IMG/VR virus record: IMGVR_UViG_3300028653_000014
Span: 1 to 64,000 of that record
DNA length: 64,000 nucleotides
Direction: 5' to 3' (one strand)
DNA from: a virus
This document shows, piece by piece, positions 1-64,000 of the stretch; the first letter of the stretch is position 1, and each line of letters starts with the position of its first letter. The notes beneath the pieces are model-generated. The model was not told the origin of the DNA. It was given only the letters and a program-made list of their open reading frames with translations, and searched no databases. The translations under genes and the position numbers were made by a program.

Positions 1-218
1 GCGTCTCTGACGGCGGCCCGGATCTGCTGGACGGGTTTCCCGTCCCAGAGCCTGCAGATGCAGCCTTTGATGCCGTAGTTCCCGATCGCGGCCCCGGCTC
101 CGAGCGCGAGCGACCCGACAACAGCGGCGACGGTGGTGGGCATGTCGACGTTCCAGTAGCCGACCGCCCAGACGATGAGGACACCAAGGCCGATCCCTGA
201 GCCGCCGCCGACGTACAC
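1..218 (-). CDS. Small two-helix membrane protein, C-terminus beyond the window edge
   Basis: Starts at a GTG and runs off the left edge after 72 residues. An apolar segment (GIGLGVLIVWAVGYW) and a second one (VAAVVGSLALGAGAAIG) are separated by a short polar turn, and a tail with two Cys and several basic residues follows. Two short helices with a charged tail are holin-like, but the lysis-type genes of this window lie at 28-30 kb, so I infer only a membrane location. The start is chosen because the helical region begins just after it and the upstream stop is 20 bases away. Confidence 0.5.
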   Translation of the reverse strand, partial: MYVGGGSGIGLGVLIVWAVGYWNVDMPTTVAAVVGSLALGAGAAIGNYGIKGCICRLWDGKPVQQIRAAVRD

Positions 219-237
219 GCCGGGATTCTACGGTGGG

Positions 238-827
238 TCATGCCGAGACTTTCGTGATCGACTTGACGTAGCAGGCTTTGCAGAGGCCGCTGTCGTTCTT
301 CCGACTGCCTTTCTCGCCCGCGGGCAGGCGGGGTTTCCCGCAACGGTCGCACGGCACCTTGTGACGTTCGCGGTAGTCCTGACGGAGTTTCGTCAGGCAG
401 ACACGACAACTCTCGTGGAATCCCTGCGGGCGGACGTCTTTGAACTTGACCCCGGCCCCGAACGCCTCCGGGTACTTAAACGTCTTGCAGGTGCGGCAGT
501 AGACCGCGGCGACCTGGCCGAACTCGTCGTAGCGAAAGCGGCGACGGCCTTCCCCGCGCAGGAACGGCAGATCGCACGCGACGGTCGTGGCCCCTTGTCT
601 CGCTTCGACGCGTGCTCGGCCGCCACGCACGGGCCGCCGCACTTCGAGCAGGAGTCCCTATACGCGCGTTTCGCGTGTTCACTGAGCTTCCTGGTGTTCT
701 CCGGGGTCGCTATCCGTGAGACGGCGTTCTGCGAGACGCCGAACATCGCCGCGACGGTCTTCTGCTCAAACCCGGCTGCGAGCAGTGTCCGTGCGGCGTC
801 GTGGTCGAATCTGCGAGGGGGCGGCAT
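238..827 (-). pseudogene. Helix-turn-helix and zinc-finger protein split by a one-base frameshift
   Basis: The N-terminal reading frame (from the ATG at 827) carries a helix-turn-helix (AAMFGVSQNAVSRI) followed by CSKCGGPC and CRSCAG. The continuation lies in the next frame, down to the stop at 238, with further Cys pairs: CRTCKTF, CRVCL, CDRCGKP and CKACYVK. Adding one G to the run of four at 552-555 would join them into one protein of about 196 residues with four or five zinc-knuckle-like Cys pairs. The overlapping frames look like random translation outside these parts, which supports one broken gene rather than two genes. Likely a small DNA- or RNA-binding protein; no specific function can be named. 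Confidence 0.55.
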
Positions 828-891
828 CAGTCGACGTGACTCGACGGACGGCCCGGTGGCCCCTCGACCTGGGCCGTCCGCCCAACCACGC

Positions 892-1173
892 TCACCAGTT
901 CTGCCCCATCGGGACGAGGAACTCGGCTGCCTGGTCGTGCTTCCCCTCCGCGTACAGGCCGAGACCGGTCACCATGTTCGTCATCGCCTCAACGGCCATC
1001 ACCATCGAGGCAGGGTCGCGCGGGAGCGCCCAGACGGGAAGCGGCGGCACACCCGGGACCATCTCGCGCACGCACGCGTCCGCGGCATAGAGGAACCGTC
1101 TCGTTTCCCGGTAGGCGCGCCACGGGCCGGTGCCGGGGATGCGAGACACCAGGTTGAAGACGAGCGGGTTCAC
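892..1173 (-). CDS. Hypothetical protein, 93 residues
   Basis: The GTG start overlaps the stop of the upstream gene in a GTGA, the coupling used throughout this operon. The protein is mildly hydrophobic with Met- and Ala-rich helices (ASMVMAVEAMTNMVTGL) and no motif that I recognise. An ATG-free N-terminus and the tight overlap make the call more secure than its composition would. Confidence 0.6.
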   Translation of the reverse strand: MNPLVFNLVSRIPGTGPWRAYRETRRFLYAADACVREMVPGVPPLPVWALPRDPASMVMAVEAMTNMVTGLGLYAEGKHDQAAEFLVPMGQNW

Positions 1174-1391
1174 CGATGCTCCTCCTCGAACAGCGTGATC
1201 TGACGTGCCGCACAGGCGGCCTGCCAGCGGGCACGAGACTCGACCAACCAGCGGATCTGCTCGGCCGCTTCGTCCAGTAACGCGCGCGTGCCAGGCGCGT
1301 GCGGCTCGAAGTAGGGGGTCGACAGCGAGGTACGTGCTCGGAGCCTCTCAGCGACCGCCAGAGCCTCCCGGCCGTCCTGGTCGATGCTCAC
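1170..1391 (-). CDS. Hypothetical helical protein, 73 residues
   Basis: I start it at the GTG at 1391 because that codon overlaps the previous TGA (GTGA); an upstream alternative would extend into the preceding gene. Composition suggests two helices, with a Trp- and Arg-rich second half (EAAEQIRWLVESRARWQAA). A near-match to the dispersed inverted repeat (one base off) is embedded in its coding sequence at 1278-1291. Function unknown. Confidence 0.6.
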   Translation of the reverse strand: MSIDQDGREALAVAERLRARTSLSTPYFEPHAPGTRALLDEAAEQIRWLVESRARWQAACAARQITLFEEEHR

Positions 1392-1639
1392 AGTCGACCC
1401 ATCGCTTCCCACCGTTCAAGCGCTTTCTGAACCTGCAGACGGGTCAGCAGGTCAAGCTCGTACGCACGAGTCTCCGTCACGGTCCCGGTGCCGACGCATT
1501 CGGGGCATTCGATGATGCCGACCTTCACGATCCCGTAGGCGGCCATCTGCTCGTCGGAGAACTGCTCCGTGATGGCGGCGTCCATGTCGCGGCAGTCGAG
1601 CACCCGGTCGCCCAGGCAGCACGGGCACACGACACTCAT
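1388..1639 (-). CDS. DnaJ-type zinc-ribbon protein, 83 residues
   Basis: Contains two Cys pairs of the DnaJ central-domain kind: CPCCLGDRVLDC near residue 5 and CPECVGTGTV near residue 45, separated by an acidic helical segment. Such small CxxCxGxG proteins recur in this early region. The ATG start overlaps the upstream TGA (ATGA). Probably a structural zinc site for protein or nucleic-acid contacts; the specific role is unknown. Confidence 0.65.
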   Translation of the reverse strand: MSVVCPCCLGDRVLDCRDMDAAITEQFSDEQMAAYGIVKVGIIECPECVGTGTVTETRAYELDLLTRLQVQKALERWEAMGRL

Positions 1640-1881
1640 GACGTCGCCTCTATGCGCGGGTCGTTAGAGAGACGCCATTCGTAGAAGGTCTTGGCGTTCG
1701 GGATCACTCCAACCATGTCCTTGCCGATGCCGAGTGCGTATTCAGCCAGATAGGCGTTCAAGGTCGTGCCTGGGTCAATGCCTCCATCCGACGACAGAGC
1801 GTCAGCGTAAGCCTCGATGACATCAGAGAGCGGAATGCGAACCTCGCCGGTCACAACGACCCAATCCTGACGTTCGTTCAC
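1636..1881 (-). CDS. Hypothetical protein, 81 residues
   Basis: The open frame extends much further upstream, but the GTG at 1881 is preferred because it overlaps the stop of the small gene before it and because the sequence upstream is Arg/Pro-rich frame noise. The protein has a short beta-rich start (DWVVVTGEVRIPLSDV) followed by an acidic helical body. No recognisable domain. Confidence 0.6.
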   Translation of the reverse strand: MNERQDWVVVTGEVRIPLSDVIEAYADALSSDGGIDPGTTLNAYLAEYALGIGKDMVGVIPNAKTFYEWRLSNDPRIEATS

Positions 1882-1985
1882 GGCCGCACCGTCGCTTGTT
1901 CCCACGCCATCTTCGCGAGCGCCCACGGGAGATAGATCAGCGCTTCGGCCGTGAGGATCAGCAACTGGGCGCGCTCGCGGTTCAC
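1878..1985 (-). CDS. Very small hypothetical protein, 35 residues
   Basis: A short frame exactly filling the space between two neighbours, overlapping both by GTGA junctions. It has an apolar, possibly membrane-active helix (LLILTAEALIYLPWALAKMAW). It is called from its position and double translational coupling, not from similarity. Confidence 0.5.
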   Translation of the reverse strand: MNRERAQLLILTAEALIYLPWALAKMAWEQATVRP

Positions 1986-2239
1986 GGTCGGCTCCCGGCC
2001 CACGGCGACACGACCCATAATCTAGTCTCACGATCGAACACTCCCACGCGGAGCGCCCGTTCGCCCTTGTGGAACTCACCCTCGGCGTGCAGGGTCAGCA
2101 GCGTGATGCCGAGACCCTCGACGCTGGTCTCGGCGATCCTGCGGCGCTCACCATACGTGCCGATGATGTAGACGGCGAGTCTGTCCTCACCGTCGGGGCG
2201 CGGCTCGTCGCCATGCTCGTTCAGATGCAGGCTAGTCAT
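1982..2239 (-). CDS. Hypothetical protein, 85 residues
   Basis: Starts at an ATG inside the last codons of the upstream gene (ATGACTAG overlap). A polar N-terminus with several Asp/Glu is followed by alternating hydrophobic residues (RLAVYIIGTYGERRRI and ALRVGVFDRETRLWVV) suggesting a small beta-rich fold. Function unknown. Confidence 0.6.
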   Translation of the reverse strand: MTSLHLNEHGDEPRPDGEDRLAVYIIGTYGERRRIAETSVEGLGITLLTLHAEGEFHKGERALRVGVFDRETRLWVVSPWAGSRP

Positions 2240-2435
2240 CGTCGATCAGCGCGCCTTCTCGGCCGCCAGATGGCGAGGGGCGACGAGGCTCGCGGACGCC
2301 GATGTCGGGCGGCAAGATGTCGAAGTCCTGCGCGAGTGCGTCGCGGAGTGCGACGAGTTCGCCGACGGACAACTTCCTCACCTGTTCGGCGGCCTTTTTG
2401 ACGGCCGGGGTGTATGTGCCTTTCACCTCAGTCAT
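2232..2435 (-). CDS. Hypothetical protein, 67 residues
   Basis: A short helical protein (TPAVKKAAEQVRKLSVGELV) with a Pro/Arg-rich, then acidic tail. The ATG lies in an 8-bp ATGACTGA overlap with the gene upstream, the same junction type seen at its own 3' end. No domain recognised. Confidence 0.55.
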   Translation of the reverse strand: MTEVKGTYTPAVKKAAEQVRKLSVGELVALRDALAQDFDILPPDIGVREPRRPSPSGGREGALIDDD

Positions 2436-2826
2436 CGCCGCCGTCGACTCTCGCAGCAGGGAATGCCGGGACGGGAACGAGCGCTACCGCGAGAAGTCTG
2501 CCGTTCCTGACGACGGCCGTCCAGTCGCTAAACGCGTCATCGCCCGAGGTTTCCCAGCCATCAATCGCGATCTCGGCGCCGAGCGGCTTTCCCGCCAGTT
2601 CCTCGGTCGCCGTGCCGGAGCCGCGGATCAGATTGTCGTCGCGGTGGATCTCGGTGATCGAACCGACGATCATGTTTTCGCCTGTCGTCCAGAAACCGAT
2701 CCTGTAGAGCGGGACAGGCGTCTCCCAGGTGATGGCGCCATGAGCGATCTTCCGCCGATCGGTGCTCTCCTCGCCTTCGACAAGCAGAGTAGCGGTGAAC
2801 GGGAACTCGAACGTCTGCTCAGTCAT
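2428..2826 (-). CDS. Protein resembling the end of an HK97-type prohead protease
   Basis: A 132-residue beta-rich protein. The segment GSGTATEELAGKPLG followed later by NGRLLAVALVPVPAFPAARV resembles the later strands of actinophage capsid maturation proteases, which typically end in a 'GVTLVPxPAF' strand. Here it sits in an early operon of small genes, not beside the capsid, and the usual His/Ser catalytic segment is not evident. It may be a distant, repurposed homologue or a chance likeness. An 8-bp ATGACTGA overlap joins it to both neighbours. Confidence 0.4.
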   Translation of the reverse strand: MTEQTFEFPFTATLLVEGEESTDRRKIAHGAITWETPVPLYRIGFWTTGENMIVGSITEIHRDDNLIRGSGTATEELAGKPLGAEIAIDGWETSGDDAFSDWTAVVRNGRLLAVALVPVPAFPAARVDGGDD

Positions 2827-3004
2827 CGCCGCCGCTCTCCATCCACGTGTCGTATGCCTGCACGACGTCGGGGAACCCGAGCCGCAGCTTCGCCTTGTTC
2901 TCGAAGTCGGCCTTTGCGATCAGCCGGAGCAGGTGGGCGGTGAACCAGTCGCCGTTCCCGGCGATGATGTCGGCCATGCGCGCCTTGTCGTAGGCGGAGA
3001 TCAC
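2819..3004 (-). CDS. Hypothetical helical protein, 61 residues
   Basis: GTG start overlapping the previous stop. Mostly helical (AKADFENKAKLRLGF) and ending in the same GGDD tail as its downstream neighbour, within an identical ATGACTGA junction, so the two gene ends may be related by duplication or shared constraint. Function unknown. Confidence 0.55.
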   Translation of the reverse strand: MISAYDKARMADIIAGNGDWFTAHLLRLIAKADFENKAKLRLGFPDVVQAYDTWMESGGDD

Positions 3005-3270
3005 GCGACTGCCTCCTCGTCCCGCCAGATGGCGGCGTTGTAGCGGGCCAGCAAATCCTCGGACTCGGCCAGCAGCGTCTCGGCGACCCGGAGTGCGTCA
3101 TCCTTCGCCGCGATGTCGCGGCGCAGACGCACGATCGTTTCGCGGTCGTCGACGGGCGTCTCGACGTAGAGGCTCCGGAGGCGGCCGTCAGGGGATGTGC
3201 CGATCAGGGCGGCCAGCATCGCTGCGTCAGCCGCGGGGCCGCGCGCGACACGTGCGTCCGCGAGGGTCAC
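3001..3270 (-). CDS. Coiled-coil hypothetical protein, 89 residues
   Basis: The GTG at 3270 is chosen because it overlaps the preceding TGA; the upstream extension is Arg-rich noise. The second half is a likely coiled coil (IVRLRRDIAAKDDALRVAET and following heptads). No enzymatic motif. Confidence 0.55.
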   Translation of the reverse strand: MTLADARVARGPAADAAMLAALIGTSPDGRLRSLYVETPVDDRETIVRLRRDIAAKDDALRVAETLLAESEDLLARYNAAIWRDEEAVA

Positions 3271-3479
3271 GCGAACGCTCCGCACGAGCAGTCGGCGCTG
3301 CACTGGCCGTCACCGTTCGGGCCGTGATGCTCGGTCGTGTGGTGGCCGCACGAGCACCACTCCTCGGGGTGCAGGTCGCGGCTCTCGCCGTCGCTCAGAT
3401 GGCCCCGGTAGCCGTACGCTTCCGCGGCGCCGTTGAAGATCAGGGCGCGGACGCGGCGGGTGGTCGTGTCGAGGGTCAC
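3267..3479 (-). CDS. Cys/His-rich small protein, 70 residues
   Basis: Residues 42-68 contain CSCGHHTTEHH and CSADCSCG, enough ligands for one or two zinc ions. A Tyr/Gly-rich segment precedes it. GTG start in a GTGA overlap. Likely a zinc-binding accessory protein; partner unknown. Confidence 0.6.
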   Translation of the reverse strand: MTLDTTTRRVRALIFNGAAEAYGYRGHLSDGESRDLHPEEWCSCGHHTTEHHGPNGDGQCSADCSCGAFA

Positions 3480-3757
3480 GCTGCCACGCCTGCCTGCTCT
3501 AGCAGTTTGTACGCGGCGAACGTCATCTCTTCACCGCGGTAAGTCACGATCTCTCTCGCGTTCGGCAGATGAGATGCCTTCTCCCACGCACGAACGGCGG
3601 CCTTGACGGCAGCGGTGGAGGCCAGGACTTCGCAGACCTCGCCCGTCTCAGTCCACGCGTCGGCCTCTTTCTGGGCTTGAGCGAAGGAACGTATCGGGCC
3701 TGTGTAGCCGATGCCCGCTGCGTTCTGCTTGCTCGTGCGCTTCACGTAGAAACTCAT
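3476..3757 (-). CDS. Hypothetical protein, 93 residues
   Basis: Begins at the ATG at 3757, which overlaps the stop upstream (ATGA); the longer frame upstream is rejected. The protein reads like a compact alpha/beta domain (SFYVKRTSKQNAAGIGYTG, then a long Ala-rich helix) and ends in a helical segment. No recognised family. Confidence 0.6.
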   Translation of the reverse strand: MSFYVKRTSKQNAAGIGYTGPIRSFAQAQKEADAWTETGEVCEVLASTAAVKAAVRAWEKASHLPNAREIVTYRGEEMTFAAYKLLEQAGVAA

Positions 3758-3972
3758 GACGCCACCAGCGAAACCCTGATGAGCGCGGAGTGCGCTCGCT
3801 CGCGGCGGATCTTGCACTCGTCCATCCACGACAGCGCCCGCTTGTAGGCGGCCTGGTTCTCGGGAGTACCGGTGCGCTCAGCCGCTTGAACGAAGTGCTT
3901 CCGCGCGATCCGGTAGTCCTCGTCGCGCTCTGCAACCTCTGCGCGAAGTGTGGTGATGCTCTGCTCGTTCAT
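3754..3972 (-). CDS. Hypothetical helical protein, first gene of the leftmost transcription unit
   Basis: A 72-residue, highly charged helical protein (TLRAEVAERDEDYRIARKHF). Unlike most neighbours it has its own strong ribosome-binding site (AAAGGAGT, about 8 bases before the ATG) and lies just below a clear promoter, so it opens the operon that runs to the left edge. Function unknown. Confidence 0.65.
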   Translation of the reverse strand: MNEQSITTLRAEVAERDEDYRIARKHFVQAAERTGTPENQAAYKRALSWMDECKIRRERAHSALIRVSLVAS

Positions 3973-4019
3973 GGGAGACTCCTTTCGGTAGGGGCCGTGT
4001 CTCCGTGCTTACATATAGC

Positions 4020-4048
4020 AGACTACCACCTAGGGGTGGGTTTGTCTA
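4020..4048 (-). promoter_or_regulatory. Predicted promoter for the leftmost early operon
   Basis: On the minus strand TAGACA (4048-4043), 17 bases, then TAGTCT (4025-4020). The box pair matches the promoter family repeated in this window. Here the leader is about 45 bases and contains the ribosome-binding site of the first gene. Confidence 0.6.
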
Positions 4049-4051
4049 CCC

Positions 4052-4405
4052 TCAGGCCGCGACGAGTTCACGGCCGTTACGGGCCGCTAGACGTCGCTCA
4101 CAAGATTCGCGCGACTCCCGAGTCCTGTGGGTGTGCGGGCAGCGCACAGGGAGCGGCTCACGACGCGCGAGCACGTACCGGCGAAGGGCTTCCAACTGCG
4201 GATGGTGGGAGCGGCAGACGGTCAGAAGATTCGACTCGTCGAACGGCGCGCCGCCTTCTGCGAGCGGGGTCAGGTGATGTACCGAGAGGGGACCGCCGGA
4301 GCAGGAGCCGCCCAGGAGACGGCTAACCGAGCAGGTGCCGTGGTCTCGTGCGATGACGGAACGCCGAACGTCCGCCCAGAGCGAGGTGTTGTAGATATCC
4401 GCCAC
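4052..4405 (-). CDS. HNH endonuclease, 117 residues
   Basis: A compact HNH domain: CSVSRLLGGSC, then LSVHHLTPLAEGGAPFDESN and LLTVCRSHHPQLEALRRY give the His-His, Asn and His positions of the beta-beta-alpha metal site. A second small Cys/His cluster occurs near the C-terminus (RCPHTHRTRESRESC). GTG start. It is a stand-alone gene between the ASCH/ParB gene and the leftmost operon. Such genes are usually homing endonucleases, though some work in packaging; with no terminase nearby I favour homing. Confidence 0.75.
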   Translation of the reverse strand: MADIYNTSLWADVRRSVIARDHGTCSVSRLLGGSCSGGPLSVHHLTPLAEGGAPFDESNLLTVCRSHHPQLEALRRYVLARREPLPVRCPHTHRTRESRESCERRLAARNGRELVAA

Positions 4406-4452
4406 GTGGATTCACCAACGTGAAGTGTGCCAGTTGCATCAGACGTTGCGCA

Positions 4453-4901
4453 CTATGGAGTCACGCGCGCGTTACTCATCGTGAACCGTCTCAGACCCTG
4501 GCCGCCTCGGTACGGGATCGGCTTGACCGGGGTCGGGTTCTCCAGCAGCCAGTGGAACTGGCCCGGCTCGGCCCACGGGCTGTCGCTGTCCCTCACGACG
4601 TCGACTAGCTCGACGTGGCCCAGGATGACGCCGCGCGGCTCGTCGGCACCAGGGCGTCCGACTCTTCGATGCCAAGCTCCCGCGCGGCCATCACCCGGTG
4701 GTTGCCCGACAGGACCTCGAACGTGTCGTCGTCGTGCGGGCGGACGAGGATCGGTGCCAGGAACCCGTCGCGCTGCATCGAGTCCTTCAACGCGTCCATC
4801 TGGGCCTCGGAGAGGTACTGCGGGTTTCGTTTCAGCGCGACCAGCTTGTCGACGCGCAGGTAGAGGAGTTCGCCCTTGTCAGGAACCGTCTGTGCGCTCA
4901 C
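4453..4901 (-). pseudogene. ParB-type domain running out of frame into the C-terminal half of an ASCH domain
   Basis: From a GTG at 4901 (GTGA overlap) the first frame gives a ParB/sulfiredoxin N-terminal fold: LRVDKLVALKRNPQYLS, PILVRPHDDDTFEVLSGNHR and VMAARELGIEE. After about residue 85 this frame becomes poor and stops at 4605. The next frame instead gives PRGVILGHVELVDVV, SDSPWAEPGQFHWLLENP and PIPYRGGQGLRRF, the typical second half of an ASCH domain, ending at 4453. One extra base in the GGG at 4652-4654 would fuse the two into 149 residues. The ASCH half lacks its usual N-terminal part, so this looks like a chimera, a damaged gene or both. An operator-like site lies in the last codons (4461-4474). 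Confidence 0.5.
4461..4474. promoter_or_regulatory. Operator-like inverted repeat, site 1
   Basis: TCACGCGCGCGTTA, matching TNACGC-NN-GCGTNA on all defined bases. It lies in the final codons of the ASCH frame, where it is read as Asn-Ala-Arg-Val-Thr, six bases before that stop. Confidence 0.6.
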
Positions 4902-5122
4902 GTAAGCCTCCACACCGCGTCGATGAGATACCAGTAGAGGTGAGCGATGACCGTCAGTACCGCGACGCTCAGAACGATGCAGACGCCGATGGCGACTAGC
5001 AGGATGATCCATCCGATCCGACGGCCGAATCGGTACATCGCGGGGTGAGCGGTACGCAGGTGAGCACTGGCGTCGACGGGTGGCGCCGCCGGTTTCAGCC
5101 CGAGATCGGGGATGTGCGGCAT
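4898..5122 (-). CDS. Single-pass membrane protein, 74 residues
   Basis: A Pro-rich N-terminus, a basic stretch (YRFGRRIG) and one long apolar helix (WIILLVAIGVCIVLSVAVLT) followed by an aromatic region, so one transmembrane segment with the N-terminus likely inside. It overlaps the HNH gene upstream (TGATG) and the ParB-type gene downstream (GTGA). Role unknown; size and topology would allow a membrane-associated regulator or a small lysis accessory. Confidence 0.6.
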   Translation of the reverse strand: MPHIPDLGLKPAAPPVDASAHLRTAHPAMYRFGRRIGWIILLVAIGVCIVLSVAVLTVIAHLYWYLIDAVWRLT

Positions 5123-5532
5123 CAGGCGACCATCCTGTCACGGACGGGATACTCCCGCTCGATGACGTAAGCGAAGCCAAGATCGGCGGCGAAACTGATG
5201 GCCGCGAGCGGGATCAGTTCGAGCACGATCGGCTGTATCCGGGAATGGTGTCTGGAATGTGCTCGTGTACAGATTCCCAGACCATTGGGCAGCGCCCACA
5301 TCAGTTCGCGCAGCAGATCGGTGTGCGCGTCCTCGTCGAGATACTGCTCGTGCGCGACCGCGGACACGTAGCGTCGGATGATCTGGGCACGCAGGATGTG
5401 ATGGCCCACGACAATGCCGCGGCATTGCTCCTCGATGTTAGGGCATACCCGACAGCCGAGCGCGGTTGTCCGGCGCCGCCACTCCTTCGACGCTTCGATC
5501 TCCAGGTTCTTCGTCGCGACCTTGGTCCTCAC
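5122..5532 (-). CDS. HNH endonuclease, 136 residues
   Basis: CRVCPNIEEQC, GIVVGHHILRAQIIRR and NGLGICTRAHSRHHSR provide the paired Cys, the His-His and the C-terminal His-His of an HNH nuclease. The N-terminal 30 residues are basic. It overlaps a small gene upstream. Homing or recombination nuclease; the spread of similar genes in this window favours homing. Confidence 0.65.
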   Translation of the reverse strand: MRTKVATKNLEIEASKEWRRRTTALGCRVCPNIEEQCRGIVVGHHILRAQIIRRYVSAVAHEQYLDEDAHTDLLRELMWALPNGLGICTRAHSRHHSRIQPIVLELIPLAAISFAADLGFAYVIEREYPVRDRMVA

Positions 5533-5726
5533 CGCCGCTTCCCCTTCACGCTGGTCGCCAGCTTGCCGCGGCCGAACGAATACCCCTTCTGGATCTGGGC
5601 GCCCTTCAAGATCGCGACCTGCGCCTTGTTCGCCGCCGCGTCGGGATGCGGGACAGCGATCAGCGGGTCGAGCCCGGCCGTCTTGCGCGCCTGCGCGAGT
5701 CTCTGCCAGTCCGTCCGCTTGCCCAT
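5529..5726 (-). CDS. Hypothetical basic protein, 65 residues
   Basis: I start it at the ATG at 5726, where it overlaps the nuclease stop (TGATG), giving a compact basic protein (MGKRTDWQRLAQARKTA and a KLATSVKGKRR tail). The longer frame upstream lies inside the nuclease gene. The charge suggests nucleic-acid binding; no motif. Confidence 0.5.
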   Translation of the reverse strand: MGKRTDWQRLAQARKTAGLDPLIAVPHPDAAANKAQVAILKGAQIQKGYSFGRGKLATSVKGKRR

Positions 5727-6181
5727 CAGAGGGATGCTAGCCAGTCGTCGTAGCGGCAGCCGTGGATCGTCCACAGGCTGTTCGGTATCCACGTGCCGAG
5801 CGTGGCCGACGTGAGTGCCCCGACTGCCACCTCCGTCGCCGCCGGGTAGCGGAACGTGCTGCGACTGCCGAGCACCTTCGCGACCTCGTCATAGTCGGAC
5901 GGGCGCCACAGGTACACCTCTGACCCGGCTTTCGCTAGCCCGCTCATGAACACGATCTGCCGTTCGGATGGCTTGTTCTTCTCGGTCTTCAACTCCGCGA
6001 AGATCGTCCGGTCCCGCCACATCGTCCGGTCGGGGAAACCCGGGGCGCTCCCTTTCGAGCGAAGCGTGTGATAGCTCTGCCAGCCGAGAGTCGTGGCGAC
6101 GCCTTTGTTGGCGCCGAAGACGAATGCGTCCCATTCCCGTTCGATCATGTTGCGGAGATCGATCGGCGCGTGGAGCGGCAT
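5726..6181 (-). CDS. VRR-NUC family nuclease, 151 residues
   Basis: The core GSAPGFPDRTMWRDRTIFAE followed by LKTEKNKPSERQ gives the PD...ExK metal-binding residues (Asp, Glu and Lys) and the downstream Gln of VRR-NUC enzymes, a PD-(D/E)XK group that cuts branched or duplex DNA. A YLWRPSDYDEV segment, also usual in this family, follows. It lies downstream of the HerA-type ATPase and a ParB-like protein, so it may act with them on DNA ends or recombination intermediates; that coupling is inferred. Confidence 0.75.
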   Translation of the reverse strand: MPLHAPIDLRNMIEREWDAFVFGANKGVATTLGWQSYHTLRSKGSAPGFPDRTMWRDRTIFAELKTEKNKPSERQIVFMSGLAKAGSEVYLWRPSDYDEVAKVLGSRSTFRYPAATEVAVGALTSATLGTWIPNSLWTIHGCRYDDWLASL

Positions 6182-6387
6182 CAGAATGTCTGCTCGTCCT
6201 GGAACATGAGCACTTGGCCGTACGTGAACTCTCGGCCCTCAGTGTCATGAAGGACGAGTTGCGCGAGCGGCACCGCCGAACCGGTGAGGGATGTTGCCGT
6301 CAGCCCGAGTACCAGTTCGGCGACTGTGCCGCCCAGCGCGGGGTCGAGTTCGACGTTCGACCCGTCTTGGAGAACCGCGCGAACCAT
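6181..6387 (-). CDS. Hypothetical protein, 68 residues
   Basis: Small beta-rich protein (NVELDPALGGTVAELVLGL, then EGREFTYGQVLMF). TGATG junctions on both sides tie it to the nuclease downstream and to the gene upstream. No recognised domain. Confidence 0.6.
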   Translation of the reverse strand: MVRAVLQDGSNVELDPALGGTVAELVLGLTATSLTGSAVPLAQLVLHDTEGREFTYGQVLMFQDEQTF

Positions 6388-6734
6388 CAGACCGGCAGCG
6401 GGTCGTCCAGCCCAGTGAGGCGTTGCGGCTGCGGCCAGCCTTCCGGCTCATCCGACGGTGGGGACGACGGCATCGGAACGGTGTTCAGCCCGGTCACGAT
6501 CGTCTCGACCTTCGGCGTGCGTGGCTTCCAGGCGTTCTCGGACACCGCGACGCAGATCGGCGGCGGCGTCTTGCCGTAGAACAGCCGGATCGCGTGGTCG
6601 CGGTCACGTGCCTCTCGTGAGCCGACGAACCGCCAGACCATCAGGTTCTCGTCGGACTCCAGCACGTAGAACCGGGTCACGGTCGACAGCGGAGGCGCGA
6701 CCAGTGTCGTCGCCTGATTTTTCGTTTCTGTCAT
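6387..6734 (-). CDS. Hypothetical protein, 115 residues
   Basis: The ATG at 6734 follows the upstream TAG by two bases, and GGAGGAG upstream is a good ribosome-binding site; the longer frame is rejected. A globular N-terminal half (TVTRFYVLESDENLMVWRF) is followed by a Pro-rich, probably disordered tail. No family recognised. Confidence 0.6.
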   Translation of the reverse strand: MTETKNQATTLVAPPLSTVTRFYVLESDENLMVWRFVGSREARDRDHAIRLFYGKTPPPICVAVSENAWKPRTPKVETIVTGLNTVPMPSSPPSDEPEGWPQPQRLTGLDDPLPV

Positions 6735-6736
6735 GG

Positions 6737-14296: not shown

Positions 14297-14574
14297 TGTT
14301 CCATCTCCGCCCATTCGCGGTCCGCATCCCAGATTTCAGGTGGGATCTTCTTAAGCTCGTCGGCGAGGCGTTTCATGTGCGGCAGAGACCTCTTGGCGGC
14401 TTCACCGATCTCGCGCATCGCAGCGTTCGTGTCAAGCGTAAGGAGCGTGAAGATGCGGGCGGCCTCGATAAAGACCCGGTTGCCACCGACGTAGTTGGCA
14501 CGCGGCCGGTTGAACGCGACGACGCAGAAGGCCCAGAACAAGCCGAGCGCGGGGAATGCGAGCAGGTAGATCAT
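14293..14574 (-). CDS. Membrane-anchored helical protein, 93 residues
   Basis: Begins with one apolar helix (MIYLLAFPALGLFWAFCVVA) and continues as a charged, helical cytoplasmic or periplasmic domain. Start chosen at the ATG overlapping the previous stop. It lies next to two other small membrane proteins and a pilin-like peptide, which together may form a cell-surface module. Confidence 0.65.
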   Translation of the reverse strand: MIYLLAFPALGLFWAFCVVAFNRPRANYVGGNRVFIEAARIFTLLTLDTNAAMREIGEAAKRSLPHMKRLADELKKIPPEIWDADREWAEMEQ

Positions 14575-14723
14575 GACTTCTCCTTCGGCTGTCGCCCGCC
14601 GCCGGGGCACGATTTGCCGCGACCCATGTGGCCGCCGAACGGGTTGAAGTGCCTCTTGACGAGACCGGCATCGTTCAGACGCACGATGATCCCGCACTCT
14701 GCGCAGCGGATGGGTTCAGTCAT
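14571..14723 (-). CDS. Small zinc-finger-like protein, 50 residues
   Basis: CAECGIIVRLNDAGLVKRHF and a later GKSCPGG give a Cys2-His-Cys arrangement like a degenerate C2H2 finger. Basic C-terminus. ATG start within an 8-bp overlap with the upstream gene. Confidence 0.6.
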   Translation of the reverse strand: MTEPIRCAECGIIVRLNDAGLVKRHFNPFGGHMGRGKSCPGGGRQPKEKS

Positions 14724-14841
14724 CGTCGTCACCCATTCCGATCGACCGGCGTTGCGCGTCGTGCTTCGCGACACGAGCACGTTCTCTGGCGAGCCGCTTC
14801 AACTCTTCACGTTCGCCCTTCGTCATCGGCTTCGGCTCCAT
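14716..14841 (-). CDS. Small charged helical protein, 41 residues
   Basis: A single amphipathic, very charged helix (KGEREELKRLARERARVAKH) ending in an acidic GDDDD tail. It fills the space between the pilin-like gene (TGATG junction) and the zinc-finger gene. Function unknown. Confidence 0.5.
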   Translation of the reverse strand: MEPKPMTKGEREELKRLARERARVAKHDAQRRSIGMGDDDD

Positions 14842-14993
14842 CAGACCGCTCCGGCGATCACGTTGATGACGTGCGAGACGCTGATGCCGGTCGTCGTCTG
14901 GAGCGCGATGATGGAGATGAGCGCGATGAGCGAGACGATCATGGCGTACTCGATGAGCGCCTGTCCGCGCTCGTGATGGAGACGGCTGTTCAT
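14841..14993 (-). CDS. Flp/TadE-type pilin-like peptide, 50 residues
   Basis: The sequence has the signature of class III (Flp) prepilins: a short basic leader ending in Gly, then GQALIEYAMIVSLIALI, with the Glu-Tyr pair five to six residues after the processing Gly and a continuous apolar helix. Prepilin peptidase would cut after Gly10. The ATG and stop overlap the neighbouring small membrane genes, so it belongs to the phage operon. A phage-borne pilin-like peptide could interfere with host Flp/Tad pili or be an adapted membrane peptide; this role is inferred. Confidence 0.65.
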   Translation of the reverse strand: MNSRLHHERGQALIEYAMIVSLIALISIIALQTTTGISVSHVINVIAGAV

Positions 14994-15184
14994 AGCCCGT
15001 CCGTTCCCCAGTCGTAGGGGCGGCTCGGCCAGTTACCGAGATACCTGCGCCGCATGACGTTCTGGCGTTTCTCCTCCCCTTCAGACCAGACGATCCAGCA
15101 GGCGCACGCCCAGAGAAGCGCGAGAAGGCCGATGATGGCAAGAAACCAGTAGACGCCGTCCGCGATGCCGGATGGGATCGTCAT
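14990..15184 (-). CDS. Single-pass membrane protein, 64 residues
   Basis: An N-terminal apolar helix (VYWFLAIIGLLALLWACACW) is followed by a basic, Arg-rich tail (RQNVMRRRYLGNW). ATGA overlap with the gene upstream. It directly precedes the pilin-like gene and might be its membrane partner, a guess from order alone. Confidence 0.6.
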   Translation of the reverse strand: MTIPSGIADGVYWFLAIIGLLALLWACACWIVWSEGEEKRQNVMRRRYLGNWPSRPYDWGTDGL

Positions 15185-15507
15185 AGTCCACGCTCCTGTC
15201 GTCGTAGTCGGGTGGCCGCCCGCAGGATGCGGCGGTCGTCGGGGTTGCGCCGGTCGAACTCGCAGGCACGAACCCACGAGAGGGTGTCGTCCAGCAGGTA
15301 GCCGGTCGGGCGCCGGTCGGCGAGGTCTTCGAGATAGGCCGGATCGAACTCTTCCGGCTCGATGCCTCGACCCTTGCAGCGCGGGCACGCGTGGCCGCCA
15401 TCCTCGTCGAAGTCGCCGCCCGCGCCGTCACACTCGGAACACGGGTACTCGCCCGTCAGATGGGGTTCGTTCCCCGTCACACCTGGTGGGTAGTTAGACA
15501 GACTCAT
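15181..15507 (-). CDS. DnaJ-type zinc-ribbon protein, 108 residues
   Basis: The N-terminal half holds CSECDGAGGDFDEDGGHACP followed by RCKGRG, a full four-Cys DnaJ-like zinc ribbon; the rest is acidic then Arg-rich helical. Start at the ATG at 15507, 14 bases inside the upstream gene; a ribosome-binding site is weak, so coupling is likely. Confidence 0.65.
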   Translation of the reverse strand: MSLSNYPPGVTGNEPHLTGEYPCSECDGAGGDFDEDGGHACPRCKGRGIEPEEFDPAYLEDLADRRPTGYLLDDTLSWVRACEFDRRNPDDRRILRAATRLRRQERGL

Positions 15508-15742
15508 ACTTCGCCTCCGTTCGATTCGGGCAACCCGTGCGTGAATGAACGCGACCGGGTAGGCCGAGGCACGTACAGCCGTTCTCCGTGAGCGTCGATC
15601 GGAACTCAACGATTTCGGCGTCTCTGCCACGAGGCGGGGAAACCTTGACGCCGTCAGCGATGTCCTCGGCGACCCTGGATGCGATGCCGGAGTCGGGAGA
15701 GTCGAACTCGACGCGAATCGTGATGTCAGCGCAGTACCTCAT
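15494..15742 (-). CDS. Hypothetical protein, 82 residues
   Basis: Beta-alpha start (RYCADITIRVEFDSPDSGIA) that resembles a small ferredoxin-like fold, then a Cys-containing tail (CTCLGLPGRVHSRTGC). It overlaps the zinc-ribbon gene downstream by 14 bases and the gene upstream by TGATG. Confidence 0.55.
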   Translation of the reverse strand: MRYCADITIRVEFDSPDSGIASRVAEDIADGVKVSPPRGRDAEIVEFRSTLTENGCTCLGLPGRVHSRTGCPNRTEAKYESV

Positions 15743-16218
15743 CAGTAGACCTCCTTGGTCGCGATGGCTCCGGGCATGTGCCGGATGGTGTCGTACGCGG
15801 CTCGCTTCTCGTCGTAGCTCGCGGGCAGATCGAGCATCTCGTCGCCGGACGCGCTGACGTAACTCGTGATGCCTTTGCCCGGCTCGAAATCAAGCTGCCA
15901 GCGAGGCGCCTGCACGTACGGCGCGCTCAGCGTGACGGTCATGCAGACCGTCTTGCCGCGTCTCGCGTCAGCGATCATCACCTTGTCGCCCGCGACGATC
16001 TCACTGATCCGGACGGTCTTGCGGTAGGCGGCGACCCAGGCGGCCTTCGCGGCAGCGCCCTTCTTGGTCAACTTGATCCCGGAGCCGCCGCAGCCGTAGC
16101 AGACGGTGCCGTGCATCATGTTGAAGCTGTAGTGGCCGGACCCGGCGCACCGTCCGCACGTCGCGGTCTCGAACAGGTCGGTGGTCTTCATTTTCTTGGG
16201 GCTTTCGATGATCTCCAT
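15742..16218 (-). CDS. DnaJ-type zinc-finger protein, 158 residues, leaderless
   Basis: Residues 20-48 hold CGRCAGSGHYSF and CYGCGGSGIKLTKKG, a classic four-Cys ribbon; the C-terminal part is beta-rich (VRISEIVAGDKVMIADARRG). The strong promoter puts the first base of the mRNA at or next to the ATG. A putative RNA- or protein-binding early protein. Confidence 0.7.
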   Translation of the reverse strand: MEIIESPKKMKTTDLFETATCGRCAGSGHYSFNMMHGTVCYGCGGSGIKLTKKGAAAKAAWVAAYRKTVRISEIVAGDKVMIADARRGKTVCMTVTLSAPYVQAPRWQLDFEPGKGITSYVSASGDEMLDLPASYDEKRAAYDTIRHMPGAIATKEVY

Positions 16219-16220
16219 GT

Positions 16221-16559
16221 CTAGAATCTTAGACGAGGTGGGGCCGCTTGTCTAGCAGGCTTTACAGACCGTCGCCGCGGCACCAGAGCCTCCAGGATGG
16301 CGCCCTCGTCGGGGCCACGGCGGAGCGTGACCTTCTCGCGGCCAGCAGCAGAGAGCGGCGCCGCGCGCCAGACGTCGAACTCGACGATGATCCCGCCGGA
16401 GAGGAAATCAGACGTCCAGCTATCGGCGAACTGCACGACCTCCCCCACCTTCAGGGGGCAGCGCGGCCCTGCGGTTTTGACGACGTAGTCGACACCGCGC
16501 TCGGGCAGAGACTCCGTGCGTCGCACGGTGCCAGCCGGATCGTCGAACCGCTCGATCAT
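16221..16559 (-). CDS. Hypothetical protein, 112 residues
   Basis: Beta-rich protein (ERGVDYVVKTAGPRCPLKVG, then VVQFADSW and GGIIVEFDVW) resembling a small SH3-like barrel with a basic tail. Starts at the ATG overlapping the upstream stop. Its stop lies between the -10 box and the start codon of the gene downstream. Confidence 0.6.
   Translation of the reverse strand: MIERFDDPAGTVRRTESLPERGVDYVVKTAGPRCPLKVGEVVQFADSWTSDFLSGGIIVEFDVWRAAPLSAAGREKVTLRRGPDEGAILEALVPRRRSVKPARQAAPPRLRF
16226..16254 (-). promoter_or_regulatory. Predicted strong leaderless promoter
   Basis: On the minus strand TAGACA (16254-16249), 17 bases, TAAGAT (16231-16226), then seven bases to the ATG at 16218. This is the best sigma70-like match in the early region, and it implies a leaderless transcript. 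Confidence 0.65.
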
Positions 16560-16799
16560 GCGAGGGATTCCTTCGCGGCCTTGACGACGGTGCGCCATGC
16601 GCGCTCCGTCCCGTCGGAGCCGGAGAGCCAGACGCAGTGGAGCGCGGCGATGGTGGTCACTCCACGTTCGGCTTCGCAGCAGAGTTGGTCGCGCACCTCG
16701 TCGATGGCGCGCTCCAGCCGGGCGCCCGTGTGCCCCTTGCCGCGCAGACGGTGGGCGATCGAACGGCCCCGTGATGATGTTCTTTTCTTTCAACGTCAT
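16556..16799 (-). pseudogene. Small protein with a one-base insertion in a G run
   Basis: Translation from the leaderless ATG at 16799 gives MTLKEKNIITG and then fails to look like protein. The next frame, up to the TGA at 16556 that overlaps the downstream ATG, gives SIAHRLRGKGHTGARLERA, EVRDQLCCEAERGVTTIAAL and AWRTVVKAAKESLA. Removing one G from the four at 16767-16770 joins them into an 80-residue helical protein. Either a sequencing error or a real inactivation. Confidence 0.55.
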
Positions 16800-16806
16800 G
16801 TCTATG

Positions 16807-16834
16807 ATTCTATACGAACTTGGCCGTTTGTCTA
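16807..16834 (-). promoter_or_regulatory. Predicted leaderless promoter
   Basis: On the minus strand TAGACA (16834-16829), 16 bases, TAGAAT (16812-16807), then CATAGAC and the ATG at 16799. Nearly a copy of the promoter at 16226-16254, including the sequence around the -35 box, so the two may be duplicates. Confidence 0.65.
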
Positions 16835-16853
16835 GTCTCCCGCGCTGCTCAAC

Positions 16854-16867
16854 TCACGCGCGCGTGA
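16854..16867. promoter_or_regulatory. Operator-like inverted repeat, site 5
   Basis: TCACGCGCGCGTGA, a perfect palindrome, in the intergenic stretch 20 bp above the -35 box of the leaderless promoter. The rest of the 123-bp gap holds no gene that I can see. Confidence 0.65.
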
Positions 16868-16922
16868 CCCTGCTTCGAGCGCTGGCGCCAACTGAGCGCC
16901 GCGCATCTCAGCCGCCCGCGCT

Positions 16923-17528
16923 TCACGGTAAAGCCGCCCGAGTCAGATGACGTGCTTCCACGTTCGACGCAGAATCATGTCCCTGATCGTCGTGTTCTAC
17001 AACACCATAACTCCTGCCCAGCGAACGCATCGACTCGCCGGATTGATGACGGATGCGTATCTCTCTAACGGTCGCTTCATCGAACTTCGCAAAAGGAAGC
17101 TCTGCGCCGCGTTTTATGAACTCCGGCTTGCGACGTGACGGGTTCTTGTCACCTAGCAGTTTCTTGGACATGGCTGCTCTGGGTTCGATCAGACGGCCTT
17201 TTTTAATCGCATCCTGGGAGTTGTCTGCCCCTGTACCGAGAAAGAGGTGGCCTGGGTTCACGCAGCGCGGATTGTCGCAGTGATGTAGAACCAGGAGTCC
17301 CTCGGGGATTTCTCCGTATGTGACCTCCCACGCCACTCGATGGGCAAGAGCCGTCTTGCCCTTCACCTTGAACTTCCCGTAACTGATCTGGTTCCCTCGG
17401 CGATTAGAAGTCGCCAGCCAGATCCAGCATCCTTCTGAATCTCGTCGGTCAACCTTCATCCAGAACCTCTCGGCGAGAGTCAGGGTCTGAACGAAGCATC
17501 CACCCACGGAAACGACGGGCGCCCTCAT
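16923..17528 (-). pseudogene. HNH homing endonuclease with frameshifted C-terminal helix-turn-helix
   Basis: An HNH_3-type nuclease: AERFWMKVDRRDSEGCWIWL, core LLVLHHCDNPRCVNPGHLFL, then GTGADNSQDAIKKGR. The C-terminal recognition helix starts normally (RSLGRSYGV) but this frame then turns to noise. The neighbouring frame carries the expected continuation NTTIRDMILRRTWKHVI with a stop at 16943. One base too many around 16995-17001 explains it. The nuclease domain is intact but target recognition would be lost. ATG overlaps the upstream TGA. Confidence 0.7.
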
Positions 17529-18028
17529 CGAGAGATTTCCCTTCTGTCGGCTGCTTCGATTGCGGCAGGCACGTCTAGCGTTACCTCTCTTATCTCGCGA
17601 CCGCGCATGTCACGAAAGAGTCGCAGAAACTGACCTCTGACCACACCCGGCTCGTCGCTACTACTGAACGCCCTCGACCCACCGACAAGGTCAAGTGCTT
17701 GCCTCACCAATGGATGAGGCGCAGGCGCGCCCTCAGCGCGTTCTAGCGTGCTCTGGCGGGTCCACGCGACGAGGGCTTGCACCTGGCCGAGCGCTTCGGC
17801 TTCGTTCGGCAGGCCGAGCAGATGCTCCGCGCAGGCGGCGCGTATCTGGCCGAGCGTGGGGAACCGGCGCGGGTCGGCGGAGGTGCGGCAGAGATGCACG
17901 ACGGCGGTGTGGAGCAGGTCGACCGGTACGTCTGCGAGGTCGTGGAGGTAGTAGCGGAACGTGTCGGGCGGCACGTTCGCTTCGTAGAACGCGAGCTTCA
18001 GTTCCGCGAGCGCCTCCTGGCGCGTCAC
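17525..18028 (-). CDS. Helicase-loader-like replication protein, 167 residues
   Basis: The first 75 residues (VPPDTFRYYLHDLADVPVDL, then a helix with TAVVHLCRT and RRFPTLGQIRAACAEHL) resemble phage helicase-loader or replisome-organiser domains of the G39P kind, whose helical bundle captures DnaB. The second half is less defined. It is two genes after dnaB in the same operon, which supports loading of that helicase. The GTG at 18028 (GTGA) is preferred to the long noisy extension upstream. Confidence 0.5.
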   Translation of the reverse strand: MTRQEALAELKLAFYEANVPPDTFRYYLHDLADVPVDLLHTAVVHLCRTSADPRRFPTLGQIRAACAEHLLGLPNEAEALGQVQALVAWTRQSTLERAEGAPAPHPLVRQALDLVGGSRAFSSSDEPGVVRGQFLRLFRDMRGREIREVTLDVPAAIEAADRREISR

Positions 18029-18207
18029 GGCTTCTCTCGCCAACGCCAAACCGGGCTGCCGAGCAGCGGCGTCCTGTGATCCAGGCGGCGTTCGGCGGTC
18101 TCCAGCCACAGCCAGCGGCCCGCGTCGGTCTTGTGAGGCACGAAAGCGAACACGGGATGCCAGCGCTCCAGCCTCTTCTCCCGCGCGATCATCTCGTCGA
18201 GTCTCAC
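18025..18207 (-). CDS. Small Trp/Arg-rich protein, 60 residues
   Basis: Starts with a GTG overlapping the stop of the HNH gene. Basic and aromatic (GRWLWLETAERRLDHR, WRWREKP). Position between dnaB and the loader-like gene suggests a replication accessory, without direct evidence. Confidence 0.55.
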   Translation of the reverse strand: MRLDEMIAREKRLERWHPVFAFVPHKTDAGRWLWLETAERRLDHRTPLLGSPVWRWREKP

Positions 18208-18716
18208 GGCTGCACCATGTTCCCAAACTTCGCGAAGCGGCGACGCTTCCTGCCTTCGCGCTGGCGTCGGTTGACGCAAGTTCTGCACGCACGATGCCCG
18301 GATGGCGTCCTGATCGTATTCTCCGGGGTGAAGGGGTGGTCGTGCTTGCAGACTTCCGGGGGCTTTCTATGGGCACGAACCTCTTTCGCTGAAGGCCGCA
18401 GACCAACCCGAACGTCGTACTCGTAGTGGTGCTTCGGACAGAGTTCAACGTAACCAGACTCGTCGTGGTACTGATGCGTCAGATGAGCCATGTGGGTGCG
18501 ACCGACAAAATCGCAACCTTCCTGCGTGCATCTTCCGGTCGCAGCCTTGCGAGCGCGGAGATGAAGTGCCTTTTCGCCAGCTTCTGTGCCTTTCCAGTTG
18601 GTTACACCTTCCCCGAAGATTGGGTTGGCTCGTCTCATTTCGATATCGCACTGACGGCATTTAGCCGCGCGTTTCGCACGAAGACCGCGCCCGCACTCGC
18701 ATGGGATCATCTTCAT
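18204..18716 (-). CDS. HNH endonuclease with flanking zinc fingers, 170 residues
   Basis: Residues 5-25 hold CECGRGLRAKRAAKCRQC; the HNH-like core is CTQEGCDFVGRTHMAHLTHQ followed by GYVELCPKHHYEYD; and the end has HDHPFTPENTIRTPSGHRAC with a final CxxC partner, a finger common in actinophage HNH proteins. It lies directly behind dnaB with an ATGA junction, as homing genes often do next to conserved replication genes. Confidence 0.75.
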   Translation of the reverse strand: MKMIPCECGRGLRAKRAAKCRQCDIEMRRANPIFGEGVTNWKGTEAGEKALHLRARKAATGRCTQEGCDFVGRTHMAHLTHQYHDESGYVELCPKHHYEYDVRVGLRPSAKEVRAHRKPPEVCKHDHPFTPENTIRTPSGHRACRTCVNRRQREGRKRRRFAKFGNMVQP

Positions 18717-20065
18717 CGTCCTCCCTCCTGTGCGAGATTCCCAAACTTTGCATATTTCGAGATGAACGCGAGCTTACGCATCCCGGTCGGGCCGTTCCGG
18801 TGCTTCGCGATGTTCACCTCAGCGATCCCGGCCGAGTCCGTCTCGTCGGGGTAGTAGTACTCGTCGCGGTACAGCATCAGCACCACGTCGGCGTCCTGCT
18901 CGATCGACCCTGACTCGCGGAGGTCGGACAGGATCGGCCGTTTGTCGTGGCGTTTCTCGACGTCACGGGAGAGTTGCGACAGCGCGACGACGGGCACGTC
19001 AAGTTCCTGGGCGAGCACCTTCAGCGCCCGGCTGATCTGTGACACCTCCTGCTGCCGTGACTCGAACCGGCCGCCGCTGCCCATCAGTTGGATGTAGTCA
19101 ACCGCGACCATGCCAAGATCCGGATGCTTCGTCTTCAGGCGCCGCGCCTTCGACCGGAGTTCCGTGACGGTGATCCCGGCTGACTCCTCGACGAACATCG
19201 GGGCGTTCGCGATCCGGCCGGACGCGTTCAGGACGCGCTCCCAGTCGTCGCCGTCGAGCCGCATCGGGGTCTGTATGTGCTGCGAGTCGACGGCCGCCTC
19301 GGACGACAGGAGCCGTTGCGACACCTCCCACCGGCTCATCTCCAGGGTGAACAGCGCGACCGGGGTCGGCGGGTCGATCCGGAGCGTGGAGTGCGCGAGC
19401 ATCCCGAGAACCATCGCCGACTTCCCTATCGAGGGGCGAGCCGCGATCACGATCAGATTTCCCGGGTGGAGACCCGAGGTCATCCGGTCGATCTCGGTGT
19501 AGCCGGTCGGCACCCCGATCACGGCCTTACCCGCCGCGGCCAACTCCTGCAGTCGCTGGACCGTCTCCGTCATCATCTGGGAGGCGGTCACGAACTCGTG
19601 GCGGCGCGAGCGGGCCTGCGACAACTCGAACACCATCCCCTCCGCACGTTCGACCAGGTCGCCGATCTCGCCGGGCCGTTCGTAGCCGAGCCGTGCGATG
19701 TCGGACCCGGCACGGATCAGGCCGCGCAGGGTTGCCATCTCGTGGACGATCCGGGCGTAGTGGGCCGCGTTCGACGTGGCCGGGACGATGCCCGCCAACT
19801 CGTAGACGCGCGCCTCCCCGCCGACCGCCTCCGTCTTGCCGAGCTTCGCCAACTCGTCAACGACGGTGATCTGGTCGACCGGGTCGCCACGGCCGTGCAT
19901 CGCCAACATCACGTCGAACAGGGCACCGTGGCTCTGCCGGTAGAAGTCGACCGGGGTGACGAGTTCGGTGCAGACGCCGAGCGCGGACGGCGACAGCAGC
20001 GACGCGCCGAGCACGTGTTCTTCGGCAGCGAGATCCTGAGGTGCGGGCGGGGCCTTCTCAGGCAT
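18713..20065 (-). CDS. dnaB: Replicative DNA helicase, DnaB family
   Basis: 450 residues, the normal family length. Residues 9-110 form the N-terminal helical domain (AAEEHVLGASLLSPSALGVC). The RecA-like domain begins at about 185 (VPTGYTEIDRMTSGLHPGNL), with Walker A AARPSIGKSAM (208-218), Walker B LGMVAVDYIQLM and the arginine-finger region SDLRESGSIEQDADVVLML. It unwinds the phage fork as a hexamer on the lagging strand. The start overlaps the initiator gene upstream by 8 bases, and a loader-like gene follows. No intein or insertion interrupts it. Confidence 0.95.
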   Translation of the reverse strand: MPEKAPPAPQDLAAEEHVLGASLLSPSALGVCTELVTPVDFYRQSHGALFDVMLAMHGRGDPVDQITVVDELAKLGKTEAVGGEARVYELAGIVPATSNAAHYARIVHEMATLRGLIRAGSDIARLGYERPGEIGDLVERAEGMVFELSQARSRRHEFVTASQMMTETVQRLQELAAAGKAVIGVPTGYTEIDRMTSGLHPGNLIVIAARPSIGKSAMVLGMLAHSTLRIDPPTPVALFTLEMSRWEVSQRLLSSEAAVDSQHIQTPMRLDGDDWERVLNASGRIANAPMFVEESAGITVTELRSKARRLKTKHPDLGMVAVDYIQLMGSGGRFESRQQEVSQISRALKVLAQELDVPVVALSQLSRDVEKRHDKRPILSDLRESGSIEQDADVVLMLYRDEYYYPDETDSAGIAEVNIAKHRNGPTGMRKLAFISKYAKFGNLAQEGGR

Positions 20066-20942
20066 CCGGGAACGCCGCCATCTGCGCCGCTGACAAGCCG
20101 CCTTTGCCGTTCAGGTTAGGCATCTGCTCCAAACCTAGCCAGTAGGACTGGAGCGACAGAGCCGTCATCATCCCGGCAACCTTCGCCGGGTACATCGCCG
20201 CCTTGGCGCGTATCGCCGACGCCAGCGCCGCCGCGAACACATCTGGCTCCTCGTGGCAGCGAGCACACCAGTTCGTTCCGCGCGCCTCATCCTCTCGGAC
20301 GCATTCCACCCAGAACTGCGCGATGATGCCCTGCGTCGTCTTGCCGCCGTACAGCGCCGTGGTCGTCCGATCCCGTGACGCTTTGCTCGCCAGGTCTGTT
20401 CCCGGCACCACTTCGGCTAGGGCGTCGAGCGGCAGGTTTCTGCCGTTGACGCGGGGTATCTTCGGTGGGGTATCGAGCGCGGCGTCAGCCGCTATCTCTT
20501 GCCTTTGCTCTTGATCTTGCACTTGAACTTCTTCTTTTCCAGACAAGGATCGCGCGTGAGGTTCCTCATCGGTGAGGGTAGACGCATGGGTGCGTCCAGG
20601 GGGATCAACGAGCGCCCAGACGTTCGGCAGGTTGACCTTGCCGACCTTCTGGACGTCAATCTCCAGAACGCCTATCTCGGCGAACTCGTTGACGTATCGG
20701 TCGAGTGTGGCAAGCGACACACCGGCCTGCTCAGCGATCTCCTTCCGCGTTGCGGAGAACCCGTCACGGGCCGCAGCGCCGCCTTTCGAGTTAGCCGTCT
20801 CGGTGAACACCAGATAGATGCCCAGAGCGGTGCTGAGTCGTGCTGCCGCGAAGTGCTCACGTACGGCTTTTAGAGCATCGAGGCTTTGGTAGCAGAAGGC
20901 CGGTCTACGCCTGTCCGTTACGGCGGAGGGTTGCGCGCTCAT
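20058..20942 (-). CDS. Winged-helix replication initiator-like protein, 294 residues
   Basis: Residues 20-90 form a winged helix of the phage initiator type: a helical start, then GFSATRKEIAEQAGVSLATL and DRYVNEFAEIGVLEIDV. A Gln/Glu-rich linker follows, and a C-terminal domain with ATTAL-type helices and one CARCHEE zinc pair. Proteins of this kind bind the origin and recruit the helicase; the gene lies just upstream of dnaB. The ATG at 20942 (ATGA) is chosen over a long noisy extension. Confidence 0.65.
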   Translation of the reverse strand: MSAQPSAVTDRRRPAFCYQSLDALKAVREHFAAARLSTALGIYLVFTETANSKGGAAARDGFSATRKEIAEQAGVSLATLDRYVNEFAEIGVLEIDVQKVGKVNLPNVWALVDPPGRTHASTLTDEEPHARSLSGKEEVQVQDQEQRQEIAADAALDTPPKIPRVNGRNLPLDALAEVVPGTDLASKASRDRTTTALYGGKTTQGIIAQFWVECVREDEARGTNWCARCHEEPDVFAAALASAIRAKAAMYPAKVAGMMTALSLQSYWLGLEQMPNLNGKGGLSAAQMAAFPDA

Positions 20943-21514
20943 TGGGGGCGCGACTTCGGTCGGTGAGCGCCACCGTGAAAGTGGATTGCAGAATGACACG
21001 GCCGACAGAGGACGATGAGGTCTTCGCGGTCCTCCTTGCCGACGTTCGCATAGTCGCGATGGTGGACATTGAGTGATCGACCGCTGCCGCACGTGGCGCA
21101 CTTCCCTTTCGCTCTATCGAGTGCCCACTTTCTCTGCTTCGACCATTCCGGTGAAGATAGGTAGTCCCCGTACTGCATCGCCCGCAGTTCACCAACGCGC
21201 TCACTGGACCCGTCCCCCATAGAGGCAAGGGGTGAGTAGACGGATAGTTGCTCATCGACAGCGATGAGCGCCTGGTTGTAACTCTCGCTGCTATACGGGT
21301 CATCCTCGGTCGCGAAAAGGAACTGGTACGTGAGGAAGGCGCTGCAAAGATTCGAGTCGGCGGTGATCTCCAGCCACGTCCGCCACGCGCCGTCTTCGCG
21401 CGTCGGCTCGTAACCGAATCGCTGAACGAAATCAGCTACTAACGAGTCAATCGGGGATCCGTAATCGTGCCCAGTGAGTGGCGTGCGCTCACTGTCAGCC
21501 GGTGCCTGTGGCAT
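20939..21514 (-). CDS. HNH endonuclease with a novel N-terminal region, 191 residues
   Basis: The C-terminal 80 residues are a standard HNH nuclease (SPEWSKQRKWALDRAKGKCA, then RSLNVHHRDYANVGKEDRED and LIVLCRPCHSAIHFHGG). The first 110 residues are an acidic globular domain that I do not recognise. It has its own ribosome-binding site and follows a hairpin terminator, so it opens the replication operon. Could be a homing or a packaging-type nuclease. Confidence 0.7.
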   Translation of the reverse strand: MPQAPADSERTPLTGHDYGSPIDSLVADFVQRFGYEPTREDGAWRTWLEITADSNLCSAFLTYQFLFATEDDPYSSESYNQALIAVDEQLSVYSPLASMGDGSSERVGELRAMQYGDYLSSPEWSKQRKWALDRAKGKCATCGSGRSLNVHHRDYANVGKEDREDLIVLCRPCHSAIHFHGGAHRPKSRPQ

Positions 21515-21540
21515 ACTCTTACCTCTCGATCGGTTGTTTT

Positions 21541-21578
21541 GAAAAGAGTCGCCTACTGGAGAGCGGGCGGCTCTTTTC
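21541..21578. terminator. Predicted bidirectional terminator
   Basis: The arms GAAAAGAGTCGCC and GGCGGCTCTTTTC pair with one mismatch around a 12-base loop; T-rich runs are inside and after the stem (TTTTCGTTTCTT on the plus strand). It separates the small-gene operon to the right from the replication operon to the left. The rest of the gap 21515-21669 has no gene that I can see. Confidence 0.6.
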
Positions 21579-21658
21579 GTTTCTTAGGGGCGCCAGTATC
21601 GCACGACGCCCGGCGGAAGTCTACGGGACCCGTGAACAGAAGATGCCGCACGGAGCGG

Positions 21659-21672
21659 TCACGCGGGCGTTA
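21659..21672. promoter_or_regulatory. Operator-like inverted repeat, site 6
   Basis: TCACGCGGGCGTTA. Its minus-strand TAA is the stop codon of the small Cys-containing gene next to it. Confidence 0.65.
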
Positions 21673-21921
21673 CCCGAGGATGCGCTGCTTGCCGGGTGCG
21701 AGATAGTGGTACGTCTCCCACCACCCGTCACAGCCGGGACGTGCGCAGACGCGCCACGACTCCATCAGCGCACCGATGTTCGGGTCGTAGTCGTGTCTCT
21801 CCGGCCCCCACTTGTGGCCGAGGAGACGACACCGCCACGTCTTGACCGGGTACGAGAGTACGTAGAGGGCATCGCGCCAGCCCGCATCCCGTGACCAACG
21901 CAGGAAGGCAATCGGCCTCAC
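21670..21921 (-). CDS. Small Cys/Trp-rich protein, 83 residues
   Basis: WRCRLLGHKWGPERHDYDPN followed by WRVCARPGCDGWW: a His/Cys set typical of short zinc-binding proteins found in many actinophages ('CxxLGHxW'). The GTG overlaps the upstream stop. The stop codon lies in inverted repeat site 6. Last gene of its operon. Confidence 0.6.
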   Translation of the reverse strand: MRPIAFLRWSRDAGWRDALYVLSYPVKTWRCRLLGHKWGPERHDYDPNIGALMESWRVCARPGCDGWWETYHYLAPGKQRILG

Positions 21922-22259
21922 GTCTCCGCCATGCAGTCGCACTCCTTACCGGCGTGGTCTTCGACCTCGTGAACGCGCTTCCACAGCCGAAAGTAAACCG
22001 GCCCTATCTCGTCCGGCAGTTCGCCGCCTGGAGGCAGTTCCCCGTCTGCAAGCTCGACGTCGCGATCAAGCAGCGCCGTCCTCACGTCGAGGAACTCCTC
22101 CGCCTCGACGCAGTCGTCCGAGTCGACCAGCATCCGTTTCGCCTGCCCGCGCGTCTCCGCGATGAAGATCCCGCACGGCACGTAGAACTCGCCCGGGTCG
22201 GGCCGCTCGTAGCTCATCCCGGCCGTGCGCCCTTCCAGATGGCACCAGTAGGCGTTCAC
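21918..22259 (-). CDS. Hypothetical protein, 113 residues
   Basis: Alpha/beta protein with an acidic middle (VDSDDCVEAEEFLDVRTALL) and a beta start (EFYVPCGIFIAETRGQAKRM). One tail cluster of Cys (HAGKECDC). GTG start coupled to the upstream gene. No family. Confidence 0.6.
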   Translation of the reverse strand: MNAYWCHLEGRTAGMSYERPDPGEFYVPCGIFIAETRGQAKRMLVDSDDCVEAEEFLDVRTALLDRDVELADGELPPGGELPDEIGPVYFRLWKRVHEVEDHAGKECDCMAET

Positions 22260-22465
22260 AGGATTCTCTCCCAGGCCGACTGCTCCTCACACGATCTGCA
22301 CAGACACCCGAGCATCCCACGCGCGTGATCCCAGCAGAAGCAGCCGCGCAGGGGACTCAGGTCGCCCCAGATACGAACGGCAGCCGCCTCTCCGCAGCCG
22401 CCCATTTGGCAGACAGTCAGAACAGCCACCTCGGCATTCGCTATGGCAGCAGACCTTTCGTTCAC
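22256..22465 (-). CDS. Zinc-binding small protein, 69 residues
   Basis: Five Cys and a His arranged as CQMGGCGEAAAVRIWG, GCFCWDH and CLCRSCEEQSAW, fitting one or two zinc sites. GTG start in a GTGA overlap. Role unknown. Confidence 0.6.
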   Translation of the reverse strand: MNERSAAIANAEVAVLTVCQMGGCGEAAAVRIWGDLSPLRGCFCWDHARGMLGCLCRSCEEQSAWERIL

Positions 22466-22674
22466 GGCTTCCTCATGTCCGCCAGCGCCCGGGTCAGGTC
22501 AAGCGATGCACGCTTCGCCGCCGACGCCTCCTTCGACCCGCTGATCGACAGATACTGGGGATGCTCATGGGAGCGGTAGCGCACTTCCAACTCGTCGACG
22601 CGGGCCACGAAGCGGAGCGCCTCCTCGCGCGCCCGCGCGTACTTCGACGGCATCAGAACCACCCGGTCGCTCAC
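22462..22674 (-). CDS. Helical hypothetical protein, 70 residues
   Basis: Basic and mostly helical (YARAREEALRFVARVDELEV). GTG start coupled to the neighbour upstream. No motif. Confidence 0.55.
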   Translation of the reverse strand: MSDRVVLMPSKYARAREEALRFVARVDELEVRYRSHEHPQYLSISGSKEASAAKRASLDLTRALADMRKP

Positions 22675-23042
22675 GTCTTCGCCTCCTCTTTCGGACGTTC
22701 GATGCCGGGCGCGTACCGCTCCTCGCGATACAGGAACGTCGAGAGGAAATCCTCGATCTCCTCCGCCGACAGGCCGCGCTCCGCGAGTGAACGCTTCATC
22801 ACATAGGGCGTGTGCGCCCAGTAGCGGAAACAGTCGCTGCGGTGCCGTTGCGGTGCGTGGAAGTGGAACGTCAACCAGACATGCTTCGCCCGGTCGGCGG
22901 CTTCAACGTCCCACGGGATACGCAGTTCGCAGACGAGGTCCTCGTCACGCAGATGGGTCGTCGCTCGCTCCTCGACCGTCATGCCGACGAGATAAGCGCA
23001 CCCGTCGCAACTGATCGCGGGCTTCGTGACCGTGGTCTTCAT
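22671..23042 (-). CDS. Hypothetical protein with Cys and His pairs, 123 residues
   Basis: Starts with an ATG overlapping the previous TGA. CDGCAYLVG near residue 15, a lone Cys (LVCELRIPWDV) and LTFHFHAPQRHRSDCFRYW could bind metal. The helical end (SAEEIEDFLSTFLYREER) is acidic. No family recognised. Confidence 0.6.
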   Translation of the reverse strand: MKTTVTKPAISCDGCAYLVGMTVEERATTHLRDEDLVCELRIPWDVEAADRAKHVWLTFHFHAPQRHRSDCFRYWAHTPYVMKRSLAERGLSAEEIEDFLSTFLYREERYAPGIERPKEEAKT

Positions 23043-23290
23043 GACCCCACCCGCGATGCCGCGTAGACGCCCTTTCGTGCCACCCACACGTCGACCATCA
23101 GCGCCGACGTCCGGTAGTCCAGACCGCCGTCAGGGTCGCCGCCGACGCCGCAGAAGTGAGCGTGGTCGATCAGATGGCCGATCCCGCCGAGCACCGAACG
23201 GAGCGAGCACTCACGGTGCGCGTCGACGTTGTTGATGTCGGCGCGGTCCTCGTCGGGCAAGACCGGCTCGTCACAGAGATAGCACCTCAT
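23039..23290 (-). CDS. Zinc-finger-like protein, 83 residues
   Basis: N-terminal CYLCDEPVLPDEDRADINNV followed by DAHRECSLR gives a Cys2-His-Cys finger like those that open many small actinophage proteins; the rest is a helical HLIDHAHFCGVGGD segment. ATG coupled to the tiny membrane gene upstream. Confidence 0.65.
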   Translation of the reverse strand: MRCYLCDEPVLPDEDRADINNVDAHRECSLRSVLGGIGHLIDHAHFCGVGGDPDGGLDYRTSALMVDVWVARKGVYAASRVGS

Positions 23291-23382
23291 GATCGCCTCC
23301 ACCCGTCGCGTATGACGATCTGGAAGACGTTCCCGGAGCAGAAGCCGAGCCACGCTCCGACGAGCAGCGCGACGGCGATCAT
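23287..23382 (-). CDS. Tiny membrane peptide, 31 residues
   Basis: ATG in an ATGA overlap with the ERF gene, stop in an ATGA overlap with the zinc-finger gene. One apolar segment (IAVALLVGAWLGFCSGNVF) and a basic tail. Called from position, coupling and composition. Confidence 0.45.
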   Translation of the reverse strand: MIAVALLVGAWLGFCSGNVFQIVIRDGWRRS

Positions 23383-24305
23383 GACGCCTCCTCGCCGAAC
23401 GGGATCTCATCCGCCGCGGCCTGCTCACTCGGAGAGAGGCCTGGTAGCCCGCCGCCGGGTGCGTAATGACCGAACACGGGCCGCTCGTCCTCGTCGGGAC
23501 TCATCCGCCACTCAGGCCCCGGCAGCGAGATACCGTCCAGGACGGCCGCCCACGCCTTCTGCACGTCCGTACGGGACACAGGAGGCATCTGGGCCGGGTC
23601 GACCGCTTCACGCAACGCCACAACCGCGGCGGCGGCCTTGGCGCCCAGTTCGGCCTTCTGCTCGCCCGTGAGCGCCGACGACTCGCGCACCTTGTAGAGA
23701 AGCTCGGACGCGTCCTGCACCCAGACGGGCCAGCCGAGCGAGTCACCGTACACGGCGGCCCACTCGAAAATCTCCGGCCACGACTTCGGCGCCGCGGGCT
23801 TCGCTGCACGTCCTCGGCCGCGAGTCTCCTCTGCCGTCTCGCCGTCAGGGTCGGCGAACTCCTTGCTGGATACCGCGAACGACTGCGCGAGCATCGACTT
23901 GAACGCCATCGTCATCGCTTTCGACGTCGCCTTGTCGCCCATATCGGTGCCCTCACCGTACGACGACCCCTCCACGAAATCCCCGGCGGCCCCGTAGAAC
24001 CGATATCCGACGTGCAGGCTGACCTCGTACATCGTCTTGCCCTGACCGGTCGTCCGTTCGCTCGTGACGCGCTCCAGGATCGTCGGCAAGCAGAACACGC
24101 CGTGCTTCGCGAGGAGCGGGTTCAGCGCGTTCATCACATCGTCGTGCCCGCGGAACATGAAGTTCTGTTGCTCGTTTCGACTGTCCTTCCCGATCGCCGG
24201 TAGCTCCGCGAGCACCGCCCACATCCGCTGGTAAATAGTGCGATCGTCGAACGCAGGCTCTCTCCACGGGGTAACGATCTCCTCCACCATCACAGACTCA
24301 GTCAT
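23379..24305 (-). CDS. ERF-family single-strand annealing recombinase
   Basis: Residues 25-160 match the ERF fold: MWAVLAELPAIGKDSRNEQQ, FMFRGHDDVMNALNPLLAKH, the VSLHVGYRFY strand and GEGTDMGDKATSKAMTMAFK, the conserved GxxxxDKA signature. ERF proteins anneal complementary single strands in phage recombination and replication-linked repair. The second half is acidic and helical and probably recruits partners. The SSB gene is close upstream, as usual for an annealing module. Start at the ATG overlapping the TGA of the gene before it; a longer frame exists but is noise. Confidence 0.85.
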   Translation of the reverse strand: MTESVMVEEIVTPWREPAFDDRTIYQRMWAVLAELPAIGKDSRNEQQNFMFRGHDDVMNALNPLLAKHGVFCLPTILERVTSERTTGQGKTMYEVSLHVGYRFYGAAGDFVEGSSYGEGTDMGDKATSKAMTMAFKSMLAQSFAVSSKEFADPDGETAEETRGRGRAAKPAAPKSWPEIFEWAAVYGDSLGWPVWVQDASELLYKVRESSALTGEQKAELGAKAAAAVVALREAVDPAQMPPVSRTDVQKAWAAVLDGISLPGPEWRMSPDEDERPVFGHYAPGGGLPGLSPSEQAAADEIPFGEEAS

Positions 24306-24622
24306 CTCTCCTCCGTCCGGTCGCGCCATACAAGCTCGACCAATCGTCTGTAGAGCGGCTGACTCATCAGCCACTGTTGCGGGGTCATCCGCTCGTGCGC
24401 GTCGAACTCCCGGTCGAACTCGTGGCTTGCCATCTCGGCGGTCGGGGCCGGGCCGTACAGATACTCGGACGCCACCATGTCGTGCAGCGTGACCGCGTGC
24501 CTTCGTAGCCATCGTCTGACGTTGGCCCGGTGGGTCGGCTTCATCATGTCGAGACGTGTCCGGCAACCGTCGTTCGTCGTCCAGTACGTCGCCTGGGACA
24601 GCGTCTCGAACAGATCGGCCAT
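24302..24622 (-). CDS. Hypothetical protein between ssb and the ERF gene, 106 residues
   Basis: Helical, Trp- and Arg-rich (HRANVRRWLRRHAVTLHDMV; WLMSQPLYRRLVELVWRDR). Overlaps ssb (TGATG) and the ERF gene (ATGA). The location suggests a recombination accessory, otherwise unknown. Confidence 0.55.
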   Translation of the reverse strand: MADLFETLSQATYWTTNDGCRTRLDMMKPTHRANVRRWLRRHAVTLHDMVASEYLYGPAPTAEMASHEFDREFDAHERMTPQQWLMSQPLYRRLVELVWRDRTEER

Positions 24623-25002
24623 CAGAACGTTGCGTCTCCGAAGTCGGAACCGTCGGGCGCGTCGTCACGGCCCCGCGAGTTGAGGAACTGCACATTTTGC
24701 GCGACGACCTTGATCTTCGACCGTTTCTGGCCGTCCTTCTCCCAGCGGTCCTGCCGGATCTTGCCGTCGACGCCGACGAGGCTGCCTTTGCCGAGATGCT
24801 GCGCGCACGCCTCCGCCTGCTTACCCCACACCGTCACGTCCACGAACGAGGCATAGTCCTGCCACTCCCCATCGACCTTCTCGCGGCTGTTCATCGCGAT
24901 CGAGAACTCACAGACGGCCGTGTTGTTCCCCGCCGTGTACTTCACGTCGAAGTCGCGCGTGATGTGGCCGATCAACAGCACACGGTTAATCCCCTGAGGC
25001 AT
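24622..25002 (-). CDS. ssb: Single-stranded DNA-binding protein
   Basis: 126 residues with a complete OB fold: INRVLLIGHITRDFDVKYTA, CEFSIAMNSREKVDG, SFVDVTVWGKQAEACAQHLG and GSLVGVDGKIRQDRW. It coats single-stranded DNA in replication and recombination. The C-terminal tail is short (DGSDFGDATF): acidic and ending in Phe, similar to but weaker than the bacterial DDDIPF tip that recruits partners. Confidence 0.95.
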   Translation of the reverse strand: MPQGINRVLLIGHITRDFDVKYTAGNNTAVCEFSIAMNSREKVDGEWQDYASFVDVTVWGKQAEACAQHLGKGSLVGVDGKIRQDRWEKDGQKRSKIKVVAQNVQFLNSRGRDDAPDGSDFGDATF

Positions 25003-25226
25003 CAGATGGCTCCTTCCGTCGAGGTGAAGAGGGGCGGTCCGGAGCAGTTGTCACCCTGCGCGTTCAGCGTGCCCGCGGCGAACCGCGCATCTATGGTGAC
25101 GCGCAGAGAGGGGTCGTCTTTGGCGCACGCGAATCTCTCTCTCATCACGAGGTACCGGCAGCAGGCGCTCCCCTTCCCGATCCTGCACACGTCCGTGACG
25201 TGCTGCGGCTCAATCGGTTGCGTCAT
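25002..25226 (-). CDS. Small Cys-containing protein, 74 residues
   Basis: CRIGKGSACCRYLVMRERFA and two later Cys (CAKDD, NCSGP) make a likely zinc or disulfide core. It resembles the short 'CRxGxxxxCCRYL' proteins found before ssb in other actinophages. TGATG junctions on both sides. Confidence 0.6.
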   Translation of the reverse strand: MTQPIEPQHVTDVCRIGKGSACCRYLVMRERFACAKDDPSLRVTIDARFAAGTLNAQGDNCSGPPLFTSTEGAI

Positions 25227-25636
25227 CAGCCGGTCGTCCTTTCGGGCAGGGCGGCGAGGAGTGGTTCGTCGCACACCCACTCGTAGTCCTCAACCGTCTC
25301 GGTCACCGTCACGACCGGCGCAGCCGGGTCGGGCATCTCTCTCGTGACTTCACGCGTGCCGGTCACGACCTTGCGGCACACCGTGTCGCGATCGGTGAAC
25401 GCCTCCACCGTCACGCCGCCGAAGTGGCGCTGCACGTTCATCCATTTGTCGTCCGCGCTCTTTGTGCCTTTACCGATCGCCCGGACGCTCTTGGCGAACT
25501 CCTCCGCGTTCATGGCGTAGAGACGGAAGAAAACGGTCGCGCTCAGCGCGAAGGTCTCCTCTTCGAGGAACTCAGCGTTGGCGTCTACCCAGTCCGCGAA
25601 GTCGCGCAGCCCGGCGCTGTACTCAGAAGCGGTCAT
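25226..25636 (-). CDS. Hypothetical protein, 136 residues
   Basis: A helical N-terminal half (YSAGLRDFADWVDANAEFLE) and a beta-rich second half with alternating Val/Thr (VVTVTETVEDYEWVCDEPLL). Starts at the ATG overlapping the upstream TGA. Widespread actinophage small-protein type, function unknown. Confidence 0.6.
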   Translation of the reverse strand: MTASEYSAGLRDFADWVDANAEFLEEETFALSATVFFRLYAMNAEEFAKSVRAIGKGTKSADDKWMNVQRHFGGVTVEAFTDRDTVCRKVVTGTREVTREMPDPAAPVVTVTETVEDYEWVCDEPLLAALPERTTG

Positions 25637-25803
25637 GTCGTCGCCTCCTGTGCTCTGCGTTTCAGCCACTCGTCGAGCGACCGTAGGACTGTCGGTTCGA
25701 GGATGATCGTGTTCGTCTCCGAGATGCCGTCCTCAGTGGTCAGCACGACGTCTCCGCCTTCCTCTTGCACGTACACCGCGTCCCCGAGGTACTGCTTCTC
25801 CAT
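25633..25803 (-). CDS. Hypothetical protein, 56 residues
   Basis: Begins at an ATG with a GGGGAGGGG ribosome-binding site and is the first gene below a predicted promoter. Beta-hairpin-like start (EKQYLGDAVYVQEEGGDVVL) then a basic helix. The longer frame upstream crosses the promoter and is rejected. Confidence 0.6.
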   Translation of the reverse strand: MEKQYLGDAVYVQEEGGDVVLTTEDGISETNTIILEPTVLRSLDEWLKRRAQEATT

Positions 25804-25832
25804 CGACACCCCTCCCCACTTGATTAGGTAGC

Positions 25833-25861
25833 ACGCTACCACATGGGAGGACGTGGCGCTA
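25833..25861 (-). promoter_or_regulatory. Predicted promoter of the ssb-ERF operon
   Basis: On the minus strand TAGCGC (25861-25856), 17 bases, TAGCGT (25838-25833). The leader is about 25 bases and contains a ribosome-binding site. The -35 TAG doubles as the stop codon of the gene upstream. Confidence 0.55.
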
Positions 25862-26074
25862 CTCGTCGTCGAAGCTGAGGGACGAATGCCCGGCCAGCCA
25901 CGCGCTCCTGAAAGCACTCCCGAAACCAGCACGATTCCTGTACGGGCACAAGTCACGCGGATTACCGGCCAGCGCCACCCGGGCACCCGCTAGATAAGCG
26001 CTCTGGAGAGGCTGTGAGCGGCTGTAGAGCCTTGCGGCGCGCTGGGACGCCCTAGCGATCTCTGAGTCGCTCAC
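25859..26074 (-). CDS. Rmf-like small protein, 71 residues
   Basis: AYLAGARVALAGNPRDLCPY and FGSAFRSAWLAGHSSL follow the pattern of ribosome modulation factor and related phage proteins (a small helical domain with CPY and WxxGH). Such proteins bind ribosomes in bacteria; whether the phage copy does is unknown. GTG start coupled to the gene upstream. Confidence 0.5.
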   Translation of the reverse strand: MSDSEIARASQRAARLYSRSQPLQSAYLAGARVALAGNPRDLCPYRNRAGFGSAFRSAWLAGHSSLSFDDE

Positions 26075-26304
26075 TCGTCCACCTGGGGCCGTACAGCGTC
26101 TCGGGCGCCCGATGCTTCACAGACGAACACGATCGCGCTCGTCGGGGTGCGGTCGCCCTCGTAGGCGATGCCGCGCCCTGGGTCGTCGAGACGTGCCGCG
26201 AGCCGGTCGCAGTTCGCCTGGGTGCCCTCGTACACGATCTTCCGTTCCGGTGGCCCCTCGGTGAACTCCATCAGGTAGCCGCACACCCAGTCGCCGTCAG
26301 GCAC
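26071..26304 (-). CDS. Hypothetical protein, 77 residues
   Basis: Beta-alpha-beta composition (YLMEFTEGPPERKIVYEGT, then AIVFVCEASG). GTG start overlaps the upstream gene by eight bases. No recognised domain. Confidence 0.55.
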   Translation of the reverse strand: MPDGDWVCGYLMEFTEGPPERKIVYEGTQANCDRLAARLDDPGRGIAYEGDRTPTSAIVFVCEASGARDAVRPQVDE

Positions 26305-26665
26305 GACGCCTCCGGCGTACGCGTGACCATCTCAGCCGTCGAAGCCCGTTGCAGAACAGTCTCCGCCGCCACGGGACGTCCGCGCCGAAGAACAGCGTTC
26401 CCCAGCCGTAGTACGGCGGACCCGCAACGCAGCCGTCAGCAGGATGCGTTCCCGGTTCGCAGTCGCAACAGTCGCACCAGTGCGGCCCCTTATGGCCGTG
26501 CGGCCGTTCGCAGCCATGCGACCCCCAGAAGACCCGGCAGCCCCGCACGTGACCGTCCGGGTTCGCGTACCCGGAGTAACGGGTCGCCGCCTCGTCGCTC
26601 TCGTCGAACCAGACCATCGAGGAACGAACATCGTCGGGAGCGCAAGTGGGCGGGACGTCGGTCAA
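26297..26665 (-). CDS. Cys/His-rich protein, 122 residues, TTG start
   Basis: The TTG at 26665 overlaps the previous TGA (TTGA). Dense metal ligands occur in the middle: SHGCERPHGHKGPHWCDCCD and CEPGTHPADGC, like the 'C..PxGHxGxH' motif of small actinophage proteins. The end is Arg-rich, RRRRR. Its N-terminal codons form the right boundary of a perfect 24-bp inverted repeat shared with the upstream gene. Confidence 0.6.
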   Translation of the reverse strand: MTDVPPTCAPDDVRSSMVWFDESDEAATRYSGYANPDGHVRGCRVFWGSHGCERPHGHKGPHWCDCCDCEPGTHPADGCVAGPPYYGWGTLFFGADVPWRRRLFCNGLRRLRWSRVRRRRRA

Positions 26666-26724
26666 GCGTTCGGCCTGAACGTCGGCGCCGCGTCGGTTGT
26701 CCGACGTCCCGCCCACTTGCGCTC
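26638..26724. repeat. Perfect 24-bp inverted repeat spanning a gene junction
   Basis: Arms at 26638-26661 and 26701-26724 are exact reverse complements (GAGCGCAAGTGGGCGGGACG plus TCGG and its complement), with a 39-base spacer. The spacer contains the TTGA stop/start overlap of two genes, so a hairpin in the mRNA would enclose the start codon of the downstream gene. Confidence 0.75.
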
Positions 26725-27000
26725 ACCGCACTGGCAGCGGCCCGGCACCGACGCGAACACATGCACGTAGTCGGAGCAGCGCCTCTGCACCTGACCGTCG
26801 CTCCACCGCGGCGCGTCCTCGGCGTCGAGCGGACGCCGCTGGAACGGGATCACGTTGTACACCACCCCGGCCTGGTCTTGCGTCGCCCGCATGTAGCAGG
26901 TCGGCGATCGGTCCCAGTCGCCGTGGCAGTAGCGCACGTCACCGATCGACGCGAGTCCCGCCGCCGGTTCCTTCCCGCACAGCCCACACTGTTCGCTCAC
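26662..27000 (-). CDS. Zinc-finger-rich protein, 112 residues, near-leaderless
   Basis: CGLCGKEPAAGLASIGDVRY opens the protein (a CxxC, followed by CHGDWDRSPTC), and a second Cys cluster ends it (RCQCGERKW). These short proteins are common at the start of actinophage early operons. The GTG lies eight bases after a -10 box, so the mRNA has almost no leader. Confidence 0.65.
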   Translation of the reverse strand: MSEQCGLCGKEPAAGLASIGDVRYCHGDWDRSPTCYMRATQDQAGVVYNVIPFQRRPLDAEDAPRWSDGQVQRRCSDYVHVFASVPGRCQCGERKWAGRRTTDAAPTFRPNA

Positions 27001-27007
27001 GGGTAGC

Positions 27008-27036
27008 AGCCTACCACCCTGGCCCGAACCGTGCTA
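27008..27036 (-). promoter_or_regulatory. Predicted near-leaderless promoter of the rightmost early operon
   Basis: On the minus strand TAGCAC (27036-27031), 17 bases, TAGGCT (27013-27008), GCTACCC, then GTG at 27000. A plus-strand TAGGGT at 27035-27040 may serve the divergent lysozyme gene, but its -35 is weak. The rest of 27001-27162 has only a possible 9-codon frame overlapping the next start. Confidence 0.6.
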
Positions 27037-27162
27037 GGGTCGGCCGGTCACGAAATCGACACGAGGAGGACAGAGCAGCCGCACCAGCACGTCGTAGGGC
27101 ACGCTGACCGCCCCGCAGGCGCAACACCGGGCGGCCGTGCGACACCTTGACACTGGAGAGAC

Positions 27163-27588
27163 TTGAAACTCACGCTTGCAATCCTGGCCGTAACCGTCGC
27201 GGCCCTAACCCTGACGGTGAACGCAACACCGGCAAGCACCCACGCCATCGCCCGCTCGCCGCATAAACACCGCCCAGCACATCACGGCTGGCACGCCCCT
27301 CCCTCTTGGCTCGTCGGCGCAATCTGCGTCCACGAACACGAGTCAGGCGACTGGCACTACGGCCCTGCACATCATCCCTCAACCGGGGCATCGTGGAACG
27401 GGTATTACAACGGTTTCCAGTTCACCCTCGGCACCTTCGAGCGGGCCGAACGCCTCACCGGCATCCACGCCGACCCCGAGTGGGCACCTATCCCCGTTCA
27501 GGTCAGGCTCGCGTACGCGATCTGGCACTCAGATGGCGGCTCGTGGAGGGAGTGGCCGACAAGTTCGCGGCTCTGCGGCCTCCGCTGA
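27163..27588 (+). CDS. Secreted transglycosylase-like protein, 141 residues
   Basis: A TTG start with GGAG nearby gives a signal peptide (MKLTLAILAVTVAALTLTV, cleavage near ATPASTHA). A His/Pro-rich linker leads to a lysozyme-fold domain: AICVHEHESGDWHY with the catalytic-type Glu, then NGYYNGFQFTLGTFERAERL, as in Rpf and phage transglycosylase-like domains. It would cut cell-wall glycan outside the membrane, for lysis or for wall remodelling; a Sec signal argues for the former or for superinfection effects. Plus strand, divergent from the early operon. Confidence 0.7.
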   Translation: MKLTLAILAVTVAALTLTVNATPASTHAIARSPHKHRPAHHGWHAPPSWLVGAICVHEHESGDWHYGPAHHPSTGASWNGYYNGFQFTLGTFERAERLTGIHADPEWAPIPVQVRLAYAIWHSDGGSWREWPTSSRLCGLR

Positions 27589-27590
27589 AC

Positions 27591-27604
27591 TAACGCGCGC
27601 GTGA
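27591..27604. promoter_or_regulatory. Operator-like inverted repeat, site 7
   Basis: TAACGCGCGCGTGA, two bases after the stop of the transglycosylase-like gene and 45 bases before the next gene. Confidence 0.65.
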
Positions 27605-27649
27605 CCCGGGACGTCGTGTCGTCCGGCGCAGTCGCCATGATGCTGAGCC

Positions 27650-28174
27650 GTGAGCGACGACGGGGCCTCGCCGTTCCAGCCCGGGAGCCGGGTCCGTGAA
27701 TGCGCGACCGGTCAAACCGGCGTCGTCCACACGTACATCGTCACGACCGGGGCCATGCTCGTCCTGCCCGACGGCGGCGTCCTCACGATCACGACAGTCG
27801 AACTGTGGGAGGACGAAGCCGACCCGTACGTCGTCGAGACGGTGCCGCTCGCACGGGTGCTGGAAGAGTTCGTGACGAACTGGCGGAAGACCCGGCCGTC
27901 GACCGCCGGTCAGTGGGGCAGCGACAACCGCGGCCCGAACCACGTCGAACCCCTGTCGGCCTTCGAGTATCTGCACGAGCGCGGCGTCACCGACTACCAG
28001 ATCCGGAAGGTGCGGGCGCCCGACAAGTTCCCGCACACCGAACTACGCGTCGCGGACTCGCTCGTGGCGGCGATCGGGATGCCGGAGATGTTCTACGACG
28101 GCACCCTGAACATCGCGCCGAACCCCGCCTCACCGCAGTCCCTGACGGGCAGCGGCGAACCCGAAGCCGCTTAG
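27650..28174 (+). CDS. Hypothetical protein, 174 residues
   Basis: GTG start. A beta-rich first half (QTGVVHTYIVTTGAMLVLPD) looks like a small SH3-like barrel; the second half is polar and helical (EYLHERGVTDYQIRKVRAPD). Its TAG stop overlaps the TAA stop of the convergent endolysin gene. No family recognised. Confidence 0.6.
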   Translation: MSDDGASPFQPGSRVRECATGQTGVVHTYIVTTGAMLVLPDGGVLTITTVELWEDEADPYVVETVPLARVLEEFVTNWRKTRPSTAGQWGSDNRGPNHVEPLSAFEYLHERGVTDYQIRKVRAPDKFPHTELRVADSLVAAIGMPEMFYDGTLNIAPNPASPQSLTGSGEPEAA

Positions 28175-29022
28175 ACCGGCAGCCTCACGTACACCAGGTC
28201 TGGTGCGCCGTGCGCGCGCTGGTACGCCGCCTGCCACGAGAGCGTGCTGTCCGACGGGTCCATCCGGCCGCCCATGTTGACGCATGACCAGTCGCCGTTC
28301 TTCAACTTGCTCCGCAGGATCGTGACGTGCGCACCCGCAGGCTTGGTCGGGCCGACGAACACCACCCAGTCGCCCGGCTGCGCCTGGTTCGCCGTGATGT
28401 GCGGCAGCGCCGAGAGAATCGCCCCGGTCGCGCCATCACTGTCGAACAGCGGCTGCTGCGGGCCGAAGATCGGATGGGCCAGACCAGCATGGGCGCCGCA
28501 CCCGATCGCGTGACCTGAACAATCGCACGAGAACCGCACGCTGCCGTCCCAGCGGAGCGGCGCAACACGGAACCAGTCGCGCTCGCCGGGATCTTCACCG
28601 ATGAGTTCGCTGTACAGGAACAGACCCTTGTGTACGACCGTCAGGTCGGCGATCTGGAGGAACAGATTCCGGAGCCGCTGCTCCTCCAGCATGGTCGCCT
28701 CGAACGTCATCAGGTGGACGCCGAGCGCGTCGAAGTACGGCTCCAGAACCGTGTGGGCGGGCAGCGTGTAGATCGGGTCGCTCAGCAGCCCGTGTGCGCC
28801 CTTAAACGACGACAGCACCAACTGGGCCGCCTTACCGAACCCGTCGGTCTTCAGGCTCATCCCATGCGTCCCGTGCGCCCAGTCGGCCAGCGCACGCTTC
28901 ACCGCCCGGCAGTCGAGACCACTCGCGCCCGGGCCGAACTGGCGCGGGTACGGGACCCTCAAACGAACCTCAACCGGCGGGGAAGGGTCACCCGCCGGTA
29001 GCACAGGCGTAGGCGTCGTCAT
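28171..29022 (-). CDS. Endolysin-like protein: peptidoglycan-binding plus NlpC/P60- or CHAP-type peptidase
   Basis: Residues 30-105 resemble a peptidoglycan-binding domain (GLDCRAVKRALADWAHGTHG, then GFGKAAQLVLSSFKGAHGL). The catalytic half has the Cys region RFSCDCSGHAIGCGAHAGLA and the His region QPGDWVVFVGPTKPAGAHVT, in the order of NlpC/P60 and CHAP cysteine peptidases. It would cleave stem peptides of the host wall at lysis. No signal peptide is evident, so a holin or similar is needed; two small membrane genes follow upstream. The two binding and catalytic parts together give 283 residues, normal for actinophage lysins. Confidence 0.75.
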   Translation of the reverse strand: MTTPTPVLPAGDPSPPVEVRLRVPYPRQFGPGASGLDCRAVKRALADWAHGTHGMSLKTDGFGKAAQLVLSSFKGAHGLLSDPIYTLPAHTVLEPYFDALGVHLMTFEATMLEEQRLRNLFLQIADLTVVHKGLFLYSELIGEDPGERDWFRVAPLRWDGSVRFSCDCSGHAIGCGAHAGLAHPIFGPQQPLFDSDGATGAILSALPHITANQAQPGDWVVFVGPTKPAGAHVTILRSKLKNGDWSCVNMGGRMDPSDSTLSWQAAYQRAHGAPDLVYVRLPV

Positions 29023-29026
29023 CTGG

Positions 29027-29242
29027 TCAGGCGTTCCGCCACGTCACGCCGCCGCCTTCGGGGCCGTAGTCGGACGGCTCACGGTGCGGGACGGACGTCA
29101 GGATGCCCGTCACGCCAACGATGGAGAGGTCGAGAACGTCCGGGCTGTGCTCCTTCACGACGAGCGCGTAGATGTTGCCGCCCTCGTCGTTCGGGCCGCT
29201 GCCGTCGTTGTAGAGAACGTACGTCGCTGCGGTTCCGATCAT
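29027..29242 (-). CDS. Hypothetical protein, 71 residues
   Basis: Beta-rich protein (AATYVLYNDGSGPNDEGGNI, then VVKEHSPDVLDLSIVG) with a CTCCGGG-poor start; the ATG has GGAAGGGG upstream. Small proteins of this form occur near lysis or tail genes; role unknown. Confidence 0.6.
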   Translation of the reverse strand: MIGTAATYVLYNDGSGPNDEGGNIYALVVKEHSPDVLDLSIVGVTGILTSVPHREPSDYGPEGGGVTWRNA

Positions 29243-29266
29243 GGTGCCCCTTCCGTCAGAGGTGCG

Positions 29267-29446
29267 TTACTCCCACCAGTGAAGCAGAAGCGCGGCCGTG
29301 ACGGCGACGAACCCGCCGTCGACCCAGGCGGCCTGATTCCCTGAATGGATCACCTCGTTGGTCGCGATCAGCAGCGCAACGACGAAACAGACGAGTGCTG
29401 AGAATACGGCCAGGAGGGACAGATTGTTGCGGCGTGTGACTGTCAT
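29267..29446 (-). CDS. Two-helix holin-like membrane protein, 59 residues
   Basis: Two apolar segments: LSLLAVFSALVCFVVALLIA and GGFVAVTAALLLHWW, separated by a polar loop with basic residues only at the N-terminus. This is the form of class II holins, and the endolysin-like gene is 250 bases downstream. ATGA overlap with the coiled-coil gene upstream. Its stop (TAA) is part of a degenerate copy of the dispersed inverted repeat. Confidence 0.6.
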   Translation of the reverse strand: MTVTRRNNLSLLAVFSALVCFVVALLIATNEVIHSGNQAAWVDGGFVAVTAALLLHWWE

Positions 29447-29952
29447 GTTGCTCCCTTCGGTAGGTCGGCGGCCCGTCTCCCGTGATTCGCACCTTCGCCC
29501 GAGAGCTTCGCCGCCAGTTCGGTCATCACAGCGGTCTGTGATTCGAGCAGAGTCCCGATCCGTGCGAACTGTTCGAGGTTCGCCTGATGGTGATCCTCGT
29601 TAAGCTTCGCCAGATCGGACAGGTCGGTGCGCGACTCCAACGTGACGATCCGTTCCCGGGCGGTCTGTGCGAGCGCCTCGGCTTTCGCGGCCTGCTGGTT
29701 CAGCCGATCCTTGTCCGCCATCAGATCCTCGATCCGGGCCTGGCGGCTGTTCGCGAGGTCCTCCCACGTCTCCGCGGCCTTCGTCGCCGTCGCGAGGTTC
29801 ACCTTCTGCTTCGACCCGTACCAGGCCGTCGCGATACCAGCGACGAGCAGCACGACCGCGGCGACCTCCTCGAACAGGCCGCCGGTCGAGATGACGGCTG
29901 CCAGCCAGCCGAAGGAGGCGATGGCGGTACCGATTAGTTCCTTTGGGTTCAT
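29443..29952 (-). CDS. Membrane protein with long coiled coil
   Basis: Begins with two apolar helices (ELIGTAIASFGWLAAVI and EEVAAVVLLVAGIATAWYG) followed by about 110 residues of heptad-rich sequence (DKDRLNQQAAKAEALAQTAR, EDHHQANLEQFARIGTLLES). Two ATGs are possible, at 29964 and 29952; I use the second. The layout recalls lysis regulators or spanin-like membrane proteins of actinophages. It stands between a further membrane protein and the holin-like gene. Confidence 0.6.
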   Translation of the reverse strand: MNPKELIGTAIASFGWLAAVISTGGLFEEVAAVVLLVAGIATAWYGSKQKVNLATATKAAETWEDLANSRQARIEDLMADKDRLNQQAAKAEALAQTARERIVTLESRTDLSDLAKLNEDHHQANLEQFARIGTLLESQTAVMTELAAKLSGEGANHGRRAADLPKGAT

Positions 29953-29969
29953 ACCGAAGATCATCGCCG

Positions 29970-30539
29970 CTACGGGCTGATTGTAGTCGGGGACGGGACC
30001 GGAACCGACTGCACGAAAACGGTCGTGATGCCGCCGCCCGGGGACGTGGTCGCCGGTTTGAGCGCCCGGTAGGTCGTGAAGACGAGCAGCAGAGCCACGA
30101 GGACAGCGGCGCCTGTCGCCGCGATCTGCATACCGGTACCCCAACTGCCGCGCCGGTCGGTCTTCGCCTCGGTCTGGTACTCCTCCCGCACCACCCCACG
30201 GCCGAGTGCCGCATCGACGCGTCCCTGCCACTCGTCACGCTTGTCTAGTTCGGCCTTACGTTGCGCCTCGTTCGCTGAATAGGTGTCCTGCGACACCGAG
30301 TTCTCAGACACTTTCGCGACACGGGCGTTCTCATGGTTCAGATCGCCGAGGTGCCGTTCGATGAAGAACCAGATCGTCGCCCCGATGACGGCCGCGAAAG
30401 CGAATCGTTCGTTGTTCAACTTCCGGTCAGCCCAGATTTTCTCGTTGAAGAACTCTTTGAGGCTGATGTCGGTGGCGGACGAGGAGCCGTAGGCAGGGGC
30501 AGTGGAACGACTCGCCCCGCCCCCATCGTCGACTGCCAT
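29970..30539 (-). CDS. Two-transmembrane coiled-coil protein, 189 residues
   Basis: A polar start, one membrane segment (FAAVIGATIWFFIERHL), a charged coiled coil, and a second segment (AATGAAVLVALLLVFTTYRA), then a Pro/Thr-rich tail. The pairing with the downstream coiled-coil membrane gene suggests a joint role at the cell envelope, perhaps in lysis timing. No known family. Confidence 0.6.
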   Translation of the reverse strand: MAVDDGGGASRSTAPAYGSSSATDISLKEFFNEKIWADRKLNNERFAFAAVIGATIWFFIERHLGDLNHENARVAKVSENSVSQDTYSANEAQRKAELDKRDEWQGRVDAALGRGVVREEYQTEAKTDRRGSWGTGMQIAATGAAVLVALLLVFTTYRALKPATTSPGGGITTVFVQSVPVPSPTTISP

Positions 30540-30551
30540 GACCGGAGGGTA

Positions 30552-30583
30552 CTACGGGTCTCGCGTCCTACGGGTCTCGCGTC
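30552..30583. repeat. Two tandem 16-bp direct repeats
   Basis: CTACGGGTCTCGCGTC occurs twice without a gap, in the 67-bp space before the coiled-coil membrane gene on the minus strand. Could be a regulator binding site or a simple duplication. Confidence 0.6.
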
Positions 30584-30606
30584 TTATTCGCTGCCACGTT
30601 GACTCG

Positions 30607-31437
30607 TTATGCTTGGGGAATCCTCGTCGCCATCACCGGCTCGGTGAAGTGATGATGGACCACCACCGTTGTCGCCCCGGAACTTCCGCCGGGCTGCTGA
30701 GTCGCGACGATCTTCACCGTTCCACCGTCAGGGTAGAGCCGATACCCGGGATAATTGCCGTACGCGACGACGGGGTTTGACCTCGCCGAGTCGAGCGTGT
30801 TAACAGGCCACTGCCAACGACCGACGCTCTGCGCGCTCAGCCCACCATTCGGCTCAAACTGCACACCACCCACGAATCCTTCCGGATCTTCGGTGTCGCC
30901 GACGACCAGGTAGAAGCCGGTGTCTGCCCATTCGACCGTCGTGTCGATGAGCACCCATTCGACGGCGCCGTTGGCGGGGACGGTGATCTCGGCAATGAAC
31001 ACGATCCCGAGTTGGACGTTCCCGTCGGCCGTCGGATCGGACAAAGACGCGACGTCGGTGTCGATGACGAGTGTGGTTCGATTGGTAGCCGGATCGTAGG
31101 TCGCGCTCGAATTGGCGTAGTTGCCGTCGTTGCCGGTCGAACCGGAGATAACGAATCCTGCCCCGTTCGGGACGAGCGCGAGCGGAACGGCGACGGCGGT
31201 CTGGTCGCCAACGACCTCCAAGGTCTGCGCGTCGAGATCGACCGCGACGATCGGGAGAAGTGCAGGCTGGAAGTCAGTGACGTTGATCTGGACGACCTCG
31301 TCAGTGGCCCCTCCGATCTGCGTCTCCGACCCATCCGGGTTCACCAACCAGACCGTCGCATCGGCCTTCTGGATTAGCCCAGGCTCCATCTCGTCCGTCT
31401 CGCGATTGCCCTTCAGGAACTGCTGGATCAGACTCAT
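30607..31437 (-). CDS. Virion-associated protein, probable tail component, 276 residues
   Basis: Beta-rich protein with many Thr, Val and Gly residues and no catalytic motif (VTDFQPALLPIVAVDLDAQT; VPLALVPNGAGFVISGSTGN; EITVPANGAVEWVLIDTTVEW). The His-rich end (TTVVVHHHFTEPV) is unusual. It lies at the end of the tail gene run, where fibre or tip accessory proteins are found. ATG start at 31437, three bases from the stop upstream. Confidence 0.55.
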   Translation of the reverse strand: MSLIQQFLKGNRETDEMEPGLIQKADATVWLVNPDGSETQIGGATDEVVQINVTDFQPALLPIVAVDLDAQTLEVVGDQTAVAVPLALVPNGAGFVISGSTGNDGNYANSSATYDPATNRTTLVIDTDVASLSDPTADGNVQLGIVFIAEITVPANGAVEWVLIDTTVEWADTGFYLVVGDTEDPEGFVGGVQFEPNGGLSAQSVGRWQWPVNTLDSARSNPVVAYGNYPGYRLYPDGGTVKIVATQQPGGSSGATTVVVHHHFTEPVMATRIPQA

Positions 31438-31440
31438 CAG

Positions 31441-31623
31441 CTACTCCAACTCCTGCGAGGTTTCCGCGGTCACGCCAGCGTTACCGGCCACAAGCACGAG
31501 GTTGCCAGCGGCAATCTGCCCCTGCATCCACCGATCCGCGAGTTGCTCCGCGCTGAGCGTCACGATGTCGCCCGGGTGGGCATCGCCGATGTTCACCGTC
31601 ACCCGGTAGTCGGCGTCGTCCAC
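31441..31623 (-). CDS. Small hypothetical protein, 60 residues
   Basis: A GTG start follows the tail gene upstream. Beta start (YRVTVNIGDAHPGDIVTLS) then a helix. The last 15 codons include an inverted repeat of the dispersed family, translated as Asn-Ala-Gly-Val-Thr. Longer starts overlap the tail gene and are noise. Confidence 0.5.
   Translation of the reverse strand: MDDADYRVTVNIGDAHPGDIVTLSAEQLADRWMQGQIAAGNLVLVAGNAGVTAETSQELE
31470..31483. promoter_or_regulatory. Operator-like inverted repeat, site 8
   Basis: TCACGCCAGCGTTA, with a CA centre, inside the coding end of the small gene. Confidence 0.5.
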
Positions 31624-31660
31624 GCGCGCTAATGCTACCGCGGCAGATGCAACGTCAGAT

Positions 31661-32758
31661 TCAATCCCTGGCGCGGAACATAAGGTCGAATACCGGAGTC
31701 GTAGGCGGCGGTGGAGGAGGGCACTCAGGCCCCGGCCCAGACGCAAGAGACATCGACCCGCCGACGGTATACGTCGACGCGATCCCCGCCCAGGAACCAG
31801 TAATATCCTGGCCGGTGATCGGTAGCCCGGACGCGACCTGCTCGGCGTAGACCATCGATGCGAGCATCCCGTCGCTGTTGCCGTCCCAGTCGTCGAACTC
31901 TTCCACCGTCGAGATAGCCCCTGACCCCCACGTCCAAACGCCAGAGGAGCCACCGTCGTAGTTGCCGTACGGGCCTGGGTTGCCAGGCGTCCAGATAGAC
32001 CCGTGGTTCGCATCGACAACGACGTAGGTGATTAGATCGGCGGGGCCGAGGATCTCATAGTCGGGATAGACAACCGTCGGCGTCATCTGAGGGTCGATAA
32101 TGAACGGAGGCCCGACAGTGCCGGTCGTATCGGGAGCGGCGTTCTCCGTACCTGAGTTGTAGCTCCATGTGGCGCCGCTCTGAGAGAGATCATCGGGGAT
32201 ATCGTGATATTCCCCGAACGGCCCCAAGTAGGAGGCGCCTCCAAACGCATCCTGTGCCCAACTGCTTAACGGCGTATCGACTGGCAACGATGGGTCTCGT
32301 TGCAATTGAACCCCCGTGTAGGCGACCGCGAAGAACCTGATCGCGGTCGGGCCGGGGAACTCTATTTCGAGGATCAGATTGTTCGACGTCGTGATGGGGT
32401 TGAGAACACAGCCGAGTTGATACTGGGCGTGACCGCCAACCGAACCGCCGAGGTTCGAGTAGCTGTCACCGAACTTCCCGAAGATGAGTGGGAACCCGTG
32501 GCTGGTGCCGTTGTACGGGTTCAGACCGTTCGAGAACATGCAGAACCCATAGAACGCGTCGGTTGCAGCATCGTCGGAGAAGCTATAGCCCTGGATCGTG
32601 TGACCGGGAGGGACGACTGCGACGTAACAAATCTGGATTAGCGTCGCGCCCGTAGTCGGGTCGGACCGCGGAATGTTCTGCGTGAACGGCACCGAGATCG
32701 TCGCCGCCCCACCGACGTGGCTACCGGAAGCGACGATACCTAGTGATGCGACAGTCAT
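31661..32758 (-). CDS. Tail-associated protein, paralogue A, 365 residues
   Basis: A Gly/Thr/Pro-rich beta protein, starting MTVASLGIVASGSHVGGAAT and ending in a Pro stretch and TPVFDLMFRARD. The start, the SDPTTGA segment near residue 33 and the FFAVAYTGVQL and closing motifs align with the next gene upstream, so the two arose by tandem duplication. Probably a tail-tip or fibre component. Stop overlaps nothing; TGATG-type junction with paralogue B. Confidence 0.6.
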   Translation of the reverse strand: MTVASLGIVASGSHVGGAATISVPFTQNIPRSDPTTGATLIQICYVAVVPPGHTIQGYSFSDDAATDAFYGFCMFSNGLNPYNGTSHGFPLIFGKFGDSYSNLGGSVGGHAQYQLGCVLNPITTSNNLILEIEFPGPTAIRFFAVAYTGVQLQRDPSLPVDTPLSSWAQDAFGGASYLGPFGEYHDIPDDLSQSGATWSYNSGTENAAPDTTGTVGPPFIIDPQMTPTVVYPDYEILGPADLITYVVVDANHGSIWTPGNPGPYGNYDGGSSGVWTWGSGAISTVEEFDDWDGNSDGMLASMVYAEQVASGLPITGQDITGSWAGIASTYTVGGSMSLASGPGPECPPPPPPTTPVFDLMFRARD

Positions 32759-33702
32759 CAGTCGAGGGCGCGGAAGCGATGATTGAAGACGGGGATGGCC
32801 TCGGGAGGCGGGATGTCAAGCCAGATCGGGCCGAGGCCTTCGAGCATCATGTAGCCGAATCCGAGGGCGGCGAGGTTCGTGTCTGCGGTCGACCAGGTGC
32901 CGTCGAGGTCGTCGTTGAACTCGATAGGCGATAGCGGCTTCTCGAAAACGCAGAGCGAGTAGGAGGGCGGCGTCGAGGGGCCGACGAGTCCGGTTGGCAT
33001 GTTGATCTGGGAGCCGATCTCCGTCCAGGTTCCATCGGCGGGTGTGAAGTCTCCAGGGTCGACCGTACAGAACGGCGAACTGGAAACGAAGTAAAGGCCG
33101 ATTGATCCCTGCTCGATCGACCAGTTCGGGTAGCCGATCGGGTACGGCTCGGTCAGCACAACACCGAAGGGCGTGCTCCCTCCCTGCGTCCATTCCCAGC
33201 TAACACCGTAGGCGGACGGGCCACCAATCGGGTTGCTCCCGACCAGTCCGCGCGGCCCTGGGATATGCCCCTCGTCGAACCAGACATTCGCGGGAAGGTC
33301 GGCCACCTGATAGGCGGGGTAGGGCTGGTTGTTGACCTGAACGCCCGTATAGGCGACAGCGATGCAGAACGAGTAGGTGACTGGCGACCCGGAAAAGGTG
33401 ATAGTGATCGTGTCGCTCGAAGCCGTGAGCGGGTTGAGGATCAGACCCATGAAGGTGCCGCCGACTTGGTACCACGGGTTCGTGCCCGCCGTGTAGAGAT
33501 GGGTCGAGTAGAAGGAATCGGTCGGGGCATCGTCGCTCGCAGACAGAGCGCTCTCGGGATCTATCTGGATGACATTGACAATCACGACCGATGCGCCGAG
33601 CGTCGGGTCGGAGCGTGGCACATCGACCATCACCGGGATGTCGATCGTCGAGCCGCCTGTACCAACCCCGGTTCCGATCACGCCGAGCGACGCGACAGCC
33701 AT
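32758..33702 (-). CDS. Tail-associated protein, paralogue B, 314 residues
   Basis: Shares with paralogue A the opening MAVASLGVIGTGVGTGGST, the RSDPTLGAS segment, the SFCIAVAYTGVQVNNQ strand and the ending IPVFNHRFRALD. The middle has diverged and the two carry different loops, as receptor-facing proteins do. Start at the ATG overlapping the upstream TGA. Confidence 0.6.
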   Translation of the reverse strand: MAVASLGVIGTGVGTGGSTIDIPVMVDVPRSDPTLGASVVIVNVIQIDPESALSASDDAPTDSFYSTHLYTAGTNPWYQVGGTFMGLILNPLTASSDTITITFSGSPVTYSFCIAVAYTGVQVNNQPYPAYQVADLPANVWFDEGHIPGPRGLVGSNPIGGPSAYGVSWEWTQGGSTPFGVVLTEPYPIGYPNWSIEQGSIGLYFVSSSPFCTVDPGDFTPADGTWTEIGSQINMPTGLVGPSTPPSYSLCVFEKPLSPIEFNDDLDGTWSTADTNLAALGFGYMMLEGLGPIWLDIPPPEAIPVFNHRFRALD

Positions 33703-34106
33703 CAGATAGCTCCCTGGGTGACATAGGTGACGGAGCCGTCGGTGCCGATGATGCACGTCCAGACACCGGAGCCGTCCGTCAGCGACCCCGTGATCGCCTG
33801 CGGATAAAGCGGTGCATACTCTGGCGGCAGAGTGAACACCACAGTGCCGTCGGAGCCACCAGTGAAAGCACCGCGAATGTGCGTCCAGTTGCTGAACCGT
33901 TTGAAGCTGACAGGTGCCTGACCGCTAAATACGTTCCCCCAGCCGTTCTCGAACGGCGGCGACTCCGGCGTCGTGTTCGCATCGCCTGGATAGGTTCCGA
34001 CGTAGATCCACGGGCTTGACCCGTCCGAACGTTCGACCGCGGTCAAACGGGCGTTGTGCTGCTTCAACGCCAGATCGACCGATAGTTGATTGACGGAGGA
34101 CGTCAA
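33702..34106 (-). CDS. Tail fibre-like protein, 134 residues, TTG start
   Basis: An N-terminal helix (NQLSVDLALKQHNARLTAVE) then a compact beta domain (FSNWTHIRGAFTGGSDGTVV, LPPEYAPLYPQAITGSL, CIIGTDGSVTYVT). This resembles the C-terminal head domains of phage tail fibres and upper collar proteins that carry 'LPxGYRP' loops. The TTG start overlaps the stop of the large tail protein upstream. Confidence 0.6.
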   Translation of the reverse strand: MTSSVNQLSVDLALKQHNARLTAVERSDGSSPWIYVGTYPGDANTTPESPPFENGWGNVFSGQAPVSFKRFSNWTHIRGAFTGGSDGTVVFTLPPEYAPLYPQAITGSLTDGSGVWTCIIGTDGSVTYVTQGAI

Positions 34107-35707
34107 CAGGTACCCGCCGTGTCAATCGCCGTGATGGAGATCGTGAACCCCGTGCCGCTGCCCGGAGATGAGCCGCCTGTCTCCGTCGTTATGCCTGACC
34201 CTGGCGGATCGCCGTCGCCAACCGCATAACCGGACCCGGCGTCGGTGATCGTGTACGTCACGACCGCGCCGCCGCTCACGGAGTCGACGATGTAGGTGGC
34301 CTCCTGGTTCCCTGTGTCGATGAACCCCGTATCCCCGATCACGTACCCGGTGCCACCGTCGACAAGTTCGGTTGTGACGATAGCCCCGACCTGCCGCCAG
34401 TCCGGCGACGTCACCAGCCCGACGATCTCCTCGATCCCGTCGTCGGTGATCTGCACCGGGATCGTCTGCACCCGCTGGAACCCAGCCGCCGTCACACGGA
34501 GTTTGTTCGGCGCGTAGACCGGCGCCCGGTCGCCGATGTTGTAGTCGAGCAGCGGGATAGGTGACCGTTCCGGGATCGGGTCCATCGTCAGCGTCCGCTT
34601 CCCCTGCTTCCCCAACGTCAGCGCCTGCTGGAGCAGTTGAAGGATCGCCGCCGGGTTTATCAGGTCCGTCTGGTTCGGCTGGAACTGCGTCGACCAGTAA
34701 GGCCCGAACGTGTCGATGCTCGCGTCCGACGGGATCAGCGGGCCGAGCAACGGTGTCGGAACGTTGCCACCAGCACCGCCGAAGTACAAACCGAGATTCA
34801 GGAACCCGCCAGGGGTCGCGTCGTGCATCCGGTCGATCCTTTTCAGATTCCGCCGGAGCATCGCCCATGAGAAGATCGAGTTCGGCCGCTCGCACCCGGC
34901 CAGGTTGTAGATCGACAGTTCATGCGTGTAGCCAGGCCGGTTGACCGGGTCGTAGATCGGGGTGAGCACGATGTCGCAGTTGCCCGCGTCGCACAGTTGC
35001 GTCCAGGTGTCCGCGACCGTGTTGCCGGAGGTGAGCGTCAGATCGATCACCGGGGTGATCTCCAACGTTCCCTGGTAGAACGACGTGCCGCCCCAGTCCT
35101 GATACTGGTCTCCCTCACCGCTCCGTGAGCCGTCCCCGGCGTCGATGAACGAACCGTTCCCTCCGGTGCCTGGCGGGCCGACGAAAGACGGTGTTGGCCC
35201 CCACTGTCCGGCGGCTATCGCGTCGAGGGCAGCCTTGTAGACGGTGAGCGCCCAGTAGGTGCCGTTGTACGGCCCCAGGAAGTTGTAACCCTGCGGCCCC
35301 GGCAAACCACCGGAAGCCCACACGGGCCACGCCGCCATCAGCGCCCACGGGTCGAACGCAGTGAAGTTCGTCAACGGGATGTCCGTGTCGGCCTCGTCCT
35401 CCGGCTGCATCAGAATCCCGGCGCCGCGGCACACCCACGGGTCCTGCGGCGTCGACCCGATCGGGGCCGGTGCCTCACGGCGGAACGCGTACACGAGTCG
35501 GTTCGTCTGCGCGACCAGAGGGTAGCCGTCCGTGAACAGCAGATTCACCCGAGGGTCGTCCGGGTACACCGACGCGGCTATCTGGGCTGGCTGGTCGAGG
35601 TTGAACGTCAGCGTACGATTCGTCAGCAGGCCATCCGCCCACGTCGTCGTGACCGTGTTCAGGTCAGTGAAGATGAACCGCCACGGCAAACCTACGTACT
35701 GCGCCAT
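34103..35707 (-). CDS. Siphovirus tail tip protein with C-terminal Gly-Tyr repeats, 534 residues
   Basis: The first 370 residues look like actinophage Gp37-type tail proteins (FTDLNTVTTTWADGLLTNRT; PDDPRVNLLFTDGYPLVAQT; VYAPNKLRVTAAGFQRVQT). The last 110 carry two units of the virion repeat GGTGYVIGDTGF and GSGYAVGDGDPPG with the YTITDAG strand, as found in many phage structural proteins. It follows the distal tail protein and precedes the fibre-like genes, so it likely forms the tip or its adaptor. Confidence 0.65.
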   Translation of the reverse strand: MAQYVGLPWRFIFTDLNTVTTTWADGLLTNRTLTFNLDQPAQIAASVYPDDPRVNLLFTDGYPLVAQTNRLVYAFRREAPAPIGSTPQDPWVCRGAGILMQPEDEADTDIPLTNFTAFDPWALMAAWPVWASGGLPGPQGYNFLGPYNGTYWALTVYKAALDAIAAGQWGPTPSFVGPPGTGGNGSFIDAGDGSRSGEGDQYQDWGGTSFYQGTLEITPVIDLTLTSGNTVADTWTQLCDAGNCDIVLTPIYDPVNRPGYTHELSIYNLAGCERPNSIFSWAMLRRNLKRIDRMHDATPGGFLNLGLYFGGAGGNVPTPLLGPLIPSDASIDTFGPYWSTQFQPNQTDLINPAAILQLLQQALTLGKQGKRTLTMDPIPERSPIPLLDYNIGDRAPVYAPNKLRVTAAGFQRVQTIPVQITDDGIEEIVGLVTSPDWRQVGAIVTTELVDGGTGYVIGDTGFIDTGNQEATYIVDSVSGGAVVTYTITDAGSGYAVGDGDPPGSGITTETGGSSPGSGTGFTISITAIDTAGTC

Positions 35708-35720
35708 CAGGTGATCCCGG

Positions 35721-35734
35721 TCACGCGCGCGTTA
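35721..35734. promoter_or_regulatory. Operator-like inverted repeat, site 9
   Basis: TCACGCGCGCGTTA, in the 30-bp gap between two tail genes of the same strand, just after the stop of the upstream one. Confidence 0.65.
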
Positions 35735-35737
35735 CCG

Positions 35738-36649
35738 CTACGCGTAGGCGTTGTTGTAGAGGACGGTCGCTGACGCGCCGACGATCTCGACGTGCGACCC
35801 GCCGGGAGCGATCTGGAAGAAGTCCGTCGCGGTCGCCGTCAGAGACGCGCCCAAATCGGTGGAGGAGCCGTCCAGGTAGACGGTGCCGTCGAAGAAGTTG
35901 ATCTCCGCGTAGTGACCGCCAGCGATGGCGGTGCCGTCGTAGACGACCTGCTCCCCCGTGTCGGTGTCCGTGATCGTGAATGACGAGGTCGCCCCAGCCA
36001 CCCGAATCACGGGAAACACTGGCGCGTCACCCGCGTTCGGGAGGAGCACCGGCCCCCCACCGTCAGTCAGCGCGGACGGGGTGTTCTCCGTCCCGTCGAT
36101 CGCGTACGGGAACGGCGACTCGACCTGGAACGTCACATACGTGAAGTCGTCGTCGCCCGTACCGCCGACTACCGGGTCGATCCACGCAAGCGTCTGGATC
36201 GCCTGCAGGAGCCGTGAGTCGCCCAGACCGGTCGGGAACCAGATGAGCCTCTGGGACGTGTTCGGCGTGGCAGACGCCGTCAGGAGCGCTTGCAGGTGCA
36301 GGATCAGATGCTCGTGCATCAGCCGCAGGTCCGAGTTGCACGCCGGGACCACCTGCCCGCCGCCGTCCACGGTCGCCGGGTAGATGCCGTCCTCGCTGAT
36401 CGCGTAGCGAACCTTGATCGTCGCGCCCAGCCCCGACGTGAACCTCGGATGCAGCACCGAACCGTCCTGTTGCGAGATGTTGTCGGCCGTCACCCGCATC
36501 GTCGGCACGATCTTGTACCCGTCAGGCTCGATCAGGAAGACCGCGTTGTCGACGCCGCCCGATGATCCCGCCGTGAGCACCTCGTTGAAGGTGAGACTGC
36601 CGAGCGGCGACATCAGCACGTGCGGGACGGCGAACTCAAGATTCGGCAT
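35738..36649 (-). CDS. Distal tail (Dit-like) protein, 303 residues
   Basis: Directly follows the tape measure gene, where siphoviruses place the distal tail protein. A beta-rich body (DGYKIVPTMRVTADNISQQD; VRYAISEDGIYPATVDGGG) and a C-terminal galectin-like part (FPVIRVAGATSSFTITDTDT; INFFDGTVYLDGSSTDLGAS) support this. It would link the tail tube to the tip. The ATG is two bases after the tape measure stop, in which a half-site of the inverted repeat (TAACGCGT) is embedded. Confidence 0.65.
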   Translation of the reverse strand: MPNLEFAVPHVLMSPLGSLTFNEVLTAGSSGGVDNAVFLIEPDGYKIVPTMRVTADNISQQDGSVLHPRFTSGLGATIKVRYAISEDGIYPATVDGGGQVVPACNSDLRLMHEHLILHLQALLTASATPNTSQRLIWFPTGLGDSRLLQAIQTLAWIDPVVGGTGDDDFTYVTFQVESPFPYAIDGTENTPSALTDGGGPVLLPNAGDAPVFPVIRVAGATSSFTITDTDTGEQVVYDGTAIAGGHYAEINFFDGTVYLDGSSTDLGASLTATATDFFQIAPGGSHVEIVGASATVLYNNAYA

Positions 36650-36651
36650 GG

Positions 36652-39600
36652 CTAACGCGTCGCCCCGGTGAGATTCGTCGACGTCTTCTTCTGCCTGCCA
36701 GGGTTACGGCCGAGCGCGTTCGGGTTCACCTTCACGGCCTTCTCCGCCGCAAGGGTGTCGGCGATCGTCTTCGTGTTAGTCGCGATCTTCTTCTGCAACG
36801 CCGTGTTCGCCTTCGCGATTGTCAACTGCTGCTGCGCGACGTCGCGTTGCTGCTGCGCCACCAGCAACGCCGGTTGCACGATTGTGGCCTCCTGGCCGCT
36901 CCCGGTCGCGCCGCCCGTGAACCCGTTCAACGCCTTCGCCTGATCCTGGATGCCCTTCAGTTGCGCGTTGAAACCGTCCGCGAACGACGTGCCGAGCAGC
37001 TTCCCAGCCGTCTTGTAGCTGACCCCGTCCCTCTTCAGCAACGCCAGCAACTGATCGCGCCCCTTCGTGACCGACAGCCGCCCGGTGTTGATCCCGTCCG
37101 TGATGTCGTTGATCGTCCGGGTCGCGGTGATCTTCCGCTGGTTCACCTGATCCTGGGCAACCGACAGGGACGCCTGCTGGTACTGCTGCAGGAACGACTC
37201 GATGTACGGCTTCGTCGCCGTCGACGCCTTCGCGGCCAGCGACTGCAGTTCCGCAACCGCCTTGTTCGGGTCGGTCGACAACTGCTTGCCGCCCGGCAGC
37301 AGCGCGCTCCGGCGCAACTGGTCGAGCGAGAGCTTGTTTTGGGCCAACGTCAGCTTGTTCTGGAGGTTCGTCAGCGGCTGGTCGAGCACCGACCCGACAC
37401 TCGACGCCAACGATTGCCCGATCGATGCGAGGTTCTGCTTCGCCTGGTTGATCGAGTTCGTCAGGTCGATGGCGTTCTGCTGGATCGTCTGGCCGAGTTT
37501 CTCGTTCAGCAACCCGATCCTCTGCTGGGCCTCAGAGATCGCCTGCGCGTTCGTGTTAGAGGCCGTGGTCGCCGCCGCGATACCGGACTTCAGTGCCGCC
37601 TGGATCTGATCCTGGGCGCCCTGGATGGCCGCGTTGATCGGGTCGAGGAACAACGTCGCGAACCTCTGCCCGGCCGTCTGCGCTGAGGCAGCAGACAGCG
37701 GGTCGGGTAGCGCGTTGAAGAGAGCCGCCACACCGTTCCCGAGGCCCTTCCCCTCAGCGACCGCAGCCGTCAGCGACTGCGTGAAGTTGTCGCCTGTAGC
37801 CGTCCCTGCGTTCGTCGCGTACTGCGGCAACTCGTTCAGCCTCGTGACGATGTCACTGAGGCTCGTGGTGGCACTTCGGTTGTCGAGGATGAAGTTGATT
37901 TCCTTCTGGGTCGGTATCCGCCCGACCGTCAGGGTGAACTGAGAGAGCAGATCGAGGTTCTGACGTATCGTGGGCGTCAGGTTCTTCTGTGCGGCGGCGT
38001 CAGCCTGAATGCCCTGAGCGAAGTCGAGCGCCGCCTTCTGACGTGCTGCAGCAAAGTTTGACGCCGACTGGCCGGGGGTGGCCCCGACACCAGCACGCGT
38101 CCCACCGATCGGAACGTTGGCGTTCGTCGCCTGCGTCTTCAACGCCGCCACGAGGTCCTGTGCGGTCTTCTTCGCGGCAGTCTGACCTGTGGAGATTTTC
38201 GTCAGGTCGCTCTGGTACTGCGCCCGTGCGGCCTTTTGCTGCTGCAACGCCGCGTCAAGGTCGAGCACCGCCTGCTTGTAGGCAAGCGTTCCCTTCTTCC
38301 CGGCCGAGAGTTCGCTGTTCGCCTTCGCCTGCTGCACCGCGAGGTTCGCCTGCGCCAGAGAAAGTTTGTCCTGCGGGGTCGCCGCGAGTGCGGTGTTCAG
38401 ATCGGTGATGCTCGATACGAAGTTTCGGTTTGCAGCCGTCGCGTCCGACTCCCGCGTTGCGAGATAGACAATCCCGGCGGTAAGCCCGGCGATACCGACA
38501 ACCGCAAGACCGACCGGGCCGGTCAGAGCGGCGATCCCACCCGCCAGCAGGCCGACGCCCTCCGCCCCGCCCGCCTCTACCGCCGATGCCGCTATCGCCT
38601 CGTTCGCAGCCACGACGGCAGCCGCGTTCGTCTCCACCGCCGCCGTGGTTGAGAACAGCCCTTCTACGAGCAGACTCAGGTTGCCGATGATCGTCCCGAT
38701 CTTCCAGCCGAACCAGACGGCAGCCATGATCTTCACGGCGTTCCCCAATCCGCCCACGGCGCTGATGACGGCCTGCAGGGGCGGCAGCACCGTCGACAGC
38801 ACGTCCTTGACGCCGCCGATGATCTGCTTCGCGTCCGAGAGGGCCGAGTTCACGTCGCGCTGCAACTTCCCGGACTGCGTCATCTTCGTCAGCCATGCCC
38901 CGAGTTCCGACGTCAGACTCGACAGGGCCGGGAGCAGTGCGGCACCGATCACGTCCTTCGCGTTCGAGAACGCCGCCGACAGTTGCCGCTGCTCGTTCGC
39001 GTAGTCGTGCGCGTGCGCGGCGGCCTGCTGCTGGAACTGGCCGAGATTCTCCGTCGCGAGCGCGTAGATCGCCTCAGCCTTCTGCGCCGGGTTCAACGCC
39101 TGCGTGATCGAATCCGTCAGGCCCAGTTTGAACGCCGCGATCTTCTCGGACGTCGTGTCGACCGAGATGCCGAGTTGCTTCAACCCTCGGGTGTTGCCTG
39201 CCGCGGCCAGCACGATGCTCTGCAGCACCTGTGAAGGGTCGACGCCCTTGATCGCGGACAGTGACCCGGCGAGAGACTCGAACCCCTGAGTCATCCGGGC
39301 CGCCAACGACGGCGCGATGTCGAGGTTCTTGAAGAGGATGCCGAACCGCGCCGACGTGGCGTCCGCCGTTTGGGCGCTGATCCCGAGCGCCTGAGCGCCC
39401 TTCTCACCAAACGCCGTCAGCGCGTCACCCGACTTGCCGAACTCCTCCTGGATCACCTCCTGCGACTTCTGCAGGTTCGCGGCGCTGCCGACGACGTCCT
39501 TCGCGAACTTGACCGCGAACGCCGCCCCGATCCCGACGCCCAGCACCTTCGAAAGGCTGAACACCTTCGTCCTCAGACCGTCGAGAGAGGCGCCAGCGGT

Positions 39601-40056
39601 CGCCGCACCCGCCTCAGTCGCCACCCCGAGTTTCGCCGCCGCGGAAGCGGTAGCGTCAGCACTGAGTTTCGCCGCCGCAGCGGCCGTCGCGGACCCCTTC
39701 TCCGCGGCGGCTGCGATCTCGCCGTACGACGCCGAGAGCGCCAGGTTCGCGTCGATCTCCTTCACCGTCGCCGCAACATTCGCCTGAGCGGTCGCCGCAA
39801 TCGTCTCGGCACTCGTGGCAGCCGCGTCCTTCGTTGCCGCCCCTGCCGAGACAGCCGACGAGGCGACCTCCTTGTACCCGGCGGCCAGCAGGTCGAGTTG
39901 GTCAGCCTGGGCGGCCGTACCCGCGACAGCGCCTGTGGATGCGACCTGCGCCTGGGCACCCGTCACGGCCGCCCGAACACCTGCGCTGATCTGCGCCTGC
40001 AAACCGTCCAGGTTCGCGCGGACGCGAACGTACGCTGTTGCAAGTTCGACGGCCAT
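36652..40056 (-). CDS. Tape measure protein, 1,134 residues
   Basis: The longest gene here, directly downstream of the chaperone genes. It is Ala/Gln-rich and largely coiled coil, with a conserved tape measure N-terminal half (VGIGAAFAVKFAKDVVGSAA; GQQAAAHAHDYANEQRQLS-like repeats) and two strongly apolar segments in the middle (IMAAVWFGWKIGTIIGNLSL; LVGLAVV-type stretch before YLATRE). At about 0.15 nm per residue it would specify a tail near 170 nm. It templates tail length and takes part in DNA entry. The start has a GAGGTGAG ribosome-binding site. Confidence 0.9.
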   Translation of the reverse strand: MAVELATAYVRVRANLDGLQAQISAGVRAAVTGAQAQVASTGAVAGTAAQADQLDLLAAGYKEVASSAVSAGAATKDAAATSAETIAATAQANVAATVKEIDANLALSASYGEIAAAAEKGSATAAAAAKLSADATASAAAKLGVATEAGAATAGASLDGLRTKVFSLSKVLGVGIGAAFAVKFAKDVVGSAANLQKSQEVIQEEFGKSGDALTAFGEKGAQALGISAQTADATSARFGILFKNLDIAPSLAARMTQGFESLAGSLSAIKGVDPSQVLQSIVLAAAGNTRGLKQLGISVDTTSEKIAAFKLGLTDSITQALNPAQKAEAIYALATENLGQFQQQAAAHAHDYANEQRQLSAAFSNAKDVIGAALLPALSSLTSELGAWLTKMTQSGKLQRDVNSALSDAKQIIGGVKDVLSTVLPPLQAVISAVGGLGNAVKIMAAVWFGWKIGTIIGNLSLLVEGLFSTTAAVETNAAAVVAANEAIAASAVEAGGAEGVGLLAGGIAALTGPVGLAVVGIAGLTAGIVYLATRESDATAANRNFVSSITDLNTALAATPQDKLSLAQANLAVQQAKANSELSAGKKGTLAYKQAVLDLDAALQQQKAARAQYQSDLTKISTGQTAAKKTAQDLVAALKTQATNANVPIGGTRAGVGATPGQSASNFAAARQKAALDFAQGIQADAAAQKNLTPTIRQNLDLLSQFTLTVGRIPTQKEINFILDNRSATTSLSDIVTRLNELPQYATNAGTATGDNFTQSLTAAVAEGKGLGNGVAALFNALPDPLSAASAQTAGQRFATLFLDPINAAIQGAQDQIQAALKSGIAAATTASNTNAQAISEAQQRIGLLNEKLGQTIQQNAIDLTNSINQAKQNLASIGQSLASSVGSVLDQPLTNLQNKLTLAQNKLSLDQLRRSALLPGGKQLSTDPNKAVAELQSLAAKASTATKPYIESFLQQYQQASLSVAQDQVNQRKITATRTINDITDGINTGRLSVTKGRDQLLALLKRDGVSYKTAGKLLGTSFADGFNAQLKGIQDQAKALNGFTGGATGSGQEATIVQPALLVAQQQRDVAQQQLTIAKANTALQKKIATNTKTIADTLAAEKAVKVNPNALGRNPGRQKKTSTNLTGATR

Positions 40057-40064
40057 CTAGGTGC

Positions 40065-40807
40065 TCACCTCGCGTGCGCCACCTTCGGCCCGCCAGCAGG
40101 GGCCATCATGTCGAGCAGCCCCGGCGAGACCCGTGACACCGGCTTACGCGGCTCTGTCGGGTCCGCGTTGATCTCCGCCTCCCACTGCTCGAACTGGGCC
40201 TGGTCGGAGGCACGGTCGGCGAAGTAGGCGTGCGTCACGTTCACGAGTTGCCTGACGGTCAAGTTGTCTGCTCCTCCGGCGAGTCCGTGGAGGATGAGGT
40301 ATCCGTCGAGGAGGTTCCAGTTGACGACCGCCCATCTGAAGAGCCAGCGGGCGGCACGGTAGGGCGCCGCGTCTGCGCCTCCATCATCCAGTTCACCACA
40401 TCACCGACGTCGTCGATCGTGACGGGAGGTGTCGCGTCGATCGAGCGGACCTTCGCCCACTTGTCAGCTACTTCGCCGTCACCTTCGACCGCGTCGAGGA
40501 TCACCTGGTCGAACGCCTTCATCGTCTCACCGATCGAAGCGCCCCGAACGAGCACCTTCCCGAAGAACTCGTCGCACGTACAGCCCGGGTCGCCGCACTT
40601 CCCGGCCCCCTGCTCATGCTGAACCCGCTGATGCGTGCAGCGGCACTCCGTCTTCGACTGCTGCGCCTCCTTCAACGTCTCCAACGGCACGAACACCTCC
40701 GGGTGCAGCACATCGCGCATCACGAACGTTTCGCCGCCAAGCTGGAACGTTCGGTCCTCCACCGGCAGCGACGGCCTCGCCGTGCGTGCCTCATCGAAGT
40801 TCTTCAC
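40065..40807 (-). CDS. Tail assembly chaperone, frameshifted long product (gpGT-like)
   Basis: After the shared N-terminal part the -1 frame is open from about 40400 and reads PYRAARWLFRWAVVNWNLLD, GYLILHGLAGGADNL and TVRQLVNVTHAYFADRASDQ, typical of the T part of siphovirus chaperones, ending at 40065 with a TMP-proximal tail. In the zero frame the same DNA gives a Ser/Thr-rich low-quality end. A -1 shift between 40400 and 40262 would fuse them into about 247 residues. I find no classical heptamer; CCCT near 40356 allows a single-tRNA slip. The T part also has a TTG start in a TTGA overlap. Confidence 0.7.
40259..40807 (-). CDS. Tail assembly chaperone, short product (gpG-like), 182 residues
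   Basis: Starts at the GTG at 40807 with a GAAAGGAAAG ribosome-binding site. Core: PSLPVEDRTFQLGGETFVMR, DVLHPEVFVPLETLKEAQQS and GASIGETMKAFDQVILDAVE, the usual shape of the N-terminal chaperone domain. An unusual Cys/His insertion (CRCTHQRVQHEQGAGKCGDP, then GCTCDEFF) would bind zinc; this is not common in the family. It holds the tape measure protein during tail building. Confidence 0.75.
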   Translation of the reverse strand: MKNFDEARTARPSLPVEDRTFQLGGETFVMRDVLHPEVFVPLETLKEAQQSKTECRCTHQRVQHEQGAGKCGDPGCTCDEFFGKVLVRGASIGETMKAFDQVILDAVEGDGEVADKWAKVRSIDATPPVTIDDVGDVVNWMMEAQTRRPTVPPAGSSDGRSSTGTSSTDTSSSTDSPEEQTT

Positions 40808-40832
40808 AGGCTTTCCTTTCCGTGCGTAGACA

Positions 40833-42257
40833 TCAAGTGGTCCTCGCCGCCTCCAAAGCCGGAAGTAGAAACGGCCTCGGAGCCGTGCGTTTATTCCCCA
40901 CCCAGCCGACACCGCCCCCGCGCTTCGGATAAGCATGGGCCGTATTTCCATGCCCGAGTTCGACGTACGAGTTGCTCACCACCACGCCGTTCGCCAAAAA
41001 CGAGTGAACGCCGTTTACGGCGAGGTCGTACAGGCTGGCGTGCCATGTCCCCTTTGACTTCGCCGCCTCGTCTCCGTAACGCCATGTCCTCAGAATGGTG
41101 GCCGGGACGACGCGGAATCTTTCAGGATCGACATATGACTTCGGGCCTGGGTTGCACACGACATAGCGAACGCCCGCTAGAGGCTCTGGATCAATCGGCT
41201 CGAACGGCGGACGTGCCTTGTCGTAGAAATGAATGTGCGTGATCTCCACGCCGGGACAGAGGCGCAGGAGTTCTCGATCGCGCTCGATGTCTTTCTTCTG
41301 ATCACGGTGCCAGTAGCCGCCGTCGGCCTCGATGATCTCGCGGCGCTCTGCATCGAAGAAGTCAACGATGTAGTCACCAATCGGCACCTGGCGCTCGTAG
41401 TTCACTCCACGCTCATCAAGCCATGCGGCGACCTCGTACTCAGGTCGCGTCTCATGTCCCAACGCGGAAAGCTGTCTGTTCAGCCTGGCGCCCTGCTGAC
41501 TTCGCTTCGCCGCCTCGGAAATCTTCTGGCGCGTAGCGTCAGAGCGGATGGCCCCAAGATGCGGATTCGCCCCGGCCGCCCATGCCTCATCCCGGCAGGC
41601 GGTGGAGCAATACCGCTTTCCTTGATTACGATGTGCGTCGAGGCAGTGATCGCACGTCTTTAGCAGTGCTGTTCCCTTGTTGTGAGCGAGTTTGCGCGTG
41701 GAATACAGCATGTCTCCATCGCGCAGGTCACCCGCGAAGATCCACTGATTACGCTCATCGCGCAGAACGAGAACGCGGTGATCGAGCGTCAGAGTGACTT
41801 GGTGAGTTCGATCTGATCTCCACGGCACTTCGATATCGATGAGTTCTGGCTTCTCGACTGCCGGAAAAGACCACTTCCCGACGATCGGCTGGAAGTCTCC
41901 AGCCTGAGTGAGGACCTCTTCGCCTATCTCGATCTGACCGATAGTCCGCGGACCAGTTCTAGTCGTGATCACAGTGTGCGCGTCGAAGACGCAGGCGTAA
42001 CTGACGTTCGAGCCGATGTCGACATACGGGCCTTGCGAGTCGGCGCCTACCCGGTAGCCGATCGACGAACGGAGACGGCCGGTGATGACGTTCGGCCCCG
42101 GCCGCCCCGTCGCGTTCGTCTTCGCGGCAGCCTCAACCCGGACGGCGCGCTTCACCAAGTCGACCACGATCGCTTCGTTGAGCACCCGTGTGAACGCGGC
42201 AGCGTCGATCTGGAACTGGCCGAGCGTCGCCTGAATCTGGACATCGAGGACGCTCAC
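40833..42257 (-). CDS. HK97 gp10-like head-tail or tail completion protein interrupted by an intein
   Basis: The outer parts (residues 1-88 and 430-474, together 133) match gp10-like connectors: LNEAIVVDLVKRAVRVEAAA, TGRPGPNVITGRLRSSIGYR, then after the insertion SYVELGHGNTAHAYPKRGGG and PRPFLLPALEAA. The intein separates SNVSYA from SYVELGHG, the most conserved loop of the family. After protein splicing a continuous connector results. It lies between the connector genes and the chaperones, as expected. GTG start in a GTGA overlap. Confidence 0.85.
   Translation of the reverse strand: MSVLDVQIQATLGQFQIDAAAFTRVLNEAIVVDLVKRAVRVEAAAKTNATGRPGPNVITGRLRSSIGYRVGADSQGPYVDIGSNVSYACVFDAHTVITTRTGPRTIGQIEIGEEVLTQAGDFQPIVGKWSFPAVEKPELIDIEVPWRSDRTHQVTLTLDHRVLVLRDERNQWIFAGDLRDGDMLYSTRKLAHNKGTALLKTCDHCLDAHRNQGKRYCSTACRDEAWAAGANPHLGAIRSDATRQKISEAAKRSQQGARLNRQLSALGHETRPEYEVAAWLDERGVNYERQVPIGDYIVDFFDAERREIIEADGGYWHRDQKKDIERDRELLRLCPGVEITHIHFYDKARPPFEPIDPEPLAGVRYVVCNPGPKSYVDPERFRVVPATILRTWRYGDEAAKSKGTWHASLYDLAVNGVHSFLANGVVVSNSYVELGHGNTAHAYPKRGGGVGWVGNKRTAPRPFLLPALEAARTT
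40971..41993 (-). mobile_element. Intein with DUF559/Vsr-type nuclease in the gp10-like gene
   Basis: Residues 89-429 of the host protein (341 aa). Block A: CVFDAHTVITTRTGPRTIG with the nucleophile Cys1; block B: HQVTLTLDHRVLVL with the ThxxH-like His; block F/G: YDLAVNGVHSFLANGVVVSN, then Ser+1 in the extein. The penultimate residue is Ser in place of the usual His. Between them lie a zinc-finger and NUMOD-like part (YCSTACRDEAW; DATRQKISEAAKRSQQ) and a nuclease (RPEYEVAAWLDERGVNYERQ; DYIVDFFDAERREIIEADGG; YWHRDQKKDIERD) of the DUF559/very-short-patch-repair type, with Asp, Glu and HxD metal residues. All splicing blocks are in frame, so it should be active. Confidence 0.9.
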
Positions 42258-42790
42258 GAATAGCCACCCAACTGAATCCTTATTGGTATGGACCAGCCCG
42301 CCACGCCGCCCTGTGACTGCACCGGGATGGCCGGGTCGAACTGGAACTCACGCCGGTTCGACTGCGACGCGAACAGCAGGCCCGCCCGGAACTGGTTCTT
42401 CAGATAGTTCCAGACACCCCACAGGTCCGCGTAGCAGATGGCTGCGGCAGCCGAGATTTTGTCGGTCGACGGGAGCAGCAGGTTCTGGCCGTCGTCTTCG
42501 ATGCCCGGGACGCACCGGAGCACGACCGCAGTCAGCGCGATCAGGTCGACCTGGCCGGTGGTCGAGATCCGCTGCATCGGCTGGAGCGGCGGCTGCAACG
42601 GGTACGTGTCCGCGACGTTAGCGGCACCCACGTACACGAGCAGAGACGACGACGCACAGTCGAACGAGGGCGGACCCGGCCAGATGGCCTGGTAGTCAGG
42701 TTCACCACCGGGCGTCAACGCCAGCCCGGCCGCGCACGCGACGAGATACTCAGACGCGAGCGCGTAGAGTGCCTCAGGCCCGCTAGACAC
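42254..42790 (-). CDS. Head-tail connector-like protein, 178 residues
   Basis: A protein with an N-terminal helix, then GPPSFDCASSSLLVYVGAAN, TTGQVDLIALTAVVLRCVPG and CYADLWGVWNYLKNQ. Size, position and the LTAVVLRCVPG-type strand fit a small connector or tail terminator. The start has a strong GAGAGGGGG ribosome-binding site. GTG start overlaps the upstream frame by 8 bases. Confidence 0.6.
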   Translation of the reverse strand: MSSGPEALYALASEYLVACAAGLALTPGGEPDYQAIWPGPPSFDCASSSLLVYVGAANVADTYPLQPPLQPMQRISTTGQVDLIALTAVVLRCVPGIEDDGQNLLLPSTDKISAAAAICYADLWGVWNYLKNQFRAGLLFASQSNRREFQFDPAIPVQSQGGVAGWSIPIRIQLGGYS

Positions 42791-43112
42791 GCGCCGCCCC
42801 CTCTCTGAGGGTTTCTACTCGCCCTGGTCGGGCAAGAGCGCCAGCAGGCTTAGGGCGCGTCCTGACGCTACCCACACGGCACCTGGGTACCCGGGCGCGC
42901 GGCGCACGACACGACCATGCGGCCTGTGACGTCTGAGGCAGCCAGCGGGCCGGTTGGACAGCCGCGAAGCGGAGCCGGTTCAGATGCTTCCGTGAGCAGA
43001 GAGCCGCACGAGCGTCGCGGCGCAGCCGTGTCGCGTCGACCCCGGCGCTGCCCTGTCGCATCAGCACCCCCAGATACGCCGCCTGCGCCTCACCCGTCAG
43101 AGCACCATCCAC
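42783..43112 (-). CDS. Possible small connector, reading frame uncertain
   Basis: From a GTG, the first 50 residues look like protein (GALTGEAQAAYLGVLMRQGS, VDATRLRRDARAAL), but the rest is Arg/Pro-rich in this frame. The neighbouring frame gives CPTGPLAASDVTGRMVVSCA and stops near 42868, which looks better. There may be a one-base error around 42955, or the gene simply ends in low-complexity sequence. Its place between two connector-type genes suggests a head-tail role. Confidence 0.4.
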   Translation of the reverse strand: MDGALTGEAQAAYLGVLMRQGSAGVDATRLRRDARAALCSRKHLNRLRFAAVQPARWLPQTSQAAWSCRAPRARVPRCRVGSVRTRPKPAGALARPGRVETLREGAARV

Positions 43113-43140
43113 ATCGAGAAGGCTACAACGGCGCTAGAAC

Positions 43141-43172
43141 GAACCAAGGGCCACCGAAGTGGCCCCTGGTTC
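43141..43172. terminator. Strong hairpin with UUCG tetraloop on the minus strand
   Basis: A 14-bp stem with one mismatch (GAACCAAGGGCCAC / GTGGCCCCTGGTTC) closes a four-base loop: CGAA on the plus strand, UUCG on the minus strand, i.e. the very stable C(UUCG)G form. No long T run follows. It stands 5' of the connector and tail genes and 3' of the head genes, so it may end, attenuate or process the head transcript. Confidence 0.6.
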
Positions 43173-43211
43173 ACCTATGCGCGAAGGGAGACATGCGATC
43201 CCTTCACGGGA

Positions 43212-43217
43212 TAGACT
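43212..43217 (+). promoter_or_regulatory. Possible promoter -10 box(es) beside inverted repeat site 10
   Basis: TAGACT on the plus strand would drive the HNH gene with the inverted repeat just downstream of the start point. TAGTCT on the minus strand (43219-43214) would drive the connector genes with the repeat at its -35 region. The direction cannot be decided from sequence. The rest of 43113-43317 holds no gene that I can see. Confidence 0.4.
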
Positions 43218-43228
43218 ACTACACCGGG

Positions 43229-43242
43229 TAACGCGCGCGTGA
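43229..43242. promoter_or_regulatory. Operator-like inverted repeat, site 10
   Basis: TAACGCGCGCGTGA, next to promoter-like boxes in both directions, in the spacer between the connector genes and a plus-strand HNH gene. Confidence 0.6.
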
Positions 43243-43317
43243 CTTAGCGGAACGCAGTAGATTGCGGCTATCGCCGCTGAGACTAGATACCTCGGCCCGA
43301 ACCTATCTGGCTTCTGC

Positions 43318-44220
43318 ATGTGCGGATGCGGTCAGAAGACCAATCTCGCCCGGTACAACGATCACGAGAAGGGGTATGTGCTCGGTCAGCCGATGCGCTA
43401 TCGCCTCGGCCACGCCTTGGCGCGCACGCCGGTTATGCCGCTCGTGGCTCCTAATCCGTCCGGCTATTGCGAATGCGGATGCGGCGCAAGCACGCCCGCG
43501 GCGAAGAGAACCAATCGTCAGTTCGGACATCTAAAGGGACACCCCGTCCGCTTCATAGCAGGTCATCAACTCAGGAATCTCTGGGAGCCGTCCCAAAATC
43601 TCACTGCTCTCTGTGCTTGCGGGTGCGGTGGTCGGACGCGTTCAGTGAAATGGGGGAACGCCTCCAAAGGGCTTTCCCGCGGTCAGGCTCAGAAGTTCAT
43701 CCGCGGCCATCAACAGCGGAAACCAGTCGCAATCCAGGAAGACGAATATCTAGTCGCCGATCTCGGCTTCGACACTCCATGTTGGGTCTATCTCGGCCTG
43801 CTCGACCCGAAGGGCTACGGCATTCGGCACCGAACCGGAACGGGCACCGCACGTGCTCACCGTCAGTCGTACACGGAGTTCGTTGGTCCTATCCCATCAG
43901 GGAAGTCAATCCATCATCGTTGTCGTCACCCCGCGTGCATCAACCCAACGCATCTCGAAGCCATGCCAGTCTCCGAGAACACCGAACTCACACGAGGAAC
44001 TCGACCGCCCCGCGCTGTCCGTCTACGTGTCTTTGAACGAGACGGTCACCGTTGCCGACGATGCGGTGTGACGAAGGAACTCAGCATCGACCACATCGTG
44101 CCGCTCTGTCGCGATGGCACCCACGACGAGGCGAATCTTCAGACTCTCTGCCGCTCATGCAACAGCAAAAAGGGCCGCTACTACTTCCTCGACGAACGCC
44201 TCGCTACAGCAACCCTCTAA
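43318..44220 (+). CDS. HNH homing endonuclease with triple Cys/His repeat domain, 300 residues
   Basis: Residues 1-130 contain three copies of a CxCG-x(n)-G-x-P-x-x-F/Y-x-x-GH module: CGCGQKTNLARYNDHEKGYV, CECGCGASTPAAKRTNRQFG and CACGCGGRTRSVKWGNASKG. The middle has an HNH_3 core (GKSIHHRCRHPACINPTHLE) and the end a second HNH (DGHRCRRCGVTKELSIDHIV, LQTLCRSCNSKKGRYYF), so two nuclease-like domains in one chain. It is on the strand opposite to the structural genes and shares its TAA/TAG end with the convergent gene. Confidence 0.8.
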   Translation: MCGCGQKTNLARYNDHEKGYVLGQPMRYRLGHALARTPVMPLVAPNPSGYCECGCGASTPAAKRTNRQFGHLKGHPVRFIAGHQLRNLWEPSQNLTALCACGCGGRTRSVKWGNASKGLSRGQAQKFIRGHQQRKPVAIQEDEYLVADLGFDTPCWVYLGLLDPKGYGIRHRTGTGTARAHRQSYTEFVGPIPSGKSIHHRCRHPACINPTHLEAMPVSENTELTRGTRPPRAVRLRVFERDGHRCRRCGVTKELSIDHIVPLCRDGTHDEANLQTLCRSCNSKKGRYYFLDERLATATL

Positions 44221-45401
44221 GACGAGTAGTCGGTACCAACGGCGCGAGCGAAAGTCTGCAAGTCAGGCGAGAAAACGGCCCCTTGACGACCTCGTCGCTG
44301 TCCCCCGGCGTATGCCTGCAAGAAAAGATCGGTGCTGACCAGACCAGTTGCCTTCGTTGGGTCAGCCCAATTTTGGACGAGACCTCTGTCAACTTCTATT
44401 CCTTGCCGCACGACACGGGTGGCGCCCGCGGGCAGCAGACAGTCCTTCCCGTTGCAGGCCAGCCACAACTGGTTCGCGATCTCGGTCGCGGCAGCACGGC
44501 CCAACTGGGGCGGGTCGATGCCCCACTGGTACTGGATCGAGAACGTGCCCGGCTGGTCGTCGTCCAAACTCATGTCCTGGCAGCCGGGCCACCAGTTCGG
44601 CTCTGACGGGTCCCCGGGCGTGTCCATCCGCACGAGTTGCCGCCACTTGTCGAGCCGCCAGTTCCGGGCGCCCGTGTCAGGGTCGAACTCCAGCAGCGGC
44701 ACCCCGCCGATCAGCACATCCAGGATCTTCCTCACCGGGTAGCCGCCGAGCCGGACGATCGACATCGGCGCGCACCCGAACTTGTCGCCGACCTCGTTGT
44801 ACCAGGCCCAGCCGCCACCGCCGCCCCACGGCGCCGTCTGCCAGTACCACGGCCCCCACCCGTACGAGACAGGCCCCGTGAGCCAGCAGCCGCACGCCTG
44901 GCTGCACGGACGCACCTTCCGCTGACACAGACCAGGGAAGCGGCGTCCTGAAATCTCGTAGAGCGCCATCGACGCCTCGAACGCGACCGTGTCGAACGCG
45001 GCCGGGTTGGAACCGTAGTTGAACTGCACACAGGCGGCGACGTCCTCCCCTGTGATCCAACTGAAGCACGGCCCCAACGTCGGGCCGTCAGGGACGCTCC
45101 CGGGAGGGTCGACCGCGGACGGGATCACGAACACCGTCCCGTAGATCGTCTCCGTCACCGTCGACCCCTGATACCCCGTCGACCGCCACCGGTACTCGCC
45201 GATCAGGGCAGGCACCCCGAGCGCGCACTCCCAATAGTCCGGCGCCGGGTTCGTCACCGCCGCATCGACGCCCGACGTGAACGTCAGCACCGTCTTGTCC
45301 GGCTGCTCCAACTGGAACACAACCTCGGACGGGGACGGCTCCCCCTCCTGCCCGAACGTGGCGTCAAGAACGACCGGGTTGCCTTCGGTGACGGTACTCA
45401 T
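44217..45401 (-). CDS. Head-tail adaptor or structural protein, 394 residues
   Basis: An immunoglobulin-like N-terminal part (SEVVFQLEQPDKTVLTFTS; GEYRWRSTGYQGSTVTETIY) is followed by a Cys/Trp/Gly-rich region (CQRKVRPCSQACGCWLTGPV; WQTAPWGGGGGWAWYNEVG) and a C-terminal domain with NQLWLACNGKDCLLPAGATR and VVRQGIEVDRGLVQNW. Such Cys-rich adaptor proteins occur after the tail tube gene of some actinophages. I infer a structural role from position. Confidence 0.6.
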   Translation of the reverse strand: MSTVTEGNPVVLDATFGQEGEPSPSEVVFQLEQPDKTVLTFTSGVDAAVTNPAPDYWECALGVPALIGEYRWRSTGYQGSTVTETIYGTVFVIPSAVDPPGSVPDGPTLGPCFSWITGEDVAACVQFNYGSNPAAFDTVAFEASMALYEISGRRFPGLCQRKVRPCSQACGCWLTGPVSYGWGPWYWQTAPWGGGGGWAWYNEVGDKFGCAPMSIVRLGGYPVRKILDVLIGGVPLLEFDPDTGARNWRLDKWRQLVRMDTPGDPSEPNWWPGCQDMSLDDDQPGTFSIQYQWGIDPPQLGRAAATEIANQLWLACNGKDCLLPAGATRVVRQGIEVDRGLVQNWADPTKATGLVSTDLFLQAYAGGQRRGRQGAVFSPDLQTFARAVGTDYSS

Positions 45402-45426
45402 CGACGCCTCATTCTAAGCGGGGTTG

Positions 45427-45459
45427 TGCGGCCGGGGCGCCTGTGAAGCCCCGGCCGCA
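45427..45459. terminator. Strong GC hairpin, probable terminator
   Basis: A perfect 12-bp stem (TGCGGCCGGGGC / GCCCCGGCCGCA) with a 9-base loop, between the HNH gene and the adaptor gene. The following bases are only weakly T-rich in either direction. Confidence 0.5.
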
Positions 45460-45473
45460 TCCTTAGTCAGTGA

Positions 45474-45881
45474 CTACCGGCCGAGATGCAGGAGTCTGTG
45501 ATGCCGGATGCAAAGCCAGCGAACGTCGAGCGGCTTCGAGTAATCATCGTGATGCGCGTGAATCCTTCCAGAGCAGTCGTCGGACTCTCGCTCACATGGC
45601 TGAGGAACAAGATCACCGCGCGCAACGGCATTGAGCACGCGACTTCTAGCAACGATCTTTTCCGGCTCCCGCTTCTTACGTTCCAGCTTCTTCTGCGCCC
45701 ACTCGTCGGAGTGACGGTGATAGGACGCTCGTGCTGCCGCCCGGTGCTGATCTCGATGCCCGACGACCCACTTGTGGTGACGTGCAGCATTCGCTTCCCG
45801 ACACTTTTCACACCTGCATTTGTGTCGTTCGTAGAAGTTGCGCGTACCGTGTCGTGGGTCGTCGGGGTCAAAATCGGTCAC
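45474..45881 (-). CDS. Zinc-binding HNH-type endonuclease, 135 residues
   Basis: An N-terminal zinc part (HGTRNFYERHKCRCEKCREA) is followed by a basic helix and an HNH-like end: LVPQPCERESDDCSGRIHAH, HDDYSKPLDVRWLCIRHHRL. GTG start. The gene lies between tail tube and adaptor genes on their strand, with hairpins beside it, as a mobile insertion would. Confidence 0.7.
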   Translation of the reverse strand: MTDFDPDDPRHGTRNFYERHKCRCEKCREANAARHHKWVVGHRDQHRAAARASYHRHSDEWAQKKLERKKREPEKIVARSRVLNAVARGDLVPQPCERESDDCSGRIHAHHDDYSKPLDVRWLCIRHHRLLHLGR

Positions 45882-45890
45882 ACCCTCACT

Positions 45891-46538
45891 TTACGTAATT
45901 GGAGCGCTTTGGTACCCGCAGACAGCCGTCGGGACGGCCGTGTCGTAGAACCAGGCACCGTTCGGCTGGATCGCCTCCGGCACGTCCGCGTAAATCCCCA
46001 TCCCCCAGTTGCCGTTCGCGACGGTGAAGCCAGTGAACTTCGGCTGAGAGAAGTCGTTCTGGGCCGTGTCCGCGCCGCGCTGCCAGCGAGACGACGGGAA
46101 CACGTAACGGCGATACGGGTACGGCGCCGACGGCTCGTGGTCGCAGTCCCACAGATCCTGCCACGCCTCGAACGCCGCGTACGGCTGCTGAGAGCCGCAA
46201 GGCACCTTGAACTGCACGCCGATCGGGAACCCGCCACCGTCGGTGATGACCGGTGCGCCCGTCAGCAACTCCTCCAGGCCCGGCTCCAGCACGCCCTGGT
46301 CGAGTTCGAGGTTGAACCGCTTCAGGATGTCCTGACCCCGGTACGTGTTCAGAAGCTGGTCGCAGCCGCCCTTCTGGTCCTTCACCTCGCCCGCCAGCAC
46401 GTCAGGCGTGATCGTCAACTGGATCGGCTTGTCGCTGACGTAGAGGTTGTTCGGTCCCGCGATGGGGTTGCCGAGCGCATCCACGCGAGTCGCCCGGATG
46501 TAGCAAAGATGGATCGCTCCATCACAGATTGCAGGCAT
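45891..46538 (-). CDS. Major tail tube-like protein, 215 residues
   Basis: Starts at an ATG with a GAGAGGGGGAC ribosome-binding site. Sequence: IHLCYIRATRVDALGNPIAG, SDKPIQLTITPDVLAGEVKD and QLLNTYRGQDILKRFNLELD, then a beta-rich second half with several Trp and Tyr. The strong ribosome-binding site, size and 'GE..D..GG...YRG.D..K..N' pattern fit a tail tube protein of actinophage siphoviruses, which would be needed in many copies. Confidence 0.6.
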   Translation of the reverse strand: MPAICDGAIHLCYIRATRVDALGNPIAGPNNLYVSDKPIQLTITPDVLAGEVKDQKGGCDQLLNTYRGQDILKRFNLELDQGVLEPGLEELLTGAPVITDGGGFPIGVQFKVPCGSQQPYAAFEAWQDLWDCDHEPSAPYPYRRYVFPSSRWQRGADTAQNDFSQPKFTGFTVANGNWGMGIYADVPEAIQPNGAWFYDTAVPTAVCGYQSAPIT

Positions 46539-46576
46539 GTTCTAGTCCCCCTCTCGGGATGTCGTTTGGTCTCTCA

Positions 46577-47623
46577 TCAGGAACCCGTGTTGCAGTCCGT
46601 AGAGCAACGATCCACCAGGACGGCCGCTTGTAACACGACGTCCCACACCGCCGAGTAGTAGCGTTCGGCCCGGTAGGTGAACGTGTTCGGGCGGCCATTC
46701 GTGGCGCCACTTGATGTGCCGCGGTCGAGCGCCTCCGTGCGGGTGTCCGGTGTCGTGAAGATGTCAGAGCGGCGCAGATCGACCGGGCCTGTCGCGTACG
46801 CCCACTCCTCAGTCGGGCCGGGTGTCGGATGACCGACAGGGGTCGACACGCCGACATAGCCGCCATCGGGGATGACCACGTTCCCGTTGATCGTCCGGAT
46901 GACCCCGGTCTTGTCCTGGATCACGAAGCCGGTGCCCAGGAGGGCGGTCGCCATCATCGGGGAGCAGTGGATAACCCCGAGCGAACCCGTCAGGCCGATC
47001 GCGGCCTCCAGAATCTGCAGTGCATGGTTCGGTCTCGTCGCGACGTTGCCGTTCGGGAACGTCCCCATCCCGTCCGCCAGATACGGCTGCGAGGACAGGG
47101 TCGCGCCCGACATGAACTCGCGCGCGACCGCGAACGACTCCTTCGCCGCTATCGCGACGACCGCGCGGGCACGGAACGCCGCCTCGTCCGGCACCTGCTG
47201 CGACGTACACGTGATCGACTGGACGACCGTCAGCGTGTTGAACTCCGGCGGGGTCGCGTTCGAGCCGAACGACTTCTGTACCGGGTGCGCGGCACACGCG
47301 TCCCACACCGACGGGGCATCCTCCGGGTACGGGTACACCGCGACACCGTTCAGCCAGCGTTCGCGGCCCGCGAGATCCGGCACATACACCTGCTCGTCCG
47401 GCGCGCTCGGAACCCGCAGCCAGATCGACCCGTCGGCTTTGCGATACAGGCCCGGCTCCAGAGAGCCGTCCTGGCCGATCGTTGAGTCGTCCACCGGGCC
47501 GATCGTCGTGTCGACGACGATCCTCACACCCGCCGCATCCGACGCCGCCGCCGGGACAAGCCCATGTACTGGCGGAATCGGTAGGGGGCCATCTACGCGC
47601 CAGGTCGGGAAGTTCGCGTTCAC
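46577..47623 (-). CDS. Structural protein, probable minor capsid or connector, 348 residues
   Basis: A GTG start follows a spacer after the HNH gene. Segments: TWRVDGPLPIPPVHGLVPAA, PYPEDAPSVWDACAAHPVQK, RARAVVAIAAKESFAVAREF, then ALLGTGFVIQDKTGVIRTIN and DDSTIG-like turns. The GVIHCSPMMATALLGTG segment resembles the P-domain of HK97-fold or encapsulin-like proteins. It follows the major capsid gene, so a second capsid-fold or a connector role is possible; not resolved. Confidence 0.5.
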   Translation of the reverse strand: MNANFPTWRVDGPLPIPPVHGLVPAAASDAAGVRIVVDTTIGPVDDSTIGQDGSLEPGLYRKADGSIWLRVPSAPDEQVYVPDLAGRERWLNGVAVYPYPEDAPSVWDACAAHPVQKSFGSNATPPEFNTLTVVQSITCTSQQVPDEAAFRARAVVAIAAKESFAVAREFMSGATLSSQPYLADGMGTFPNGNVATRPNHALQILEAAIGLTGSLGVIHCSPMMATALLGTGFVIQDKTGVIRTINGNVVIPDGGYVGVSTPVGHPTPGPTEEWAYATGPVDLRRSDIFTTPDTRTEALDRGTSSGATNGRPNTFTYRAERYYSAVWDVVLQAAVLVDRCSTDCNTGS

Positions 47624-47652
47624 GCCGCCCCCCTAAATGAGGTAAAATAAAT

Positions 47653-47676
47653 GCCGGGACGTATCCGCGTCCCGGC
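47653..47676. other. Hairpin between HNH and structural genes
   Basis: A perfect 9-bp stem, GCCGGGACG / CGTCCCGGC, with a 6-base loop. On the minus strand it is followed by ATTTATTTTACC, so it could end transcription in that direction before the structural gene; on the plus strand it lies in the HNH leader. Confidence 0.5.
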
Positions 47677-47709
47677 CCTCAACTGGGCCACATCAACCAG
47701 GGAGAAGAC

Positions 47710-48486
47710 GTGACCAGCAGCGAGCTTTGCACCTGCACCCTTTGCACGGCAGGCGAGCCTGTTCCGTACGGCACCTGCCACTGCGCGTGCGGCGAGAAAA
47801 CGAACCCGGCGCCGTTCACGAACCCCGCCAGGGACTACGTGAAGGGCGAGCCGGTGAAGTACGTCAAGGGCCACGGCTCCCGCTCGAAGGACTGGAAGAA
47901 GCGTTGGAACAGCGAGGGACCAAACCCATCCGGCATCTGCCAGTACAACGGCTGCGATCAGCCGACCCTGCTCTCCGCGAACACCGTGTGGCATCTCGGG
48001 ATCATCCGAGGAGAGCCGCTCCGTATGTGCCCTAAACACAAGCACCCCGGACGGAAGAAGGCCACTCTCACCTTCGACATTGAGGATCGTGGATACATCA
48101 GCGACGAAGGGGTGGCTAGCGACTGCCACATCTTCAATCGTGACGCCCGCGACGGGAAGAACGGCGTATACGGAGTCATCGGCGGAAAGTCGCGGCTCGC
48201 CCATATCGTCGCATGGGAAGCGCTCAACGGCGCTCTGCCGCGCGGTCTCACCCTCGACCATCTCTGCGAGATCAAACTCTGCGTCAACCCCGATCATCTC
48301 CGCCTCTCCACTAGAGCGGTACACGCCAAGCGGCACGCTGACCTGCGGATTGACAAGAACGTGATCTCGGCTATCCGCGACGCCCTGCGTACAAGTGATC
48401 TCACTCAGAAGCAGATCGCCGCGAAGTTCGGCGTCAGCCTCAGCTACGTGGGCAGAGTCCGCTCCGCCATGAAGCGCGAGTCCTAG
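47710..48486 (+). CDS. HNH homing endonuclease with C-terminal helix-turn-helix, 258 residues
   Basis: The N-terminus carries CHCACGEKTNPAPFTNPARD and YVKGEPVKYVKGHG, the same Cys/His module that is tripled in the HNH gene at 43.3 kb. The nuclease is HNH_3: GDKN-like IVAWEALNGALPRGLTLDHL, CEIKLCVNPDHLRLSTRAVH. A C-terminal helix-turn-helix (QKQIAAKFGVSLSYVGRVRS) would read DNA. It has AGGGAG before a GTG start and its own terminator, and lies opposite to the capsid operon. Confidence 0.85.
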   Translation: MTSSELCTCTLCTAGEPVPYGTCHCACGEKTNPAPFTNPARDYVKGEPVKYVKGHGSRSKDWKKRWNSEGPNPSGICQYNGCDQPTLLSANTVWHLGIIRGEPLRMCPKHKHPGRKKATLTFDIEDRGYISDEGVASDCHIFNRDARDGKNGVYGVIGGKSRLAHIVAWEALNGALPRGLTLDHLCEIKLCVNPDHLRLSTRAVHAKRHADLRIDKNVISAIRDALRTSDLTQKQIAAKFGVSLSYVGRVRSAMKRES

Positions 48487-48510
48487 ACTCCCACCGCCAA
48501 GAGCGACCGA

Positions 48511-48558
48511 GCGGTCGTGCCCTCCCGCCGATAAAGGCTGGAAGGCACGACCGCTTTT
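48511..48558 (+). terminator. Rho-independent terminator of the plus-strand HNH gene
   Basis: An 11-bp perfect stem, GCGGTCGTGCC / GGCACGACCGC, followed by TTTTCTCTT, 25 bases after the stop of the nuclease gene. The spacer to the capsid gene contains no other feature. Confidence 0.7.
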
Positions 48559-48596
48559 CTCTTCCGTAATACTCACTGAGATTAATCAGTCAGTAA

Positions 48597-50342
48597 TTAC
48601 GAGTGATTCTGGTAGGAGTAGGGACAATCCCCAACAGCGACCGGAAGCGAAACGGCTCCGTTATCGCAAACGAATGTCTCGACCGCAAGTGACTCCACAC
48701 CAACGTAGGCCACATTTTCGAAACTTTCGCCGAAAAGTTGGAAATTGTTAAGCGCATTGAGTACGCTATCCCGTACAATTCCCAACTCCAAAACTCCGCC
48801 GTCCAAATAGAGGAACGACCCCTCGGGGAAGAGGTACCAGACGACGGTCGGCGGGAACGTCAGGAGCGCCCCGTTCGCCTGGGTGCCGAACACCTGGCCG
48901 CGGCCGTTGGCGCCGTCGATGTAGTACGTCGGCTCGATCCCGAACGAGCGGAGCAGAGCCGTGACCTTCGCCTCGTCCGTGTCGAATCGCTGGAACTGGC
49001 CGCGGATGACGTCGGACACGATCAGGTCGACGGCCCAGTAGGGGATCATCAGCCTGAGGATCGCGCCCGGGTCCATCCGGTTGCGGTTCCGGAGGCCGTT
49101 CGCCGCAGCCAGGATCTGGCTGAACAGCGTGGCCGAGGCGCCCAGCCCGAGCGACCCTGCGGTCACCTGGGTCGAGAACGCGTCGATCTGGGTCAGGAGG
49201 TTCGACTCGGCCAGGCGAGCGTGGGCGGCGAGCACCAGGTTGTTCCACTGCGCGACAAGCTCCGGGAACGCGCGCGCCCCGAGGTTGCCGAACTGCAGGC
49301 AGTGGTAGATGATGTCGACGTCGGTCTCCTGGAACGGCGGGCACGGGATCGTCTGGCACGACTTCGTGGCCGACGAGCCGCCCGCGGCGTCCTGCGTCTC
49401 GGTGATGAGGCCGACACCCGTCGTGACCGCCGAGAGGGCGGCCGGGCGTGCGTAGCGGAGACCGCCACGGTCAGCGTTGAACGACGGGAGGGCGCCCATC
49501 ACGGGCCGGGTCGGCACCGAGATGTACTGCAGGTTGTAGTACGGCGTCACGGGGGCGCAGAGACCGCCGGACGCGACCAGCGAGTCGGGGGCGCCGTCGA
49601 GTTGCATCTTCTTCCGCTTCTCGAACTCGGCGTTGATGATGCTCTTCGACGTGACGGACGCGACGAGATTCATGTTCTGCTCGATCGACTGTCCGAGCAG
49701 ACGCGACTCAGGGTACTGGTCGTGCCAGTCGAACCGGCCGATCGTGAACTTCTCGTTCGTGTCCGGCCCGGCCTGCCCGAACGCCCGCTGGCGGTCGATC
49801 ATCGCCTGGGCGAGGTCGAGGTCGGAGGTGAACTGGCTTCCCGGCACCCGGTCGGGGGCACCCGCGGCGGCCGTCAGCGCGATCGGCTTCTCCGTCGGCT
49901 CGTACTCGACGGGGGTGCGGTCGGCGGACGGGCGCGGCAGACGGCCACGCACGACAGGCTTCGCGGCAGCCGTGACGGCCGCTGCTTCCTCGACCGGCTC
50001 GGCAGGCTCCTCCGGCTCCTCCGGCGTCTCAGCCGCGGCAGTCGCGAGGTCAGCGAACGCGGCCTTGTCCTCGTCGGACAACTCGACCGGCTCGGCGGGC
50101 GTCTCAGCCCTGGTCGCTGCGGCGGCCTTCAGAGACTTCACAGTCTCGATGGCGGCCTTCGTCTCGTCCAGCAGGTTCGCGGTCGTGTACTCCGCGGTGA
50201 TGAACTGGAGCGGGTTCGACGTGACGTCGCTGATCGCAAGCTCGTACGAGGCGATCAGACTCGCGAGGTCTTCGTCGGAAAGGGATGCGATGTCGTCTGG
50301 GACGGGCGCGAACAGCGGCTCGTCCAGGTTCTCGTTCTCCAT
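48597..50342 (-). CDS. HK97-fold major capsid protein with long acidic N-terminal extension
   Basis: 581 residues. Residues 1-165 are helical and rich in Glu, Ala and Pro (EEPEEPAEPVEEAAAVTAAA), like a fused scaffold or delta domain. From about 175 the capsid fold appears: VASVTSKSIINAEFEKRKKM, PVMGALPSFNADRGGLRYAR, TKSCQTIPCPPFQETDVDII, the spine helix NLVLAAHARLAESNLLTQID and the P-domain strand PYWAVDLIVSDVIRGQFQRF. No protease is fused, and none lies nearby except the distant look-alike at 2.4 kb. The start (ATG with AAGGAGG) is preferred to one eight codons earlier. Confidence 0.8.
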   Translation of the reverse strand: MENENLDEPLFAPVPDDIASLSDEDLASLIASYELAISDVTSNPLQFITAEYTTANLLDETKAAIETVKSLKAAAATRAETPAEPVELSDEDKAAFADLATAAAETPEEPEEPAEPVEEAAAVTAAAKPVVRGRLPRPSADRTPVEYEPTEKPIALTAAAGAPDRVPGSQFTSDLDLAQAMIDRQRAFGQAGPDTNEKFTIGRFDWHDQYPESRLLGQSIEQNMNLVASVTSKSIINAEFEKRKKMQLDGAPDSLVASGGLCAPVTPYYNLQYISVPTRPVMGALPSFNADRGGLRYARPAALSAVTTGVGLITETQDAAGGSSATKSCQTIPCPPFQETDVDIIYHCLQFGNLGARAFPELVAQWNNLVLAAHARLAESNLLTQIDAFSTQVTAGSLGLGASATLFSQILAAANGLRNRNRMDPGAILRLMIPYWAVDLIVSDVIRGQFQRFDTDEAKVTALLRSFGIEPTYYIDGANGRGQVFGTQANGALLTFPPTVVWYLFPEGSFLYLDGGVLELGIVRDSVLNALNNFQLFGESFENVAYVGVESLAVETFVCDNGAVSLPVAVGDCPYSYQNHS

Positions 50343-50490
50343 CAGGTGTAGCCTCCTTGAACGCAAGTAGGGACTTCGGTTTGCGCTCGGCGGCTATGCC
50401 TGCCTTGCTACCGCACCCACTGGCTAAGCCGTGGTTACGATGGGTGAATCGTACTGCGGTCTAGTTTTGGCTTGAAACCAGGGAAACCGG
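50343..50490. other. Intergenic region upstream of the capsid gene
   Basis: About 150 bp with no gene. It contains the capsid ribosome-binding site and, on the minus strand, weak promoter-like boxes; I see no clear TAGNNT pair. The divergent plus-strand promoter and inverted repeat site 11 lie at its right end. Confidence 0.5.
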
Positions 50491-50517
50491 GTAACGCGCG
50501 CGTTACCGCGCTACGGT
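50491..50517 (+). promoter_or_regulatory. Operator-like inverted repeat, site 11, covering the -35 region of a plus-strand promoter
   Basis: GTAACGCGCGCGTTAC (50491-50506) is a perfect 16-bp palindrome, the best copy in the window. TACGGT at 50512-50517 is a likely -10 box, and an ATG follows seven bases later, so the mRNA would be leaderless. The repeat occupies the -35 position. Confidence 0.7.
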
Positions 50518-50524
50518 GTTCTGC

Positions 50525-50545
50525 ATGAGTGCCTCGACGCTATAG
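50525..50545 (+). CDS. Possible six-residue leader peptide with downstream hairpin
   Basis: ATG AGT GCC TCG ACG CTA TAG directly after the promoter. A hairpin, GCCGCCC / GGGCGGC (50547-50567), follows, then GAGGAGG and the Cys-rich gene. The arrangement recalls translational attenuation, but so short a frame could be chance. Confidence 0.3.
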   Translation: MSASTL

Positions 50546-50589
50546 CCGCCCTACGGGGGGCGGCGCTGGAACGCGAGGAGGTACCCAAG

Positions 50590-50829
50590 ATGCGGAGATG
50601 GCACTCCGAGACCGCGCTGATGATCGCGCGGATGCAGTTCGCCCGCGCTGACCACGATCAGTGTGCTTGCCGCCGATGCACATCTGACGGGATCGGCTGG
50701 TTCCGCGACCGTCACCCGCGCGACTGTGGACGCGCCCGTTGCGGCTGTTGCCACGGCGAAAAAGCGTACGGCCCGAAGCGTCGCGGGGCTACGAAACGGC
50801 GCGCGGTCGAGTTCGAGTTGTCGCTGTAG
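50590..50829 (+). CDS. Cys-rich basic protein, 79 residues
   Basis: ATG with GCGAGGAGG upstream. Six Cys, with CACRRCTSDGIGWFRDRHPR and CGRARCGCCHGEKAYGPKRR giving probable zinc sites, then a basic tail. It is the only gene between the site-11 promoter and a strong terminator, thus a one-gene unit under direct control of the repeat-binding factor. Its short, basic, zinc-binding nature would fit a regulator. Confidence 0.6.
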   Translation: MRRWHSETALMIARMQFARADHDQCACRRCTSDGIGWFRDRHPRDCGRARCGCCHGEKAYGPKRRGATKRRAVEFELSL

Positions 50830-50836
50830 AGGAAGC

Positions 50837-50873
50837 GACGGGCCGCCCGTCCCCGGTTCCCGGGCGGCCCGTC
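50837..50873 (+). terminator. Terminator of the single-gene unit
   Basis: A perfect 13-bp GC stem, GACGGGCCGCCCG / CGGGCGGCCCGTC, with an 11-base loop, directly after the Cys-rich gene. The T-run is poor (TCATC), as often in GC-rich genomes. Confidence 0.6.
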
Positions 50874-50936
50874 TCATCGCGGCGCTAGGAGGCGGATGAC
50901 GTGTCAGCGTTCCGCCACGCCGCAATCGGGTGAAGT

Positions 50937-51362
50937 CTATGCAGGAATCGGCAGGTCTCTCAGAGTCCCGAGAACGCCCCAGCGTCCATGCTCGATCAAC
51001 GTCGAGAACACGAGAGGAAGATCGACGGGCACCCCGATGTAGGCAAGTCCCGGTGTTCTCCACGTCGGATCGATCACGCCGCCGTCTGCGTCTGAGCACC
51101 ACGCGTGGTGAACCGCGAACGTGTCGTGCTCCCAGCCGTCGATCGCCGGGACGGCCCATCCTTCCACGTACGGCAGGCCGTGTTTCTCTGCGAGACGGTA
51201 GGCGTTCGCGAAGCAGCGGCGCTCCTGCCCGAACCGGTAGCCGTGACCGCGTGGCTTCGGCTGCGGCCGGTAGCAGACGCCGTGTTCGAGCACGTGCGTG
51301 GCCCAGTCCCACCGGGAGAGCGCCGTCAGATAGTCGCGGATCACCTGCTCGTGCTCGTTCAC
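50937..51362 (-). CDS. Hypothetical protein, 141 residues, transglutaminase-like hints
   Basis: The segments RRCFANAYRLAEKHGLPYVE, DTFAVHHAWCSDADGGVIDP and TWRTPGLAYIGVPVD show Cys, His and Asp in the order of transglutaminase-like or papain-fold proteins (C...H...D). It might be a small peptidase or a structural relative. The GTG start overlaps the gene upstream. Last gene of a five-gene minus-strand cluster. Confidence 0.5.
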   Translation of the reverse strand: MNEHEQVIRDYLTALSRWDWATHVLEHGVCYRPQPKPRGHGYRFGQERRCFANAYRLAEKHGLPYVEGWAVPAIDGWEHDTFAVHHAWCSDADGGVIDPTWRTPGLAYIGVPVDLPLVFSTLIEHGRWGVLGTLRDLPIPA

Positions 51363-51538
51363 GTCTCATCCTCTGGCATGTACTCGAAGGCGAGATTGTC
51401 GTCCTCCGACGACCCGTACGTCCTCAGCCACTGCACGCACTCAGCACGGGTGGCGAGTCCCTCCTGCCCGTAGAAGGCGCGGATGGCCCGCCGCCATTCA
51501 TCTGGGACGTCGACGGTGTAGGCGACACGGATCTTCAT
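51359..51538 (-). CDS. Hypothetical protein, 59 residues
   Basis: Beta-alpha protein (KIRVAYTVDVPDEWRRAIRA, then LATRAECVQWLRTYG) with an acidic end. ATGA overlap with the protease-like gene and GTGA with the next one. Similar to small phage proteins that begin with 'K(I/V)RVxYTVxV'; function unknown. Confidence 0.55.
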   Translation of the reverse strand: MKIRVAYTVDVPDEWRRAIRAFYGQEGLATRAECVQWLRTYGSSEDDNLAFEYMPEDET

Positions 51539-52059
51539 GCCGTCACCGCCGATCCCTGATAGACGGTCAGCACCCGGAGCGCGTGCTCCTCACAGAGCAG
51601 TTCGCTCTGCTTGCCGCGGCCCCGGTCGAACGCCAGGACGTGCATCAGTTCGTGCGCGAGCGTATGGACGACGGCCTCTTCGACGGTGTGCGTCCGGTAG
51701 ATCGGCCAGCGGCCGATGTGCGTTGCACCTTCGGCGACTGTCGTCTCGATCCACTGATAGGCGTCAGCGACAGAATGACCGGCCGCGTACTGGCGTAGCG
51801 GGGTTGCGTGCCAGCACACGCGGGCGGCGCCGAGGATGTCCCAGTCGTCGCCCGGCACCGACGTGGTTACGAAGTGAGCCGCACGTCCCGCCCATTTCCG
51901 GATCGACCCTGGGCCTGCGTGCCCGGACGGGAACTCGCCATCGAGCAACTTGATCGCGATCGTCTTCTTGATCGTCGGGGAGTGGGCGAGCGCGAACTCG
52001 ACCAACTCGGCGGCGGTGTCGTCGCTCAGACGGCTCTGGTTAAGTAGCCGGTAGCTCAT
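51535..52059 (-). CDS. Zinc metalloprotease-like protein with HExxH motif, 174 residues
   Basis: VVHTLAHELMHVLAFDRGRG carries the HELMH zinc motif, with GKQSELLCEEHALRVL about 15 residues on supplying a Glu and possible third ligand, the layout of SprT-like and related metallopeptidases. The first 100 residues are an alpha/beta region without a known domain. It overlaps small genes on both sides. A phage-encoded protease of this kind could cleave host DNA-bound or regulatory proteins; that is inference. Confidence 0.65.
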   Translation of the reverse strand: MSYRLLNQSRLSDDTAAELVEFALAHSPTIKKTIAIKLLDGEFPSGHAGPGSIRKWAGRAAHFVTTSVPGDDWDILGAARVCWHATPLRQYAAGHSVADAYQWIETTVAEGATHIGRWPIYRTHTVEEAVVHTLAHELMHVLAFDRGRGKQSELLCEEHALRVLTVYQGSAVTA

Positions 52060-52211
52060 GACTTCGCCTTCGTCTCAGCGACGGGCCAGAAGTACAGCCC
52101 GGCCCGGTCGTCCTCGGCCACGGTGTACATCGGGCCGCTCAGAACGACGGTGCCGTGGAAGACGGTCTTGTCGATCGTGCGGGTCACGTGGGTGCCGGGT
52201 GCGAACCTCAT
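52056..52211 (-). CDS. Small beta protein, 51 residues
   Basis: Starts at the ATG overlapping the upstream TGA. RFAPGTHVTRTIDKTVFHGT and VVLSGPMYTVAEDDRAGLYF suggest a small SH3-like barrel. The longer frame upstream is rejected as noise. Confidence 0.55.
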   Translation of the reverse strand: MRFAPGTHVTRTIDKTVFHGTVVLSGPMYTVAEDDRAGLYFWPVAETKAKS

Positions 52212-52495
52212 GACGCCTGCCCGATCTTGTACGCGGTCTCCCACCCGTTCCGGTCGCGGATGTTCATGATCGCGTGCTCTGCTTCGACGATCGCCTTGCA
52301 GGCAGCGTCGTAGAGCGGCCGGGGCATTCCGCCTCCGGTCATGCATCCGTGCTCGTCGCGCTCGACCGGGGTCTCGAACGGGATGCGAACCATCTCGCGC
52401 CGGAGCGCGACACGGACGGCAGTCAACTCGCGGATGTGGGCGTTCAACGCGTGATACTCGGCTGCTTCGATCATCTCTCCTACCTCCTCTTTCAT
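52208..52495 (-). CDS. Helical hypothetical protein, 95 residues
   Basis: ATG with an AGCG-type weak ribosome-binding site, first gene of the minus cluster. Helical and charged (EAAEYHALNAHIRELTAVRV; YDAACKAIVEAEHAIMNIRD). Starts 15 codons later than the longest frame because that extension overlaps the promoter-like boxes in the divergent spacer. Confidence 0.55.
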   Translation of the reverse strand: MKEEVGEMIEAAEYHALNAHIRELTAVRVALRREMVRIPFETPVERDEHGCMTGGGMPRPLYDAACKAIVEAEHAIMNIRDRNGWETAYKIGQAS

Positions 52496-52559
52496 GGAAC
52501 GCTGACGAGACTCAGTATAGCAGAATACCTCTAGGCGCAAGTCTCACCCTCCCCCGTTC

Positions 52560-52588
52560 TTGATAGCAGGCTACCCTTGTGGTAGGGT
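52560..52588 (+). promoter_or_regulatory. Predicted leaderless promoter of the plus-strand operon
   Basis: TTGATA (52560-52565), 17 bases, TAGGGT (52583-52588), then six bases to the GTG at 52595. A close sigma70-type match. The opposite strand of the same spacer has TAGCCT and TATACT boxes that could drive the minus cluster. Confidence 0.65.
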
Positions 52589-52594
52589 CGTCTC

Positions 52595-52873
52595 GTGCCG
52601 CTTAGCACCACAGGACTCATCGAGACGGTCGCCCGGTTCCGGGCTGACAAGCTCGCGCTCGTCGCGTTGATCGGGACAATGGGCGCCGAGACCGAGGCGG
52701 ACGCGCTCGCACGGCTGCGTGACGTCATCCGTGTCACGGCCGAGCAGATGGCGGCGATCAGGAAGATGCCGCGCCCGAAGCGGCAGGGATTCGATCTGTG
52801 GCATGACGTGCATGAACTCGCGACCGAGGTGGAGCCGTGGCTCGCCCAGCTTGTCGAAAGGACGGCGGCCTGA
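52595..52873 (+). CDS. Helical hypothetical protein, 92 residues
   Basis: First gene of the operon leading to the virion lysozyme, likely leaderless. Mostly helical with a basic stretch (LRDVIRVTAEQMAAIRKMPR). No domain recognised. Confidence 0.6.
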   Translation: MPLSTTGLIETVARFRADKLALVALIGTMGAETEADALARLRDVIRVTAEQMAAIRKMPRPKRQGFDLWHDVHELATEVEPWLAQLVERTAA

Positions 52874-53214
52874 TGCTCGCGTTCACGTTGTCGATGCCCG
52901 GCGTCGGGTCATGGGACGGCCGCTGGTCAGGAGCAGGGCGCCCGTATGTCATTGTGCGGCCCGTGCGTAGCAAGGCCGCCAAGGAGTTCGCCGAAGAGAT
53001 CCTGGACGGCTCCCCGTATCGCTATGACTTCGGTGACGGCTGGGCCGCATCCGTCTCAGTGCGAGAGGTAGACGGGGTTGAGGCGCGCAAGCTGCGCCGG
53101 GCCAGCGCCGGGTTCTGCGGCTACGGGTGGATGGTCGACGAGATCATGGAGCACGGCCGCATCCTGCGGCTCGACGAACGAGGCACGATCGACAGCCGGA
53201 AGGCCGAAGCGTGA
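52873..53214 (+). CDS. Hypothetical protein, 113 residues
   Basis: Begins at the ATG sharing one base with the previous TGA. Alpha/beta with LAFTLSMPGVGSWDGRWSGA at the start and an N-terminal strand pattern followed by FCGYGWMVDEIMEHGRILRL. Common in actinophage genomes as a conserved small protein; function unknown to me. Confidence 0.6.
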   Translation: MLAFTLSMPGVGSWDGRWSGAGRPYVIVRPVRSKAAKEFAEEILDGSPYRYDFGDGWAASVSVREVDGVEARKLRRASAGFCGYGWMVDEIMEHGRILRLDERGTIDSRKAEA

Positions 53215-53318
53215 CCAACACGATTTGCTACCCGCACATCACGAAGCCTGGCGTCCGCTACTGCGTGCGATGCGGCGCTTCGCTGCCGGTCTTTCGAGCG
53301 CCGGTAACGCCCGCGTGA
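53211..53318 (+). CDS. Tiny Cys-containing protein, 35 residues
   Basis: GTG start in a GTGA overlap. CYPHITKPGVRYCVRCGASL gives a Cys-His-Cys-Cys set able to hold one zinc. The stop TGA is the end of inverted repeat site 12. Confidence 0.5.
   Translation: MTNTICYPHITKPGVRYCVRCGASLPVFRAPVTPA
53305..53318. promoter_or_regulatory. Operator-like inverted repeat, site 12
   Basis: TAACGCCCGCGTGA. Its last four bases are the GTGA that ends one gene and starts the next. Confidence 0.65.
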
Positions 53319-53686
53319 TCCCTCGCGGCCACGTTCACCGGCTCGTCCCGATCTCCGTCTACGACCGGCCCGACCGGTCGACGGTCATCCAGTCCCGCTG
53401 CCAGGCCATCATGCCGTCCGGGGCCGCCCCCGACCTCGTTTGCTCACTGGAGGAGGAGCGGGTGTTCCACGGGCAGACACCGATCTCGATCCGGTTCAAG
53501 TTCGGCGGCATGTGGCTGAGCGCACTCGACCTGCTGCGACTGCTGCCCGTTGCCGTTCAGGAGTGCCCGAGTTGTCACGGAGAACCAACGCTGTTGCGCT
53601 GCACGATCTGCGCCGGTACGGGAGTTGTTGAACGGGAGGGCGACACCTTCGTGGCGTTGAAGCTCCCTGATCTGAAAGTGACATGA
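53315..53686 (+). CDS. DnaJ-type zinc-ribbon protein, 123 residues
   Basis: Starts at the GTG inside inverted repeat site 12. The second half holds CPSCHGEPTLLRCTICAGTG, a four-Cys ribbon; the first half is a beta-rich domain (HRLVPISVYDRPDRSTVIQS). Function unknown. Confidence 0.6.
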   Translation: MIPRGHVHRLVPISVYDRPDRSTVIQSRCQAIMPSGAAPDLVCSLEEERVFHGQTPISIRFKFGGMWLSALDLLRLLPVAVQECPSCHGEPTLLRCTICAGTGVVEREGDTFVALKLPDLKVT

Positions 53687-54258
53687 CCAGCCGAGTCCGG
53701 AATGTGCCGGAGGCGACGGCTGAGCATCTCGCGCTGGTCGAGCAGATGGCGACGAGGGCGATGACAGGCTGGTATCTCGGGTCGATGGAGACGCTGAAGG
53801 AGTTCGGCGCCACCGTCGACATACCTTCCCGGACCGACCCGGAGGAGGTGTGGGTTCGTCTGCTACTTACGCGCGACCGGATGCACCACTCAGTCGGCTG
53901 GTGGCGCAACGCCGAGTACGAATACTGCTGGCATCTGTCGATCAGCGCGCGGCCCGCCACCGAGGTACGGCTTGCCCGGATCGGCCTGCGCGAAGACGCA
54001 GGCTACGTCGATCTGACGAAGCGCGAAGAAACCTACTGGGGCCGACTGTTCTTCGCCGCTCACGCCGACAAGGTGTGGCACGAGCCGGGCGGCACCGACC
54101 CTCGCCTATCGCCGCAAGAGGCCCACCGCAACCGAGCGATCTCCCATCTCCGCCTGTTCCTCGACCCGGAGACATTCGAGCCGTTCATGCCGACCGGCGA
54201 GGTCTACGATCTGACACGGTGGATCGAAGGTCTAACCCCGGAAAAGGTCGACCGATGA
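53683..54258 (+). CDS. Hypothetical protein, 191 residues
   Basis: ATGA overlap at the start. The central part (MHHSVGWWRNAEYEYCWHLS, TYWGRLFFAAHADKVWHEPG) is rich in Trp, His and Tyr, suggesting a compact alpha/beta enzyme-like fold; no motif that I can name. Downstream ATGA coupling to a small protein. Confidence 0.55.
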   Translation: MTSRVRNVPEATAEHLALVEQMATRAMTGWYLGSMETLKEFGATVDIPSRTDPEEVWVRLLLTRDRMHHSVGWWRNAEYEYCWHLSISARPATEVRLARIGLREDAGYVDLTKREETYWGRLFFAAHADKVWHEPGGTDPRLSPQEAHRNRAISHLRLFLDPETFEPFMPTGEVYDLTRWIEGLTPEKVDR

Positions 54259-54443
54259 TCGGCGGCATGGTCGGGCGCACGTATCTGCTCCCCGACGGCC
54301 GTCTCGGCCGTGTCGTCGCGCGCTGGTCGGGGAAGGGATGCCCGCGGAACGTGCTCGTCGCGTTCGAGGACGGCAGCATGACGTGTCGGCCCTTCCGGGG
54401 CCTTCGTCGCCTCCCTGCGCCGTATACTCCGCCCCGTGATTGA
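54255..54443 (+). CDS. Small basic beta protein, 62 residues
   Basis: GRTYLLPDGRLGRVVARWSG and RNVLVAFEDGSMTCRPF form a KOW/SH3-like barrel pattern with a Pro/Arg tail. Coupled by ATGA to the gene before and overlapping the lysozyme gene by 8 bases. Confidence 0.55.
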   Translation: MIGGMVGRTYLLPDGRLGRVVARWSGKGCPRNVLVAFEDGSMTCRPFRGLRRLPAPYTPPRD

Positions 54444-55939
54444 CCAGACGCAGCCGGGCGCCACGTGGGGGCTTGGCGATGTGTTTCTGCAGCCGCGGCA
54501 GGTGGCCGATCTCGCGTATCGACACGGTGTCACGAACGCCGCCGACTTGGCGGTCATCATCGCGATCTGTTACGCCGAGTCTCAGGCAGGGGTGAACGCG
54601 TGGCACGACAACCTAGCGGCGGACGGCGTGACGGTTCTGAGCCGCGACGTCGGTCTTTTCCAGATCAACATCCCGGCCAGTGCGATCGGCGGACCTCAGG
54701 AGGAGGCTCTGTACGACCCGGAGAAGAACGCGGCAGCGATGTTCGCGCTCTACAGCCACCGCCGCTTCGAGCCGTGGGCGTCGTTCAACTGCGTCCCGCT
54801 TGATGCCCAGATTTTGACAAGGCGCGGCTGGCTTGACTCCACCGACGTACGCGCTGGGTTCGATCAGACACTGGGCTATGACACGGCGCTCGAACAGCTT
54901 AGATGGACGTCGATCCTTCACGTCGGACAGCTAGAAAAGCAGGTCACGATTGAGATAGATGGCCGTCAGTGGAAGGCGCGAGTAACGCCGGGGCATCGCT
55001 GGTCCCTAGTCCGCAACTGGTATACGCGACGGACGAGGACACCGCGAGAGGAACTTGCCCCAACGAATGAGATTCGTCCACATGATCGTATTCGGCTAGC
55101 GGCAGTCGCTGTCGGAGGCGATCTCCCCATCTCCCCGCAAGAAGCAGCGGTGATTGCGTGGCTGCTTGGAGACGGGAGTATGCGCACACGTCAGAGCGAC
55201 GGAAGACGCCGGGCGTTTATGGTCGAGAGCGACGAGGCAGACCTCGTTGGCAAGGCGTGCATCTTGCAGTCGAAGCCCTCAGGGGTCGCCGCATTACAAG
55301 CACTCCTAGAACCCGTCCCTCACCGCGCCACACAAACTGCGCACATCGCCGAGGGGCAAAACTATCGGCGCTCGCGATTCACGCTTGCCCCAGACTATGT
55401 ACGGGACGTCCTTGCTCGTGCCGAGATCGACCAGCGTGGCCTGATGGGATTCGTGTTCGGACTAAGCATGGAGGCGAGACAGGCGTTTGTTGAGGCATTC
55501 GTGATGGCCGAGGGTGGTCATGAACCCACAGGGTCGTATTTCACCCAGAACGAGGGGGCCACTACTTGATGCTGCGATTGTCGCGACGTACATGAACGGC
55601 AAGCGACCGAGTGTCCACGTCAACGCGCCACATCGGTCAGACATATCGCGCAGCGTCCACCTCTGCGAACCGTATGCAGCCGGTTCGCGCCTCCAGTTCG
55701 GAGTCGAGCAAGTCGAAGATGTCTGGTGTCCTACGACTGAACTTGGCACGTGGACGATGCGCCAGAACGGACGCGTAATGCTGACGGGGAACTCCGCCGT
55801 GTATCTGAACGACGGCTACACGGGGAAGGCCGCGCTCGGGATGTGCAACTTCGCGGTCGAACGGTTCAACACGGCCGGGGCCAAGCTGCCGTTGCCGCTG
55901 TTCACGCTGCCCGATCTGCGCAAGAAGCTCCCGCACTAA
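54436..55939 (+). pseudogene. Virion lysozyme/transglycosylase interrupted by an intein that carries a frameshift
   Basis: The outer parts (118 plus 48 residues) form a lysozyme-fold protein: VIIAICYAESQAGVNAWHDN with the catalytic Glu, SRDVGLFQINIPASAIGG, then AAAMFALYSHRRFEPWASFN and, after the intein, SAVYLNDGYTGKAALGMCNF. This is a soluble lytic transglycosylase type, which cuts wall glycan during entry or lysis. As sequenced, the first frame stops at 55569 inside the intein; the splicing end and C-terminal extein lie one frame over. Removing one G from the five at 55554-55558 restores a single protein. Unless corrected, no mature lysozyme is made. Confidence 0.75.
54790..55792 (+). mobile_element. 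Intein with LAGLIDADG endonuclease in the lysozyme gene, frameshifted
   Basis: Block A begins at Cys1: CVPLDAQILTRRGWLDSTDV; block B has the histidine in KARVTPGHRWSLVRNWY; two LAGLIDADG-like motifs follow (AAVIAWLLGDGSM and QAFVEAFVMAEGG); the end is TWTMRQNGRVMLTGN before Ser+1. About 334 residues after correction. The penultimate residue is Gly, not His, as in the other intein of this window where it is Ser. The frameshift lies just after the second endonuclease motif and before the C-terminal splicing block. Confidence 0.8.
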
Positions 55940-55950
55940 CGCGTGCGTTA
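55937..55950. promoter_or_regulatory. Operator-like inverted repeat, site 13, shared by two convergent stop codons
   Basis: TAACGCGTGCGTTA. Read on either strand it begins with TAA: the stop of the lysozyme gene on the plus strand and of the glycosyltransferase-like gene on the minus strand. Confidence 0.7.
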
Positions 55951-56613
55951 CCGGGTCCAGTCGATGGCCGCGACGTCACACTCATCGCAGTCGCCGACGT
56001 AGCAGCACGAAGTTCTTCCCTCGTCGAGGCCGTTCATCGTGCGGCGGCCGATCAGGCTGATCGATCGATCCTCGTGCTGGACGAGGTTCGGGACGGTCGA
56101 GATCGGCTCGACGCCGACGTGTCTGGCCCAACGGTTCACGATCTCGTCGTCGGCGGTGAAGTCGGGCCGCCATCCTTGCACGTCGACGAACTCCAGCAGA
56201 CTCGGGATCATCACCGTCGGCCATGCCACCGCGACCTGCGCCAAGAAGTGCGCCGCGGGTAGCTCGGCCCACGGTTCGTCCCGTTCGCAGGCGGCCCACA
56301 CGGCACGTGCGTGAGTCTCCGGGCGCCCTGCGACGAAGAACAGGATCAGACGGTCGCTGCGGGCCTCTACGGCCGCGTGTGCCGCGTCGCGGAACCCTGG
56401 GCAGACGGTTGTGTCGTCTTGAAGACTCACGACGTGCGTGGCTTCCTGCGGTCTCGTCTCCAGCAGATGCCGCAGGGTCCTCCAGGGTGACTTGATCGGG
56501 GCGTCCGGCTCCGGGTCGTAACACACCTGGCCGCCGACCTCCTGCGCGAGCGTCTCGGCCATCAGCGTCCGGGTCGGGTGCGCCTGCACCCTGAATGCGA
56601 TGTCGACGGTCAC
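55948..56613 (-). CDS. Glycosyltransferase-like (GT-A fold) protein, 221 residues
   Basis: The start, VDIAFRVQAHPTRTLMAETL, and THVVSLQDDTTVCPGFRDAA with the QDD pair resemble small actinophage glycosyltransferases; a conserved ALPSLLEF-like WPTVMIPSLLEFVDVQGWRP segment and a FTADDEIVNRWARHVG segment follow. These may modify phage tail or capsid proteins. It heads, at its 5' side, the tail fibre genes, which fits modification of fibres. GTG start. Confidence 0.6.
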   Translation of the reverse strand: MTVDIAFRVQAHPTRTLMAETLAQEVGGQVCYDPEPDAPIKSPWRTLRHLLETRPQEATHVVSLQDDTTVCPGFRDAAHAAVEARSDRLILFFVAGRPETHARAVWAACERDEPWAELPAAHFLAQVAVAWPTVMIPSLLEFVDVQGWRPDFTADDEIVNRWARHVGVEPISTVPNLVQHEDRSISLIGRRTMNGLDEGRTSCCYVGDCDECDVAAIDWTR

Positions 56614-56625
56614 GCGGCCGTGACT

Positions 56626-58185
56626 TTACAGCAGGCCGAGCGCGAGCATCTCTTCCAACTCCGCCTGCTCCCGCTCCGCACGCGCGTCGACGGTCGGCAG
56701 GTGTTTGTCGAGCCAGTCGGCGGGGAACCCGGAGCCGCCGCCGAGCGCGACCGTGACGGGCGGTGGCGGAACGTGGCCGCCGGACACGGTGACGGCCAGG
56801 GTCGATGTGCCCGCCAGGACGGGGGTGAGGTACTGGAACCGTGTGAGGGTCGCGGCGAGCGTGCTGGTGCCCGTCAGGGTCGGCCGGATGTAGACGACGC
56901 CCAGCAGCGACGCGGTCAGACTCGATGTGCCGACGAACGTCGGGGTCAGCAGCTTGTACTCGGCCAGTCCGGCGTCCAGTGTCGAGGTGCCGCTGAGCGC
57001 GACGGTGATCTGCTGGAACTCGGTCAGCGCGGCACTCAGCGCGGACGTGCCTGCCAGATCGACGGTGACGTACCGGAACTCCGTGACGGCGGCGGCGAGA
57101 CTCGATGTACCGGCCAGCGTGACCGTGATGCGCTTCTGCTCCGCAACACTCACGCTCAGAGACGAACTGCCCGCGAGGGTCGGGGTCAGATAGACGAGTT
57201 CCCCCAGGGTCGCCGTGAGGGTGCTGGCCCCGGCCAGGGCAACGGTGATGTGCTTGTACTCCGTGACGGCTGCCGACAACGACGAGGTGCCTGTCAGCGA
57301 CACCGTGATCTGCTTGAACGAAGTCAGGGTTGCGGTCAGCGACGATGTGCCCGCGAGAGCCGGGGTGATGTGCTTGAACTCCATCAGGGACGCGGCGAGC
57401 GTGCTCGTGCCTGCGAGTGCAACGGTGATCTGCTTGTCCGCCGTCAGGGCCGCCGTCAGCGACGAGGTTCCAGCCAGGGTGACGGTGATGGCTTTGAACT
57501 CGGTGACGGTCGCGGTCAGCGAACTTGTCCCGGCCAGCGTGACCGTCAGGTTCTTATCCGACGTCAGGGAGGCGCTGAGAGACGACGTACCGGTCAACGA
57601 GACCGTCAGACGCTTCTGCTCCGTCAGGGTCGCCGTGAGGCTGCTGGTGCCCGCGAGGGACACCGTGAGATTCTTGTCCTCGACTAGCGAAGCGCTGAGG
57701 GCCGATGTTCCCGCGAGGGCGACCGTGATCTGTTTGAACTCCGTGAGGCTTGCCGCAAGGCTGCTCGTTCCTGCCAGTGTCACCGTGAGGTTCTTGTCCT
57801 CGACTAGAGACGCCGACAGACTCGACGTGCCCGCCAGAGCAACCGTGATTCGTTTCTGCTGCGTCAGCGAGGCCGTCAACGCCGACGTCCCGGCCAGCGT
57901 GACCGTCAGGTCGTCGTCCTCTACGAGCGCCGCCGTCAGTGACGAGGTGCCCGCCAACGCGACGGTGATCTGCTTGTATTCCGTCAGCGTCGTGCTGAGA
58001 CTTGAGGTACCGGCCAGGGCAACGACGAGGGAGTCGATGGCTGTTTCAGCCGGAACCTGCTGGCGCATCGGCTCACCAGCGCGGAAGTAGTCGAACTCGA
58101 ACTCGCTGCTCTTACCCGCGAAGGCGCCGAACGGCTCCCCCGCGCGGAAGTAGTCGAGTTCGTTTGGGTTAGCCGCCGAGGCCAT
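56626..58185 (-). CDS. Fibre-like repeat protein, 21 tandem units of 20 residues
   Basis: 519 residues. The N-terminus has two copies of YFRAGEP. From about residue 55 to 475 there are 21 units of the form TVALAGTSSLTASLTEFKQI, each 60 bp at DNA level but varied enough to show old divergence or selection against identical repeats. The C-terminus (WLDKHLPTVDARAEREQAEL) is helical. The repeats, with Gly-Thr-Ser turns every 20 residues, fit a beta-solenoid or a fibrous stack. Located among tail genes, so likely a surface fibre or decoration. ATG overlaps the upstream TGA. Confidence 0.75.
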   Translation of the reverse strand: MASAANPNELDYFRAGEPFGAFAGKSSEFEFDYFRAGEPMRQQVPAETAIDSLVVALAGTSSLSTTLTEYKQITVALAGTSSLTAALVEDDDLTVTLAGTSALTASLTQQKRITVALAGTSSLSASLVEDKNLTVTLAGTSSLAASLTEFKQITVALAGTSALSASLVEDKNLTVSLAGTSSLTATLTEQKRLTVSLTGTSSLSASLTSDKNLTVTLAGTSSLTATVTEFKAITVTLAGTSSLTAALTADKQITVALAGTSTLAASLMEFKHITPALAGTSSLTATLTSFKQITVSLTGTSSLSAAVTEYKHITVALAGASTLTATLGELVYLTPTLAGSSSLSVSVAEQKRITVTLAGTSSLAAAVTEFRYVTVDLAGTSALSAALTEFQQITVALSGTSTLDAGLAEYKLLTPTFVGTSSLTASLLGVVYIRPTLTGTSTLAATLTRFQYLTPVLAGTSTLAVTVSGGHVPPPPVTVALGGGSGFPADWLDKHLPTVDARAEREQAELEEMLALGLL

Positions 58186-60047
58186 CAGGCCACCGAGAAC
58201 GTGTCGAAGATCGTCTTGCCGATCCCCGAGGTGTCACCGGCAATCAGGCGTACCGTCACGATCCCAGCCTGGGTCGGGTCAATCGTGATCGACTGCTGCT
58301 CCCAGGCGTTACGGGCCAACGAGTCGAAACTGACCTGGACGTCTCCGACACCGACCTGGCCGCCCTTCACAATCTGAAGTTGCGGCAACGGGCCTGCATA
58401 GTTCGAGTCGAACTGGCAGTAGACACTGATCGTGAGAACGCCCGCGTCTACAGCAAGATCGAAATCCTGGAATCCGTCGCCGACCACGGAGATGGCGTTC
58501 GCGCCAGTGTGAACTGTCCCGGTTTCCTTGCCGAAGTTGTTGCCCGCCTGGAACGCGCCCGAGTCGATCCGGGTCGAGAGGGACGGGCGCGGCCCGGCTC
58601 GGCCGTCGAGCGGGGTCTGCGAGCCGTCCGCACCGAACACATAGGGAGCCAGTGGACCGCCCGCGATCGGCTCGCCGAACACCCGAGACTCCGCGCCCCA
58701 AACCCGCTCCTGCCCGAAGTAGAACAGGGGCGCCCATGACGCGTCCGCGAGGTTCTGAGAGTGAGGCCCGGCCGTCACGAGCGTGTTCGCTACCCGGTTC
58801 GTGTTCATGTTGTAGTCCTCAAGGATCTGCCCGGCAACGGCCGCCGTCAGGAAAGCCTGATTGCCGCCGTACGAGAAACAGTTCTTGACGAGACACGGGA
58901 CCGTCGTCGACGAGCCGGTGACGTTCAGGAGCGCCGGGCCGAGCACGGAGGCGTTGTAGATCCGGAGGCCGCCGCCCTTACCGGTGCCGGAGCCGCCCGA
59001 GATGACGGAGATGGCGACGGTGGGGCCGAGGAGGTGCGAGCAGTTCGTCATGGTGATGTTGAAGTCGTAGTCGGGACCGGCGCCGAGCGTCGCGGTGATC
59101 TGGATGTGCCCGCCAGCGGTCGCGGAGATGACGTCGACGCCGCCGCCGATGAAGAGGCACCGGTCGAAAAGCCAGTTCATGTTCGAGCCGTATGCGGCAC
59201 CGATAGAGAAGAACCGGCGGCCCGCCGACGACCCTTGCTGGAACGCGCAGTCGCGCCACGTCACGTTGACGCTACCGGCGGTGTTCGCGAGGATGTTGAC
59301 GTTCGACGAAGCCTCACCGCCGACGCAGTACAGGTTCGCGAACGAAAGGTTCGGTTTGCCGTTCAGGTCGATCAACTGGTTCAGAGACGGAGCGGTACGA
59401 TCACCGGCCGTGTAGGCAGTCCACTGCACCATCCCGACGTCGCCGGTCATGGCCCCCGTCACGTCGCCGAATATCTGCACCAGGCCGCCGACGGGCCGCC
59501 AGTTTGCCCCCATCGTCGACGAGAACCGGTACACCCCGGCGCCGACCCAGACGGTGTCCCCGGCCCCTACCGGGCTGTTGGTGTCGCCCGTGATCGCGCT
59601 GTCGGCCCATGCCGCCCGAGGGTCAGCCCAGGCGCCGCCGATAGCCCACGTCTGCCCGGACGCGGACAGAGTGCAGGCACGGTCGAGGATCACCGTCGTT
59701 CCGTTCGTGACGGACACGATCTGGTGGCGGCGAGCGGTGGCGCCTGTCGAGATGCAGATGCCGCGACCGACGTCGGCGGAGGTGAATGCGGCAGTCGCCG
59801 ACGTGAACGTCGTGGTGTTGTTCGCTACGCCGTCCGTGCCTGACCGCAACGCCGTCAGCGACTTGTCCGACCCGCCGTTGTTGTTCGATCCTCCCGCCCG
59901 GACGAACCAGTTGTCCCCGAGCGGCGTCGCGGCGCTGGTCTGCTGCGCCCGCGCCCCGGCCGCCGCACCGAGAACGTCGGTGGGGCGGAACGGGGTAGGC
60001 GGAAGGATGAACCCCGGTGCGAGCGCGGGCTGGTTCGGCCCCGGCAC
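58185..60047 (-). CDS. Parallel beta-helix tail spike-like protein, 620 residues
   Basis: A polar, Gly/Asn/Thr-rich protein with repeated short strands. The opening DNWFVRAGGSNNNGGSDKSL is the usual entry of beta-helix proteins (a 'DxxVxxGGxDxNxG' lead-in), and SFANLYCVGGEASSNVNILA, SVNVTWRDCAFQQGSSAGRR and FNITMTNCSHLLGPTVAISV show the stacked coils. The end has a jelly-roll-like carbohydrate module (QLQIVKGGQVGVGDVQVSFD). It could bind or degrade host surface glycans; no clear catalytic triad seen. GTG start. Confidence 0.7.
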   Translation of the reverse strand: MPGPNQPALAPGFILPPTPFRPTDVLGAAAGARAQQTSAATPLGDNWFVRAGGSNNNGGSDKSLTALRSGTDGVANNTTTFTSATAAFTSADVGRGICISTGATARRHQIVSVTNGTTVILDRACTLSASGQTWAIGGAWADPRAAWADSAITGDTNSPVGAGDTVWVGAGVYRFSSTMGANWRPVGGLVQIFGDVTGAMTGDVGMVQWTAYTAGDRTAPSLNQLIDLNGKPNLSFANLYCVGGEASSNVNILANTAGSVNVTWRDCAFQQGSSAGRRFFSIGAAYGSNMNWLFDRCLFIGGGVDVISATAGGHIQITATLGAGPDYDFNITMTNCSHLLGPTVAISVISGGSGTGKGGGLRIYNASVLGPALLNVTGSSTTVPCLVKNCFSYGGNQAFLTAAVAGQILEDYNMNTNRVANTLVTAGPHSQNLADASWAPLFYFGQERVWGAESRVFGEPIAGGPLAPYVFGADGSQTPLDGRAGPRPSLSTRIDSGAFQAGNNFGKETGTVHTGANAISVVGDGFQDFDLAVDAGVLTISVYCQFDSNYAGPLPQLQIVKGGQVGVGDVQVSFDSLARNAWEQQSITIDPTQAGIVTVRLIAGDTSGIGKTIFDTFSVA

Positions 60048-60056
60048 AGGGTCTCC

Positions 60057-60788
60057 TTAGTTGATCGAAGCGAGCGTTCGCAGGTGGTTCGTAAGCTGCG
60101 TCGTCGCCGTGCCGACGGAGAACTGCGCCGTTACCGACAGCGCCGAAGCAGCGACCGTTGAGAGCGACGAGACAACAGCCGGAACGTTCGCGCCTCCGGC
60201 GGTCATCGTGTAGATCGACTGCGGCGCAGAATCGGCCGCGACCGGCACGTCGTTCAGGAACACCTTGCCCATGCAGTACGCCGAACCTGCCGCGCCGATG
60301 GAGCGCCAGCACAACGTCGCCTGCAGCGAGCCGGTGTAGTTCGACCGAGCCGTCGCGGAGAGAGCGATGGCGGCGGTGGCGGCGAGCAGGGTCCCGGCGA
60401 CTCCACCCCAGCGGATACGGAACGTCAGGGTGCCCGGCGTGGTCACGACGTTCGACACATCGAACTCGCACTCGATCTTGAAGTACGCGCCCGAGTAGAT
60501 GTGCGGGTCGTTCGCGGCGAACGTGTAGTCCGGCGTGATGATCGCTTCGGCCGTCGAGTTCAGGATCTGCGTGCCGTCAGCGATGTCGGACGCGAGGATC
60601 TCGAAGAATCCCTGCTTCGTCGCGTTCGGGCCGGAACCACGCGGATGCGCTCGCGCCCGGTCGAGCTGCTCAAGCACCGATACGGGCAACCGCCCTTCCG
60701 CATAGGCGTCGTTCAAGTAGTCGCGGTAACGGTTGGCCTCGACCGGCTTGCCGGTACGAGGATCGAGGATAAGTCCGGGATTCATCAT
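60057..60788 (-). CDS. Minor tail protein, 243 residues
   Basis: N-terminus MMNPGLILDPRTGKPVEANR and a helix, then a beta-sandwich-like domain with an EFDVSNVVTTPGTLTFRIRW strand and SLQATLCWRSIGAAGSAYC. Similar jelly-roll domains are found in tail-associated receptor-binding proteins. Its ATG overlaps the gene upstream. Confidence 0.55.
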   Translation of the reverse strand: MMNPGLILDPRTGKPVEANRYRDYLNDAYAEGRLPVSVLEQLDRARAHPRGSGPNATKQGFFEILASDIADGTQILNSTAEAIITPDYTFAANDPHIYSGAYFKIECEFDVSNVVTTPGTLTFRIRWGGVAGTLLAATAAIALSATARSNYTGSLQATLCWRSIGAAGSAYCMGKVFLNDVPVAADSAPQSIYTMTAGGANVPAVVSSLSTVAASALSVTAQFSVGTATTQLTNHLRTLASIN

Positions 60789-61372
60789 GCCTCGCTGCTG
60801 GTCAGGCCGGAGGGCTGCACGACAGGCGTGTCGAGCGGGTTGATCGCCGTCGACGTGATCGACCCCCAGTAGATGATGTTCCCGGCACCGATGGTGACCG
60901 AGTCCAGGACGACATAGAACGTTGCCGTCTGGAGCGTCCCTGCATTCGTCGGGAACGTGATCGCGGTCGCGTTCGTGATCGCCGCCCCGGCCGTCGACGT
61001 CGGGAAGTTCGTCGTGTTCGCGGTGACCGTCACCCGTGTGTAGCCGGTGTACGACGCCTCACCCGAGGTCGCGCCCGTCGAGGCCGCCGTGATCGTCGAC
61101 GTCCAGAGCGCGTGGAAGCTCGAAGCGGGGAACGAAAACGCGGCGGCGTTCCAGTACGCGTTCAGCAGCTTGCTGGCGTAATACTGGGACTTGCCGGACG
61201 CCCAGACGACGAGGTCTTTCAGGCTGCGGCGGAAGCCCCGCGTGATGACGGCGCCGGGGCGCAGAGACGGCAGCCACGGCGTCTCGATGATCGCGCCGTC
61301 AGGGCAGAACGTCAGGTTGACGCGGTTGCCGCGCCGGTTGTGCCACTGGATCTGGTCGAGTGCGATCTCCAC
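60785..61372 (-). CDS. Tail or head accessory protein, 195 residues
   Basis: A GTG start. The first 70 residues are a globular domain (NRVNLTFCPDGAIIETPWLP, GFRRSLKDLVVWASGKSQYY), the rest is Thr/Ala-rich beta sequence (GYTRVTVTANTTNFPTSTAG; TFYVVLDSVTIGAGNI) like a fibre or decoration module. Lies between the AAA+ gene and the minor tail gene. Confidence 0.55.
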   Translation of the reverse strand: MEIALDQIQWHNRRGNRVNLTFCPDGAIIETPWLPSLRPGAVITRGFRRSLKDLVVWASGKSQYYASKLLNAYWNAAAFSFPASSFHALWTSTITAASTGATSGEASYTGYTRVTVTANTTNFPTSTAGAAITNATAITFPTNAGTLQTATFYVVLDSVTIGAGNIIYWGSITSTAINPLDTPVVQPSGLTSSEA

Positions 61373-61374
61373 GT

Positions 61375-61782
61375 CTACTCACCCCTCCGCTTCTTCAGCA
61401 TTTCCTGGATCGCCTCGTACTCGTTCTGGTCAACCTGCAGACCCGGCTGCACGCCGTCCTCCAGCACGATGTTCGCGAAGCGGCGATGCTTCCGCTCATG
61501 CCACGACCGGGTGTCCGCGTCCGTGGCGAGCCGGTAGCGCGAGTTGCCCTCGTCGTCGTCTTCGAGAACGAGCCGTTGGTCGGGAACCTCATGCGGGTGG
61601 GCGACCACGGCGGCGAGTTCGGCCTCGGCCTCGGCAATCGCGTCCTTGTCGCCGTTCGCGGTCGCGAAGTCAAGCTGTGCCTGCGCGATAGCGGTACGCC
61701 GCGTCTTGTCGGCCTCGTCCGTCTTGACGGTGTAGTGCCAACCGTCCATGTAGACGATCGGGCCGAACTCAGTTTCAGTCAT
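61375..61782 (-). CDS. Hypothetical helical protein, 135 residues
   Basis: A charged helical protein (AQAQLDFATANGDKDAIAEA) with a C-terminal helix (EYEAIQEMLKKRRGE). Its start overlaps the ATPase gene by the ATGACTGA junction. No domain recognised; position suggests a virion or assembly factor. Confidence 0.55.
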   Translation of the reverse strand: MTETEFGPIVYMDGWHYTVKTDEADKTRRTAIAQAQLDFATANGDKDAIAEAEAELAAVVAHPHEVPDQRLVLEDDDEGNSRYRLATDADTRSWHERKHRRFANIVLEDGVQPGLQVDQNEYEAIQEMLKKRRGE

Positions 61783-63892
61783 CGATGTCCTCCTGGACGT
61801 AGACCTTCTCGCCCGTGACGGGGTCGAACTGGATTCGTACCTGCCGCGGCTTCACTTCCGCCGTGTGAGTGTGAACCTCAACCTGGGCGGGCGGCACGTT
61901 CACGACCGTCTCGGGGACGTTCACGACGACCGACGGTGCGGCCTGCTCCGGCACGGTGAAGTTCACGACCGGCGCCTCCGCGGCGGCGACATGCACGTCG
62001 ACCTGGGGGGCGGTCTGTTCCGGCACATGGACGGTGATCTGCGCGGGTTCCACCCGCACATTCTGCTCCGGCACGTTAACGGTGATCGGGGCGGCGGCCG
62101 TTTCGGGTCTGAGCGCGAACTGGCGGAGCGCCTCGATGGCAGCCGAGGCGAGGATGTCGCCCTGCGCGGAGCCGCGCTCCTGCACCGCCGACGCGACGAG
62201 CGCCATGACGCCCTGCGTGGTCGACAGGTGCGCGGCCTCCAACGTTGCGAGCGCCGCTCTGAGAGCGTCTGTGTCCATCGTTCCGGCGCCGACACCCGGT
62301 AGATCACCCAGCGAGGCGATGAGGCTCTCAGCGGACGGTACGGTCTCCTGGACGGGTTCTGGCGGCGTCAGGTCTTCCAGCACGATCGGCTCGGCCGCGA
62401 GCGCGAGCACCTCGGCGAACAGTTCGTCGGTCACGCCCGCGTTACCGGCGCGCTCGGTCACCCACTTGGCCGGGTTCTCCGGGTAAACGACCTGCGCGTC
62501 CCACCATCCGTCCGGGAGCGCCTCGGCCTCATGCTCGAAGTTGTCGACCCCGTCGATCGCGAGCATGTCGTCCTTGATCGGGTCAGGGTCGGTCCAGTCA
62601 CCGCAGACGTACAGCACCGTCTTCGTGTCTGGATTCCACGCCGTCTCGCCGTAGCCGCTGGCCTCATCCTGATGCTTCGCGGCGACCTTGGCGATCTGAA
62701 CGCCTACGTCCTGCGCAGCCGCGGCAGACATGGAGACGACCTGCTCGGGTAGCGCCGCTTCGCCTTCGGCCTTCCGCGCGTACAACTCCGCAAGCGTGCC
62801 GCCCGTCTCGACGGTCTCGCCAAGGAACGCGGACGCCTCGTCGGCGGAGAGCGGCCCAAACTCCAACTGTGACGCGCAGCGGCCCGGACGGCTGACCGCC
62901 GGGTGCAACGTCCCGAGTTCGTCGTTCGTCGTCACGAGCGCCAGCACCCGCAGCCCCTGACCGATCATCCCGTCGACGACGTTGAGCAGCCGCGACAGCC
63001 CCTGACCGTACGACTCCTTCGCGTTCGCCGCGAGCAGTTCCCCGGTGTCTTCCAGGATCAGCACCCGCCACTTGCCCTGCGGGTCGCCTTCGCTGTAGAC
63101 GTCACCGGTCGGCTCGTCGATCACGTCGTAACTGTCGGAGAGGAGCACACCGATCATGTAGGACGGGTCCTTGACGAAGAACGCGTCCGGGTCGGTGATG
63201 TAGTGGAACTCAGCCCACTTCGACCATTCCGACGCGAGCGCACGGAGCGCCCATGACTTGCCGGTTCCCGGTTCGCCCTGCCAGAGGATCAGTTGGCCGT
63301 CCCGCTTCGGCTCGTCCCACGACATCAGGTCGGCAAGTTCGGTGCGGACGGCGGCGGTGTAGTTGTGCTCGATGCCGTCCCACTGCGCCGACTCGATCTT
63401 CCGGAGGCGTGACTCGGGGCCGAACTTCCCGAGCGTCCAGAACGTGATCGGCACCTTCCCCTCCGTCGAGTTCAGGTAGGACGCCGGGAACTGCGCCCTG
63501 AACGCCCCGCACATCGCCGAGGCCGCCGCGCGGTCGTCTGACGCAACCTGGACGCGTAGCCACCCCCAGGAGAGCGACACGAGCGACAGCACGCCATCGG
63601 GGGAGCAGACGACGGCGCTCTCCCCGTCCCGGAACAACGTGCCTGGGATGTCTCCGAGACCGGCCGACTCGCACGGCCACCGGTCAGAGACGATCTCGTT
63701 GTGGTTCGCGGCAATCGCGAGGCTCAGGAATCTCCGCTCCGCGAGGCTGCCCTGCGTCAACTCGTAGTTCGAGACGACCTCCGGCTCGGCTGTCCCGGCG
63801 GCTAGAAGCGCCTCGTGGACGGCGCGGCGGCGTGCCCTCACGGACGGGTGACGAACGAGCGCCGGACGGCCGATGCTGACGGTGCTACCCAC
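61775..63892 (-). CDS. AAA+ ATPase with a virion-type C-terminal extension, 705 residues
   Basis: Residues 1-190 are a domain that I do not recognise, possibly related to the N-terminal part of DUF5925-type ATPases. The AAA+ module follows: Walker A LILWQGEPGTGKSWALRALA (201-220), Walker B WRVLILEDTGELLAANAKES, sensor 1 LVTTNDELGTLHPAV and an arginine finger SRPGRCASQLEF. The last 130 residues carry repeated strands: ITVNVPEQNVRVEPAQITVH, VPEQTAPQVDVHVAAAEAPV, FTVPEQAAPSVVVNVPETVV, ending in VRIQFDPVTGEKVYVQED. Such VPEQ repeats and endings are typical of phage portal and head morphogenesis proteins. An unusual mix for one protein; GTG start. Confidence 0.7.
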   Translation of the reverse strand: MGSTVSIGRPALVRHPSVRARRRAVHEALLAAGTAEPEVVSNYELTQGSLAERRFLSLAIAANHNEIVSDRWPCESAGLGDIPGTLFRDGESAVVCSPDGVLSLVSLSWGWLRVQVASDDRAAASAMCGAFRAQFPASYLNSTEGKVPITFWTLGKFGPESRLRKIESAQWDGIEHNYTAAVRTELADLMSWDEPKRDGQLILWQGEPGTGKSWALRALASEWSKWAEFHYITDPDAFFVKDPSYMIGVLLSDSYDVIDEPTGDVYSEGDPQGKWRVLILEDTGELLAANAKESYGQGLSRLLNVVDGMIGQGLRVLALVTTNDELGTLHPAVSRPGRCASQLEFGPLSADEASAFLGETVETGGTLAELYARKAEGEAALPEQVVSMSAAAAQDVGVQIAKVAAKHQDEASGYGETAWNPDTKTVLYVCGDWTDPDPIKDDMLAIDGVDNFEHEAEALPDGWWDAQVVYPENPAKWVTERAGNAGVTDELFAEVLALAAEPIVLEDLTPPEPVQETVPSAESLIASLGDLPGVGAGTMDTDALRAALATLEAAHLSTTQGVMALVASAVQERGSAQGDILASAAIEALRQFALRPETAAAPITVNVPEQNVRVEPAQITVHVPEQTAPQVDVHVAAAEAPVVNFTVPEQAAPSVVVNVPETVVNVPPAQVEVHTHTAEVKPRQVRIQFDPVTGEKVYVQEDIDD
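62431..62444. promoter_or_regulatory. Operator-like inverted repeat, site 14
   Basis: TCACGCCCGCGTTA within the ATPase gene, translated as Gly-Asn-Ala-Gly-Val-Thr, the same residues as at site 8. Confidence 0.5.
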
Positions 63893-63894
63893 CG

Positions 63895-64000
63895 TTAGAC
63901 CTGGCGGGCAAGCTCGGCGAACTCAGCATGAGCGGCCAACGCCTTGAACCGCTCCAACTCGACGGCCGACAGTTCCTCGTCGAACACCGGGATGCCTGCC
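63895..64000 (-). CDS. C-terminal end of a gene cut by the right edge
   Basis: The last 34 codons before a TAA, reading GIPVFDEELSAVELERFKAL then a helical end (HAEFAELARQV). The TAA lies two bases before the GTG of the ATPase gene. The identity cannot be told; terminase, portal or head genes might be expected further to the right. Confidence 0.5.
   Translation of the reverse strand, partial: AGIPVFDEELSAVELERFKALAAHAEFAELARQV

Follow-up and report, generated by a model that had tools for sequence, protein, structure and literature searches.

Conserved inverted repeats are dispersed in the genome of the actinophage phiC31. The stoperators of the temperate cluster A mycobacteriophages are asymmetric 13-mers that are bound by a monomer (PMC9283540, PMC6550527). 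LmbU of Streptomyces lincolnensis is a homodimer with a helix-turn-helix (HTH), compared to that of Spo0J/ParB in the literature, and its palindromic target is TCGC-CG-GCGA (CGCCGGCG; extended, TCGCCGGCGA); it represses some promoters, activates others and inhibits its own gene (PMC6510168, PMC10763038). For the ParB-fold protein KorB, the CTPase clamp domain is required for long-range repression (PMC11790492).

The phage genome considered here, of which the window comprises the whole 64,000-nt stretch analysed and the full record 83,069 bp, carries palindromes of the form TNACGC-NN-GCGTNA at many gene junctions. We propose, with a probability of roughly 60%, that these serve as operators at which the phage's own LmbU-like regulator acts as a homodimer; the regulator would exert control genome-wide and over its own gene, and would have co-diverged with its operators in related phages.

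Number, symmetry and placement of the palindromic sites

The dispersed palindromic sites are genuine, enriched and favour gene junctions. All 14 exact copies claimed for the window by an earlier note are present at the coordinates given there, and its expectation of well under one copy (about 0.1) agrees with dinucleotide shuffles, in which 0.15 copies were expected and the largest count was 2, never 14. The full-genome scan that it recommended yielded 18 exact sites in the whole record, four of them beyond the window (65448, 66577, 70530 and 78344), and a reversed control pattern gave 0 matches. The recommended codon-preserving shuffle, in which synonymous codons were permuted, start and stop codons were kept and spacers were shuffled, produced a mean of 1.66 and a maximum of 5 for the window (versus 14) and a mean of 2.1 and a maximum of 5 for the record (versus 18). 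The centre indeed varies (GC, GG, CC, CA and GT), and the half-sites are constant except for A or C at position 2. The claimed one-base-off copy at 1278, by comparison, carries no evidential weight because single-mismatch copies (1278, 39094, 41987 and 56610; 4.0 copies expected when at most one mismatch is allowed) are no commoner than chance, and the supposedly decayed copy at 29256 is a half-site at most.

The sites are spread over early, late and tail genes, as had been described, and 4 of the 18 lie in gene interiors, versus a record that is 79% coding (P = 5e-7). TAACGCGGGCGTTA (7654..7667), 51 bp upstream of the LmbU-like gene, includes the stop codon of 7665-9407(-); at 11724..11737, a copy of TCACGCGCGCGTTA provides 11735-11878(-) with its TAA stop and 10813-11727(-) with its GTG start. 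The stop codon of 13669-14067(-) is located in TCACGCGGGCGTGA (13669..13682), 48 bp upstream of a ribbon-helix-helix (RHH)-like gene, and that of 21670-21921(-) in TCACGCGGGCGTTA (21659..21672), while two convergent genes both take their stop codons from TAACGCGTGCGTTA (55937..55950). Among + strand genes, TAACGCCCGCGTGA (53305..53318) includes the predicted GTG start of 53315-53686. TCACGCGCGCGTGA (16854..16867) lies between genes and precedes a promoter-like TAGACA-16-TAGAAT of the - strand by 19 nt, and a further copy of TCACGCGCGCGTTA (35721..35734) belongs to the 30-bp spacer of two tail genes. Additionally, TCACGCGCGCGTTA at 4461..4474 falls within a weak predicted ORF, 4453-4596(-), and TCACGCCAGCGTTA (31470..31483) lies near the 3' end of 31441-31623(-), with the next gene 33 bp downstream.

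Other placements recur in the relative G2. TAACGCGCGCGTGA at 27591..27604 has one + strand gene on either side, and in G2 the orthologous pair is flanked by a site; a second copy of TAACGCGCGCGTGA (43229..43242) is intergenic, 75 bp upstream of the HNH endonuclease gene 43318-44220 (+), and the matching G2 gap has two sites. TAACGCGCGCGTTA (50492..50505) precedes the major capsid gene by 150 bp (152 bp in G2), and TCACGCCCGCGTTA (62431..62444) lies in the interior of gene 61775-63841(-), whose G2 ortholog also holds a site, in a different codon. The single-mismatch site TCACGCGGCCGTGA (56610..56623), at the 103/104 junction, is noteworthy only because G2 has an exact site at the same junction. 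On the conservation of positions, which the note proposed to check, some placements are common to two phages whose proteins are ~50% identical.

All 12 sites whose halves differ read TAACGC to GCGTGA along local transcription, with the direction flipped in the three + strand places. Such an orientation, together with the number of sites, their junction placement and their overlap with stop codons, would suit stoperator-like silencing for lysogeny, in which a repressor at many junctions blocks elongating RNA polymerase in the prophage. However, for most of the 12 the orientation is partly dictated by codons (stop, start or valine), only ~4 being free, and the sites are palindromes, with complete symmetry in G2, where none has unlike halves. 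No integrase or ParA was found in the record, which may be incomplete, and no relative of the capsid was found as a prophage in 84,980 GTDB genomes; we therefore consider lysogenic silencing quite improbable. Since neither integrase nor ParA was found, the immunity and partition functions suggested earlier are unsupported, and the sites are spread rather than gathered in a centromere-like cluster.

Diverged palindromes in related phages

The scan of relatives called for in the note revealed 22 exact copies of TCACGC-NN-GCGTGA in G2, whose capsid is 57% identical to that of the phage. Other relatives carry CTACG-NN-CGTAG (G7, 12 copies), GTACC-NN-GGTAC (G18, 6 copies) and GAACC-NN-GGTTC (G21, 13 copies; G13, 4 copies). 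G21 was chosen for carrying an LmbU gene, and its 13 palindromes were found afterwards. Because the palindromes differ among relatives and a centre of 2 bp is retained, they constitute a family of dispersed-operator systems in divergence from one another. The diverged sets and the variable 2-bp centre also support, at the level of sequence, the earlier attribution of the sites to a dimeric protein. A sigma-70-like scan showed promoter enrichment at the sites of G2 (P 0.003) and G18 (P 0.012) and no enrichment near those of the phage itself (P 0.46).

GC-rich palindromes are able to form hairpins, and a hairpin, a methylation target or a selfish palindrome might be invoked in place of an operator. 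A free 2-bp centre with 5-6-bp arms should nevertheless make a poor RNA hairpin, no T-run is conserved after the sites, and the sequence differs in each relative while the 2-bp centre and the preference for junctions persist, so a non-operator origin appears very unlikely. This soil actinophage carries eighteen near-identical, presumably protein-binding palindromes.

Palindromes in G15 were rejected as operators since nearly all lie within one long repetitive gene, as were CGGGCCCG and TCGCGA in G3, which are mostly gene-internal; the G7 motif, predicted for G3, was not found there. Prediction on three additional contigs later gave a weak outcome, with only 3 copies of GTTACGTAAC in G49, a single GAACCCAGGTAC in G48 and no palindrome in G50. 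A near-identity search of INPHARED phages using 24 kb of the window returned no match, an IMG/VR scan with GGTNACGCNNGCGTNACC gave single matches only, at chance level, and a search for TCACGCNNGCGTGA plus CTATA recovered G2 only.

The LmbU-like candidate binder and its rivals

The comparisons suggest that the best candidate to bind the palindromes of the phage and its relatives is an LmbU-family-like regulator of 288 aa encoded at 6737..7603 on the - strand. Residues 103-260 match the NF038070 profile (E 4e-23; homologs, 6e-15 to 9e-30); we call the protein LmbU-like rather than a family member because its 82 bits fall under the NCBIfam curated cut-off of 125 bits, which the more distant phage homologs G32 and G33 exceed. 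The AlphaFold2 model (pLDDT 83) predicts a central HTH with helices 153-163 and 167-179 (block-mean pLDDT 76-96). In Foldseek, the HTH region resembles ParB/Noc with weak E-values (0.4-1.4); it is Raf1, at poor rmsd, that gives the lowest E-values.

Among ~118 gene families, LmbU has the best presence profile, occurring in 6/6 palindrome genomes and 2/5 others. A 12-aa insertion beside the HTH is confined, among 22 LmbU sequences, to the phage and G2, and the TNACGC site is likewise common only to these two; in the capsid tree, the phage is sister to G3, which is without that site. The insertion apart, the LmbU tree does not resolve a grouping of the phage with G2. The LmbU proteins of G13, G18 and G21 form one clade (100/99) with similar half-sites (GAACC, GTACC and GAACC), and that of G3 groups with that of G7 (93/82). 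The nearest sites upstream of LmbU genes or their gene runs are at 85517 (G2), 72534 (G7) and 53639 (G18). An LmbU-like gene is present in G3 and in G15, but neither showed a comparable palindrome, nor did most distant LmbU-positive phage contigs, many of which are short. INPHARED yielded no relatives by tblastn with the G7 and G18 LmbU relatives, and IMG/VR none confirmed with the phage's own protein as the query.

The binders named in the note (RHH, ParB-like and HTH) are poorer candidates than the LmbU-like regulator, which it had omitted. The operators might still be read by a small protein that we interpret as RHH-like (13253..13621, - strand; 122 aa, unmatched in Pfam and PHROG), by the small HTH protein 14123-14296, by the replication-initiator wHTH protein or by one that is unrecognised. 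A site precedes the RHH-like gene by 48 bp in the phage and follows its stop by 4 bp in G2, and homologs occur in G2, G13, G3 and G7; however, the strong-palindrome genomes G18 and G21 yielded none, whereas G3 has the homolog and no palindrome. The small HTH protein has a weak match to a 'late transcriptional activator' family but occurs mainly in G4, which has no palindrome, and it and the ParB_N protein are near-private to the phage; the replication initiator is restricted to the phage and G2. Overall, a different binder seems unlikely.

The ParB/Noc-like HTH fold could also indicate centromere-like or genome-organising sites similar to parS or Noc-binding sites, and the sites are spaced more evenly than random in the phage (CV 0.45, P 0.0003) and in G2 (CV 0.60, P 0.01). 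Yet spacing is uneven in G7 and G21, the G7 sites are all immediately upstream of genes and in the non-structural half only, no ParA was found and the candidate has no match to the ParB N-terminal CTPase domain, which leaves little room for such a role.

Recognition of the palindromes by the LmbU-like protein is our inference, and so is the direction of regulation. The homodimer would place one ParB/Noc-type HTH on each half-site with the 2-bp centre free between them, and occupancy of ~18 junction sites genome-wide, one before its own gene, would therefore set many operons together with feedback on its own level. Regulator and operators would have diverged jointly in the related phages, acquiring new specificities. 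We think repression or attenuation somewhat likelier than activation, because promoter elements are overlapped in G18 and G2 and junction sites could stop an elongating polymerase.

Comparison with known systems

Dispersed operators putatively read by LmbU-like proteins suggest a little-explored means of whole-genome control by a virus. If this is true, the poorly understood LmbU family gains a phage branch with up to ~20 defined targets per genome, five or six natural regulator/site pairs become available for decoding half-site choice by a ParB-like HTH, and phages possess a second way, based on an unrelated protein, of controlling the whole genome through dispersed operators. More speculatively, and rather doubtfully, LmbU-like proteins may be master regulators of a non-integrating actinophage lineage, in which junction-fitted palindromes (one half carrying a TAA stop, the other a GTG start or a TGA stop) gate operon read-through and the operator and HTH co-diverge quickly and orthogonally, as a symmetric, ParB-fold counterpart of the stoperators.

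Relative to partition by ParB-parS, the phage differs in that no ParA motif was found, its candidate has no ParB_N match and its sites are not clustered. KorB of plasmid RK2 resembles the proposed system as a ParB-fold transcriptional repressor with operators (OB) across a mobile genome, but the candidate has no Pfam match to an N-terminal CTPase domain. The likening to stoperator logic in the note is borne out by the junction placement, the diverged sets of the relatives, the partly conserved placements and the 12/12 orientation, which is partly forced by coding. The cluster A repressors (L5/TipsytheTRex) similarly have twenty-odd genome-wide sites in short intergenic spaces with specificities that vary among relatives, and in this phage the 12 sites with unlike halves are oriented with transcription, most of them under codon constraint; in contrast, the phage sites are palindromic, the candidate binder is ParB-like and no lysogeny genes were seen. 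For the LmbU family (NF038070), for which no paper linking it to phages was found, the likeness consists of the profile match, the predicted central HTH, palindromic sites that would suit a homodimer, the inner CGC/GCG of the target around a 2-bp centre, as in the phage sites, and the site upstream of the phage's own LmbU-like gene, published LmbU being autoregulatory. The difference is that this is a phage gene, below the curated cut-off and with a 12-aa insertion by the HTH shared with G2, in a genome that has ~18 strict junction sites in 83 kb.

Palindromic sites and their placement in the phage

This phage carries a real dispersed operator system, and we consider it fairly probable (roughly 0.6) that a specific and readily testable candidate protein binds to it. 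The 14 exact copies of TNACGC-NN-GCGTNA that the earlier note had located in the window were all recovered, against an expectation of 0.15, and the 83,069-bp record contains 18 sites versus none for a reversed control pattern. Codon-preserving shuffles gave means of 1.66 (window) and 2.1 (record) and a maximum of 5, compared with the 14 and 18 observed. The description of fixed half-sites around a variable centre also held, the sole half-site variation being A or C at position 2. One-mismatch copies, of which the note had listed one, occur at chance level, and the sequence at 29256, listed there as decayed, amounts to no more than a half-site.

Gene interiors hold 4 of the 18 sites, versus a coding fraction of 79% in the record (P = 5e-7), with gene edges being approximate since a simple purpose-made caller was used. 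Stop codons are supplied by the sites at 7654, 11724, 13669, 21659, 55937, 66577, and 78344, that at 55937 serving both of two convergent genes, and predicted GTG starts also lie within those at 11724 and 53305. Twelve sites combine one TAA-half with one TGA-half, and all twelve read TAACGC to GCGTGA along local transcription (nine on the minus strand, three at plus-strand genes). This orientation is suggestive only, since coding, i.e., a stop, a start, or an in-gene Asn-Ala-x-Val frame, explains many cases and leaves about four sites free. The spacing is evener than random (CV 0.45, P = 0.0003), a feature also present in the relative G2 and absent in G7 and G21.

Among other genes of the phage, a 983-aa protein (L005:3804-6755, minus strand) has head-morphogenesis and RNA-ligase-like segments, with the record site 70530 near its 5' end, and one of 59 scanned proteins matches an intein splicing domain. 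The protein encoded at window positions 56626-58185 (minus) consists of degenerate tandem repeats (LAGTSSLTA...) and is likely a fibre or adhesin. Several related HNH-endonuclease-like genes, possibly mobile, are scattered at 43318-44220 and 47710-48486 (plus) and at 16923-17528 and 9404-10090 (minus) of the window.

Palindromes in related genomes

The structural genes are of the actinophage type, and no close cultured relative was found; the comparison set comprised ten IMG/VR genomes of 47-96 kb retrieved through capsid homologs. G2 (IMGVR_UViG_3300036781_000236, L010-L014) carries 22 exact copies of TCACGC-NN-GCGTGA and only five one-mismatch copies. In the other relatives, unbiased searches for repeated palindromes returned CTACG-NN-CGTAG in G7 (12 copies, all intergenic or at a gene edge), GTACC-NN-GGTAC in G18 (six), and GAACC-NN-GGTTC in both G21 (13, of which seven lie inside genes) and G13 (four, the weakest set). 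A 2-bp centre is common to the palindromes of all five relatives, and the strong sets exceed mirror controls and Markov nulls. These searches found no operator-like set in G3, G15, G4, G19, or G23.

Several positions appear to be kept between this phage and G2. A site lies upstream of the capsid gene in both (150 and 152 bp, respectively), ahead of the LmbU-like gene or of the run of genes that includes it, at the own_66/67 cassette, in the own_84-own_86 gap, at the start of own_113, and at the own_103/104 junction, where the copy of this phage (56610) has one mismatch.

Promoter geometry and mode of control

In G18 (L169-L171), five of the six palindromes end exactly 15 nt before an ATG, with GATACT or GATAAT in between, an arrangement apparently representing a leaderless promoter whose spacer would be covered. 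About six of the G2 sites have TGCTATAC at a distance of about 21 nt from where the palindrome starts, and three further ones are followed, 22-24 nt downstream, by good -35 elements. Because of this geometry, the sites of G18 and part of those of G2 look like elements of initiation control; promoter enrichment was not seen at the sites of this phage (P = 0.46), which could exert initiation control, act as an elongation roadblock, or both. The earlier note had proposed silencing, immunity, partition, or activation on a genome-wide scale. Since neither an integrase nor ParA was found in this phage, whose contig may be incomplete, and no prophage relative was found, a role in controlling the lytic programme is likelier than one in lysogenic silencing.

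Some of the six G18 sites come after terminator-like hairpins. Several G2 palindromes are also accompanied, at about 21 nt, by another repeated motif, CCTGCTATACGAA (examples at contig positions 24020, 25705, 56919, and 77927), which is not palindromic and is perhaps an extended -10 element. At three or four G2 sites, a further inverted repeat, CTCRACC-NNN-GGTTGAG, lies between the palindrome and the -35.

The candidate binding protein

The candidate binder is a 288-aa protein encoded at 6737-7603 (minus strand), whose family has the best presence profile among about 118 protein families in 11 genomes, occurring in all six palindrome genomes and in two of the five others (G3 and G15). It matches the transcriptional regulator family of LmbU, an antibiotic regulator of Streptomyces lincolnensis, with an E-value of 4e-23 (homologs reach 9e-30), and is termed LmbU-like because its score falls short of the curated 125-bit cut-off. 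The AlphaFold2 model (pLDDT 83) places a helix-turn-helix (HTH) at 153-179, followed by helices, and Foldseek matched it to ParB, Noc, and Spo0J (best 2.3-3.3 Å over about 90-110 columns, probability 0.93-0.95, weak E-values); the LmbU HTH has been independently aligned with Spo0J (PMC6510168). A 12-residue insertion beside the HTH occurs in this phage and G2 only, and the TNACGC site is likewise confined to this pair, although the capsid tree places this phage with G3. The LmbU proteins of G13, G18, and G21 group in a supported clade, and the half-sites of these genomes are GAACC, GTACC, and GAACC, respectively. The site adjacent to the LmbU-like gene would fit autoregulation.

In phage contigs, LmbU-like domains are also joined to apparent DNA methyltransferases (L236:13363-14313, L237:14703-15785, L217:2838-4004, L221:1547-2608, and L229:5933-7150), in which the HTH may be a targeting domain.

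G3 and G15 possess the LmbU-like gene and lack a comparable palindrome, and the G7 motif was not found in G3, although their LmbU proteins group together. No such palindrome is seen in 18 more distant LmbU-bearing contigs, several with methyltransferase-like fusions, and three further contigs give weak or no support. Given these cases, the pairing of protein and palindrome rests on correlation inside one lineage. The reported LmbU target is TCGC-CG-GCGA (PMC10763038), and its inner CGC-NN-GCG is identical to that of the site in this phage, a match with a chance of 1 in 64 in a fixed frame.
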